Part shown: piece after piece, positions 1 through 64,000 of the stretch
Position numbering within the stretch: position 1 is the stretch's first letter
Layout: each line of letters opens with the position of its first letter
Assembly: GCA_034620365.1 (NCBI GenBank)
Contig: JAQGEQ010000380.1
Location: 2,604,001 to 2,668,000 of the forward strand
From: Pegea sp. RAD2-039
Taxonomy: Eukaryota; Chordata; Thaliacea; Salpida; Salpidae
Direction of reading: 5' to 3'
Length of the DNA stretch: 64,000 bases
Notes under the pieces: generated by a model
What the model was told of the DNA's origin: nothing
The model's input: the letters and a program-made list of their open reading frames with translations, nothing else
The model's database searches: none
Made by a program: the position numbers and the translations under genes

Positions 1-435
1 ACTGAAAAGTTTGTTTAGCAAAACAAAATTAAAAGTTTTTGCTAGTGCAGCGGCAAGTGTTTTTTCATTGGAATAATTTGATGTTTCTAAAATACTTTAT
101 TTTAGTAAAAAAATAGTTACAGCTTTTTAATCATTTCTTTGAACAGTTTAGTTTTGAGTAAAAATAATGATGTTTGTAAATATTTTCTTTTTATATAAAA
201 TAATTAGTTAAAGCTAACTTATGGTGCTACTAAACCACCTCAAGATTTGTAAAATGAATGATTAAATATTCTCAAATATAAACTTCTTATGAAAGAAGTT
301 ATTAAAAACTATTCTTTTTACAATTTGGTATATAAGTAATTTCTAAGATAAAATTGTCAAGTGTTTACAATTTTTCAATGTTTGTTTTCAATGTTAAACA
401 GGAATTTTGTTATAAGGCAACAATATAAATAAAAG
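1..435. other. 5' flank of the small secreted-protein gene
   Basis: AT-rich sequence with no coding signal on either strand. It lies directly upstream of the ATG at 436 and would hold its promoter. TATA-like stretches occur at about 408-413 and 423-430, close to the start codon. No other feature is visible. Confidence 0.4.
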
Positions 436-1277
436 ATGAAAATAATCATTTTGCTTATGGCCGTGATTTCATGTTCACTAGCATGTGGCAACGGAGGGTT
501 GGTATAATTCAAAATGCTTGCAGCAGTTTTAAAGCATAAATTAAATTTATCTAAAATGTTTCAGGAATGTTCAAAGAAATAAACAGGATGTAGATGAGTT
601 TTTTGACTTAGTAATGGTAAGCTGTTATACAAATGTATAAAATCTTTTTAAAAAGTTTATTCTTTCTGAATTCAACTTTACAACTGCTTACAGCTGTTTG
701 CTTTCTTTTTATTGAAACATAAACAACTTTTATCTATTTTGTGTCTTCGATAACCTCAGCATTATACTTTCAGATGGAAAGTGATGCAGAATTTAAAACA
801 CGTATTCAAAATATCTATGATGATTTATTAATTCAGTTTGGTGAACCTTTTATTGTCCAACTGATTAAAGATGTCAAAACAAAACTTGTGACTGAAAAAG
901 GTTTGTAAGATGAAAAATGTCTTTTCAAGAAAAATAAACGTCAACCCAAATTAATGTCAGCAATAAAAAAAACTCCGGTATTTAGATAAATTATTCCATC
1001 AAAACTCTTACTTTAGATGACTATTAGAAGTTTTATTCTTATTAATGTTGTAATGATATCTAATAAAATTAAAGCAATTTTAGTAGACAGCAGAATAGAC
1101 AAGAGTTTTAGGATTTAATCAAAAAGTATACATGCAAAGTAGTAACATTAGTTAATAACAATTTTGTATCTACTAAACGTTTACACTGTCTTCTCAAACC
1201 ATATTTATAATTTCTTGTAAATACATTTCTCAACTCATAAATTTATTTTCACAGAAAGAATGCTTTCTACAGAATAA
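436..1277 (+). CDS. small secreted protein, 87 aa, four exons
   Basis: I do not recognise the family. Exons at 436-497, 565-616, 774-900 and 1255-1277 join in frame (phases 2, 0, 1) with GT donors and TTTCAG, TTTCAG and CACAG acceptors, giving 87 residues. The first 17-20 residues (MKIIILLMAVISCSLACG) form a typical signal peptide: a basic residue, a hydrophobic core and small residues before the likely cleavage site. The mature part is about 68 residues. It is charged and probably helical, with no cysteine, so it is not a saposin-type or disulfide-knotted peptide. The use of donor 498 (GTTGGT) rather than the nearby GT at 502 was decided by frame: 502 leads to an early stop. The product is probably exported or lumenal. 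The gene model is good, the function unknown. Confidence 0.6.
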
Positions 1278-2599
1278 TTTGAACGAAAAATAAGAGGAAA
1301 TTCAGTGTATGATAGAGAAAAATATACTCGGAGAGAATATTATACAGAAAAATATTATTCTGCTTTTGACAAAAGTTTTAATTTTTACCGTCATCCATCA
1401 ATGTAGAAACATGGAGTAAAATACCAAAATATAACTTGAACAACCTTTTTATTTTTGGTTTGAGTTTTTGTTTTTCTACTAAAGTAAAAGCCATTTTAAC
1501 TTATCTTAGATTTAGCTTTAATTGCTATCTTAATAAATAAGATTTAAGACTTTTAATTTTCTTAGTTTTCAAGTTTTAAAACTGAATTTAAAGTCTTAAC
1601 TTTGTTTTGGGAACAATAATCGTTTATACTGTCAATGAAACATGTATATAATGGTGGTATTAATGTTTACTAATTTTATTAAATGTCTTACAATAAATAT
1701 CGATACCAAAAATATTTTTTTAACTGATCACAAGTTTACCATTTAACTTAAATGACCATTTATATATAAAAACCTTTTAAAATAGTTGATTCTCATGAAA
1801 TATACACAATAAAAATGATATATCAAAAGTGTATTACAATTAAAAACAACTAGATATGCCAAGTACAAGATCAAATGATTTTATTACTTTTGGTGGAAAT
1901 AAGAATGCTTGTTTATTGAAAAGTATTCTTAACTTATGTTTGAACATCTTTAGGTTGACAAGCTGATAAACGAAATCTAACTATTCAGTACAAAATGTTT
2001 TAGGTGAAAACTTATTTTAGTAATTACATGAAAATAGAGTAACTGCTAATTTGTTTGTGTCACCAACTATAATTTAAGATTTAAAAATATACAGAATGGT
2101 GCATTAAGATTCAATTAAACTTAGATCAATTAACAATTTAACATAAATCGTTTATTTAACTTACAAAGACTAACTTTATAAGCACATTTAAATAAATTGA
2201 TAAAACTTTAAGACTGAAACGAGATGTTTTGATTTACTTAAACATTAAGTTCAGATTCGATAGAAAATTGTGCTTTGAACTTATTTCCAAAATGTCTGAA
2301 GTAGACAAGTAGGTGGTGAGCTAGAAAATATTTTCGAAACAATTAAAATTCATTTTTGTACTGTCAAATGAGATGTTTTAAATAATAATTTCTATGGAGT
2401 ATGCTGAAGCTGATTAGACGACGATTTTTTTCAGAACTCTTTCAAATCTCAAATTTTTAGATATTTATAAAATTTCAACAAGAATAAAGTTTAAAATTTA
2501 CATTAAACGTCAAAAGAAAATTTATAAAGAAAATACCTTCAATCTGAATGGATATGACTGCAAGTTCCAAACAGTGAAAAGAATTTCTCTAAGCAGCTA
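1278..2599. other. intergenic, nothing recognised
   Basis: AT-rich sequence between the small secreted-protein gene and the gypsy remnant. No open frame of useful length, RNA gene or repeat was recognised. Confidence 0.4.
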
Positions 2600-3650
2600 A
2601 TTACTAATTAAAAACAAAAAGCAAATCTAGAAAACTCGTCAACAATCCACAATAAAAATATATTCTTAGTAGTACTTGCGATTGGTCCTTAAAATCCAAC
2701 TTGAATTTTTTCATCGGTTGTGTAGTATTGAAGAGTGTCATCGCTCAGCTGGTAAAACTTTGAGTAATTTTCGAACAGATTTCACAACATCTTATATCCG
2801 CCAGTAAGTATGGGGTTTTATGACCTCACGTGATACCGGGTTCTAGTGGTACCTGTGCAATACAAGGCTTGGTGAGACATCTTAATACCAGGTTTTGTCA
2901 TCGATGTAGCTCCACACTACGTTCTTGATGTCGCGCCTGGTCCTACATTTTTATCTCCTGCTCCTATACCTTATAGCACACGCAAAAGAATACCAATTTT
3001 ATCCTTCAAATCAAAATTACTGTTTTTATCTAAAAGTCTAGTTTTTCATAATTTTTCTTGGTTTTTAACTTGTTCTTAGAGTCTATCATAAATGCCACCG
3101 ACCTTGGATCGGTTATTAGAAAGAAGTGTTGCCTCATCAGCAAGTAACTCTATCTTTGAACAGACTCAATAATGGCAGTTGCCTCCTTCTCCACTCCAGG
3201 GTATAGTAACTCTGACTCTTGCAAAGACCTTGAAATAAGTGCCACTGGAAATCCGTTTTGATTGAAGGTGGCTGCTATCGCTACATCACTTGCATCACAT
3301 TCAACTGTGAATGGTAAGGATTCATCCATGACCTGTAACATTGACTTAGAAATATCCTTCTTAAGTTCTTCAAAATCCCGAATATTGCTTTCGCTCATAG
3401 GGAACGGATGAACGTTTCTCAGTAGTATCAAAAAAATTGCAGATCCATCTGGAGTAATAATCAAAAAGTCCCATTGCTATTTGCAACGACTTTGCATTTG
3501 TTAGGGGCTGAAGATCCATCAGAGGTTTCGAATGCCCAGGATCATGCTTAACTTGATTTCTTCGCACGCAATAACCTAAGAAACACAGTTCTTCTGCTTC
3601 ATTTATTTTAGATTCATTTTTGTGTCTCGACAAACTTAAGAAGCTTCTTT
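2600..3650 (-). mobile_element. degraded Ty3/gypsy pol: RT end, RNase H, integrase
   Basis: Reading the minus strand from 3650 down, the order of a gypsy polyprotein is kept but broken by stops and frameshifts. At 3633-3460 is the RT thumb and connection (FLGYCVRR, then a DYYSRWI block). At 3330-3155 is the start of RNase H, with the DASD motif and the YPGVEKEA block. At about 3130-3075 is the RQHFFLITDPRSVAFM region. From about 2925 to 2810 lies a decayed H2C2 zinc-finger region, and at about 2770-2600 integrase core remnants including GPIAS and IVDEFSRF. No LTRs were found. The element is a non-functional relic and cannot encode a working protein. The family assignment is firm, the boundaries approximate. 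Confidence 0.8.
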
Positions 3651-3699
3651 GAATGTCTTTGTAACTCTTCTAACGAGTTGCCTTTAATAATGATATTAT

Positions 3700-4159
3700 C
3701 AAAACATACAACGGTCTATAAGAAAGTAGCGAATAACATATTTATGTCAGCGGCAAAATACTTTATTGTTATACAGCAACAAAATTTGTTGTAATCATAG
3801 AGTTGGGGAAAATACTCTAATCTGTGGTTACCTTGTTAAAAAAGTTTATCACTGAGTGTTATGAAAGTTATTGATTGGGTCAATTTTAAACAATCAACCT
3901 CTGAGGAGGTAAGATAGATTGCAACTCTTAAAGTGATCATTAAAATTAAGATAAAAGAAACCATAAACTATTTTAAATAATAGTTAGCTTTGCAAAGATT
4001 TAGTATTAAACTGTAAAAAATAGTCTTGATGTGAGAAAAAGGGTATCACATATCTAATAAAAAGATTCCCTAGTAAATGATCTCTAGCTTGAAGCGGACA
4101 TATGTAGTCTTAACAGTATTTAGAAATTAATTTAGAAAATTGAAGAATTTGGTGTGATA
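3700..4159. other. spacer between gypsy relic and SINE fragment
   Basis: AT-rich sequence with no clear coding signal or repeat that I can identify. Confidence 0.35.
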
Positions 4160-4325
4160 TGAAACAACCAGCTCTGAAGCAGTAGCTACATCAGTCCACA
4201 ACAAAGCCTTGCTGGCATGGAGTGTGGAATCCTGTTGCATGAGCAATAACTGGATATCCATAATTACTGCCCTGACGTTGCATGGTCGTTTTCAGCAGAA
4301 GCAGGCCAAAAAAAATGATCATACC
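4160..4325 (+). repeat. 3' body fragment of the SINE seen at 26.1 kb
   Basis: This stretch matches the reverse complement of 26100-26245. It contains GCTACATCAGTC, then GGAGTGTGGAATCCTG, an AACTGGATATCCATA segment and a GGCCAAAAAAAATGATCAT end. The corresponding blocks in the other copy are GCTACATCAGTC, GAGAGTGGAATCCTGC, AGCTGGATATTCATA and GGCCAAAAAAATCATGC. The tRNA-like head is absent, so this is a 5'-truncated or decayed copy. Confidence 0.65.
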
Positions 4326-4429
4326 CAACTTCTTATTTCATTATGGAAAGATATTGTGAAATGATAAGAAGTCAAACAATAGTAGCCAAAAGAGCACAAC
4401 TTAAAAAGTCAGCCGTTGACTTTTAGGAC

Positions 4430-4880
4430 ACGGGGAAGACTTTTAAGAGTTATTTCAGAGTGGATCCGAAGAACGGGATGTCGTAAAGCTTCAAACACCA
4501 TCTGATCTTGAAACTTCTGTATCAATGTATGTTTCTTATACATTAATGGTCAAATTTACGAGGCTACATCCGAAGCTACAACTTACATCACCGATGTTAA
4601 TGATAACCTTCCAGCATTTGAAAAAGCTGTTCATCAGGCAGTAGTTGCTGAAGACTGTGAAACTGGCACAAAAGTTACTAAGGTTTTACTGGTTAAAAGT
4701 TAATACTAAGGCTCTTGAGTATGATAGTTAATCAGGTGGTTAGTCCGTTATTACTTCGACCGGGTGATTGAAGATGTATTATTTGAAATAGGTAAAAGAA
4801 GCGGTATTATTATCATTAAAATAGATTATGAAACGAAAACTTCTTATAGAGTGGAAATTCTTGCAAAAGCTCAAGACTGA
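4430..4880 (+). pseudogene. cadherin-repeat pseudogene fragment
   Basis: Translated pieces in shifting frames carry cadherin ectodomain hallmarks. In order they are YFRVDPKNG, then DLETSVSMYVS (the usual LDxE position), TYITDVNDNLPAFEKAV with the calcium-binding DxNDNxPxF linker, VVAEDCETGTKVTKV, YYFDRVIEDVLFEI, and GIIIIKIDYETKTSYRVEIL (the next repeat's LDYE position). Together they cover about one and a half extracellular repeats. Several frame changes and in-frame stops, and the lack of splice sites at the breaks, make this a dead copy. A functional parent cadherin gene should exist elsewhere in the genome. The region directly follows the SINE fragment. Confidence 0.6.
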
Positions 4881-6438
4881 GGAGATAAGATAAGACTCAA
4901 AAGATAAGGAGAATTATCAAATCAAAATTTAAAGATGAAGAAAGAAGATACAAAAAGATAGTTCCTGAAATTTAAAGCTCATTCTTGAAAAAAAATTAGT
5001 AATGAAGCTTTAAAGCTTTGACTTTTAATTTGTCAGTTAGTATAAATGAATAAATAAAAAACTGTTCTTATAAGAACTGCAAAAACTATTTTCACTAATT
5101 GTTTTATTTAGCTGTAGCTTAAGCATGTTGATGGCATTCAAATATCTAAGAACTCGTTTTCTTTAAGAGAAAAATTATCTCCATTTTTGATAATATTATT
5201 TAAGAAAGTGGTTTAAACAATTTTACTATAGGTTATTTTTATTTAAAAATCAAGTTTAGTAAATTAATCTAAACTATTTCTCATAAGAAAAATATTAACT
5301 GACTATTAATATTGTAGCTATTTTTTCATTACCAATTTTTAAAGATTCAATTCTAAATTTTTCAAACAAGACTTATCTAATAAATTTTCATGGTAAAGTC
5401 TGAATTTTCAAAAAGTTTATTTTAATCTGGTTTTACCGGCTGATTATCGAAACACGTCAAATTATTTTTCTAGTAAGGGACGCCTATACTAATTGTTTCT
5501 TTTACCACTACCCTTTGAAACACTTTAGGTATGTTACTTTTAGTTTTTAACTTTACTTTTAACTGTATTAAATATAAAAAAGTATATTTTCTGCAACTAT
5601 TGTACTGATTATCGAATGTATATTGTTGTTATATGTATTTATATATATTGAATTTTTTTGCAGATTTTTATTTAAATATTAGTCTAGAAATTTTGTACAA
5701 ATAACTTTTTAAAGGATTTCAAGTTTTAAAATTTCCGTTTTATTTTGTATTGAAAACTTAATTTCCACTTAAAATGACGAAATTATTTTTAGCGTTAATG
5801 TTCAATTAAATAATTTTGCTTGCAGTTTTAAATTTTACTGAATTTTTTATCCTATTATTATTTAGTCTGTTAATATTCAACTTGAAGTTATATTGAAATA
5901 TTTAAAATTGTGTTTTTGTTTGAAACTTTAATCTAAGAATATTTTATCATAGTTAAGTTTTTTTATGTTTTTAAAATATTGATGAATATCAATTCTGTTG
6001 CTTCTCCCACAAGGGTTTATCTATAAGTTTATAATTTAAAGTCTAAAATTTTGTCTAAGAACATTCAAACTAAAACTTTTAAAAATTCTGTCAACTTTAT
6101 TTATTTCATAATTAAAAATTGTTCGAATTCTAGATTCTTTCTCATTAAATTTATATAATTTTTTACATAATATTTTCAAGTATGGCAATTTTAAATTTTT
6201 TTATATTCTTCAGTTTTCATTGAAAAACATTTTGCTTTATTAGTTTAATTTTAATTATATTACAAATTGCTTTTATTTTCTTTTATGATAATTTATTAAT
6301 ATTGATAAGAATTAATAATATAATATGTAGTCATAAGTAATTTAATTACTATATCAAAAACTAAATTATTGCAAACTTATAACTGCATCTTATGATCATA
6401 TTTCAAGTAATTTTAATTAAATTGACATTTTTTTGCAG
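4881..6438. other. upstream region of eIF5A, nothing recognised
   Basis: Very AT-rich sequence without open frames or recognisable repeats. It should contain the eIF5A promoter and perhaps a non-coding first exon, because a strong splice acceptor (TTTTTTGCAG) sits at its 3' end, ending at 6438. Confidence 0.4.
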
Positions 6439-6461
6439 TAATATTAAAACCTCAAAACAAG

Positions 6462-7043
6462 ATGTCTGAAGATACTTTTGAAGAAGCTTCCTCTGGTGCA
6501 TCTGAATCATTCCCTATGCAATGCTCAGCTCTGAGAAAGAATGGACACGTTTTGATCAAGGGAGAGCCATGCAAGATTGTTGAGATGTCAACATCAAAGA
6601 CTGGAAAGCATGGTCACGCTAAGGTTCATATGGTTGGTCTTGGTATTTTTGATGGTAAGAAACATGAAGATATCTGTCCATCCACTCATAATATGAACGT
6701 TCCCAACGTTTCAAGAAAAGAATTTCAGGTAACTATCTCATGGGTACTTGCTTCTTACATTTATTTATCTTATTTATTTCTAGTTGGTTGATATTGACCC
6801 CGAAGGCTACCTTAGCTTGATGTTAGAGACTGGTGACGTTCGATCTGATCTGAAAAGTGAAGATGAGGATATTGCCAAGCAGATTCAAGAGCGATGGGAA
6901 GCAGGAGCTGATGCAGATGTCTTTGTAAGTTGCTGAGTGATGAAGGAACAAGTTTGGAAGTTAACATTGATGTATTTTAGGTCACTGTCTTGAGCGCTAT
7001 GGGACGCGAAAAGGTGATTGCTGTCAAGACCGGAAACAAATAA
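6462..7043 (+). CDS. eIF5A: eukaryotic translation initiation factor 5A
   Basis: eIF5A binds the ribosome E site, promotes peptide bond formation at difficult motifs such as polyproline, and helps termination. It is the only protein carrying hypusine. Exons 6462-6728, 6784-6924 and 6981-7043 join at phase-0 introns of 55 and 56 bp to give 156 residues, the usual length. The hypusination loop [12 protein letters not shown] is intact, with the modified lysine at residue 49. [12 protein letters not shown] and [10 protein letters not shown] are the other family hallmarks. The N-terminal SH3-like domain runs to about residue 83 and the C-terminal OB fold follows. The C-terminal half is more divergent than in most animals. 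A splice acceptor ends 23 nt before the ATG, indicating a 5'UTR intron or leader trans-splicing. AATAAA lies at 7055-7060. The hypusine enzymes are encoded elsewhere. Confidence 0.97.
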
Positions 7044-7054
7044 GCGATAAAATT

Positions 7055-7060
7055 AATAAA
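7055..7060 (+). terminator. polyadenylation signal of eIF5A
   Basis: A canonical AATAAA lies 11 nt past the TAA stop codon, giving a very short 3'UTR. Confidence 0.55.
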
Positions 7061-10000
7061 TATTATCGTTTTTATATCGAGCGATTTTACTTCTAGCTAC
7101 TTGAACGATGATATAAATCGCTTAGAGTTTTTTTTCTTCTAAATATTATAAAAATCTAAGTATGCTTTCAACAAACATAGTCTCTGTTCAGTCCAAATTG
7201 ATTTTTACTTCTGCTCTAGTAGTTATTACCAATTCAATAACTTTTAGTGTTTCGATTATTTGATAGGATTGCTAGCTCCTTTAACTTGGAATATAATTCA
7301 ATTTTTTCTTTACTAATTCCATCCTAAAGTGGTTTTTCTGCTGCTCGAGACTCACTCAGTTTTTATCAATAAATAAGAGAATATAAAACTCGTCGAAACT
7401 TTCTGATTGTTTCAAACTGTTATTCCATCAACTTCTATTTGGTTGAAATTAAAATTTATTTGTGAAACAAAACAATCAACGAATTTTAGTGATAAATAAT
7501 ACAAAACTAATACATTTGGTGATTAGTTGATCTTCAAATATAAAACAGAAGACAGTTGTATTGAAGAGTATCTTTAAGCTCAGTGATTGATCATTTTACA
7601 TTTGGAAGAATAATCAGATTTCCTAAGGTTGCCTTTGAAACCTGGCAACAAAAAATAATTAAATATTTTTCGAGTAGAAAAACCAAAAGCTACTTCCATT
7701 GATCCTGAATAAATAGGTCAGGAAAGAAATCGCTTACCTAATTGGTACTTGATAGTTTCAGTGTGGCAGGGACTGACGAAAATAAGCTGAAATTATTCTC
7801 TGTATCCTTTCTTTGTTTTTCTGCAGTCACTGATAATTCTACAATTTTTATAAAAATAATTATTCATTAAAAAATTCATTTCGTTAAAACCTTTATCTAA
7901 AATGTTCATTTTATATGAATCATCCAAGTAAGTTTTGATGTTTGCATGATTATGCTTGGGACACTAAAAAATAAATTTTCAAACTTTATTATAATATTTA
8001 TTATATATTATGTTTCAAAATAATCAAAAAATATTAGCTTTGAAAATTTAAAAAAAATCAAAAAGTATTTAATGAAATTTATGATTTGATAACATTAAAT
8101 ATTATTGTAAAAACCAACTTGGTCGCTTTCTTTGCTAAGAGTTGATTTAACTTCATCATCGAAAGAGTAAACTGTTTGAAAAAAACATTTTTATTGTTTA
8201 ATGATTGACTGACGAAAGTTGTTTAAAGTAAATTGCTTCATTTACAAATTAGATGGAGATCACAAACTCTTCAATAAAATATTTTACAAAAATTTAAGAT
8301 ATAAATATTAAGTATATAAAAAAAAGATTACAAAAAAATTAAATTGGAAATTTATTTTTAACGACTCAGTAAAGTTATTGAAATAAATAGAAAAACTATT
8401 TGTTCTAAAAAATGGTTAAATAAAATGCTGCTTTTCAACAACAAAAGCAAAGTTCAAACAAAATAATTTTTTATATAAAACATCACTTTGAAATACTTAC
8501 CAAAATCATTCATTATAGATTTGACTTTAAATTTTTTGTTATGTTTATTTTCATCTAATATTTTCAAAGCTCTAAAAACAGGTAAGAAAAATAATTATCT
8601 TTTAAAAAATTAATTAGATGTTCTACAAATCAATAATTTTTCAAATAACATCCACTCAAAATAAGCTGTTCAAGTAGATGTTTTTCATGTTCCAACATAT
8701 TTCACTTTTATATATTTATGTTGCTAATTTGTTAGTCAAAAATCTATGAGATTTTTATTATAATTTATTGTATTAGTTTATAATTTGTATTATATTATTT
8801 GTTTTGAAATTGTTTAATAAGATTATCAAAGCTATAATAAACTTGATTTTGAGAATTAATCTTATAAAATATTAAATGATCTACTTCTTAAAGATTTAAA
8901 AAAGGTATCTTAAAGTAGAAATAAAAAATTTGACCAAATGGTGTTCACTTTAAGACATTAATAAATTAATTTTAATCTATATTATTTCAGTCTCGATTAA
9001 GAAATTATATTAAAGTTCTGAATTAGCTTATTTTAGTCTTCATCAAAAATAAGTAGTAGTCTTGCATACCCTTCATATGTTTTCAAGGTCATCTTTTGGT
9101 CAGAAACAAAATCTTGGTCACTAAATACATCTAAAAAAATATTTTTGGTTCATGAAGCTCACATTAATCTATTTATGATATAAATGTCCCAACTAAAAGC
9201 TCTCTAAAAATATCAAAAATTATTATTGCTACAATTTAAACGATTTCAGAAAACTTAAGTGGCATATACAAAAGGTTAAAAAGTTGCAAGCTTTTAAATC
9301 TTTTAACTTTCATTAAATTTTGATGTAAGCTGATAAAATGGAGATAAAAGTTTATAAAATCTGAAATGAAAAAAATTTAGTTTTAATTTATAAGTTAGTT
9401 GTTTAGAACCAAGATCTTTCATTGGAGTATGATTTTACTAAAAAAGATTTCTTACATGAAGTGAAATAAGTATTAAGAACCTTAGAAATAGATTAAAAAA
9501 GAAACAAAAAAGACTCGTTTATGACATGATTGTTGAATGAAAGATTCAGTTTTGCAATTGTTCAGAATCATAAATTAGAGTTATAAACTTACAAGTCACA
9601 TTTCTAGACTTTTCACCAAGTGTAGAAAGATACCTGATAAAGTGAAAAACTTAAATCTTTAGATATCTTTGATAAATAGTTTAAAATAAATTGTTAAATG
9701 TTTCTATTGTAGCCAACAGCTTATAAAGCTTAATAGCACCGATAATCAGACTTCAAGATATAACTGAATAAATGTCCGCCTACATAAATTCAACTTCTTA
9801 AATAACAATTAAACCTTAAAATGTTAGAACGAAAAACATGTATAAAGTAAACCAATTTCAATTATTTAGTACTTTAAAGTAAGTTAATGAAGTAAATTAA
9901 TCACTTAAGGCAATTCAATTAGAATAATCACGCATTTGGTTTATACTTTTGGTTATGCTGGCTTGATTGCTCAGCCAAATTTGTTAGATTTTCATATTTG

Positions 10001-10098
10001 CTTGTAAAATGTAACTAGAAGAAAAAAACAGTTTGACAACAAAGTGACATCAACTAAACTTTAGGGTTGATTCGATTATAGAAAATAAGAAATTTGTT
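7061..10098. other. intergenic between eIF5A and the CCP2 gene
   Basis: The 3' ends of the two genes face each other across about 3 kb of AT-rich DNA. No coding region, RNA gene or repeat was recognised. Long A and T runs are common. Confidence 0.4.
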
Positions 10099-13000
10099 TT
10101 AATTTACTTTGCTGCTGTTTTGTGATGCCTTATTCATCAAATTGTGATTTGTTTCTTGACCTTTTACACTTGGACTTCTCTGAATAGAGAAAAAAGGCAG
10201 ACCCCTGTTGCTAATTTCTTCATAGGTTTCAACTTGATCTTTCAAATTACTATTAAGTTGGGACGTTTCTTCATTTGGTTTTTGTTGATCTGTTATTTGA
10301 TCTATGATTTGCTTTGGTGTTACGGCAACAGGGGTCATCACTTTTATTGGAGTTTGAGATGTGAGCCTTCTGTAAGATCGCTGCTAGAAATTAAAGATAT
10401 AAAAATTACTTTTGTTTCAACTTAAGTAAAAATTCATCATTTTGCCAGAAAAGAAAATCTGATGATGATGTTTCAACATTTCTTATAATCTATTTCAAAA
10501 TTTCTGATTGCTCTTACTTCGGCAAATCTTTGAGAAGTGAAAACCCTTTCGCTTCTATTGGATGAGAAAGAGTCAGATGGGTTAATGGTGTTACTTCTGA
10601 TTTTTCTGGGTTTGACATTTTTCTGATAAAAATGTGACGTCTTTCTACAAGGAAAACGTTTCATTTCATACGTTGAATTTTTTTATTTAAATTGAAATCA
10701 AATAAAGTTTATTTAGTTCTAAATGATAATTGAATAACTAATATAAAAGTGAAAGTTAGAAGTTTTTCGAACGAAAACTGGTCAATTTGTGATTGTATAA
10801 AATACGATAAAATGATTTTAATGAACAATAAATGAGATGAAAAACTGAAGTTGAAAATCTCAATTATGTTTCATGCGATTAATTTATTGACAACGACCAA
10901 AAGTGTTAGTGATGAATTGAATTTTCTCATGAATACTAAACCTCGTAACAGGATTCAACTTTTCCAAAATATTATCTGATTCGTATTACAAGGAATGATT
11001 AGAATTCATTTGTTAAATTACTACAGATTATCAAAAAGTTACAGTTAGAAAGAGTTTAAGTTAATCAATAATTTGTCAAGAGAAATTATATTTAAAAAGA
11101 ATTTAACAAAATCTTTGAAAAAGCTAAAAAAACTTTTAGAACCTTCTGTATTTTTCATCTGATCTGCTCTCTGATTGGTTTGATCTCCAAGATGCTGATT
11201 GGATGCTGTATGTGGTTTTTGATTTTCCTGAATAAAAAATCAACTGAAAATCTATCTCAATTTTGGAAACAAGCTTGAAGTAAAACACCTGAAATATTTT
11301 GAAGGTATCTTCCGAATCTGCATCTGAATATTGAGCTAAAAAACGTTGCTGTCCAGCAAAAAGTTGCTTCTTCAATGCAGTTTTTCGTAGAACTTGGTAC
11401 TGGTGTTGAGCTGGAATAGAAATGAGTTTCTGTTAACGTTCAACTCATCGACGACTGATTAAGTTGATTGGCTACTAATCCATTGTACTCTGCACACGTC
11501 AGTTCGAATCACATCTCACCGTCGATGGTAGAGTATAAAGCTATATAACGCCACCTAACGTGAGCGAAAAGTATCTTTCCAAACTATGGATGATTAATGT
11601 GTGATTGTTTGAAGAGAAGTATAACCGAAAGAAAAGATTAATTGTTCAAATTATAAAAGAGCTAAAATAATTACTTAAAATTTTGGTGAATTATCATCTG
11701 GTAACATATTCTTACTTAACTCTTTAACAAGCTCTTAAGCAAATGAAGACTACATCTTAAAAATTCAATCTCGATAAAATTTTGTTTAGTGACTGCCAAC
11801 CAGTTCAAGTGATTTAGGAAACAAAATATCATTCACAAAATTGTTAGTAGCAACCTCTTTGTAAGATAAGTTACCTGTAAACTGATGAATGTGATTTTGT
11901 AGAAAGTTGGTGGTTAGTTCAGAATCACTATTTGCATTTGGTTTCTCGCTGGTGAATTTGTTGTAGTTGAATGACAGTTCTATATTCATAAATTTTCACA
12001 AAATTATTTTTCAAATTTGTTAAAAAGATTTCTCAGTAAATATTTCTTATCAGATATAAAAAAAAACTTAAATTCTTTTATTAGGCTTGATAAAGTAGTA
12101 GTGGCTTACGTTGAAATCTTAAAAAATGTCTCGGTCCCGCCACCTAGCGCTATTTAATTAAATTGATAAAAACCGATTTGCAAATGAAAACTTACAGACA
12201 CCTCAAAATGTTTGTTCAAAAAATGCTTGAATTTACATTAATCAAATTTATCTTTTTAAATATAAGCTAAAATGAAATTTACAAATGTTTAAATATAATA
12301 TTTCAAGTCAGAAGTTTTATTTAATTAAGTTTTAAGTACCTTTAACTGGTGCTGATGTTATTGTAGGTTGGGATACTACATAAACATCATTTTTCAAAAA
12401 TGAGTCTGATGTTTGTAAGCTACCACTCTAGATAAAATAAGTTAAAAAGGTTAAAGATCTGTTTTCTAATTTACTTTTTGGAAATATTTACTTTTTATTT
12501 TATACATAAATAATAATTTAAACTTTGAAATAAAGCAAACATTTTGAAAATTAATTAAATATTATAGCTCTGAAAAGATTAAAAAGTAATATTTCGATAA
12601 TTAACTCCATCTAGTAAAAATCAATTTTTTTGTTACTAATTTAGAGTTTTTAAGATAAATCACTTTTTTTATATAAATAATTTTTATTTATGCTTTTAAC
12701 AATTGATTGTTTTCAAAAAGTAAATTAAATATTTAAAATAAATAAATTAGTCAAAGTAAAGTTAAATAACAAACAAATTTCGTAGTAGAAAGTTACAATT
12801 AATTAGAAGATAATTGTCAACGTTCGATTTTGCTTTATAGCTAAATAAATAATGTAAAAAATCCAAAATAATTCAATAAAATAATAAATAATTTCAAAAT
12901 TATTTCAAGATTAAGACAGTTGATAAAAGACAAGCAACTACTTAAATAACCTTCAATTGATTAGTTCTTCTAGTGTAGATGACAGTAAGCAAGTTTGGGT

Positions 13001-16000
13001 CAAGGTATTTGATAGAAACGGTTGGTAACTGATTGAGTTGTACATGCAAATAAAATCAACATGCGAAAAGTTTTTGATTGAATAAGCATTAAAAATTTCT
13101 TCAAATCAAAGAAATAATTTCAAATGGTTCTAAAGCTAAGAATAATTAAAGATAACTTTTAAGCTTTTGTTTTTATTAGTCAATAAAATTGCCTGATTCA
13201 TTTTATTAAAATTGCTTTAAAAGAATAAGTTCTCATTATCATAGACCACAAGCTGAATTTTGATTGGATACATCACCAAAGAATAGTTTTATCTTTAGCT
13301 TTGTGGTTGATGAAACTTATGTAATGATGACTACATATTTGATTGCTATAGGTACCAAGGGTGTATTCATTTGTTTTAAGCTTAGCAAATATTTGAAATC
13401 TTTTTGATGTAAATACTTTTTAAGCTTGTTCTAGTTTTGCTCGAAATGAATGTAATCTTGAATAGCGAAGAATCGATACAGAGAGACTTACTAGTGATCT
13501 TAAATACTTCAAGAAGATCAAATCTTTAATGAAAGTTTGACTTTTGATTACAAAAATTAAGAGATTCTGATCAACAGACGAAGGAGCTGTCAGATGTTGC
13601 AGATCAAACTAACTTTTTTTGCAAACCGTCCCAATTTCTTCTCTTCATGTCTCGTCCGGTTTGTGTTTGTCATTTTATCTTCTTTATACTTTGAAGGAAT
13701 ATTATATCTATGAAAGAAGATAGATAACTTCATTTTGAATCTTCAAATAAATGAGACTACCTGGAAGTTTTAGAGATCTCAGTTTTGATGGAAGTCTTTC
13801 TAACTTCTGCAGATGACACCTTAAAACAAAATAGATTTATTCTTCATCAGACAATTCAGCAAATTAAACAAAAAGAAAAATTAGAGACGAAAAAAGCTAA
13901 CGTGGTTTGCTTGTGAATTAGGTTTCTTTGAATATGTTTTGTTTCTTTGGTTTCTCGTTTTTAATTTCTTTTTCTTATCGATCTTTGAAATAGAAGAAAG
14001 AAGATGAACTGGAAGTTCATTATCACAAGAAGAATCAGATCCAGAAGTGTCGGAATCAGAACAAAGAACACCTAGAAGATATTTTCGTATTTCATTTCAA
14101 CATTTTCAAACAAATTCTAAAATGTTTATTTCTAGCGAAAAGTTAAATTGAAATTTTCTTGATTAACAACCTCGACGTTTTCGTTCAATTCTTTGTTTAT
14201 AATCTTCGTTCAATTCAAGGATGCAGGCTTCATGCTTGGATTTATCGGGATCACAATAATCCAAAATTGTGTCACAAAAGTCAAATCCAATCTTCTCTAA
14301 ATCCCGTGTCCTTAAATGAGTATCTTTATGTTTTCCTTCTAGAGTTGTTCCTCCAAATGTTGCTTCCATTGTGTAACTAAAATGAGCAAATTAGAGATAA
14401 AGACTAAATAACAATTAAACCAATCAAAAACCTGTTCATCACTCCCATATACCAAACAACCACGCGGCCAGTTCCTTCCTTGCTTTTTTGAACTTTATAT
14501 TTGCAACTTTTAAACGAGAAATTTTCACAAGCATTTTTTGATAGCATTAATGGAAAAACCTTCAATTAATAAATAAATTATTTCAATTCTTTTAGAAAAC
14601 AAAATTATTAAAGAATAGGATGTTATTATATCCCAAACCTTTGAAGTTAAAAACACAAAGTTTCAAAATAATTTATAATTTTTTGACAAGTTATTATTCA
14701 AAAATTAAAATGTAAATTTTCAGAAGAAACAATTAAAACAAATCAGTAAATATCTCACTAACTCTTTCGTGAAGTTTTCTATAAGGACTTCCTTTATTTT
14801 CACATCCATAAATGAAAATATTCGATTTTCTAGAATGGCCATGGAGATCACAATATAATACTACCTCTCTTTCGGCATGCAATCTTTTGATCATCATTTT
14901 TGTATGCCATATAGATGGGAAGGAATCTTTCAAACTGGATTTATAATTTCTGTTAAGATCCCTACCACTGAGCGAGCATCTATAAAAAAGATTTTAACCA
15001 AATATAATAAAAGTTAATATAAAAAGATTTTCTTCAAAAGCTACTTATTAAAAAACTTAAATTTCTTATCTGTTATAATTCTTTATAAAGTCTGAAAATA
15101 GATTAAAGATATTTGGATATTTTTTTGGTTGCTAACCTGTAGTTACCAACAATAACTCCATCAGGATTCAACATAGGAACAATTTTGAAGACAAAAGTTT
15201 CACGTAAAAGCTACAAATAGAAAATGTTTAATTTTACTTCAACTCTTTTAAACGTGAAAACATCAAATGAAGATGAAAACTGACTTTTGCATCTGCAGAG
15301 TCACTTGTGAGGTAATCAAGAAATCCTTTCATCATCCAGGAAGAGTTAGTCTCACCAGGATGAACCCTAGCTGTTAGAATAACAGCTTTCTTCATCTGGG
15401 AGACATCATAACTTTTAGGAGCTGATGTAATTGTAAGAATATAAACCAAATTTCCTGAAAAGTTGATTTGAAATTTATTAACTTAACAAATTATTCGAAT
15501 ATTTAACCTGCAATAGTTCGGCAAAGAACTCTTTGTTTACAGAATCGAGATTTTATCGGATCGTTTGCTAGATTTAATAAATAATTCTAAAAAAAACAAA
15601 CACATTAACAAACAGAAATTTGTAGTTGTTAGTGTACTTGTAGATCAGTGTAAGTATAAGGGTAGCAGTGAGCAAAATAACAGGTATCATCATTGTACGC
15701 AAACTTGCATGTCCACGTCAACGAGTACAAATTCCTACCGTTGTTTATTCGATTGTTTTTATAATAGCGAATATTTTCACCTTTTCGAGTCCATCCTATC
15801 TAAAATGAGATTTAGATTTCAAAAAATACAAAATATATTGTTAAGTAGAGTTAAGTTTGATATTTTCATAATTAGAAGTACCATTTTAGATTCTTTCATA
15901 AAAATACTGATTCAGTTTTAACAATTTGTTGTTCAGATGTGAATTGGGTCATTAAGTTGAAGGCTAAAAGTCTTGTCTTAAATAAGAAAAGAATTTGAAG

Positions 16001-19000
16001 AGGAAAGCAAACAAGAAAACAGAATAAAACTTAGACAACTGTGAAACTAGAAATTGAAAAGCTTTATTGAAATTTTACATTTAAATCTGTAGCTTTTATA
16101 ATCTTCATCAAAAACATTATTAGTTTGAACCACAACAAACTTCAAATCTACAAAACCTTAACAAGTGGTCAAAACTTAAAGAAAAAATGTTTTGGGACAT
16201 TATAAACTGACCACAAAAATAAACACAACCAGTAAACGAGACAACAACTAAAATATTGTAGCTACAACCTTGTTTATTTTAGCATCCATATAGGAATAGA
16301 AGACAGGTTGCATTCCACAACTGTAGAGACTTGAGGATTTAGCTAAATTAGTTATTGTGAAACGATAAGTTTTTCCGACTCTAACATTCCGAATTCTGTG
16401 TTTTGATATCAATAAATTAACAACATCTAATTTGGTTTATCTATTTGTTTCAAAATGTTTTTTTATCAATCGACAGTAAACATACCTGAAAAAATACCAC
16501 TGAGTATGTTTGTTTGTGTAAAGATCAGGTCTTAAAGTTAATTCATATTCAAAAATAGATCTTTAATAGAAGTAATTTTGTTAAGAAATGTTATTTGCTT
16601 TTATTTTGCTCACATTTTATCGACTTTCATCAGATTTCCGCTTTCAAATCCTGATTCAAACTCCAGAGTGAGATCTTCAGGGAGTTGATCACGTGGTTCA
16701 TGCAAAGTATCTTCATCAGATAGTAATTGTCGTCGTACTACTCGTGAACGAGCAAAAAACAAATCCCTTCCAGGATCATTGAAATAAATCATCTTCAAAT
16801 AAATTAGTATTTAAAGATCAGTTGATGATCAGATGAAACGAAGACCTCTCCTCCTTTAATTGAAGGTGTTGGGTCTTGTCCAGTTGGCTTCAATAGGGGC
16901 TCTGGAGAAGAAGGGACATAATCGATGAAGTGGATTGCTGGACAGATACAGCGTAGATGAGAGGGCCATCTATGAAACGATAGAAAATAGTTTAATGGAC
17001 AATTGCTGACCAATTTTCAACCTGGTCGCTTGTTGAGGACCAGCTTCTTTAGTTAGAGCGTACAGGCCCCTAGGTTCGCGCAGCTTATGGACTTTTCGAC
17101 CAGATTGATATTGACATACGAGCTGGGTTGTACGGTTAAGATAGTCATCTGATTAAAAGAAGATTGATTGAATAAAGGAGAAGATTTATGAATAGAAAAC
17201 AATTGTAAGTTTAAAGAAAGTGAATAAAGAATTGAAAATCTTTTTGAATAACTTACAACAAAATAGCTAAATAAACAAATGCGGTTTTTTCTATTTTAAA
17301 CTTTTACATTAAATTTATTTTATTTTAAATCTTTATTAAAAGATCAGTATCAAGTTATTATCAAACCAAATTCTTCTTCAATTCCAATTATTCTTTGTTT
17401 TCCGCTTAATCGAATATCATACTTTTGCTTTATTTCTAGAGTTTGAAGATTTTCTTTTAATAAATCTTTTGTTTCTATAAAAACAACAAATACATCTCTT
17501 ACAACAAAATACAAATCACAAATTGATAAAAAAATATTTCTTATCTCTCAAAAATATTCTAGAAAACAAATAATAATTACCATCTGAAATGATCAAAGAT
17601 TCCATTAATACCTTTTCTAATCCTAAATACAATAAACTGATACACACTAAAAGCTCAAAAGTTTAATATGTAATATGAAAGGTGATAACATTTAAGCTTT
17701 TCTACAATGACAGGTTCTGACAAGCGTGAGTATTGAATTATGATATGGCGCCTGTATTCTCACTCCCAATTCTCAATTCACTTTATTCAGTTAAGCAAAC
17801 TAAGGAAATATGATCAACAAAAGTTGTAGAAGCAGCAAACTTTTGTATAGAGACCTATAGAAATATATTGGCATTTCTTTAGTGCTGTTTGTCATTATTA
17901 TTGTCTACGTTCTATTAAAACGAATATACAAAAAAAGAAAAAGTTGGGACTAAAAAAGCAACTAATGTTTGTTAAGTGGATGATTAGAAAGATTTCAAAA
18001 GACCTATGGCGTCTATAATCACCGCACAAAATGATTAGAAAATAATTGACACTTACAACGAATTAAAGAACTATAAGCTGCTTTATTTGTAGCAAAAAAT
18101 TTCAAGGTGAAAGCCTCTTTGAAATTAAATTTGAGAGTTATTCAAGTAGGAAATAAAGTTTTTTGAAAGCATTTAGTGGTGATTAGATTAACATCAAAGT
18201 ACTTGTCATTTAATTCTGTTTAAATTTGTGTTTATCGCTGTGATTTTTGAACATTGAAAGGCACAAGTATACTTCACATATAGCTCTGATTCTATTCTTA
18301 CTTTAATTTTGTAATTTAAAAACTCCTTTTGTAAGGTTTTGTTTGTTTAATTCTCGTTTAAAATTTGAAAAAGTTATTTGGAGACACTGTTGACTAACAA
18401 ACATACAATTTGAATACAAAATATTTTAATTTTTTCTAAATTAAACAATCTGAGTTTCTTATCAGTACAAATGTTATGACATAAATTATTAGATTACAAA
18501 ATGACCATATCATTTAAAAATTTTTATCAAACTGAGTAGAGTTTAAAACACTTTTCTGCAGGAAAATAAACAAGGTAGCTATTTATACTTTAACAAATTT
18601 ACAATAAACAGATAAGTTTGTTGTGGAGCCTAACCAGAACCATTAGGTAGTTTGCTGCGAGTAATTGCGCATCTTCTAAGTACCTTTGAACACTTATCTG
18701 TACGATCAGTTTTTCTTGGGTGGTTTCTTACAAGAAGATCACACATAATAAATAATTGGTTAAAATATTCACAAATAACATATTAGTATTTTACGTGTAC
18801 CAACCATTTGCTGAAATAATTTTAATAAATTAACAATATAAAAATTAACCATTCACAGCAGGTTATTTACATAAATTCAAATTTTATCTAATGAAATAAC
18901 ATTGCAATAAATCAAACCTGTTAGATATCCATAATATTCTAAGTTTCTTTTCATGAACTGATCATAATAATCCTAAAAACCAAATATACATTAAACATAT

Positions 19001-19163
19001 TTAAAAATATAAGTTTTTGATTATTAGAAAATATCTTATATAATATTCTCCAAATAAGTAAACAGTTTATACATTAACAAAAATCAAAATACACAAAATG
19101 AACCTCTGAAGCAGCTCCATAGCATGTGGAGTTATTTAGTTGTTCACCTCTTTTTTCAGTCAT
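10099..19163 (-). CDS. AGBL2: cytosolic carboxypeptidase 2-like (tubulin deglutamylase)
   Basis: An M14-family metallocarboxypeptidase that trims polyglutamate chains from tubulin, chiefly in cilia and basal bodies. Exons read downward: 19163-19104, 18972-18918, (one or more unresolved), 17622-17581, 17474-17367, 17148-17022, 16969-16846, 16792-16614, 16560-16486, 16395-16269, 15799-15638, 15586-15508, 15454-15285, 15210-15137, 14979-14763, 14559-14432, 14376-14171, 14071-13902, 13819-13761, 12425-12340, 11979-11875, 11410-11289, 11227-11143, then a tail ending at 10099. All the listed junctions keep phase up to 11143. The N-terminus has [11 protein letters not shown], shared with AGBL2. The N-domain runs from exon 17148 to exon 15799. 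Zinc ligands are in [11 protein letters not shown] and [16 protein letters not shown] is the substrate pocket; TMEATFGG carries the catalytic glutamate. After the catalytic domain, [17 protein letters not shown] followed by a basic run matches the AGBL2 tail. Length is about 950-1000 residues. The catalytic core also resembles AGBL3. The frame of the tail exon near 10.5-10.66 kb is uncertain. Confidence 0.93.
11440..11580 (+). repeat. tRNA-derived SINE head (in a CCP2 intron)
   Basis: The sequence holds an A-box-like stretch CTGATTAAGTTGATTGG at about 11454-11470 and, at tRNA-like spacing, a B-box-like AGTTCGAATCA at about 11501-11511. Together they resemble the promoter half of a tRNA gene. 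The acceptor stem does not fold convincingly and the following sequence is unrelated to tRNA, so a SINE or tRNA pseudogene is likelier than a true tRNA. It lies in the intron between the exons ending at 11410 and starting at 11875, in the opposite orientation to the host gene. Confidence 0.45.
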
Positions 19164-19169
19164 TTTTCT

Positions 19170-22100
19170 TTAGAGCAAAAATATTAAATAACTCAAACGT
19201 TAAAGTAATTTCAAACTAAATTAGAATAGTATCTGAAAAATGATACAAATTAAAGAAAAATGAAAGTCAAATCATTCATCTTTGAGTTAATCTTTTGTTA
19301 GACATAGTAAAAGTATTTAGAAAACAAAATAAATATTTAGAAGCATCTAATAATACTGATTCTTTTTCAATGTGCAAATTTACAGTTATTAGTTCTTATC
19401 TCAAATTGTTTCTATCACAACAAGGTTTAAACAAATTATATTAAAGCCATATAACTTAATAGTTAGTTGCTTCAATATAGATAAATGATTTTAATGAAAC
19501 ATGTCATTATTTGTGTTTATACAGATTTTAAATAAGTTTTTGAGTGTTACAAATCAGTATTTATCACTACTAAACAAAAATATGTCAGACCAATGATTTG
19601 TAAACTTATGTGAACCTGTGCATTAATAAACATAAATCACATAAACTTGGGTCCCTTTGGTATTAAGATAAAACTACTAATGATTGGTGGATACTTAAAA
19701 AAACCTTTTATTTGTCTTTTGTTAGTAACTCAGTTATTATACTTTAATTAAAAATTATAGGATTTTTGAAGAATTTTGAGTTTCTTAGAAGCATGTTAGT
19801 CCCACAAAAATAAACTGAGTCTTTGATGTTGTTGAGAGCTTTCTAAAAATATTCTACACTCTTTGAAAATAATCTAATCCTGTAATGGTATGAAATTTTG
19901 GTTTAAATGATCATTTAAAGAAATTAGACTACTTATAAACCTGTAGAATTAATTTTGGAAAGTTAAAAAGCTTTTTTCTTATTATTTTTTTTACTTTGAT
20001 GAAGATTACAATGTAGACCCTCTAAATGATGAAGCTTGTTTGGACAGTCTGGTCAATAACTAAAAAGGAATTATTCCATAAAATACTAAACAAAAAAACA
20101 AACAAATTAAAGTTTTAAAAGTAATTAAAAAAAAATTGATTAAACATTTAGTCATTTATAAAATACCAACAAAATTTATAATTATATTTGATATTAAGAA
20201 AAATTGTAATAGACACATTTTGAAACAAGCTTAATCTCTTTCCTAAAGCACTAACAAAAGCAAATTACTAAATTACCATCATTTTTTTAATAAAAATATA
20301 CAAACATTTAAAAAAATCTTTTAATTTACCTAATTTATGCATATAAACTTCTTATTTTAAGCAATAATACCAAAAAGTATGATTAGAATGACCAATATTT
20401 TGGTACTTTACAAACACGTTTCTCAAAAACTAACTTTTTTTCATTGATCAATTGATTGATAAAATATTTATGTTTTGAAATTTGTTTACAAATTAAACTA
20501 AAAGCTTTTAGCGCCCTCTACGATAGATCAAATTATTATTTAATAAAAGTAATATTACTCTTACAATAGTTATGAAATTATAGTCTTAAATAGTAAGATA
20601 ATACCAATAAAAAATTAATTTATTGTTTGCTTCTAATTTTAAAAACCAAATTTAGGTACAGAATGATATTCTCTGTACGTCTTATCATCAATTAAGTTTG
20701 AATATTCTCTGACTTGTTTCAACCTCACTAACTAACTATGAGTTTTACATGAAATCTTTTTCGAAGTGAATTAATTTTTTTCTGAGCCACTTGCAAATAT
20801 GCGGGTTTAACAACGCAGTAAGAACTTGTCATAGAGCTAACAAAGCTGCTTCAAATCCTTTAGTAAGTACAAAGATTTAATAAAAAAATAGTTTTGTCGC
20901 TTTAGCACTTGGCCCCAAAACTCCTGGGACAGCAAAAGTAAGCTTTGTGTCCTACTGATAAGTCTTTGAATTTATGATTGAAGGTTCTTAAGACTTGTAA
21001 ACAGCAAAGCACTTATCTTGACGATACTGCTCCAAAAACAATCTAGATTTACATTATCGGTTTGACCATAAACAAAGTTTTACATTTTAAAAATATGAGG
21101 TATTTAATATTTTGACAAGTTTTAAAAGCTTGTGGTCAGAGTATTATGTTTTGTTGTATTCAGAACTTGTAAAGATTTCTTATACGGTATAAGTAATGTT
21201 TTTAATCATGATAATTTTTTAATCAAATATTTTTTAAATATAAATATACAACAATTTATCACTATGATATGTATATATATTGATCAAATATTCTACTGCC
21301 TTACTATTTTTGTAATTTTTTTCTTGTGCTGTGCAAATTAATCTTCAGAGAGAGTTGTAAGCAATTTTAGAGATGTTATTGTTGCGTTTTAGACTTGTAG
21401 AAACTTAATTTAAATTTATCTCAGTGCAACAAAAATAATTTTACTTACAATAAAGCTTAGTAATTGCAATCATCACAAAATTCAATTTTCTTGTAATTAT
21501 TATATTTTCAACTTTAATCAGAAAATTTAATAATTATATTTTAAGCAAGGGTAAGGGTATCAAGATGTAGAGTTTAATCATACCTTTAAAAAGTTGTGGC
21601 AGCTTCTTTAACAAAATTGTTGGTATTTATGTAGATATACAAAAGTACAAAATCGACATCATAAAGTTGATAGTATAAAATTACACTTATAGAAATGTTG
21701 TAATAGATGCTTTTCTAAGTGTAACTTCTCTAAATATATTTCTTTATTATGTCTCAAATGAAGACTTTAAAAATTGGGAAAGTTACGAGATTTCAAACAT
21801 CCTATTACAAGAGTACAAGGAAAATGTTAAGAACTATTTTTTAAACATTTGATGGTACAGAAAACTTTTTAACAAATTAATTCTGTTGTGATAACAATTT
21901 AACTGAAGAGACAGTTATCAATATTGATGTAGAACAAAAGATTTTTTTAAAACAATTTGTGAGCAGCGTATACGCAGATCTTGAAGTAAATCTAAAAGCA
22001 GATGAGTCCTAAGATCCTTTTTGTATCATGAATATTGCTTCAGAATAAGTTTTTCTAAACTGGTCTTATGGATAAACTTTTATAGGTTTACAAGTCAAGG

Positions 22101-22980
22101 TTTTGAAAATTGTTCTTCATAAGAATCTGGCTAAAACTTTTTCTTTCTTAAAATTACTTGATAGTTTCTAGAACAGCAAAACTTTAAATTTTTGTCAGTT
22201 TTTTAAATAGTTTCAGTGATTTTGTACACTAATTTTAGGTCCTACTAGGGACACATTTATTACAAAAACTAGTGAGCGACAATAGAAAAAATCATCAAAA
22301 TGATGAGATAACAAATTAACAAAGGAAAGAGTAATCAAGAAACTTCTGCATTAAACAAATTGGAAAATTCGTGAATATAGCAATGAAATGATCAGAAAAC
22401 TGATAACAAAGTGGCAATAATTAATTTGAAAAACAAAGTGGGAACATATAAAAGAACATACCAAAAAGCTCACATATAAAAGCCTAGTTACAGTGCTTCA
22501 AGAAATTGATGAAAATGTTTTTAAGATTCGACGTGAATTGCTTCTTTCGGAGTCGAATTCCAACGTAAATAGTGATCAAGATAGAATGATTGAGGAGAAC
22601 CAACAAGATCTGCAGGTCGCATTTCATGATAAAGATTAAGAATCCGTTGAAGAGTAATCACAAAGTTAGGAGCCTGCTTAAGAAGAGAGTTTATATTCAG
22701 TTTGATAAAGATATCTTACAAACACAGATTAAATCTTACTGTTTTGTTAAGTTATTCTAAATTCAAATAAAAAATCTTATAGATACTTTCGAGATTAATA
22801 TTAACGATTTAGTTTTTGATGAGTTTAATAAACCCAAGGTTTGAAACTTAATAATCAATGTCAATATTTATTCACTTAATAGAGAATGTTTTAACAAAAA
22901 TCAAGGTTTCGTTATCAGTACTTCGGTGGTAAGACTAATAAAAGATAAATATTTAGCTTATGAACGGAATACAGAAGAAT
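19170..22980. other. region between CCP2 and gene G2, coding-like scraps
   Basis: No complete gene is seen, but several scraps look translated. On the minus strand, 19842-19744 is a phase-0 open exon of 32 codons plus stop behind a good TTTTTAG acceptor; it is a weak candidate for the missing last exon of G2. Minus-strand pieces at about 20640-20990 include an open piece ending in YREYHSVPKFGF and a stop. On the plus strand, 19990-20060 encodes a short acidic piece with a stop, and about 22490-22640 reads QEIDENVFKIRRELLLSES followed by more acidic sequence. The stops and lack of joinable splice sites suggest decayed or fragmentary genes. Confidence 0.3.
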
Positions 22981-22986
22981 ATTTAC

Positions 22987-25045
22987 TTTAGAGCCACAAG
23001 CCTTCATTTTTCTAGTCTTTCCACCACTTGACGAAGCTTTACATTCGTCATCTGCAAATTAATTCGAAATCATTAATAATTTCGTTCTTTGAAACTGATG
23101 TTAGATGCTTATAAAAGGTAATAAATGTCAAGTTATTTATTCAAAGATATAACGATCTAATTGGAATTTTGCAATAAATTGATAGATAAATTTAGAATAA
23201 TAAATTAATGCCACGTTTCAATTGATCAATAAAATACTTGTGTTAGTTCATGTAGCACAAAGGCTCTTTATTTGAAACGTTTCAATTGATAAATGTTAAA
23301 TTTAGTTCTTTGTTTGCTTGTAAGTTACTCTTTCTGCTGACTCAATGACTAAAGTCGTTGAAAACAAAATTAGAAGAAGTAATTGTTGAAACGTTAAGAG
23401 TACCAATTGCTGTATAAACATTGGTTTCAAAAGAAACTTTCAACGGTTCAAGCATAACTACTTACATCAGTAATTATATACAGACTGATACCCAAAACTA
23501 CTCAAACAAACGCTGCTGACATTTCAGCTTCTATTACATTACAACCTAATAACTTATTTTTATTTTGTTTACAATTTATTTATTTTTTAATATTCAGTAA
23601 AATTGAAATCGATGTTCAAACAATCGTATATGTGAAGTATTAAAATACTTGAAAATGAAAATAGATTTACTTGGCAAAGCGATAACATTTTTAATTGATT
23701 ATTAAAATATATCTTAAATACCAATTAACCCCAATGCACTTTAATTACATTGTTATTGACATCATTAATCTATTTGTTGTTATTTTTAGTTGCTATTCAG
23801 ATGCATTCAAGACTAGCTTACAAATGAGATCTTTTTAGACATGGGGGGCTTTGTAGAGCTTCTAGTAAAACTGATGTCAAACGGTTGTTCTCTTTATTTA
23901 CCATTTTAAAAGTTGATTTTATAATTCTTAAAATTACTCATAATTATGAAAAAGTTCAACAAATATTTTAATAAACTGTTGTTTGTAACTTTCAATAGAA
24001 AACAAGCAAAAAATATCTTTAAAGTTCAATAACTGCAATTTTAGGTAAACTTATCAAGTTTTTGCTAAAGTTAATCATATTAAATTTAAGATTTAACTTA
24101 CCACCATCTTTTTCATCTAGTGAAGAATCAGATAAGTATGATTGAACATTTGAAGTTGAATCTAGTACCACTGAAGTCAAAAAGATACTTTTAGAATACT
24201 TGAAAAAACCTTTACCAATTTATAAGCAGTTCTTTTATTTACCAAAATTAAAAGTCATAATTCAAAGTTACAATATAAACTGTTTATAAAATATTTCATA
24301 TATTGTTTTCTTTTTTAAACAAAGATAGCTATATTAAAAGTATAACTTTATTTTAGGTAAAGTTAAAAAACTTACAGTCTTCGTCCAATTGGAAAATTTC
24401 AGTCCATCCAGACTCAATTTGCTTTTCAGGACTTATTGAGCAGTTAAGGTAATTTGAACTTAAATCTTTTTCACTATTTGAACCTAGAACAGTAATAAAA
24501 TGATTTAAAAAAAAAGTAAAACAAATAAATTTTTAAAAGTATAAGTTGAGTAATATGAAAAATAGTCAAATAAGTTAATAACAAAAATACTTTATCATTT
24601 TGTCTTTGAGCAAGTATAAATTATTGTTATGACTAATATAATATCTTGGAATGTTATAATAAATAAAATAATGAAATCAAGTAGTTTAGAAGTTTTAGCA
24701 ATTAAAGTAGATGCAAAAATGTGTACAATAACTAATTTTATAGCTTTTTAAATCATGACAAAAAGCTATTTTAATAAACTTTTGACTTAGGTATAGATAC
24801 ATAATGATACCAAATAACAAAGAGTTTAAGAAAAGGTTAGATGTTCAATCAAGAATGAATCTATATTTAAAGATATATCTATTTTTTATTCTATAGTAAA
24901 AACTCAAAAAATTTATAAAATCATAAAAACCTAGAGCAGCTGATATATTTTCATCAAGTTTATGCGCAATTATCTTAAAGTTATCAGAACTAGCTTCCAT
25001 GTCTGTTAAACCAGCATTTGCAGAGAGTTTTGCTTGATTATCCAT
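22987..25045 (-). CDS. gene G2: unknown acidic Ser-rich protein (3' end unresolved)
   Basis: I do not recognise the product. Exons read downward: 25045-24931, 24483-24376, 24170-24102 and 23051-22987. Introns are in phases 1, 1, 1, and the donor at 22986 is phase 0. These encode about 119 residues, starting MDNQAKLSANAGLTDMEA. The chain is rich in Ser, Asp, Glu and Lys, has no transmembrane segment or signal peptide and looks disordered. The last listed exon ends with a basic stretch (GGKTRKMKACGSK). A splice acceptor ending at 25089 precedes the ATG by 43 nt. At least one further exon should follow; an exon at 19842-19744 fits the phase but is only a guess. The exon-phase pattern equals that of G1 and G3, so I group them as putative paralogues. 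It is probably an intracellular regulatory protein, by composition only. Confidence 0.5.
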
Positions 25046-25099
25046 TATAGTTCAACAAACTTTTTTGTTCCTAAAGAACATTTAACTACTGAAAAACAA

Positions 25100-26084
25100 A
25101 ATAAGCATCACATACATATATCTGTATATTTAAAATTCAAAATTAGTTTTTCAATTAATATATATTACATAATACTATGATAAAAATAGTTTAATAAAAA
25201 AAATTAATAACAATTTATAATAGTTTTGTTAGTTTTAAACATAAGTAAATATGTTAGTAATGTTTAATATTTATTAGATAGATATGAAAATTAGTTTATC
25301 AAAAGTTCTTATAAAATTTGTTAAACTAAACTACACTTCCATCATCTTTCAATAGCAGGTTATATTCTATGAATAACATTTTTTGTATAATTTTCAAAAG
25401 CACATAAAATTTATTTAGAAAATTAAGCATTAGTTATTAATTACTTAAATAGTAACTATAATCATACAAAAAAATTGATTAAGAGAATATAAATTATCTA
25501 ATAGAACAATTTAGGGAACAAATTCAGTTTAAACCAAGAATTTATCTAAATGATAGTTTATCATCAATAAACAATACTTGAAATAACTTTGTGCACGATG
25601 CAAGAAAATATATTTATAAATAAAATTATAAGTATTTATAGCTAAATTTCAGTAGAATAAGCATTTTATGTAACTACAGTTTGCACATTTGTAAAAAAAT
25701 ATTTATGCTTAAATAGTTTGACAAATGATTTAGACTAAAAAAAAACAAAAAAAATTATTATCACTTAGCATAAAAACAAATTATTACATAACTTGTCCAA
25801 TAAGAAAGCATACCAGCAAAATAAGAAATTCAAAATAATGACGACATAAAAACAGGCTGATAGTCACTGAAGCAGAAAAAAGTTGCTTTTGACAAAACTG
25901 TTGTTTGCTGCTTGTTTCCAACTTTTGAATATTTTCATGTCCTACTATTTTATGTACATTTCATAAATACAAAAACATTTTATACAGATAAAAATATTGT
26001 TAAGCATATTTTTACTATTTAAACGCTTTTTCTTTAAATATAGTGTCGTAGCTTCTATATACTGTTGTAATAAATAATTAAAAT
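25100..26084. other. upstream flank of G2, nothing recognised
   Basis: AT-rich sequence upstream of the minus-strand gene G2. It should contain its promoter or a leader exon. No repeat or open frame is convincing. Confidence 0.35.
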
Positions 26085-26478
26085 GAGTTGAACTACAACA
26101 AAATTTCACAGAAACCATAGGTGCATGATTTTTTTGGCCCACTTCCAGGGCACAAGATATGAATATCCAGCTGTTGCCCATGTAGCAGGATTCCACTCTC
26201 CAAGCCAGCCAGGTTATGCAGAGGAACAGACAGACTGATGTAGCTGCGCCCAGCTGGAGTAACGTGAGCTCCCAGAACTACACTGAGTACATTGACGTAT
26301 GCGTTTAAATTCGGAGTTTTACTAAGAGTGTTGTCATTTTACTAGACTCACAGGGCCTTTTTATCCGGGTTTTTATATGGACTTTTCCTTGTTACTAATA
26401 TGTGTCCACCTGGGATCGAACCAAGAATCCCCTGCTTGATTGGCAAGTAAGGTAACCGCTTTGCCAGAAAGATGGGAA
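26085..26478 (-). repeat. tRNA-derived SINE, nearly full length
   Basis: On the minus strand the head reads TGGCAAAGCGG (A box, 26467-26457) and GGTTCGATCCC (B box, 26422-26412), spaced as in a tRNA gene and close to the RNA polymerase III consensus. A non-tRNA body of about 300 bp follows. It includes the GCTACATCAGTC, GAGTGGAATCCTGC and CAGCTGG blocks and ends in a GGCCAAAAAAATCATGC segment. The body recurs in plus orientation at 4160-4325. Its GC content is clearly above its surroundings. It encodes no protein and would depend on a partner LINE for movement. Confidence 0.75.
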
Positions 26479-26479
26479 A

Positions 26480-27148
26480 ATGTGCGCATACTATGCAATC
26501 ACTAATCACAAATGCGGCTGTGCTTACATTGGTATTTCACATAACGTCGTAAAAGATACAAACTCAACTCTTAAAATTGTTTGTATTTTAATAAAAACTT
26601 TCAACTTTGTTAAAACTTTATATAAATATCGTTTGGTTTTATAGAAGTGTACTGCTTAATCTATTTATCTTTATATGTATAAATCAACAATAATACAGAC
26701 GGTTGTTTAGTAATTTCAACTTATACTAAATATTATAAAAATGTTTTATTTGACTTTGTAGTATAAATACTTTTAAATTTGATGTTTTTAGCAAATGGTT
26801 TGTTTTCGAAAACAGATAATTAAAAGACTTCAAGTACTTGCCGGACGTACAATTTGTGCGGAAGTTAAAGTTTTCCTATGTTGCAAAAAATGATTTTCCT
26901 GAGTGGATAAAAACGTATTTGTTCATATTTCAAACTGTATCTGAGAGGTTGTTGTGTTAAAAATAAGACAAAACTCAAATTCAACAGTTTAAGCATATTT
27001 TATTCCAAATTTCATAAAATATTATTTAAAAAGTCGACCAAATAAATAAGTATGAATTTTATTTCTTATGTATAAATCAGCATATATTTAGGAAATGTTT
27101 ATTAAACTTATATTATTTTTCATAATTAAAAGTTTATCTATTTACTTA
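26480..27148. other. intergenic, nothing recognised
   Basis: AT-rich spacer between the SINE and a LINE 3' tail. No feature is seen. Confidence 0.35.
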
Positions 27149-27209
27149 TCACAATGAACGCGAAGGAGGGTGCCTGAAGAGGGCACCTCTCGCTATCACA
27201 AATTCTCAC
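27149..27209 (-). mobile_element. 3' tail of a CR1-like LINE (5'-truncated copy)
   Basis: The reverse complement matches the last 60 bases of the LINE at 37.8-38.7 kb: GTGAGAATTTGTGATAGCGAGAGG, a hairpin (GGTGCC, loop, GGCACC), CCTCCTTCGCGTTCATTGTGA. Only the 3' UTR end is present, as expected for extreme 5' truncation during target-primed reverse transcription. The hairpin stem is perfect here. Confidence 0.7.
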
Positions 27210-30200
27210 AATTTCATACTTGTAAATCGATGTCGTAAAACTTTCTATTAAACTTTTTTTCCAGTAGATATACTTTAAGTAGTAATAATTATCTTAAATG
27301 AATCTTTACTAACAACATAACATATAAAAATTCCTTTAAGGTATCTTTAAAACTATTGGTGTATACCTTCAGGTTTGAACGTCATTATACAGAACATTTA
27401 TTAGTTTCTACAATTATAAAACGTTTTTTACAGTTGTGTTTTCTTACAAATTAAAGAGTATTTGATTTATGAATACATCTTATACATTCTAAATGTGTAC
27501 AAGGTAGAGTTTTGAATGCATCTTCTATTTCTTAATGTACATTTTAGTTTATTTTTTTACCGATCATTTAAAAGACTTATTCAAAATATCTTTACTACTA
27601 TCTAAACTTAATTCATCTAATGCTCATCACATGTTTTAGGCTGATGATTTTTTTTTGTTATTTATAGATTTAATAAAAATTTAATTAAACGTTTAACTTT
27701 TATTTCAAGACATTTTGAAAAACAAAGTGCCAATGCATTAGTATTACAGAGACTAGGTAATATTTTTGTTGCAGCCTTATGAAAAGCTTTATTTATGAAA
27801 ATTGGTATGCAGCCAGCATAAAATAAACTTTAGAATAAATAATGCTACTGTAGACAGGATGTTTTCTGCATAATACTTGGTAAAAGCAAAACATAATAAT
27901 TTGTATAATCAAATCTTAAAAACATGTCGTGACAATCGTATGATTATCACGTGATTCATAATTCTAAAAACGTTATACGCAGTATTGCCAATTAGATATT
28001 TTAACAGCTTGATAAAAACTTTTTTATTTTTAAATTTTCTATAAAATGCACATACACAAAACTAATTAAAATTTTTTGATATTATGAGCCAATAACAATT
28101 TTTTTTAGTCCAGTTTTTTTTAATTTTGGTTTTTAAAAGTTTCAAAAATATAACTGTGCAAAAAGTTTTCTAATCCTATAAATTAAAACAGATTATTTTC
28201 TTTGTTTTTAAATATCCAAGTTGATAAATATTCTTATCAATTGATTCTTGTTAGATTTGTACAACAGCTTTTACAGCAGCCGTTAAAATATGGTTAGGAA
28301 TTTGGTGACTATACGATAAAACTATAAGAAACTTATAGCAACAATTATTTCAATTGTATTTAAAATATTAAAATACTGTTGTAATAATTTATGACTAATT
28401 AAAGAAATACTTGCAATTTATTTTAGTATGGTTCTAAAAATAATCATATGTAACAAAGTAAACTATATTAACGTTAAAGTTTTCAGCTTGTAATTTTTTA
28501 ATGATAATAAACTTGTATTATTATCGAAAGTAATTTAGCAAAATTTTACTAAGTTTTTAACTAATTTTTTGTGGTTCATTTTATGATTGGTTAAAGTAAA
28601 TAAAAATTAAAATGTTATAGCTCATTATTGAATATATAATAGTTATTTAAAAGTTTATTGCGATTAAATCAAACTTAAATAAGAATAAATACACTTGAAG
28701 ATAATTAATTTAAAATCGCTGTTATTAAAAGTAACTGAAAATTTATAGAAGCCAAAAGGTACACAAATATCTTTAAGGGGTAATTGCTTACACACCTACT
28801 GATCATCCTACAAATCTAACCAATAAGAAGTCAGTTAGTCATCACATGATAACCTCTTCCGGTCTCTTCAAAACTATGCTATAATCTATCTAGCAAAAGC
28901 AGTTTTGTACATGATCACGTGACAGTAATATTATTCCAGAAATAATTTTATTTGCTGACCAATAAAAATTTTCAAAACTACATTTTTTATCAAACATTTA
29001 ACTTGTAATATTTCATTGAAATTACTAAATTTGAAAATTAGTTTCCATGAAGCTTTCTATTCAAATCCTCCCGTATTTATAACACATTATTTCTTATTCA
29101 AACATTTGTAGCCTATCAAAAATCTTGTTTCTTTTGAATGTCATTGAACAAGTTTTTAGTTATTACTTCATCTTAAAAAATAAGCAGGAAAAAAGGATAA
29201 GATAAATTTTTTTGGTTTTGAAATATTCAATAAAAACAAGTTTTTCATGTGTTGAATATCAATCAAAAGATTATCATATCTCAGCATTTAATTTTCTTCT
29301 ATGTAGATCTGATGATTGCTTGTATATTTTACTGTTGAAAAGATAATTTTACAAACACGTTTTACTTACGTTAGGTAACGGAAATCACTTTTAATTAATG
29401 AATGAAATATTTAATTTACTTTTCAGTTTATTGCTACATGTTATTGTTAAATGGTTATATCAGTATCTTTTAAAAGAAAAAAATAATTTTTTACTTCAAA
29501 GTTATCTCTAGACCAAATATGATATTATAATACCCCAAGCTTTAGATTTAAACAAATCAATTTTGTATTTGTAAATGTTTCAAACTAATATATAAACATA
29601 TAAACATAAGTCAAATGTTTGCAAACAATAAAACCATTTCAATGATGAATTTAAGATCAATTTCTTACTGAAATATCAGCTCATAAACTAACCGTTCAAA
29701 GTCGGTTACAAATGCTCAGAGTTAAAAGTAAAATAAATATCAAAAAAGTTTAACTGATTCTGCAACAAAAAAGGTAGAAATTATGAGTTGAGCAAATCTT
29801 ACTAAAATCAAATCATCTCGTCACGCTTGACTAATCACCTATAACTTCCTTTGTAATAAAATTATCCTAAAATTCAGCTGTGGCTTAAAGTTAATTTGTT
29901 TTTCTAAAAAATTTGAAATTACTTAGTAGATTAAGTACTGATAAGATTATAATGAGCCCAAAAATTTGTTCAATTCCAAGATTGTTGCTTGAATCAAGGA
30001 TTTTAATCGTAGATAATTTATTCTTAATAATAACTTTTCCTAATTAACTTTATATAAATATTTTAGATAATTCAAAAAAGTTTTTCAACCTAGAAGTTTG
30101 CAAAACACTTAGAAATCTCAACAAGAAAGTTTGTTTTTATGAAAACAAGTAGAATGGAGCACAGTTAAGCTCAAACAGCTGGACAAAAATGATGACAGAA

Positions 30201-30460
30201 AAGTAAAATTTCTTCACAACTGTATTGCTCACGACTATATCATTAAAGTTACTGATTTCCTTTTAAGTTGTTTTTTATGAATTGGTAGATTTGAGTTAAT
30301 GGATTTCAACACTAAATTTGGCCTCCTCTTATTGTTGGCATCTTATTACAAATTTCATCATTGTTTTTAAATCTTTAAAAATATTTAAATTTCTTTAAAA
30401 ACTGTTTTTGATTTCAACTTTTCTTGTTTTTTATAATCACCAAAAAATAATTTGAAATTT
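27210..30460. other. intergenic, nothing recognised
   Basis: About 3.2 kb of AT-rich DNA downstream of gene G1. I see no coding region, RNA gene or repeat that I can support. Fairly frequent CACGTGA-like words occur near 27950 and 28915, but they are isolated. Confidence 0.4.
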
Positions 30461-30462
30461 TT

Positions 30463-30468
30463 TTTATT
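30463..30468 (-). terminator. polyadenylation signal of gene G1
   Basis: The minus strand reads AATAAA about 63 nt past the G1 stop codon. Confidence 0.45.
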
Positions 30469-30530
30469 AAACTAAAAACTTAACAAAGCTCAAACAGAAA
30501 ACAGAAAACTAAATGGTCAGGAACACACGT

Positions 30531-31624
30531 TTATATTTTAGAGACTGGAGATAAAGAAAAGTCTTTCTCCCAAAAAGGATTCTGGAGAAAAGAGGCAGTA
30601 AAGGTCCGGTCTTCCACCTCTAATCGAGCTTGTGCAGATAACTTCTTCATCATATTGTAGATATGATCAGGCTTCGGTTTCTGTGACACAAAATTAATTT
30701 ATTCTTTAATTGAATCTTGTAAAACATCAAAACACAAATTGAATGTTTCTCACCACTTCAAATTGAGGTGCGTTGGATAAAGCAGCAAATGAAGCTTCTG
30801 AAGTCGGAGTTGAAGACACTATCCGATCTTTTTTAAGTTTACCACTTCCTAAAAACAAAAACACTTGTTGACAGTTAACCAAATAGCAACTGTGGTGAAG
30901 CTAACACTGCAATTAAGACTCATGTACGTCAATGAAAACGCTTTTGTTGAAGGAACTGAAGTGACAAACACTTGAAGTCGGCAAAAACAAAAAACATGTA
31001 AAGTTGCATCATTCAAAAGTAAGGAGAAAGTAATTTGAGCAAATAGAAAACTGACCAGGTATTGGAATAGAACGCGAATGAAAAGAGAAGTCAGAGAAAC
31101 ACGAGATGACTGTTTCGTCGTATTCATCCGATGAAAGAGCATCATCATCATCAGCTGGTAGATAAATATATGTCATCTCACCATATTTGGTGATAAATTG
31201 CAAAACTTACAATCATTCCCTTTATCAGAATGTTCTTGATGAGGATAAAGATCTAAAAATACATATTTTAGTCAGAATATAATGAAAATCAGTGCAAGGA
31301 GAATCATACCCTCCTCAGTAAACTCAAACTGTAGATCATCTTCTAGTTCTTCAGTCTTATTATTGGCATGGAATGTAGTTGGGTATGCAAAACCTATGGG
31401 CAAAACATCTAAAGTTACAAAAAAAGTTAGTTCATGAATTATAATTATATTTTAAACAAACCTAAACACGGCGAGGTTGGTGATTCAAATCCTGAATCAA
31501 TTACATCACAAGTTTTGAGTGATATAGTTAAAGATTTGAAATCACTTTCCCAGCTGACATCACAACTGGGAAATGAAAAGCCACTTTTTCCTGTAGCTTG
31601 CATGATAGCTTTATTTGTTGACAT
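30531..31624 (-). CDS. gene G1: unknown acidic Ser-rich protein, 215 aa
   Basis: I do not recognise the product. Exons read downward: 31624-31462, 31408-31310, 31252-31211, 31154-31056, 30848-30754 and 30680-30531. They join in phases 1, 1, 1, 1, 0 to give 215 residues; introns 1-3 are only 53-57 bp. The protein has no signal peptide or membrane segment. The middle is acidic and Ser/Asp-rich (SDDDDALSSDEYDE), and after it comes a basic KLKKDR patch. Residues 43-48 are DSGFES, a canonical DSGxxS phosphodegron of the type read by beta-TrCP, followed by SP and TP sites. The last exon starts KPKPDHIYNMMKKLSAQ, which aligns with the G3 last exon (VPPHDQMFLWMQELTRRTY). This suggests a phosphorylation-controlled intracellular regulator, by inference only. 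Antisense open frames here are shadows. Confidence 0.62.
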
Positions 31625-31629
31625 AATGG

Positions 31630-34559
31630 TTTATGAAATTTCTCCATCTTAATAAATTTTACAGGTCCCGGTCTTTCAGAGCTAAAATTAGCAACACATC
31701 TTTGCGATATATTTTCACAAAATTAAAACTAAGCCTGAAAGACAAATTTAGATTAGCTTATTTAGAAAACAAAAAAAAACTTTTTGATTTTCATAACAAT
31801 TTCAAATTACAAATAACTGAAAGCAGTTTTCAGAAAATTTAAAAAATTTAAATTATAAACTAATTACTCTAAATATAGTGGGCAAAAATTTTCATAAAAT
31901 TTCAATTCAAAAAATAAAAAGTTAAAAAAAAAAATTAAAGGTTTGTATTAAAACAAAAATATTTATAAATAATGTATATACATATTATAAGTTTAGCTTA
32001 AAAAAAGTTTCTTAAAAAAAGTTTCTTAAAAAAATTTTTACAAATCAGTCAGTATAAAATAGAAAGTAGATATCTAAAATTTTTTTTTAATCATAATATT
32101 TTAGGATATATTCAATATAACTCAAAAATTAAAAGAGTTTTCAAGATAATATTTTTTAGAACCTAAGTTATAATGTAATTCTTAAGCCTTTATAAGAACA
32201 AAAATCTAAAATTGGAACATTTAAAAAAATATTAAAAATAAACTATAAATATAAACAGTAATAGGTACTACTGAAGTAAGAGTGCGAACAAATATATTAA
32301 TCAAAAAATATAAAAAAAATACATTCTTAAAGTCTTGAGTAAATCAAGTAACTTTTTTTGAACTTAAAAAAAAAGAACAAAAAAGTGATGTTAGAGAATA
32401 ACTAATAGTAAGGCAGCTTAAAATTGTAAAAAAATACAATATTTAGACCATACATTAAGTTTACCGAATAGATAACAAGAGCACCCAAACATCAACTAGA
32501 CGACACAATAGACAAAGAAAACTAAAAGGCGGGCGGGACCAAGCAGGCCAAAATTTGGAGCGACTTTTGTAGAGCTTGACGAGAAAGAAAAAATATATAA
32601 AATAAAAGTTAAACTATTTGCTATCTCTTTTAAATAGAGTTTCTTGCGAAATACCCTCTCGTTTTTTAGATTTAAGAAAAAAGAAAGCAATTGCAGCTTA
32701 AAGCTTTTTTCTGATTTTTGTTTTCTTTTCAAATTTTCTATTGCCTTGTGAATAAAAAAAAATTGACTACATTTTGAAAATATAGAAGCTATATAAAAAA
32801 AGCTTTATTCATTAATAGTTATAAGTTGAAATATTTGTAACAATTTCTTAATTTAAGTTTTATAGAAACAATCAAAAATAGGAACTAAAATGTTTTTTGT
32901 CTAATCAGTATGGATTTCTCTTACACATTTAAACTATTATCTAAAAAGATGCCTACTCTTTAAAATTTTTAATATAACTTGCGTATTTAATGAGTTATCT
33001 AAATTAATTTTGAAATAGCTTCAAAAAGGAGCGGGTGAAATTGGTTTTATTCAAATTACAAGTAAAATTCATTCAGTCGATGGTTTTTAAATTTCATAAA
33101 AATTATACTCGTTACAAATAAAGTAGTTGGTGTGCATAATTGAATGTAATTTAAGCACCATATATTATCATGCTTAAGGTTTGTCGATAAAACAACTTTT
33201 TTGCTTCGTTTTATTGGCTAAAAAGTTTTCACGGCTTGACTTCTAAATTGATTTTTGGTAAAATCTACGCTGGAGATTTATAACAACAAACCAGAAGAGT
33301 ATACATCAAACATTTCTTATTTTACAATAATCTAATAATAAAGATAATTTATAAGAGTATTTATGGGTAATGAATTTAACATTGAAATTTAATAAGTGAA
33401 TGGAATTTCCTCTTTAGTCTATTTTGAGTTGAATTTTTTGTAGATATAATTTGAGGCGATTAAAACTAGTTTTAATATAAATATACTTGTTTGTGCTGAG
33501 CTTCGTTGAAATTATTTTCCTATTTTTTTACAGTTTGATTGAAATTGATGAAGTATCAAGTTTAAAAACTTAAGAATGAAACAATTCATTCATTTATCTT
33601 TCTTTACGCAAACTTTCGAGAGCATACAGAATGATTGAATTAAAAATCACATTAGAAAGTCAAAATTGTTTTATACATTTTTTAAATACAGTCTTAATTA
33701 TTCTCAACCACACCCTGGAATGCAAGCTTTCTGAATGGAAAATTTTTATGAATAAAGTACTGTTAAAAGTTGCTTAAAAACAAATTTGATAATTTTTAAC
33801 ATACAAATTTATTTGTCAGTATAAAATCAAAAATAATAATTGTTTAATAAAATACTATTTATATGTTATCAACGTAAAAATTATTTTAGTCTCTTAAAAA
33901 GCAAACAGTTTTAATGAGATGTGTCAATTTATCTCATTTACTCGTAAACACTTCTCAGTCAACAACACCGAGCCATAAGATAATTGTATAACAAACAACT
34001 CCTGTGATTGGAAATGTCTAAGAAAACAACAGTTGCATGCAGATAAGCAAGCACTTTAAAGATAGCTTGATTGTCTCTGATAAAATATGAAAACAAAGTT
34101 TACATTAATGACTTAGCTTATAGATAAAGTCTTTATTTCTAAAAATGAATAAAATAAACATAATGATTTCCTTTTTAATCAGCAGTTTATAGTTGTATAA
34201 TTGCTGTTAGATGAGTAAGCTTTTGATTTGACTAACCAAATAGCTTTATTGATGAAGTTTCAAAACTTTCAGCTAAGTTATCTTATTCAATGAAATCTAA
34301 GGAACTTTTATATTTATCTTGGAAAAAATTACATCTTTTGAAAACTGAATAACAATGAAACTTTAGTATTTATCACACAGTCTACCGTTTTAGATTACAT
34401 TGTCAAACCAAAAGTATTTTGAATCTATCAAAACACAAAAGTAAGTACAAGAGAACTTGTCATAAGCTTCGATGACCTTAGTATGTAAAATTTAGAATAT
34501 TTGTATCTAAAAACTTTTTTTATCAAATTTTAATTAGTCAATGCAATTCATTCTCCGAA
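31630..34559. other. intergenic upstream of G1
   Basis: Very AT-rich sequence with long A and T runs, especially at 31.85-32.4 kb. It would hold the G1 promoter. The minus-strand open frame at 32.5-32.7 kb has biased low-complexity content and no splice context. Nothing else is recognised. Confidence 0.35.
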
Positions 34560-34589
34560 ATTTGCATTATCTAAATTTTTTTAGCCAGT

Positions 34590-34694
34590 ATTATTTAATT
34601 CATCTTTTCGACTGTTTTTGTCAATATCCTTCGAAATATTAGACCTCCATTTGTACTACTTTAAACGTTGATAGTTCACCTCCAGACTCAAAAG
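34590..34694 (+). other. possible non-coding first exon with strong donor
   Basis: The sequence CCTCCAGACTCAAAAG is followed by GTAAGT (donor at 34695) and then a pyrimidine-rich tract. It has the look of an exon end, and the preceding bases are less AT-rich than the surroundings. It could be a 5'UTR exon for the plus-strand gene G3, whose ATG exon is preceded by an acceptor, but that would need an 8 kb intron. The upstream limit is a guess. Confidence 0.2.
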
Positions 34695-34699
34695 GTAAG

Positions 34700-36140
34700 T
34701 TTCTTGTCTCTCTCTCTTTTATAGTTGTTTGAAGTTCCCTTTAAAGTCAAAATACTATTTTTCCTAAAAAAAAACTTATAATTAGCTTTTCATACTTTAA
34801 ATCGCTTCTCATTGGTCTCTCTATAAAATAGGATTTACTGTATCATCATTATTCCATTTCTTAACTCTTTTCTAGAATGTATGCCTGGGTCAATTATAGC
34901 TTTTGATATAAACAGTCTTTGTACAAAAACCTTTTATAAGATTGTATCTTGCATTTATACGATTTTAGGGTTGATTTAATTATGTTTGAAAACATTAAAT
35001 TGATGATAAGTTTTATATCGCAAAAATTTTAATTATAGACCAACAATGATTAGATACAAATAAGAGTTTCATCAATTTACAAAATCTTGTTTTTATGTTT
35101 CTATTTTATACTTAAGATTAAGATTATATTCTGGCCTAAGACTTACAAGTACAATTTTTCAAGCATGTACTTTCGCTTTAAATTTATCTGCATTTTGTAA
35201 AAAACTTTTCAAAAAATCAATTTTTTGATGAGAAATTAAAGGATTATTAACAAAAGTAGCAATTATTAGTAGGTTTACAAAAATGAATTTGATTTACAAA
35301 AGTATTTAGCGGTTTGTACGATTTGATTTGTCATAACTGTGAATATAGCTAGAAAGTTAGTTTTAAATAGAATTAGTTGACTATTTACTTAGAAAAAACT
35401 GAAGGGAAGTACACATTTCAACTTTGAGTTTACGTAAACTCACCCTAATATTTAATGAACTCTCGTTTAAACCATAAAATAACAAAGGCTCACTTGTTCA
35501 TCAAATCTAAACTGCTAACTGAAAATAGTCACGTAAATAAAATTAACTTTATTTTAGCACTAAATGAAATTCATACCTTACTACAATCTTATCTTTGACT
35601 CTGTAAGACTCAACTTATATTTTTTTATGGTTTACTTAAACATTATAAACTTTTTGAAGCATTCGTAAACAAGAAACATTTTAAACCAAAAACTATTTTT
35701 TCAATCGATAATTTTTTTAAAGCTAGCAAGTGCTTTGTGGGACACCACTTTTTTCAATACCCACAAACTTCAACCACAGGTTCTAATGGTTGTATAAGTC
35801 GAGTGTTTTCATAATCAAGTTTTGTTTTTGTGTTTTTTTACATTTGTGTAACAAATTAATCTTTTTAGTAGTTTTAGGCTGATATTACAGTTTAGATTAG
35901 CTGGCTCATATAATTTTCACGTAGTCTTGTGTGTACAGTTTTATGCAGTCTTTTAAGAAGTTTGTTGGTACGTGACAAAAGCAAAAAATTCTTTTTAAAA
36001 TTTAAAACTTATTCGCTATTGATGATAGAAACTTGAAGTTTTAATTTATAGCAACCATTCAAAATATACTTAGTTTAATTATTAAATTTGTTTTTTAAAT
36101 CGCAAATAAGTGTGATTGGCTTTTTAATTTATTTATTTGT
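34700..36140. other. intergenic, nothing recognised
   Basis: AT-rich spacer with no open frame or repeat that I can support. Confidence 0.35.
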
Positions 36141-36190
36141 TACAATAAACGCAAAGGAGGGTGCCTCTCGCTAAAACACATTCTAACAAA
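36141..36190 (-). mobile_element. 3' tail of a CR1-like LINE, hairpin arm deleted
   Basis: The reverse complement reads GTTTTAGCGAGAGG, CACCCTCCTTTGCG, then TTTATTGTAAC. It matches the ends of the elements at 27.2 and 38.7 kb but lacks about 12 bases that form one arm and the loop of their hairpin. This is a severely 5'-truncated copy. Confidence 0.65.
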
Positions 36191-37809
36191 TAATATTAGG
36201 TATAAATAATAAAAAATATAGAATTTCTGATTGTTATTTAAACATTAACTTAATTTTATTGATTTCTTACAAAATTTTGCTGACATAATCAGATGAAAAA
36301 AGTTTTCAATTCAACCTTTTAAAAGTGAAGAAAGAAAAAATGAATTTTTAAATAACTCAGTGAAAGTGAAATTTTGTCACTAAATCTATTTTGAAAGTTA
36401 TTTTGCAAAATACATTAACATATATTCACAAAATTTTCCATTTGTAGTTGTAAATTTCCATTCACCTTATTTCGAACCATTTACAGTTCTGTTCAGTTTG
36501 CAAAATGCAGCAAGCAGCCAAGCATGTACAAAAGTTCGTCACCTAAAGCTAAACAGATTGAGCCACTGAAAAAAGCGAAACCTATTATTGGTCATTATAA
36601 ATCACGTGACTAACCAAGACATCGCCACGTTTAAACAAAAGATAATATAAAGACTTCCAAATCTTGAAAGCTTTTTTTGTTGCTCTTTTATTTTTAGATA
36701 CTTAATTACATATTACAGTAGATTGATTCCAATTTTCTACTTTATAACCCTTCTTACTTTAGTAAAAAATTATTAAAACAGATTTATAGCAGTTTTTTAC
36801 CTACATACTAACCTTGAGGTATATATTAGTATAAAAAATATTAAAGTTGATTAATTTAGTATAATCAAATGTTCAGTTTGTTACAATGTCTATTGAAAAA
36901 CGTCTGGTAAAAGATCCAGCAATTGTTTATTAGAAAACTTTATTCGATTTGACATTTAGTAAATTGAAAAAGTCTCTTGGCAACAAAATATCATTACTTA
37001 ATTATAAAAAAATTTTAGTCAAACATAAAAACGAATTTTACAAATTATATAAAACGTTTATGTAAGCTTAAACTATTCTAAAATAATTTACCTTTAATTC
37101 TTTACATTATTAATTAAAGTAAATTTTTTACATTAGCTTATTTCCTGCAGATACTACTTCTATAAGACTGATTTGTTTTGCTATTTAAATTACTGCTATT
37201 TTGAAAAACACTTTTACAGGCTGTTAAGTAGAACAAAAAACGATAGACATTGTTTGTGTAGTAACATTGTAATTTCAGTGTTTAATGCTTAACAGATTAA
37301 TTCTAATGATTTTTTTCTTCTAATAGCTTTGCAGGTGCTGACATTTGTTAGCATTGTGATAAGGATTTATTTGGTTTATTCTGGTAGCAGCTGGTTAAGG
37401 AGCTTTCTTTTCATAGCTTGTCATTTTTTCTCATAGGGAAACGTAGCAATGATTTTTTCAACATGTGCTTAGTGCGTCTTAAGTATTGATTAGTTTCAGA
37501 TAGTCACCTTAAAGCATGGTTATTTACTTACAGAAGATTCTAACTTGTTTAAGATTTTTTTCGGATTTTGGGTTAAGCTACTTATAACAAGGTTTTAACT
37601 CTTTAGTTACTCTTGATTAATTTTGGTGTATTCAAACGTATTTTCTTTATCATTTTAGAATTTAAATCAGATATTATTAGAAAATGCAGTAAAAAAAACA
37701 CTTCTAAAGTTTTATAAAATTTAGAATTAGATCTAAAAGATGTATAAATGAGAAAAATTGGTCTGAAATGGTTTCAATCTAAATAGCACCTCGTAAGATT
37801 TTATTTCTT
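36191..37809. other. intergenic, nothing recognised
   Basis: AT-rich sequence between two LINE pieces. No coding signal is seen. Confidence 0.35.
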
Positions 37810-38690
37810 CTTATTACCTTTTTTAATGATGTTTTAATACAAAAAGTTATTATTCAACGAGTATCTTCGGTCCTAGACCTTGGTATTACTCTATCATCTG
37901 ACTTTAAATGGCGCAATTATGTTTCCAAAATCTTTGGAAAATCAATCAACCTTGTCTTCCTTATTATAAAGACCTTTAATTCTAAGGATCCATGCTTTTA
38001 TATCAATATTTTCAAATTGTACGTACGTACAGTTCTTGAATACAATGTCAGTGCATGGATGCCATATCAAGTCAGTGATATAAAAAAATCGAATCTGTTC
38101 AGGCCACATTTATGAGATTAGTATGCAGAAAACTTAATATTAAATATGATAGTTATAAACATCATCTCAGTTTCTTCAATTTAGATACTTTGAAAATTCG
38201 ACAGATTAAATACGACTTAATTCTTACTTTTAAAATTATCCACAATTTAATTGACATTCAGTTTGATGATTTTTTTACCATTATTCCTTCCTTCAAGTTA
38301 TATCAGCTCAGACGACACACATTACATCTTAATAAGCCTATATCACCTAGTACATTGGTCAGAGCAAATTTTTTCTCATACCGCACAATTAGTACATGGA
38401 ACCAGCTGCCATCAGACATTGCCATGTCGAAATCGTTCGCGTTGTTTAAGCAGAAGTTGAACCGTTATAGTATTGCCAACATTGTCATTTATAAACTGTG
38501 ATTTTTTTCTCTTTTTTATATTATTAACATTCCATGTAATTGTTCACTGTTATATACTTTAAGGACTATTGAAATGCCATGTGTTACATCTTTTACTTTC
38601 TATATTTTTGACTAAATAGATGTTATTTGTGAGAATGGGTGTTAGCAAGAGGTGCTCTTTTCAGGTACCCTCCTTCGCATTTATTGTAAT
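37810..38690 (+). mobile_element. 5'-truncated CR1-like LINE with RT C-terminus
   Basis: A non-LTR retrotransposon 3' end. From about 37830 one frame reads VSSVLDLGITLSSDFKW and later RTVLEYNVSAWMPY, the thumb region of a CR1/jockey-group reverse transcriptase. The frame is lost at about 38085 in a run of A residues and continues one base out as an open frame from 38112 to 38501, with LVCRKLN, FSYRTISTWNQLP and a stop after VIYKL. The catalytic palm of the RT and the endonuclease are missing, so the copy is dead. A 3'UTR of about 190 bp follows, ending in a hairpin (GGTGCTCTTTTCAGGTACC) and CCTCCTTCGCATTTATTGTAATAAA. The same tail occurs at 27.2 and 36.2 kb. Confidence 0.85.
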
Positions 38691-41269
38691 AAAAAAAATA
38701 TTTGAGTGGGTTTCTGTAGTTGCTTTGTTTATAAACAATCAAATCATCACAGAAACCTTTCTGGTTTTTCTCGGAAAAGTTTCACTCAAAATAGAAAATA
38801 AACATTTTAGAAAAGTTTAAGTATATATAAACTAAGTTTGTTTTAAAAAATGGTAAAAAATTCATTTGAAATTAAACACTGAGTAAAATACTTCTATAGA
38901 ATCTTTATAAAATTGATGATAAATTGAGGTAATCAACGTTTTTATGCTATACAGCAAAAACATATCCAATGATTAACGAGTAAACTTACAAAGGTCCAAG
39001 CAATTTTTGCTATTATTTTTCTTACTGCTTGGTGACAAGCAAAAACATAAACTAGAGTCGTAATGCAATAAAGTTTATAAAATAAATAACAAACAGGTGA
39101 ACACTAAAATATAAAGTTATTGACAAAAACACAGCTAGTGATCAAGAAAAACTTTGAAATACTCATAGAGTAGTTAATTATTCACCAAAATCTTAGTGAA
39201 TTGGTAAGTTTTACCTATGATACCGAGACTTAAAATAAATTGCAAGTTAGCTTCAAAGCATCTTATAATATAACTTTGGAATCCTGTTAAAAACGTAATA
39301 AATAAAATAGTTTTTTAGCACATATAAAGATGTGTGTTGGTTAATAACGCAGGCAGAAAGTTTATTAAGTCCTTTTTTACTTTATCCTAACTTAGTGAGT
39401 TTACAAATCTAAATCCTAAATATATTTTCTAAAATAAATTCTAAATAAATATAATTTCTAATAAAAAACTTATACATCTAAATTGATCAAAACAAAAGAT
39501 TTAATCTCGTAAATAAGAGGATTAAATGTGATTCTCAGTTATTCCTGAGACTACACAGTTTTAAAAGTTTATGAACTTTTAGAAGTTTTTGCTCAATTTG
39601 TGTGAAAAAGAAATTAAAAATAGTAAGCATAAACAAAATCAAGATATACGATGAGAAATGTTTTCATTATTGAAACTTTCCAAGTAACATAGAATACTAA
39701 TAGGTAAATGTCAACTTTAAAGCGTTTAATTTGGTCTGCCTCTTTTTCAGAAACTCAATAAAGGTTCTAAGTTCTTAAATGTTACCTCAGCAAGACAACC
39801 ACAGGATAATTTACACAACTTAAGAAAAGTTTATTGTTGAGTCAGTTTACATAACACTTCAATAGTTTATAAACAGTTGCTTATTTTAAGTTCTAAGAAT
39901 CCTCAAAGTTTGATTTATAGAATTTAAAAACTTATTTGAATGAGTCTTTATTTGTTCAAACTATTTGCTTCAAGCAAACCGATTGATTCGTTTAGAAATT
40001 AATCTTGTGGTGTTTGCATACTTTGTTAATAGTAAAATATGTTTTATCATTTTACAAAACGTTTTAGCGTTGCTTAGTTTTACTCAAAAGTAGTTATTTT
40101 TTTATTTACAGAAAAGTTAGACTGTAAAATACAAAAATAAGAAGAATATAAACTATTGTGGTCTTAGTTTTTAATTCTATTTGATACACACAAATATTTG
40201 CTTACTTATTTTGAGCAACATGAACAATATTATTATAAATATTTAAGGACTTTAATCTTTAATGCATAAGACTTATTGTTATCATTGGTTTTATCAAATG
40301 AGTTTTTTCAATGACTAATATTTATGCGGGTAAATGTAGCACTGCTTTCTTTGTATAGATGGTTAAAATAATTAAAAACTAATTTTATGTTTTACTGAAC
40401 CTTACAATAAAATGTTGTATTCAGAACTTAATTAGTTTTATTTATTGCATTAAATTTCTAGAACAAAAATATTTATAAACATATAGGTATGAAAAGCTTT
40501 AAAATGACAACAAATAAAAACGGTTGAAAGTTTTTTTTTTTAATTTAATAAAACTTTATTCTGAAACTTTTACAGTTTTTTACACTTTTTTTACATTTCT
40601 GATGCAACTTTCAAGCAACTTAAAAGTTTCAATGCTAGCCAAAATCTTTAGAATCTGTAACTTTCAAAAAAATGTTTTACTAAAAGTAAAAATTATTGAG
40701 TGAATATTTTTTTGGTTTTGGAAGTAAACAAAAACTTTTATATGAGTACTTGAAAAAAAACTGTGATAGGTGGGAGTAAATACTTTTTAGAAGGATCAGT
40801 TTGAGTCTACAAAACCTTTAAAAACTATTTGCTTCATTAATAAAAGTCTAAAATTCACTTTAAAAGAAGATGTATAGTTTTAAAGTTTCCTGTTTTATTT
40901 TACAATGAGCAGCTTCAAGTTTTTCAATTCACAAAGTGTACTTTCTGACATTTATTTAAGTGCTGAGAGTAAATTCAAATGCTATTTTAAAAATCAATAA
41001 AAAGAAACTTTTAGAAAACAACTCTTTTTTTTATAATTTTAATAAAAGCTATAATTTTACTCTATATAAAGTTTTTTAGGTGCCATTAGTATTTTAAATC
41101 TGGTAAAGAAGAAATTTATAAAATGCAATCAGACATTTTTAAATAAACTTCCCTACTTTAGTTTGTGGCTATCATAGAACTAAAGATTTTTTTTTTCATT
41201 TTATTGAATAATTTTTAATCACAAGAAGAATTTTGTGCGTAAAACAACAAAATTAATTATCTATTTTCA
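38691..41269. other. intergenic, nothing recognised
   Basis: AT-rich sequence downstream of the LINE with many A/T runs. No gene or repeat could be supported. Confidence 0.4.
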
Positions 41270-41650
41270 TGCGTGCAACGTGGCAAAAAAAACTTGCTGC
41301 AATTTAACTGCTACCAGCTTTCCACTCTTCTTTCCCTTTAACTATTTAATAGCTAGCCTCTAACAGAAATTGCTCTCACAAAAGAGCAAATTAGGAAAAC
41401 TGACTGATAATAGAGAAACAAGTTTATGTTCTCTTTGCTCCTAGCTATAGCCTACTCGTTACGCTTCAGAATTTACCGACAGCGTTCAGTTATACTTAAA
41501 CTATCACTGCATCGTCTGATATAAGCCTCGCACACAAAGCTCATAAAGTAGAAGTAGTGAAGTTGAAGAGACTCACATGTGAGTTTTAGGCTCTTTGTGC
41601 TCTAGTTTGTCACGCTATTGCAGAGTTTTTGTTTTGTTTTTACAGTAAAT
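41270..41650. other. GC-richer island upstream of G3
   Basis: This block is noticeably less AT-rich than its flanks. It contains a perfect 12-bp palindrome, CTCACATGTGAG, at about 41573-41584, and copies of an ACAAAGCTC / CTCTTTGTGCTC pair that could pair across it. No open frame spans it. It lies about 1.1 kb before the G3 start codon and could be its promoter region or a decayed repeat. I cannot tell which. Confidence 0.25.
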
Positions 41651-41816
41651 GACGCTAGTTTTTAATAACACCTAAGAAAAAAATTTAAAAACCATCTCAA
41701 ATATATTTGTTTGTCTGTTTTTTTTATTTGTTAAAAATTTGATTTTATAATAAGTTTATGGTATTTTATATATCGTATTATATTTTAAACTATATATTTT
41801 ATCATTTTATTTTTAG

Positions 41817-41829
41817 TATATTGTTCTCG
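41817..41829 (+). other. candidate 13-nt micro-exon
   Basis: A long T-rich tract ending TTTTTAG is followed 13 bases later by a near-perfect donor, GTAAGTATG. The enclosed sequence is TATATTGTTCTCG. This arrangement fits a tiny leader exon of G3, whose coding exon starts after another acceptor at 42697. No transcript evidence is available. Confidence 0.25.
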
Positions 41830-42708
41830 GTAAGTATGTTGGTGGTTATTTTTTTAGGCAATGTAAAACATATAATTTATGAAAGATAAATTTTAATTTT
41901 TACAAAACATGTTATTAAAAATAAATAAGTTATCAAAAACAAATATTTGATACAAATTATAGAATTGGCACAATATTATATAAGTAAATAATAAAATGAT
42001 TGATTTAAACTTATATTTAATTTGTTTTGCAAGAAAATAAATCTTTTTTATATGCAGGTCAATAGACTTTATTTTTCAGTTTAAATATCTGAAAGAATAG
42101 TGATTTTTTCCGTTTTTAAAATGTATTAAGCAATCTAAACAAAAGTCATCTATCTCATAAACTGAAGCCATTTATGAAATGAATATTTGTTTCATAATCA
42201 GTTACAATAGTTTCTTTCTGCTGTATATAGCAAAAATAAAAGATGATAATTGTCTTTCTACTGAGTTAAAATGAATATTTGACAAAATCTAAGCGACAGC
42301 AAATATAATTGTAAACAAAAAACCTCTTTAAGCTAACCAAATAGTTTACTGTTTATCAAAAACTTATAAGCTCATTAATAATGATTTAGAATGAGTTTGT
42401 TTTTTGATTTGATTTTTCGCCTTTTAGTATTATGATGATATATAAGGTTTTGTAAAACTCGCTAAAGCTTTGAGGCACTAATTATTAAGATTACTAATAA
42501 ATTTTTACTAAAAGTTGAAACTTTTTTTATGTCAATTTTTTTTTATGTCAAACATGATTTGTTAAAAATATCATTTTTGATACAAACATAAGTTAATTAT
42601 TTTTTAATGCTCTAGCAGCTGTTTTATTAAACTCAATTAGTTTGTATTTTACAAATATTTTTGTCGATTTTAGGGCTAGATTAATTATTAATTTTAGAAA
42701 AAAACAAA

Positions 42709-45235
42709 ATGCCCCTAAATAATGATAGTAGATATTTAAAAAATGGAACTTTAGTGTTAAATGATCACTGCTATGTGTGTAGTAACTTACAAATTGATGA
42801 TTGCTCATCAAATATCAACAAATCAGCATTAGGCCGACCAATTTCCCTCTCTTGCCAACCAATCAACGATTCGAATTCATTTTGTGAGTTTTAAATTTGT
42901 TTTTGCTTTATACCTGTTTATGTAGGTGCTTATTTATTAATTTGTTTGTTTGATAATAAGAATATCAGGTTAAAGTTCTAGTATGTGTGACCATAATGTT
43001 GCTATCTTAAATATTTTTCTGTGCATTAGTTATTTATTTGCTTCGATATAATTGAATAAAATAGCTTAGTTTATCTTCACTTCTTATTTTAAATATTATT
43101 GATAAAATTTTCAGCAAAAAGCGATGAATCAGAAGGAAGCAGTTCTCATGGCTCTTGTACCCTTGATAAAAATGATTTTTACAGTGTTAATAAAGATTTT
43201 GAATTTGATGAATGCTGTGAGTTGTGTTTAATTTGTTTATAAAATATTAAATACTGTAAAAGATGCTTTTCTCGATTTTCAAAACTTTCAGAATATTTTA
43301 AACATTATTTTTCTTTAATGTAAATTTGTGTGGTTCATAATAAAGAGCTAATATTTCTAAATTACTAATATATCTTATCTATAATTTTGAAAACTTCTAA
43401 AAGCTAAATCGAAAGCAGATTTATTTTAATCCAACAATACAGTTTACTTCATCAGGCTTACTTTTTAATAGTGTCTATTCTCATCACCTCAACGTTTCTT
43501 ACACAATATATTTTTTTATCAATTCAAAAGTAGAACTTTATAGAGGAAGTATTTTCTTTGTTACAGCTCTTTATGATCTATTGAATGATTCTGAAGACGA
43601 TAAAGAATCTCAAAATGAAAACTGTGAAGGTTATTATTTATTTATTAACTAGTTGTTTGATTAGACGCTAATAACCCCAGAAATTTTGTAACGTTACTCA
43701 TCACTTGATTTTAAATTTTCAGATTCACTACTTTGTGATCAAATTTCTAGATCTAGATTTTCTACAAACAAGTTTCCAAATCAAGCTACATCATTGCCAG
43801 TCAACATAGTTAATGTTCTTGGTATGTCAGTTATCAAATTGCTTAAATTTTTTTAAAACTTGAAAACTAAAATATCATTTTGACTTTTTTGATTTGTAAC
43901 TTTTCAAATTTATATATCAAGTTATGATCAGTTAGATTAGTTGTTAAGTGTATTCAGAAAAATCTTTTATAACTTTCCTTTAATGATTAAAATTTTTTAT
44001 AATTCTTTTTATTTTGCATAAATCTTCAGTAAATCTTAAATTTTGAAACCATTTTTTAATTTGTAAACTTTATGATAGTTAGTATAAAACTCTATTCTTG
44101 TTTTAAATTGATCTAGTGTCCAAAACGTTTGTTTTGACCAGCAAATAAAATATAAATCTGTTTAACTTGTTGCAAATCACCCAACAAAAACACTATGACT
44201 AATTTAGTTTAAGTAAATCGAATTGGGAATCAATTCTGAAATATTGCTTTTACTTTTCATTCCTTTTATTTGAAAGCTGCGAAGCACTTTTATATAGTTA
44301 GTTAACTTACTAGTATACAAGTAAAAACATTTTTACAAGCTAAAACTTATCGATTAAAATTTTTGATATTATCTACCACAAAACATCTGTTAAAGCTAAG
44401 GTACGTTACAAAAACATCTGGTTAAATCCCTAATAGAATCGATAACTCGTTTTGGTTTTTATCTGATGATTAATTTCTATTTTAGACCGAACCGTGTCCA
44501 AACAAAAAGATCTAAAAGAAAAAATTGGTATATCAGCTGTGCATGAGGATACCTCTTTAAAATTGTCTTCTTACCATCAATTTTGTGGTAGACCTGACAT
44601 AGAAATTCCTGAAAATGTAGGTCAACTTTAGTTTGATTCTCTTTATTCAATGTTTTTTACATACTACTACTTTAAGGATTTTTAGATATTCTACTGGTAT
44701 GTCATATACTAAATATTCAAATGAACTTTAACTTTTCCAAGTTTTTGAAGATTTCTTCTTACTTTAAAACTTTTAAAGTATTTTTCTTTTAAGTCTTTAA
44801 ACTAGTTATAATAACCTTAATAAGTTTATATTAAGTATCGATTTTATGACTTTATTATTAATTGTCTTCCTCTTAAGTTTTAGCGAATGATATATTTTCT
44901 GTTTAGTTTTTATTGATTCAAGAATTTTATTTCATGTAACTATCTCTAAAATATTTGAGTAAATGTAAATATTTTAGCTTAACAACTAATTTAATTGCCA
45001 AATTTCTATTTTCAAATTTGCTATTTTGTTCGATTTTAATTCTAATTAAGTTCAACGTCAAGCTTTCAATTGTATTTTCTAGGTTCCTCCACACGATCAA
45101 ATGTTTCTGTGGATGCAAGAGCTTACACGTAGAACGTATCAAGGATCTGAAATGATCTTTGGTGATCTTCCATCGCCAAGATTGAAGAATAAATCTTATA
45201 AACGCCGACTCGAACCTCAACCTTCCGCTTATTGA
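42709..45235 (+). CDS. gene G3: unknown acidic Ser-rich protein, 240 aa
   Basis: I do not recognise the product. Exons 42709-42883, 43115-43216, 43567-43629, 43723-43821, 44486-44616 and 45083-45235 join with phases 1, 1, 1, 1, 0 and consensus splice sites to give 240 residues. An acceptor ends 11 nt before the ATG and the context is CAAAATG. The N-terminal exon is cysteine-containing (HCYVCSNLQIDDCSS); exons 2 and 3 are acidic and serine-rich (SDESEGSSSHGS, NDSEDDKESQNENCE). The C-terminal exon has VPPHDQMFLWMQELTRRTY and a basic end with SPRLKNKSYKRRL. There is no signal peptide or membrane segment. It shares intron number, phases and the form of the last exon with G1 (and the visible part of G2), which I take as evidence of common ancestry despite low sequence similarity. 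AATAAA follows at about 45546. Confidence 0.62.
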
Positions 45236-45239
45236 TGCC

Positions 45240-46129
45240 AAGTCTCAGAAACCTAGACAAATTAACATTTTATATCAAAACCTTGATTGATATCAATTTT
45301 TTTAATTGTTGTTTCTGTATATAATCTTTGGTACTATTTTTTATGACATTTTTTAACATTCAGAAATTATTTAGCTAAATATATTTTCTATAATTTTCTC
45401 TATCAAAAGATGCGACTGACTGAAGTTATGTGTCCTTCACTTGTACATATCCATAGATAACTTCTTTCTCTTCTGTAGCACAAAATGTCTGATATTTTTG
45501 ACGAGAGCTTACTCCAGATTATCATTTTGTTGTTTCTGTTTAGAAAATAAAAAGAGTTTACACCAATTTGTGAGTTTGTCACCTAAATGTGAGTGAGTTT
45601 TTTTCTAAAGCAGAAGTTTAGAAGTAGTTAAAAATTTCGATAAAAATGAATGTTCTGTAAAGTATTTAACCAGCAATATCATCTCAAGTTACAAGATACA
45701 CTTCAGACTGTCTCAGAAGTAATTATAGGTCAACTTGTTGAGCCGTTTTAGTTTCTCACTTTCAATGTAAAGTAAGTGAATTGTTACTGGTTGAAACTAG
45801 GGTTTCCGCTCGTTAGTCCAGACATTGGTCAGTTTTGTTTTAAGCTTTTTCAAACCATTGACTTTCAACTACAGTTTGTTATTTGATATTTAAATGTTCC
45901 TCTTTTATTTAAACTACAAGAACAGGATTAGGCAGGCTTAAATCGATCCCAGTCCAAATAAATTTGTCGAAATAATTTTTCTAGCCAACTATATCATATT
46001 TTGTTGCTATTTTTAATTCTATTAATAGTTGAATCAACATTTGAAAATGTTTTGATATTTCTGACTAATTAGTTTTTGTCAAATTGTTCAGCCTAATCAG
46101 TTACTGTAGCTATTTTTAAATATTTGCTT
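45240..46129. other. 3' flank of G3
   Basis: Contains the G3 3'UTR with AATAAA near 45546. The rest is AT-rich with no recognised feature. Confidence 0.35.
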
Positions 46130-46139
46130 ATTTTCAGTT

Positions 46140-46390
46140 CACTTAACCTAGCATGCCGGCAAGTGCTCGCATTTGATTGGCTAATGTTAATTCGTCGGTT
46201 ATTTTCTCTATAATGACGTCATTAAAAGGCTCGTGCTTGGTGGAAACTAAAAAAAAATTTTCCATTACGAAAAAGCTTAGAGGGTAAAATCAGTAAAGCA
46301 TGACGGAGAAGCCTTAGAAGAAATATTCGGTTGGTTGATTCTGAACGAGGAGGTTTTTCTCCTCCTCATCTTTTGCACGTTCAATTGCAA
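46140..46390 (+). promoter_or_regulatory. promoter-like GC-richer island with CRE and hairpin
   Basis: A short block stands out from the AT-rich surroundings. In order it has ATTGGCTAA (inverted CCAAT box, about 46178), TGACGTCA (a perfect palindromic CRE, about 46214-46221), TTAAAAGG (TATA-like) and GCTCGTGCTTGGTGG. About 100 bp later comes the strong hairpin GAGGAGGTTTTTCTCCTC. The order and spacing suit a real promoter with a start near 46245. No open frame follows, so the transcript would be non-coding or the first exon of a gene with a distant next exon. I could not match it to a known snRNA or snoRNA. Confidence 0.35.
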
Positions 46391-47450
46391 AGCATGGTTT
46401 TCACCATAAATCCGACATTGCCTTAATTTTTTGATTTATTTCTAAGCCAAACAAACTCAATTAGATCTTTTTGTGTCTGTACATTTCTAAAAATATCCCT
46501 TTTTATCATGAACAACTAGCCCTTGCATTGTAGCTTAATCGATTTTTCGACATTCTTTCTCTAAAGAAAAAAACTTTGAAAAGCATTTAGTGTTTTAAGA
46601 TCAAAATGTGTGTCAAATATAAACCATTTCTGCCAATAATGTTTTATAAATGATTTAGTTAATTGCGCTTTAGATTATCTTCAATAATTTACTTTTTAAA
46701 TTAATTTGGTTTATAATTCTTGTAAAAATTGTTTTGTAAATATCTTGCTGCAAACTTAAAGAAAATATTTAATTTTTTTCAATTTGTGTTGTTGCTGTAT
46801 ACAGAAAAATTTTCATTTAATTTTTATTGATATCATTAAAACAATTTTATATACAAAATTAAAAATGTTTTTAAAAACACGCGCTTGCTTAATTAGTTTC
46901 TAAAAATACTTTTAAGCTCTTGAAAAAGATTCTGTTTTTGGACTGGTTATAATAGGTCAAGGTTGCTTTAATTTAACCAACTTATAAACCAGATAGTAAG
47001 CTATGGCTTGTTTAATTTAAATTTTTTTCAATTATTTTAAACACAAATAATATTTTTATAAAATTTATTTTTATTGTTTTAATACTAAATAAACAGAAAC
47101 CTGACTTAAACTTTGTTTAGACAAGATTTCAAAAACAAGATAAAAAATAATAGAAAATACCTCATTTAAAAATTTAATAAATGTTTATAGAATTTATATT
47201 TTTTGAATCAAAGTATTTAATCTATATAAAATGATATAAACTAGAATCACATAAACTTTAAAATTCTTAACCAAATTTGTTAAATATAGCTGCTAGCTTA
47301 ATGTATTGTTATTAATCGTGGTATTTTGTCAATGACAAAATCAAACCGAGCAAATAAATCATAGTTGATATTAGAATGTAAAATTATTATTCAAAAAGTC
47401 GATTTGAATAGTTTAAATGTATTTAAAATTTGTTCGTGATTTATTTTCAT

Positions 47451-47950
47451 TCAAAAACTTGAAAAAAAATATAAAAAAATTTCACCGTTAACGATATTAG
47501 AAACTGTTTTTGATATATTGACTTCAAGAACTTTTTTTGTAACATCTTTGTTTCCAAAGCCAGATGATAGTTTGTCATTCAACATTTTGATTAAATGGGG
47601 TTTTCTCCATTTTGAAGACGTTGCAGACCCAGCAAAGTCTTTAGCTCTTAGCACAATGCTGGGCAATTTAGCTCTTTTAGTTACAGTGACATTAAAGATG
47701 TGATCACACCATTTGAAGAAAATGATGTTTTGAAGACAGCGTTCCAAAATGCTTCAAAAATCATAAGTGATGGCTGTATAAGACTCAAAAGTATCAGAAT
47801 AGAAATAATGTCATCAGAACGATCCAAATTCTTTTGAGTCGACGAAATGTTCCGTGTGTCACTGCTAATATGTTGTCTCCTATCAATGTTAGCATCAGAA
47901 AATAGGATATGTTTGTAATAGTGGAAAAAATAATTTTTTTTAATATTCAA
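47451..47950 (-). other. unassigned minus-strand coding-like region
   Basis: Two overlapping open frames on the minus strand cover the region: 47950-47681 (89 codons) and 47747-47451 (98 codons). The second has a balanced composition rather than AT-driven low complexity, with segments such as VTKRAKLPSIVLRAKDFAG and SSKWRKPHLIKMLNDKLSSG. The two frames could be joined by a frameshift or a short intron that I cannot place. No family is recognised. It may be a decayed gene, a retrogene or one exon of an unseen gene. Confidence 0.25.
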
Positions 47951-49849
47951 CTGTAATTAATATTAGAGTTGATTTTAGAGCTGAAGTTCTACGATTGATT
48001 AATATCAAAAAAATTGTTTTTTTCTTAAACAAGCATTTTTTAAGATTGATTTATTGGCTTTTATGAATTTGAGTTTTGTTCATAAAACGTTGTAAACATT
48101 GAAAGAAACAATTTTTTATACTTGATTGGATTTTGTTTTATTAAAAAAGGTTACAAACATAGAATAGTGCTTGTTTGAAATGAAACCACAAAAATTAATA
48201 TAATAAAGATAAGTTATAACTCTGTTTGTTGAAAAATATTTTTCAAATTTAATAAGTTATGCTTAGGTAAAATTTAACTTTTAAACAATTTTGATGATGA
48301 AACGAATATAAGTAAACATTGTGCATCAGAACATTTTCAACAACAAAAGAAGTTTTGATGTACTGTCCGAACATCTTTTGTATTAGGTTCTATTTTGATT
48401 CTGTTCAGACATTTTTAATAAATCTAATAAATTGTATGTCAAATAATAATTCTTGTGATTCAAATCTTATTTGAAATTATAAAAACTTATTCATTAAAAG
48501 TTTCCAATTTAACTATTTATTCTTCTCAAACACAAATTTTATTAAATTTTACATAAGATATTACAAAGGAAAATTACTTTTATTCAGATGAAAATGCTCA
48601 AAACATTCAGTAATTAACTTTTTGTAGTGTTAGGAACCTGAAGTTAAGTTAAATGCATCCTCATAAATAAGTCTTGTTAATTAAAAAGTCTTGACAGATT
48701 TACATTTTGATTTATAACAGATAAAGATATATTTTTAGTAATTATTTGTCAATTTTTTACACATAAAAATCTATAAAAGAATGGAAGACCTTTGTCCAAA
48801 TAAATGATTGCTTTACTGCATAAGATGAAATGACTTCCATTATAGATTATGTTACAAGATATCAATTGTGTTTTTAAGCAATTAAAATTTCAATTATTTT
48901 AAAATGCTTTTCTTTATACTTGTTTTGATAAAAGTATTTAAAAGTTGATTTACATACATAAAAAATTGAATCATAAAAAATGCAGATAAACGTTTTTTGT
49001 TGTAAACAGATATACAAAAATTAATCATCTTCAAAGTTTTATTGTATTTTAACGCGTACGAAAAATAAAATAATATTACTGGATGAATTAATTATAAAAT
49101 AATTATTACACTAAGAAGCTTATAAACTGATAATTACTTTTAAATATTATAATCAACTTATTAGCAAACAAATTAAATAATTCTAATCATCAAATGATTT
49201 TTTGTAGCTATAAAGTTTCAGAAGAAATTTATTCAGAAATAATATTATCAGATTATCAAAATATATTTGTTTAGTTTTTGCAAACATTGAATTTGCAAAG
49301 GACTCTTTTAGATTTATGCATTTCGTTTTCGTTTAGAAATTTTTTTTAAGTTAAATTATGAATTGAAAAGCTGATAATAACTTACGAAAACTTTTCTGGG
49401 GTAAATTGCTTAATAATACTTTTTAATTTAAGTTAAAGTTTGTTTAGTCAAGATTCTTCTGTCTATATCAGCTTTTCATATCAATTTATTTTGCAAATGC
49501 TTTTGTTTTTTTAGTGGTTACCTTCTTTTGGACAACATTTTTTGCCTGATAACTGAACTGTAACAAATCAAACAAAAACAATAAAAGATTAGAAAACTTG
49601 TTGTACCTCCAATAATTGATAGTTTTTTCGATTTACGACAGTGATTTCCTTCTTTAATAACTAGACATTTTTCAACACATAATTGTTTTCAATTAAATTT
49701 AAATCTTCAAACTTATGTAAGTTATTGCTAAACAACCTAACAAAATATATTTAACTTATTGTTAGTATATCTATAGAAAGTAAAGTAAATACATTACAAT
49801 GGCGTTTATGGCGTTTGCAAGAGATAGTTTGTCGTAAAGTAGTTTGCCG
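47951..49849. other. intergenic, nothing recognised
   Basis: AT-rich DNA with no supported coding region, RNA or repeat. Confidence 0.4.
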
Positions 49850-51660
49850 CTAACGGAAATGTTTTTTTCATTATTCTCATATAGACCGTCGTCATTCGGT
49901 AATAGACTGGTTGTAGTAGTGCGTATCGTTGGTGTACTTATCGTTGTGTCAGTCGCTTTAATGATTTGAATAAAGCTCTATATAAAGAGTCATTATCATT
50001 ACAATTTATGCAATTTATTAATTTATTTCTTGGGCGAATTGTTGCCAGTTGTTTTGGTGTTATTGGAGCTTAGTGTAGTAAATTAGTTTAGCAATAAGAT
50101 AGCTTCTTTTTGCTTTATATAGTATAGAATTTGATAAGATTCTATTCGAATAAGTTTTTTTACTGTAACAAAGTTTTAAAAATTGGATCCACTGTTGAAA
50201 CCAGAAAAGCTCTCTATAGACAAGCTCTAGAGAATAGACAAGTGTGTGACTAATGGGAATGATGAGGACAAATGGGCTGCGCTTGTGAGTTGTGCAGCTC
50301 TAAAGGTGAACTATGAAAACAGCTTACTTACTTATGTAGCAGCTGAAGCGACGCTGGAACGGTTGTATATAAAGATATCAACTGAAATGTTTGCTGGTCA
50401 TCTTCTACAAACAGAGAAGCAGAAGACAAACCAATCTCTAGAAGATTTTCAATGTATGTCTCGCCAAGAAGTGTGTCACGGCAGAGGAACGCATGGATAG
50501 CGTGATCAGGGATTCATTTATAGATGTATTATGATCATCAGATATAAGGAAAATGTTGTTAGAGTTATTAGAACGTGAAACTAACATTAGAAGAGGCTTT
50601 TTACCAAGCGCTGACATTGGAGGAAGCTCGGTAAAACAACCAGTACTTCGGGGCTAGCAGATTGGTTGAAGATGCAAAAGAAGCATTAAATTCAACGGAA
50701 CTCAAGGGGGAGGACGAAACGGAACCAACAGTAGCGGTCATTAAAGGAGTTTGTTTGAAATGTGGAGGTAGCAAACCTCATGAGTTTAAAAGATGCCGAG
50801 CTGGTTCAAGCATATGTTTTAAATGTAGAAAAAAGGGAGCCTGTCATCTTCACAAGAGGTCTCCGAAGAAACAGTTAAAACGATAAAGAATGAAAACAGC
50901 CGCCGTGAAAGTACTGGGGCTTATTTGATTTTCCAGAAAATTAAACTATGCTATGGTAGATGTCTCTATTGCGGGCAAGTTATATAAAGATTCTATTGAC
51001 ACCGGATCTTCGGAGAGCCTTGTAAGTGGAAAGATTGGTCGGAACTTGAAAGATCACAAGATCCAACATCCGCTTAAGGCGGAAATGGCTCAGTCATCTA
51101 AGATTTGCAGAATAAATAAATTTTGCAAAGTCAACCTCCATCTGTTAAAGAAACAATACAGAAATATAAATCTGTTTGTTATGGAGGGCTTCTACGAAGA
51201 GATGTTGCTGGGAGGGACTTCTTTAAAATAATAAGGAGGTTGTGTTTGAGTTAGGAGGTCCAAGAGAGGGTTTAGTGTTATACACTATAGAGGAAACAAA
51301 CTCGAAATTGTCAGGCCAAATGTCTGGGCAGAGAAGACATTATAGTCATTCGTGTGATGTTAAAATTTTCTCATCTAAGAAGCAGTCTTGGAAAAGAAAT
51401 AAGATAAGATGAGAGAAGTATCTGGACGCCTAATTATTATGAAGTAGAAAAGCTAAAAAGGGAAAGTAGAAGAAAAGATCCTACCTCACGGGATAAAGAA
51501 CAAACAATAGGCTCTATTGGATCTAATCAGTTATTAATAAGGAAAACTAAAGTTTCTCGTTGCGAGAAAGAGCAGGATAAAAGCAATCACAAATGGTTAC
51601 GGGAGAGATATGAGCGTCTTCCCAAGAATAATAGTAAAATCTGTAGAAGTTCTATGCAGC
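49850..51660 (+). mobile_element. Ty3/gypsy 5' half: LTR-like, gag, zinc knuckle, protease
   Basis: The block starts with LTR-like sequence at about 49850-50000 (an AATAAAGCTCTATATAAAGAGTC region, then TTGGGCGAATTG, which may be the primer-binding site). Gag remnants begin near 50185 (LDPLLKPEKLSIDKL) and run through ATLERLYIK and LLQTEKQKTNQSLEDF to about 50470, where the frame breaks. At 50750-50850 is a zinc-knuckle region (CLKCGG, then CFKCRKKG, with the last His shifted). At 50953-51231 is a retropepsin-like domain with the active-site DTGSS at about 50998-51012 and ending in MLLGG. The sequence decays from there to 51660 with no RT. It is a broken copy. Coding composition is much less AT-rich than the flanks. 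Confidence 0.75.
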
Positions 51661-52198
51661 TTTTTACATAAACGCAACTTTACAAGACTTTTTCCTTAGA
51701 GTTTGAAGACTTGCATATCCGTATATATTGAAAACAACACGATAATTACCGTTAGATTTCTAAAAGCAAACATTATACAATGTTGGAGTAATATATTCAA
51801 TTAATTTGGGATTTAATTATTTGGAAAATATTTAAATGATAGTCTAAATTCATTCACAGCAGGCGTTTTTACTGTACATCGTTGAATACAGTGTCTGATT
51901 ACTTTCTTTTTCGAGTCAAAGAGTCCTTTAGTAATTTCTTTGAAAATTATTCTGAAACTAAATTCAATTCCTTATGACCTGGAGGATCAACTTTAAAATC
52001 TAAGTTTTGGTTTCCTCAGTCATACATATCTCTTGGTCATGGCTTGAGGAAGATTAGTTGGAAAGTATGCATCAGAAAAGAATCAATGATTGTCTCTACT
52101 ACTTGAAGCAACCCTTACTTTCACAAGTCTTAGTTGGATAGTTGCAACAGAGATCACAAAACTCATCGCAATAATCCAATATATAGTTGAGTAACATC

Positions 52199-52262
52199 AG
52201 TCCACGAATTTAGTACTATCTGGTGGACAGTTCAAAAACTTGGTCCTATTTAGTGGACACGT
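52199..52262. repeat. two degenerate 30-bp direct units
   Basis: TAGTACTATCTGGTGGACA at about 52211 is followed 30 bases later by TGGTCCTATTTAGTGGACA. An inverted GTCCAC precedes them at about 52199. This looks like the end of an inserted element or a small tandem duplication, but no partner was found in the window. Confidence 0.3.
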
Positions 52263-54696
52263 GTAATCATGCTCGACGATAATAATAATAACTCACCGAG
52301 GTTATTTACAAAAGTTTTCAAGTAAATTACTATAAAGTAAATCAAAATGAATAAGTACAGCTTCAATTAGAAATTTTGAATAAAAACTATCAACTTAAAA
52401 GCATTTACAAGTCACCAGCATTAACCTCATATTCGATAAAAACTTTTTATTGCTTTAATATCATTTCGTATTTAGGATGTTGAAGTAAATGCAGTGAAGA
52501 TGAGAACTTCAAAGATAAAATTGATTTAATTGCAACTGAAACTATGAAAGCAGAATCAATAGAGTTAAATTTCATTGTAGATACTTTCCGAGTTATACAG
52601 ACTTGGTTAGAGCTGGAAGTTCTAAATAAAAAGAGTCTTTAAAACAAAACTAAGGAGGTTGTATGACCCCAAAACTAGGATAACTTTAATCTTTAAAAAT
52701 GCAGCTATATAAGATAAACAGAAAAACAGTTATATTATCTTGAAGTATATATTGGTGATGGAGCATTTTTACTTAATGGTCACTATATAATTTTTAATTT
52801 CAGGTTATTTTCAAAATAAGTAGATCAAAAAATGGTTTGTAAACAGTTTTTAATTTCTAATTTGGTAAAGTTATTTTTTTATGGAAAATCTAAAGAAATT
52901 ATGAAACAATTAAACTACTTCGTCTTTTTTACAAAAACTTTTATTTTAAACTTAATAAGAAACCTTTGAGTAATTGTTCCAATACTTTAATGCCAGAAAA
53001 GTTTGAAACAGTTTCGAGTAAAAAATTAGAGAATTATAAAAATATACATTCAGTTGGTAATTATTTAAATTAAACAATGCTGACAATTATCTAAAAATCT
53101 TAAAATTGGCTGCATAATATTGAAAAAAAATCTTCGATATTACAAAAACAAATGCTTTTACTTTTTATTTTTGAAAAACTTATTTGTCTTTTACTTAATA
53201 TTTTGCTAAAACTAATTTGGAAAATATTAGAATTTATCAGTAAAGTTTCGTTGATAAATTTTCTTTAATATATTCTAATTTTTCTAATTTCTAGTTTATT
53301 TTTTTTTAATAAATACTTTGCTCAAGATAAGACTCTCTTAAAAAGCCAATAGTCAGGTTTATGAAGAATTTTATTAGAACAAGCGGAAAGAGTCTTTAAA
53401 CTTAAATTAGAATTGATCTGTTTGCAACTTCTTTGACTTTGTACATGTAAGTGACTATTTAAGATAAGATTCAAGATGCCCAAAGCATTTCCTAAGATAT
53501 TGAAAAAAGAATCATTTTATTAAGAACAAAACAAAAGAGTTAAAAAGCTTTTTTGTCCATAAGTCTTGTTTTTAGTAGTACCTGTCATAATATAAGTTTA
53601 GAGACTTGTCATAAAAAAGTCTTTTGTATCGTTTTTTCCATTTGTAAAAGCTTCCGTGAGAATTTACAGTTTTAACTTGTCAGTTTCGTCTAGACTCATC
53701 TGTCAGCTACATCGAATATCTAACTTGTGTTAAACTATATTGTTAATTTGATAAAAATGTATGATATCTAGGAAATAATGAACAATGAAAATACATTTGT
53801 AAAAAAACTTCATTTCTTAATATTTGTCAATTTATATTCGTCTAATGACTCATCAGCTGAATTGATCTACTGACATCAATTATCTAACTATAATGAAGAA
53901 ACGTTTTATGGCTTCAAACAAAAGAAATAAACTTAATTTTTATAGGATAATATTATAAACAAACAACATGATATTTGTTTTTATTTCGAAACATTGCGTC
54001 GACAAATTATTTAGTCTAAACTCTTTTGCTATTTGAACAGCTTGTTTTCTAATAATGAGAAGAAAAACAGTATCTACATCCCTTCAGGTAGCTTTTTAAA
54101 CTTCGCTAAAACTTTATCAACAGGAAAGTAATCCTTGGCTAGTGAAGCGTAAAAATTTACTTCCAAAGCTGCAACTAAACTAAAAATTTATTTGTTGTTT
54201 TATATCTAAATCAATCATTGAATTGTGTATTAAATTTCAAGAAAATAAAAACGGAGTATTATATTACCAAACTTCCATAATCACTTAATGCAATTTAGTT
54301 TAATTAGCTAACCCTAAAGTACACAGTTTATTGGATATTTAAAAATTTCAGCATAATCAAACTTTATCATGTTAAAAGTACTTTCATGATAGTTCTATTG
54401 TGCCACTTTCAAATTTGTTTAGGATAACTGACTCAGCAACAAAGTTAAGAAATTAACCAAAGAAACCCACAGTTGAAGCAAAAACAAAGTCTACAGAAGG
54501 TATTTTTGATAAAACTGCATTTTGTATCTTAAAAAATTTCAAAGAGGCAGAAACAAAATATATTTTTAAGTGCTTTAACCATTAAGTCAATTAATTCATC
54601 TTTAATTTAGTCATTTATTGTTCCAAATAATATCTTTTGTATAATGAAAAAATCATTTTTTAATTAGAAATAAGTAAAATAATAAATTATTTTTCA
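52263..54696. other. intergenic, nothing recognised
   Basis: About 2.4 kb of AT-rich DNA. No gene, RNA or known repeat is visible. Confidence 0.4.
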
Positions 54697-54910
54697 AAAT
54701 AAATTAAAATAAAATAAACTTTAATTCTAAGCTTAGCCACAAGTTATCATGAAGCTACATGAGTCATTATCTTCAAGGATTTCTTAGATGCTTTCTACCT
54801 GCTGAAGTTATTTACAGCATCTTTAAAAGATTTTTTTACTTTCAGCTACTTTCTCTTCATTTCATTTACCAAATTGAAATCTTTCATCATTATATGAATC
54901 ATAAAATAAT
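54697..54910 (-). repeat. copy of the COMMD5-intron ORF repeat (fragment)
   Basis: Nearly identical over about 205 bp to 60158-60368, from a shared AAATAAATT-AAATAA edge to ATATGAATCATAAA. In the minus orientation it encodes the NLVNEMKR-like and following lysine-rich part of the ORF described at 60158-60620, with stops. The plus-strand open frame starting MSHYLQGFL is an antisense shadow. Confidence 0.7.
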
Positions 54911-56260
54911 AAATATTATTAAAGAGAGAGTGCCATATTTTGTTTTGCTAATATTAGAATATTATACTTCAAAAGATTGATTTAAAAACACTAGAGTGAC
55001 TAATATTCCAATCCCTGTTCCTGCGTAGTTCTGAAATCAGTTTTTACTTTTTGAATTACGAAACCTTCGGAAATCATTAATTAATAAAACTTTTATGTTT
55101 CAGTACAGTTCACTAACAGACTATATAAAAACAAAGATTAACAGTATTTATTAGATTAATGGTTTAACTTTTAAAATAAATGAATTCAACATAAAGTAAA
55201 TCAAATGAAATATTCTATTTTGAAAACCTTTTGTTTGAATTTTCTAAAACAGCTCAATTTCAATAAAAACTAAGTTAGAAGAAAGTGACAAAAAACTACC
55301 GTGACTTGAACCAAATGTTAATTATTAACTAGCAAATTTCCTAGAATGATGATATCATTATTTCATAATATAGATTTATAAGGGAGGTTTTGTTAAGAAT
55401 AACGTAAATAATTTCTTAGAAAATCTGATATAGATGTCTGTTAAAAAATTAGATTAAGATTTGATTTATTTGAAGACTTATTTATCAGTTTATCGAAAGG
55501 GTTACGATGAATAAATTAAGTTTGATAAATTAAAATCATAATTACATTTAGATAAATTTCATATGAGAATCAGTTGAGTCAGCTTTGTAACTGGTTGATT
55601 CTTATTAAGCCTTAAAATAAGAATTATATATTTTGTATGGCTGTAGAAGTATAAAAATATATTTTGTTAGTTTTACTTATTCAAAACCACAAAGGTTTTA
55701 AATAAATTTAGTTTTTAAACATAAAGTTTTAGATGTATTGACACTAAAAACTTATACAATTTATTAAAACCTTATAACATAATATCAGTGAAAAGTAAAT
55801 CATTAATAAAACCTCTAATATATAAGCACCTGTTGTACCTAAGTACCAAAGTTGTATGATGAAAATTCATCTTTTTTTGTTTACTTTAAATTGATGTTCA
55901 GTACAGTAAATATATTCAAAGTCTATACAAAATTTACTTTTTACCCTAAGTAGCTATACTTTTCATATTAATGATCATTCATTAACAATTATTTACTTCT
56001 CGATAAAGATTATACCAAATAAAGATTAGATTTGATGATTTCAGTTTAAATAATCCAAACAAATGGTATATAAGAAAGTTCTGAGAATAGAATGTCTAAT
56101 AATTGTGATATTGTAAAAACTTGCTTTTTATGTTCCATTGTGATTTTTTAAATAAAAGTTTTATAAGTAAATATGGTCAATATAATAACAATATTTTAAA
56201 AGATTTTAAATATATCAGAAGTACTAAGTAAGATTTTATTTACGACAATTTTTTGAGTAG
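54911..56260. other. upstream region of the GST gene
   Basis: AT-rich sequence with no open frame of note. It should contain the GST promoter and perhaps a leader exon, because an acceptor (GAGTAG, ending 56260) lies 19 nt before the ATG. Confidence 0.35.
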
Positions 56261-56279
56261 CAAGAAAGCAGAATTTATT

Positions 56280-57179
56280 ATGACAAAATATAAGTTAAGT
56301 TACTTTGATATTTATGGACGAGCTGAAATTTCAAGATTGATGTTTGCAGCTGCAAAAGTTGAATATGAAGATCATCGATTCACAATTGAAGATTGGCCAT
56401 CTGTAAAGTCAAGTCTGTTTACTTTCTATTATCAACAATTTTGTTAGTTGGTAGTAATATGAGCTTAAAAGTTCCTTGAAACTTTTATCACAAATATTCT
56501 AAATATAACTAGAAAAAAAATATTTTAAATAAACATACTGGATTCGAAATTGGATTATTTTTAGGTACACCATTTGGGCAAGTCCCTGTTCTATTTGTTG
56601 ATGATTTTCCGATCAGCCAGTCGGGAGGTATAATTCGATACTTGGCTACAGTACTGGGATATAATGGGAGCACCCCAATGGAAGTTGCTTGTTGTGAAAT
56701 GGTTTTAGGTACACTTGATGATGTGTTTTCAAAACTACCTTTCATGGAGCAGGATCAGAAATTGAAGGTAAAAAGACTTTGGACTATTATCACAAATTTT
56801 TCTAAAATAATGATGATTATCAGGAAGAAAAGACAGAGTCAATTTGGAAAGAGACAATTTATCCAGCTCTACAGAAGTTAGAAAATGATTTTAAGAAAAA
56901 AAACAGCAATTTTATCGTCGGAGAAGTATGTCTCATGCCATTAAAATTTCCTACTTTTTACATTAAAATCGAAGACAAAACTTTTTAAAATAATAAAAAT
57001 TATTTTGACAGAAATTAACTTATGCTGATCTTGCAATTATGCAAACACTTATCATGGCTCAAAAAGATTGCCCTAATCGTATTAAAGATCTTACTTTTCT
57101 TTGCTCCCTTCGTGATCGTGTAAAAGAAGTTGACGGAATCAAAGAGTATTTAGCTTCTCGCCCGGTTTGCTCTATATAA
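56280..57179 (+). CDS. glutathione S-transferase, sigma-like
   Basis: A cytosolic GST, conjugating glutathione to electrophiles; sigma-class members also isomerise prostaglandin H2. Exons 56280-56412, 56565-56767, 56824-56925 and 57012-57179 join in phases 1, 0, 0 to give 201 residues, normal for the class. The thioredoxin-like domain has the catalytic tyrosine at residue 8 (KLSYFDIYGRAE), Arg14, Trp in EDWPSVK, the cis-Pro segment GQVPVL and the glutathione-binding QSGGIIRYLA motif. The helical C-domain carries KLTYADLAIM and ends RDRVKEVDGIKEYLASRP. The ATG at 56280 was chosen because upstream in-frame sequence has only a TTG and lies across the splice acceptor. Intron 2 is 56 bp. AATAAA follows near 57303. 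An unusual NRIKDLTFLCSLRDR linker replaces the common short loop before the last helix. Sigma assignment is by motif and could be tested by phylogeny. Confidence 0.92.
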
Positions 57180-59555
57180 TCTACATAAGCAGCAGTCAAT
57201 ATAGAATAATTTCATCAGTTCATAAAATTTGTTTATTTGGTGCGATTCAACTACTTTCTTTTATATAATTGATGATTTTTTAAGAATGATAAGTTTTATG
57301 AAAATAAAATTTTTAAGTTTTAATTTTTGTTCGTAACTAATGTAAGAAAAAATATTATCAAAATTTCAATTACACAATAAACATATCATTTGAAAAAATG
57401 TTTCAAAATAGTTTTCTTAAGGGCAAGAAAATTTGTTTAAGAACTTTATAGTAGATTTTTAGGTTATCAAAGTTTAAACTGATGATTTAGTCTTCATTGC
57501 AATAATAATAAATTGATAAACTAAAAATTAATTATTTCACTGATTACAAGGTGAAATATAATTTAGTTTTGGGTTGAAATTTCAGCTCATTTTTCATAGC
57601 TTAGTTCATCTATTTTTACAGCAATTATATACTTTAGATGTTTATAGCAATAAAAAGAGTAAAAAAAATACTTAACTATTATAAAAGTTATAAAATATTT
57701 AAGAACATTTAAACACGTATTGATATTATAATCATACTCTTAGATGAAGAATACACAGTTGTTATTCTTTGTAGGTAGATTAATTGCTAAAGATATTATT
57801 GAATTAAAAAAAACACAATTTAAAACTAACAGCTCTGTGTAAAAAAATCCTAGAGAAATATATATAGAGAATATAATTAGGTAGAGTTTTAAAGATTAAA
57901 TAAAATTTATCAGAAAAACACAAAAAAGCTTTATAATAAAAGTTTGCATTGTTGTGTTTTTTCGTTTCTAATGATAAAAACAATTTGAAGCATATTTCAT
58001 AGTCTTATGTTGCTTATTAACTTGCCTAAAGTAATGAACAGATCGAGCTAGATTAAAATATCTGAAATATAGCAGCATGATTTTGAGATAAGTATTTATT
58101 TATATTTTGCATTTTCACTTCAAGATACTAATAAGCGGAACTTGTTGAACTGATTTTATTTTTTACAAATAATTTTGACAAATTTTTTGGCTATTTAGGT
58201 TAGTTTTGTCTTTGTTTAGAATAACCTAGTCAATATTTTCACCGAAGGTGATATCAACCTAAAAGCGATTAAAATAATGACAACTATAAGGAATTATTAA
58301 AAGATAAAATTCTACAGTAGCAAATTATTACATTTAGTGATAAGAAGTTGCATACACTTACGCAATAATACAATATTTACTTCAGCTATGAATTCAGTTC
58401 AACTTGCAGTGGATCGTGCAGCATAAGAAAAACTATCAACAATACGTCAAGATCTTTTGTAAGGCAAACTAGAGCCAAACGTTAAAAATATATAGGGATT
58501 AAAGCTTTGAAATTAGTTTTAATTTGTTTATTTAAGTATTTGGCACACCTTATGCTCATCTCTGAGTATAAAGTTTTAAAAAAATTATGAGTTCTAAAAC
58601 CCAAAAAATCAAAATGAAATTTGAATTTACAAAAAAAATAAATCGAATAATAAAAAATTATACTAGTGATTGGAAATGCTGTCCTGGGCTTGAAAATAAT
58701 TAATGTTTTTCTTATCAATCCTAGAAGTTTTTGCTGAAGGAGGTTTTTAATTTTGTTTATTGTAATCCTAAAAGTATTAAAAACACACCGGCTTCTCTAG
58801 TGAAAAATCTGACTGTTTTAAGGAAAAGAAAGTTGAAGTTTTTTAATCTTTTTATCCATCCTTCTGTAGCCCTTTTTGGTATATCATTTACCTGTTCTAT
58901 ACCCTACCTAAAAATAACAAGCAAATAAAATGTTAAAGCGATATTAGGCATTTAAAAATGGAAATTAGTTTGTAAAATCTGTTTAAACCAATATATTAAT
59001 TAATTTCCAATTTAATAATAGTTTATTTCTATAATGCGCATAAATATAGGAATTCTTATTTATCATCTTCAACTTATCTCATCTTTGAGTATTTAGCCAT
59101 AATAGTCTTATAACTAAGAATAATAATAAACTAAAATCTAGATTATCAATGTATTGGTGATTTATATTTTGAATGGTTTTTAAATCATACTTGCATAGTG
59201 GTTTAATGAAATTTTAGTTTAAATTTATTTAGTTTGTAATTATCTTTAATGTTATCAACTCGATAGCATTTATTTTGATTTAATTATAAATTTTACTATT
59301 CTAGAGTGTGGCCATGTCGGTGTGATTAACTATTATTTGCAAAAGTTATTTGATTTGTAATTTTTACATCAGTTATTTTAAAATGAGTTATTTTGATAGA
59401 AAAAACTAGCAAAATTTAAAACAAATTCAAAAAGTTGATTTTTAAGTTATCTTAAATTAATTATTTAAGGGTTTTATTTATGGATTAATCCATTTTTTAA
59501 TTTTCTATTTATAGTTTTCTATAGTTTTTTTCTGTATTTGATCGAAATAATTCCG
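57180..59555. other. intergenic between GST and the COMMD5-like gene
   Basis: Holds the GST 3'UTR (AATAAA near 57303). The plus frame at 58731-58928 and minus frame at 58718-58482 have AT-driven composition and no splice context, so I do not call them. Nothing else is recognised. Confidence 0.35.
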
Positions 59556-62553
59556 ATGAATGAAAGAACTAGTTTCATTGGACCTAAAACTCCACCACAG
59601 GTTGTTTACCTTTGTAAGAATTTAAAGAAGTTATCATTTGAACACTTCTCTGTTATGGTGAAAGGCAAGTTGTTTTAAAATACTAAGTGTCATTGAGTTT
59701 ATTTTTAATTGATAAATTTAATGAAAAATTTGATATTTATAGCATAAGATTTAAAAGATAGTAAAAGTTATTTTGTCATTATTTTTATAAATTGTTACAA
59801 ATGTTGTTTTAAAATCAAAGTTAATTATATTTAATTTTGTTATAAAGTCATGTTTATTTTAAAATCTGAAGCTTTTATTTAATTACCTTAAAACTTTTAA
59901 CTCTAATTATATATACTATATTTTTCATATACATGGTAAAAGTATTTTTGGGGGCTCTAAAAAGCACTGATTTTGAAAATGATGTCATTTTTTTAAAATA
60001 GGATTTTTGTTTGCTGAATTAAGTAAGATGAAATTTTGGTCGATCTTCAGGTTTTAGTTTGTGATTATCTTTAAACACCTTTCATCCATAATCTTCTTTG
60101 ATCTATTGTTGAAATCTTTCTCTCTACTGTTCATTGTAATCACTAAATCTATCTTTTAAAATAAATTGAAATAAGATAAACTTTTATTCTAAGTTTTACA
60201 AGAAAGTTATCCTGAAGCTACATGAGTCATTATCTTCAAGGATTTCCTAGATGCTTTCTACCTGCTGAAGTTATTTACAGCATCTTTAAAAGACTTTTTT
60301 ACTTTCAGCTACTTTCTCTTCATTTCATTTACCAAATTGAAATCTTTCATCAGTATATGAATCATAAATGCTTTCAGCTTTTCTAACTGAACAATTTCTT
60401 TCATCAACTCTAATTTGGTGTGTAAGGGTGTTAAGATACTTTTATTGGAAGCAATTTGCTCTATCTGAAGTACATAATGAAGTCTTAAACATTTTTAACA
60501 TTTCTTAAATATTTGTATTCTTATTCTTCTTTCTTGCTTTGCTGTACCAAGTACACAGGAAGCATTCATGCTTATTGTACCTACTTTGTTGGTCAATAAA
60601 AATTTGAATATTTTAGATCAACACAGATTGACATGCTTTTCATGAACAAATTTATTAGCAAAGTTTTTCTTTCCTTAGTTAAATAAGTACTGCTGCAGAA
60701 TTAGTACAAAACTGTTTCCTTTTTTTTTAATATAATTCTTTGTATTTCTTAAAAGAATCTATAACAATCTGGCTTAAAAAAAGATATTGATATACCAAGA
60801 AGTAATTTCTATTTAATCTTTTTTTGTCATGTATCTATAGTCTCATAAGTAGAAGATGTTTTAGATGTGGTTTTGAAGCAAAAATTTCATGCTAGTTTTT
60901 AAAAAAAAATTTTTTATTCCGATGAAAGATGACTGAAATTTTGTCAATCTGCTCATCTTCTTAACTAAAGTCAATGTGATGAAAGTAATGCTTGTTGATG
61001 AGATGGACTAAGACAATTGGCTGCTAATATACCGAGTTTGAATCCCACCCTTACTGAAGATTGTGTTTTGTCACTTATCTGGCATTGATAGTATCTCGTC
61101 AAATATCTGTAAATGCATTTATAGAAGAAGCAAAGTATACACAGAAGGAAAATCTATGATCTCTTGACCCCGATGCCACTGTCCTAGGTCACTGGGTGGT
61201 GTCCACTAGCAGCAAATCTAAAGGGGGCTATTGTCCTAGCTACTCTCCACTATAATCATGATCGCTAACATACATCTCTAACAGTTCTATAGTGATGATG
61301 GCGACATCATGAAGCCACAAACACGATTCTGCTTAAAGTCATTCTAGGATATGAGTGGTCTTCTCCTCATGCAGAGATGACAACAGCACTTGGTAGGAAA
61401 ATGATATTTTAGTTGTCATTAGCTGTTATGAAAACTCTCCAGAAATCAATCCGATGATCTATTAGAATGTTTATGTTGTTGACTGGTGTAGCTTATATAT
61501 AAATCTTATGTATTTAGTTTCTGTATTTAGAATTATAAAGTTCAAAAACTTACTCAAAACTATTCGGTTATTTTTCAAAATAGTTAAAAGTTTTCTGTTT
61601 TTGCAGCAAACATTAAAACACTTTTGAAAAGTACTGAAGAAGAAGATCAAGTTCCTTTTATGCTAAAAAATATTGACGATGAAGTTATATCACAGTTTTA
61701 TCCTGGAGTTCATATCATTATTAAAAAAGCGATTCGACAGTCTCAAAAGCAGCTATCAAAACAGCAACTTATAATGGATTTAAAGAATTTAGGGTTAGTT
61801 ACAAATGCTGTTTCTGTTACCAATTTGACTAATTTAATGACCCAATCATCTTCTTTGCTTATTATTTGTAACAGAATAGAAGGGAAATATCAAGATGTTC
61901 TTGTTCGAAATTTATCAATTCCTGATGTTAAAACAATAAAAGATGATTTAGAAATGCAATTACCTACTCTATCTGATACACGATGGCGTGTAGATGTTGA
62001 TATTTCTACCTCTGCACTTAACAGAGTACTCGAACCTTCAATATTACTTAATTTGACTACAAATAAAGGAAATTCTCACATTTTTGGGGTAAACACTTTT
62101 ATTTTTACTAATAAATTAAATAATTTTTGATTTTTGAAGTAAGTTTTGTAAAAGTTTTATTTTATGTTCTTTTTGGTTATAAATAAGTTTTAGTGCAAAA
62201 TCGTTATCTTATAAATGTGTTCAGATTTGATTTTACAAGTAATAAGTTCCCAAATTACTTTTAAAAAATCTAAAGGTGAAATGAAAAAGATATTTTATAA
62301 TTTTTAAATTGTAATCTTCCAAATTAGTTAGAACTTAAATCAACCAATTTTAGGTTTGAATTTATTTTATTGATTTTTGAATAATTTAAATGTTTATTCT
62401 TTTTAAGTCAAAAAAGTTTAATAAAATTATTCAACAACAATTTTTGTTCAGATTTCAAAAGTGAAGTTTCATGAACTCCGCCATTCTATTTCTGAAGTCC
62501 TTAATAATGTTCAACAGGTTGAAAAACGTTCTGTGTTCAAAGTCGAAGTCTGA
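59556..62553 (+). CDS. COMMD5: COMM domain-containing protein 5-like
   Basis: COMMD proteins form the Commander complex with CCDC22 and CCDC93, which recycles endosomal cargo, and also modulate NF-kB and cullin ligases. Exons 59556-59664, 61607-62088 and 62452-62553 (phases 1, 0) give 230 residues; human COMMD5 has about 224. Residues 1-37 (SFIGPKTPPQVVYLCKNLKK) and a helical N-domain precede the COMM domain at about 158-225. The latter has WRVDVDISTSALNRVLEPS, NLTTNKGNSHIFG and FHELRHSISEVLNNVQQVEK, closest to COMMD5 in my memory. Intron 1 must start with GC (AAAG|GCAAGT): the nearby GT at 59658 would shift the frame to a stop. Intron 1 contains a repeat ORF and a SINE. AATAAA lies at about 62761. 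The family is sure; the subtype is likely. Confidence 0.85.
60158..60620 (-). repeat. decayed repeat-encoded ORF in COMMD5 intron 1
   Basis: On the minus strand, broken frames read NKHECFLCTWYSKARKK (about 60595-60540), then, in another frame, SILTPLHTKLELMKEIVQL (about 60450-60390), KDFNLVNEMKRK and a stop, and AESKKVFKDAVNNF. The order, CFLCxW followed by LxPLHxKLxLMK, resembles a repeat-associated uncharacterised protein that I recall from several invertebrate genomes. I cannot name the element class. The 3' part recurs at 54697-54910, so this is a dispersed sequence. The plus-strand open frames here are shadows. Confidence 0.5.
60990..61390 (+). repeat. second SINE type, tRNA-like head
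   Basis: GATGGACTAAGACAATTGGC (A-box region, about 61002-61021) and GAGTTTGAATCCC (B box, about 61034-61046) resemble a tRNA promoter, followed by about 340 bp of GC-richer non-coding sequence (GTCCTAGGTCACTGGGTGG and GATGATGGCGACATCATGAAG). The body does not match the SINE at 26.1 kb, so it is a different family. It sits in COMMD5 intron 1. The B box is degenerate, so the copy is old. Confidence 0.5.
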
Positions 62554-62760
62554 TGGACTTTTATGATATCTTATTTTTGATTTAAATTACTTCTGATTTA
62601 TTTTTCATCTGTAGGTGATAAGCAGCAATCTTACAACAATGTCCTCTAGACAATACATTCTAGATATTTAATCTAATTTTATTTTTAAGGATGTATATTA
62701 TTATTTTCTGACTTATAAGCATTATGATTAAATGATTTATCTTGTTACACATTCATCAAT

Positions 62761-62766
62761 AATAAA
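62761..62766 (+). terminator. polyadenylation signal of the COMMD5-like gene
   Basis: AATAAA about 208 nt after the stop codon. It is the first canonical signal downstream. Confidence 0.45.
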
Positions 62767-62769
62767 CTT

Positions 62770-64000
62770 TCCTGAAAATTTCTAGTTTGTTGTTGAAATC
62801 ATTGTAGAAATCTTTATCCAATTATTATTAAAGTTTAATAGTTAGTATTTATGGCTGATAAATTATTAGTTATAGAAAAGATTATGATACAACTTTTATA
62901 ACTCAATAAAAATGAAGATTTTGTCTTGCCTGCGAGAGATTTACCAAAAGTGACTTTTCCTTATAGGCTCTTGATTCGTTCTAAGAGACGTCATATCCCT
63001 GGTATTTGAAAAATAAGATTTTATGTAGCTTGACTTAATCAAGTTCAGCAAAGAAGCAATTACATATTTTCTTTAGTAATTTTACGGTTAAATTTTTAGA
63101 AAATGTTTTTCTCAACATGTTTTGATATGAGAGCCTTGAGTTTCCCGAAAAAGAATCAACTCAACCTCCTGGTAGGTGCTTTCTGCGTCTAATCTAAGGA
63201 GGCTTATCTATTCTTACCCACAAGACGTAAAATTTCTAATTGAGAGAAGTTTTTTTTTCATTTAGATTTAAAAAGATCTATCTTTTCATTGATTGGGTAA
63301 ATTTACTAGTCCAAGTCCTAAATAGCGTCAAGTTTTTGAGGTTGATAATCAAACTAAGACCATAAAAAATACATAAAGAAAACAATGAAATATTAGTTTT
63401 AAACTTTAAGAAGTCTAAAATAATTGATAGGATACTTTGATTGGATACTTTGTCAGATTATTAGATATACAAAAGATTACTTAATATCGTATCAAATACA
63501 ATACTTGGGCTTATGACTTATTAAGTTGAAGAGTAGATACCGAAACCTGTCATGTTTTATATTTATAAATGTAACAAGATCCTCTAACCCCAAAAGTTCC
63601 AAGTACAGTATAAAGATTGTATAAACTATTTGAAAAACTTAATATTTTATTTCGTTTAATTATTCTCACTACTTAGCTCTGGTTGTAACGATTTAGATAA
63701 TTTTTTTACAAGATGTAAGCCTCTTCACCAAAGTCAACCTAGTTATTTGTGGAGACTGAATGTATCTAAATGTAAACCCATCGTACCTATATAATATAAA
63801 ATTAAGATTTGAAAAATACTATCATCTACTGAGCAATCACTTCTTGTGGTATCCGTGTTTTTTAAAGTATATATTATAAAAGCGTTTATAGTGATTAGAA
63901 AACTAAGATATGTAAGGGACTGACCGCTTAGTGAATTTGTTAAAACCTTTCCTAACTTGTTCAGTGTTTTATGTAATAGCTTTTAACTTATAAAGTTTTT
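62770..64000. other. downstream flank, one coding-like scrap
   Basis: Mostly AT-rich DNA without supported features. Plus-strand 62930-63010 translates as LPARDLPKVTFPYRLLIRSK followed by more basic residues, then a stop. It looks like a fragment of coding sequence but has no usable context. The window ends without another gene. Confidence 0.3.

Follow-up and report, generated by a model that had tools for sequence, protein, structure and literature searches.

The window, a stretch of 64,000 nucleotides from the genome of Pegea sp. RAD2-039, contains three neighbouring genes, G1 to G3, that are built on one exon plan (Table 1). G1 (31624-30531, minus strand) consists of six coding exons of 163, 99, 42, 99, 95 and 150 nt, and G3 (42709-45235, plus strand) of six coding exons of 175, 102, 63, 99, 131 and 153 nt; the intron phases are 1,1,1,1,0 in both. 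The introns of G1 are of the GT-AG type and its reading frame is open until the stop codon. For G2, on the minus strand, a sequence-only reading had given the phases 1,1,1 and then 0 from an incomplete model. The phases stood, and the missing last exon was located, so that G2 comprises five coding exons in total and lacks a counterpart of exon 4. The last exon of G2 starts at a NAGNAG acceptor, at 22676 or 22673, and the longer form adds one Gln that is also present in its relative P0005.

The shared exon plan was borne out by full-length relatives that run continuously across the exon junctions: P0001 for G3 (88%; longest contig 1167 bases), P0004 for G1 (68%; longest contig 1055 bases) and P0005 for G2 (64%). 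The exon-4 segment is absent from P0005 as it is from G2. Searches of the window with Rfam at gathering thresholds and with a tRNA scan returned no match.

Table 1. Coding exons of G1 to G3 and the duplicated block in the window.
Feature	Position	Strand	Remarks
G1 exon 1	31462..31624	-	phase 1 out; contains DSGFES; full-length P0004 match
G1 exon 2	31310..31408	-	TOS-like FEFTE, starting six residues ahead of exon end
G1 exon 3	31211..31252	-	
G1 exon 4	31056..31154	-	SIPI, strand-like segment
G1 exon 5	30754..30848	-	phase 0 out
G1 exon 6	30531..30680	-	amphipathic PDHIYNMMKKLSAQ; no FGDLP box
G2 exon 1	24931..25045	-	
G2 exon 2	24376..24483	-	TOS-like FQLDE, starting six residues ahead of exon end; FLFDE in P0005
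G2 exon 3	24102..24170	-	
G2 exon 4	22987..23051	-	counterpart of exon 5 in the other genes; phase 1 in, 0 out
G2 last exon	22521..22676	-	missed by the sequence-only reading; NAGNAG acceptor; P0005 match
G3 exon 1	42709..42883	+	P0001 match
G3 exon 2	43115..43216	+	TOS-like FEFDE, starting six residues ahead of exon end
G3 exon 3	43567..43629	+	
G3 exon 4	43723..43821	+	SLPV strand, as in PRAS40
G3 exon 5	44486..44616	+	phase 0 out
G3 exon 6	45083..45235	+	HDQMFLWMQELTRRTYQ and FGDLPSPRL box; PDB match to PRAS40; helix 194-210 in the P0001 model
Duplicated block with G2 and G1	22425..36111		collinear copy on contig C74, about 312790-323221

Further copies and probable kinship of the genes

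Four of the six genes (G1, G2, G3 and G5) served as queries against the genome, and further family members may exist. G4 and G5 lie on contig C78, have the same intron phases and each encode an FG[DE]LP box; the model of G4 includes a GC donor. G6 is the diverged duplicate of G1 in the C74 copy of the block; G4, G5 and G6 are all predicted gene models without transcript support. The phases 1,1,1,1,0 are common to five gene models (G1, G3, G4, G5 and G6), and the last exons of all six genes measure 150-162 nt. The earlier view of a clustered, fast-diverging family with a single phase pattern was supported for these five, G2 being a variant in which exon 4 is missing. On C74, the copy of G2 has no exon 1 and was left out of the gene count. 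The C74 copy of G1 differs at the start codon and at the acceptor of exon 2 and was considered as a pseudogene; this was rejected because an ATG further downstream, together with a displaced acceptor, yields the predicted open six-exon gene G6.

G1 and G6 are 68.0% identical in exons, 85.0% in introns and 77.8% in the outer flanks, and their differences are substitutions and indels inside exons. The lower identity of exons than of introns hinted at positive selection. We do not claim it, given a Ka/Ks of 0.65 over exons 1-5 (from codon counts), synonymous sites that also changed faster than introns, and nonsynonymous sites whose rate of change did not exceed that of the flanks (Fisher p 0.52).

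In shuffle tests, G3, G4 and G5 matched one another (0/1000 shuffles as high each); the G4 sequence used in these tests, in the exon-anchored ones and in profile A4 misses one Ser where exons 1 and 2 join. G1 matched G5 (0/1000) and was clear only against this member; 15, 18 and 127 of 1000 shuffles scored as high against G3, G4 and P0003. In the exon-anchored comparison of G1, shuffles as high numbered 44 (G5), 510 (G3) and 1240 (G4) of 2000. A similar beginning of the last exons had been proposed for G1 and G3; it was not significant for this pair (763/2000 shuffles as high), and the likeness was found between G1 and G5 instead (9/2000). For G2, no comparison was convincing: shuffles as high numbered 18 (G3), 51 (G5), 342 (G4), 514 (P0003) and 688 (G1) per 1000, and 581-1717 of 2000 when exon-anchored. 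The membership of G2 in the family is based on gene structure and on the position of its TOS-like motif, not on sequence.

Similarity to PRAS40

The sequence-only reading could not place the proteins in any family. This no longer applies to G3, G4 and G5, which match PRAS40/AKT1S1. A PDB search with G3 at E values up to 10 returned one chain, PRAS40 of 5wbu (E=0.33); profile A1 found the same chain (E 0.8), and the five-sequence profile A4 found three chains, PRAS40 twice (0.093 and 1.1) and CFAP276 (1.1). In Smith-Waterman comparisons with residues 100-256 of PRAS40, no shuffle out of 1000 scored as high as G3, G5 or P0001, four did for G4 and nine for P0003. G1, G2, P0004 and P0005 did not match human PRAS40 (655, 587, 913 and 559 of 1000 shuffles as high). 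With hhalign, the G3-type profile A4 aligned to human PRAS40 over the helix and the box (P=2.7e-5); G1 against A4 gave P=0.0088, and G2 gave P=0.25 and 0.44. The AlphaFold model of P0001 is mostly disordered (pLDDT 39.9 overall), a likeness to human PRAS40, and contains a single element, helix 194-210 (pLDDT about 70), at the place of the FRB helix of PRAS40; the model of P0004 contains no confident element.

The motifs of G3, namely TOS-like FEFDE, the SLPV strand, a C-terminal helix and the FGDLP box, are ordered as in human PRAS40 (TOS 129, SLPV 183, helix 212-232, FGDLP 236), an order also found in G5 and P0003, and P0001 carries the same motifs as G3 in the same order. The ordered chain of TOS, strand and box, present in G3, G5, P0003 and human PRAS40, appeared in 0 of 100,000 shuffles for each of the first three. 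Beyond these, the modules are unevenly distributed. The TOS-like motif (FVMDE in human) reads FEFDE in G3 and G5, occurs as variants in G1, G2 and G6 and is absent from G4. Its F stands exactly six residues ahead of the exon-2 end in five of the six genes, that is in four of five in the first test set (G1, G2, G3 and G5) and later in G6 too. By chance, the motif fell at the exon end in 198/20,000 shuffles for G1 and 29/20,000 for G2, with a TOS pattern chosen after the genes had been inspected. The S[LI]P[VI] strand segment is encoded in G1, G3, G4 and G5, with KPIPV in G6 and no equivalent in G2; the FG[DE]LP box is found in G3, G4 and G5 and is missing from G1, G2 and G6. The C-terminal Akt site RxRxx[ST] (human RPRLNT, 14-3-3 release) occurs in none of the six genes; G4 and G5 have RRxS in the C-terminal part, and G3 has RSRFST at 123. 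DSGFES, which fits a DSGxxS degron, is present in G1, G6 and P0004.

Pfam hmmscan assigned no family to G1, G2 and G3 even at E 10 and none to P0001; for P0003, Senescence_reg alone was listed (E 0.0034), below its cut-off. A genome search with the Pfam PRAS profile (PF15798) gave no match, a weak negative because the controls in the same search matched nowhere either. The genome encodes Raptor_N and the TOR FRB domain. A search with arthropod cuticle Pfam profiles was likewise without match, as were its controls, and a search for COX1 gave none either. Small acidic families such as securin and SERTA were weighed as candidates and dropped when the PRAS40 match appeared.

A probable expansion of a TORC1 inhibitor and its alternatives

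The exon blueprint common to G1-G3 and the further copies, together with the ordered motif chain in G3, suggests that the family arose by expansion of PRAS40 (AKT1S1), an inhibitor of TORC1, with members that would dock on TORC1 through different sets of modules; we put the probability of this reading at roughly 0.8. At least five predicted genes likely derive from a PRAS40-type brake, and some have likely lost motifs predicted to grip TORC1. PRAS40 binds TORC1 as inhibitor and substrate, and its physiological functions are called obscure in excerpts of PMC6325617; its three contacts are described in parts of PMC6325617 and PMC7464330. If the contacts are those known from the structure of the human complex, the TOS-like motif would bind Raptor, the exon-4 strand LST8 and the exon-6 helix the FRB domain of TOR. 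With these contacts, the full members G3 and G5 would block substrate-docking sites. G4, without the TOS-like motif, G1 and G6, without the FGDLP box, and G2, without strand exon and box, may act as partial competitors or as substrates. As G3, G4 and G5 match a known animal gene, the novelty would lie in the expansion and module loss and not in a new kind of protein.

The module losses also allow a possible, if less probable, reading in which G1, G2 and G6 are TORC1 substrates (effectors) and not inhibitors, having kept the TOS-like motif without the full PRAS40 clamp. S6K and 4E-BP are also recruited by TOS motifs according to the available part of PMC6325617, and the losses of the box from all three genes and of the strand from G2 agree with it; however, G1 is linked in sequence to a PRAS40-like member, and neither G1 nor G2 contains a Pfam domain of an effector.

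Somewhat more speculative is a set of several PRAS40-type TORC1 brakes, each with its own docking modules and off-switch. The G1 type, with neither an FGDLP box nor a release site for Akt/14-3-3 control, would have kept the putative beta-TrCP-type degron DSGFES (G1, G6, P0004) and thereby traded insulin-controlled release for controlled destruction; G2 would be a TOS-only decoy that lost the LST8 strand when a single symmetric exon was deleted. DEPTOR, which inhibits TORC1 and is degraded via beta-TrCP, offers a likeness, as DSGFES fits the DSGxxS degron type (excerpts of PMC7206145), and a difference in that G1 has no Pfam domain.

It is unlikely that only G3, G4 and G5 are PRAS40 relatives, with G1/G6 and G2 as unrelated acidic neighbours whose phases and TOS-like motifs arose by chance or convergence. 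The lack of a convincing sequence match for G2 and the restriction of G1 to a clear match with G5 would fit this. The strength of that G1-G5 match, the TOS-like motifs of G1, G2 and G6, which all stand at an identical distance from the same phase-1 intron, the narrow length range of all six last exons and the clustering of the genes speak against it.

Symmetric phase-1 exons had been proposed to be gained or skipped without frameshift. One such loss stands, that of exon 4 in G2 and its relative P0005 with the frame kept, and it is the only instance for a general engine of change by exon gain and skipping. Such an engine appears improbable, since the other five gene models kept six exons, the differences between G1 and G6 are substitutions and indels within exons, and no alternative transcripts were seen. 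An orphan family non-homologous to PRAS40, in which the TOS-like, SLPV and FGDLP motifs arose independently, would agree with the missing Pfam PRAS match and the PDB E value of just 0.33 for G3, and is very improbable in view of the ordered motif chain, the aligned similarity across helix and box, and PRAS40 as the top PDB match.

The preferred reading, a PRAS40 expansion, would set the family apart from known systems. AKT1S1 is one gene in human, and Lobe, the Drosophila PRAS40 and an invertebrate member of the PRAS40 family, is likewise a single gene. The present genome has five full-blueprint gene models and G2; unlike human PRAS40, the family lacks a Pfam PRAS match, the C-terminal Akt site and a proline-rich N-terminal half, and some members miss modules. 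PMC6325617 cites a study of PRAS40 in Drosophila. The scallop Argopecten irradians is a marine invertebrate with PRAS40, and the excerpted text of PMC11591371 names one PRAS40 gene among five TORC1 genes. S6K1 and 4E-BP have the type of Raptor-docking motif in common with the TOS-like genes and differ by the lack of an LST8 strand contact (both as given in excerpts of PMC6325617); G1-G3, in turn, have no Pfam domain. Among the matches listed in a search of the open-access literature, no paper on a PRAS40 gene family or paralogs was seen by title and start of abstract.

Several PRAS40-like genes, each with a different subset of the three known contacts, would form a natural module-deletion set, with which one could ask which contact inhibition needs and how a duplicated brake re-wires growth control. 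The family was detectable by its exon phases ahead of sequence similarity.

Gene models and their relatives

The window (C6:2604001-2668000; GC 25-30% in 4-kb steps) belongs to an assembly of 105.7 Mb in 387 contigs. The six coding exons and intron phases that the sequence-only reading had assigned to G1 and G3 stood up to inspection, with GT-AG sites present and frames intact, but one boundary in G3 required correction (exon 1 ends at 42883). The last exon of G2, which that reading had left to be found, was located behind a NAGNAG acceptor and gives a gene of five coding exons (115, 108, 69, 65 and 156 nt).

A search of 5.8 billion proteins (E up to 10) returned three relatives of G3 (P0001, P0002 and P0003), one of G1 (P0004) and one of G2 (P0005). 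P0001 matches G3 at 88% over its full length; its contig of 1167 bases, compared with a genomic span of 2.5 kb, suggests that it derives from spliced RNA. P0004 (68% to G1; longest contig 1055 bases) and P0005 (64% to G2) both run through exon junctions. P0005 also backs the new last exon of G2 and likewise lacks the exon-4 segment. P0002 is a G3-type fragment that continues into intron 5, and P0003 (279 aa) is a more distant G3-type relative (42% in the alignment). Judged from these sequences, G1, G2 and G3 are real genes. The relatives carry the source labels jgi, ena, lgn and merc; merc is a catalogue of metatranscriptomes from marine eukaryotes, so the animal is probably marine. The reading frame of P0001 extends seven codons beyond the G3 stop and the window sequence behind this stop is similar, so the stop codon appears to have shifted between species.

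Coordinates of the genes and other features (window positions unless a contig or locus is named)
Feature	Position	Strand	Remark
G1	30531-31624	-	phases 1,1,1,1,0
G2	22521-25045	-	phases 1,1,1,0
G2 last exon	22521-22676	-	
Segment in G2 intron 3	23853-23880	-	by eye, resembles decayed second start of exon 3
G3	42709-45235	+	phases 1,1,1,1,0
Segment after G3 stop	45233-45253	+	
G4	C78:583178-585688	+	phases 1,1,1,1,0, one GC donor; predicted
G5	C78:589966-591214	+	phases 1,1,1,1,0; predicted
G6	C74:315861-316850		G1 copy, still open, phases 1,1,1,1,0; predicted
G1-G2 block	22425-36111		
Copy of the block	C74:312790-323221		collinear
Repeat	38385-38697		
Repeat, second copy	L029:2910-3211		on C78 near G4/G5; 88% identical
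ORFs	37783-38498		by eye, non-LTR reverse transcriptase
ORF	6426-6788		by eye, eIF5A
ORF	14166-17500	-	by eye, carboxypeptidase
ORF	50231-51668		by eye, gag-pol element
ORF	56262-57176		by eye, sigma-type GST
FRB locus	C32:1428430-1428780		L042
FRB locus	C190:25645-25815		L043

Likeness to PRAS40

When G3 was searched against the PDB with E up to 10, the only chain to come back was the TORC1 inhibitor PRAS40 of 5wbu, which matched the last exon at E=0.33; G1 and G2 retrieved no chain. Human PRAS40, in a comparison sequence identical letter for letter to 6sb0_T, carries FVMDE at 129, SLPV at 183 and FGDLP at 236, and G3 carries FEFDE at 87, SLPV at 137 and FGDLP at 216. The same motif chain is present in G5 and P0003, and it did not occur in full in 100,000 shuffles of each of the three sequences. 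Parts of two reviews describe how the human TOS motif binds Raptor, the beta-strand mLST8 and helix 212-232 the FRB domain of mTOR (PMC6325617; PMC7464330). The AlphaFold model of P0001 is of low confidence apart from the region around helix 194-210, which corresponds to the exon 6 segment HDQMFLWMQELTRRTYQ of G3. In the PDB, the two best hits of a five-sequence profile were both PRAS40 (E=0.093 and 1.1), followed by CFAP276 (1.1), and the profile aligned with human PRAS40 at P=2.7e-5 (hhalign). The lack of a match to the Pfam PRAS profile counts against this placement.

Humans and flies each have one PRAS40 gene. Full-text searches, assessed by title and abstract start and partly on the best of longer lists, found no multi-gene PRAS40 family; for scallop, the part of PMC11591371 concerned names one PRAS40 gene. 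The PRAS40 kind is already known, and what is new is its likely expansion with graded module loss.

Family membership and putative docking modules

Further members were sought in the same genome with G1, G2, G3 and G5 as queries, followed by hand annotation. None of 1000 shuffles scored as high as the mutual matches of G3, G4 and G5; for the match to P0003 this was 0/1000 with G3 and G5 and 7/1000 with G4. G1 and G2 sequences did not match human PRAS40, and both are tied to the family by anatomy: in four of the five genes tested (G1 FEFTE, G2 FQLDE, G3 and G5, not G4) exon 2 has exactly six residues left where a TOS-like motif begins, and the same holds for FEFTD in G6. A motif at the exon end turned up in 198/20,000 shuffles of G1 and 29/20,000 of G2, and the relatives have FEFNE (P0004) and FLFDE (P0005). 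G1 also joins through its match to G5 (0/1000 shuffles as high), while its exon-anchored scores were weak (44/2000 shuffles for G5, 510/2000 for G3, 1240/2000 for G4). G2 is the least certain member, as no sequence test against the others was convincing.

The TOS-like motif is found in 5/6 genes (all except G4), the S[LI]P[VI] strand in 4/6 (G1, G3, G4, G5) and the FG[DE]LP box in 3/6 (G3, G4, G5); G2 has neither strand nor box. The end of G1 exon 4 reads SIPIP, compared with AIPIP in P0004 and KPIPVP in G6. DSGxxS occurs in G1 and G6 (2/6) and in P0004; its DSG-hydrophobic-x-S form arose in 751/200,000 shuffles of G1. This motif is read by beta-TrCP, which degrades DEPTOR, another mTORC1 inhibitor, according to part of PMC7206145.

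Full members could sit on Raptor (in its TOS pocket), on LST8 and in the FRB groove at once and would thereby keep substrates out, while partial members might either be substrates themselves or contend for one or two of the three sites. A C-terminal RxRxx[ST] is present in none of the six genes (0/6); as the human C-terminal Akt site is not kept, release of the brake presumably cannot use a similar one. Raptor_N is encoded in the genome, with exon hits confined to one locus on C10. A TOR-type FRB domain is encoded at two different loci, which may represent two TOR genes or a haplotig; the C190 match covers 58/99 profile positions.

Duplication and divergence of the G1-G2 block

The copy of the G1-G2 block, in which G6 lies, aligns with the original in blastn pieces of 70-84% identity. 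It stops about 100 bases beyond the G2 stop, and its G2, which has lost exon 1, was left out of the gene count. G1 and G6 are 68.0% identical in exons, 85.0% in introns and 77.8% in the outer flanks; exon 6 reaches only 45.3% beside an intron at 90.4%. At the protein level, conservation is highest in exon 2, where the TOS-like motif lies (pN 0.075, pS 0.346), compared with pN 0.29-0.45 in exons 3-6. The two genes have changed fast; positive selection is not shown, since Ka/Ks is 0.65 over exons 1-5 and synonymous sites also differ more than introns.

GC content is strongly heterogeneous: in 1.5-kb samples of C6 and C32 (L044, L045, L049, L050), values as low as 0.22 and as high as 0.48 occur on the same contig.
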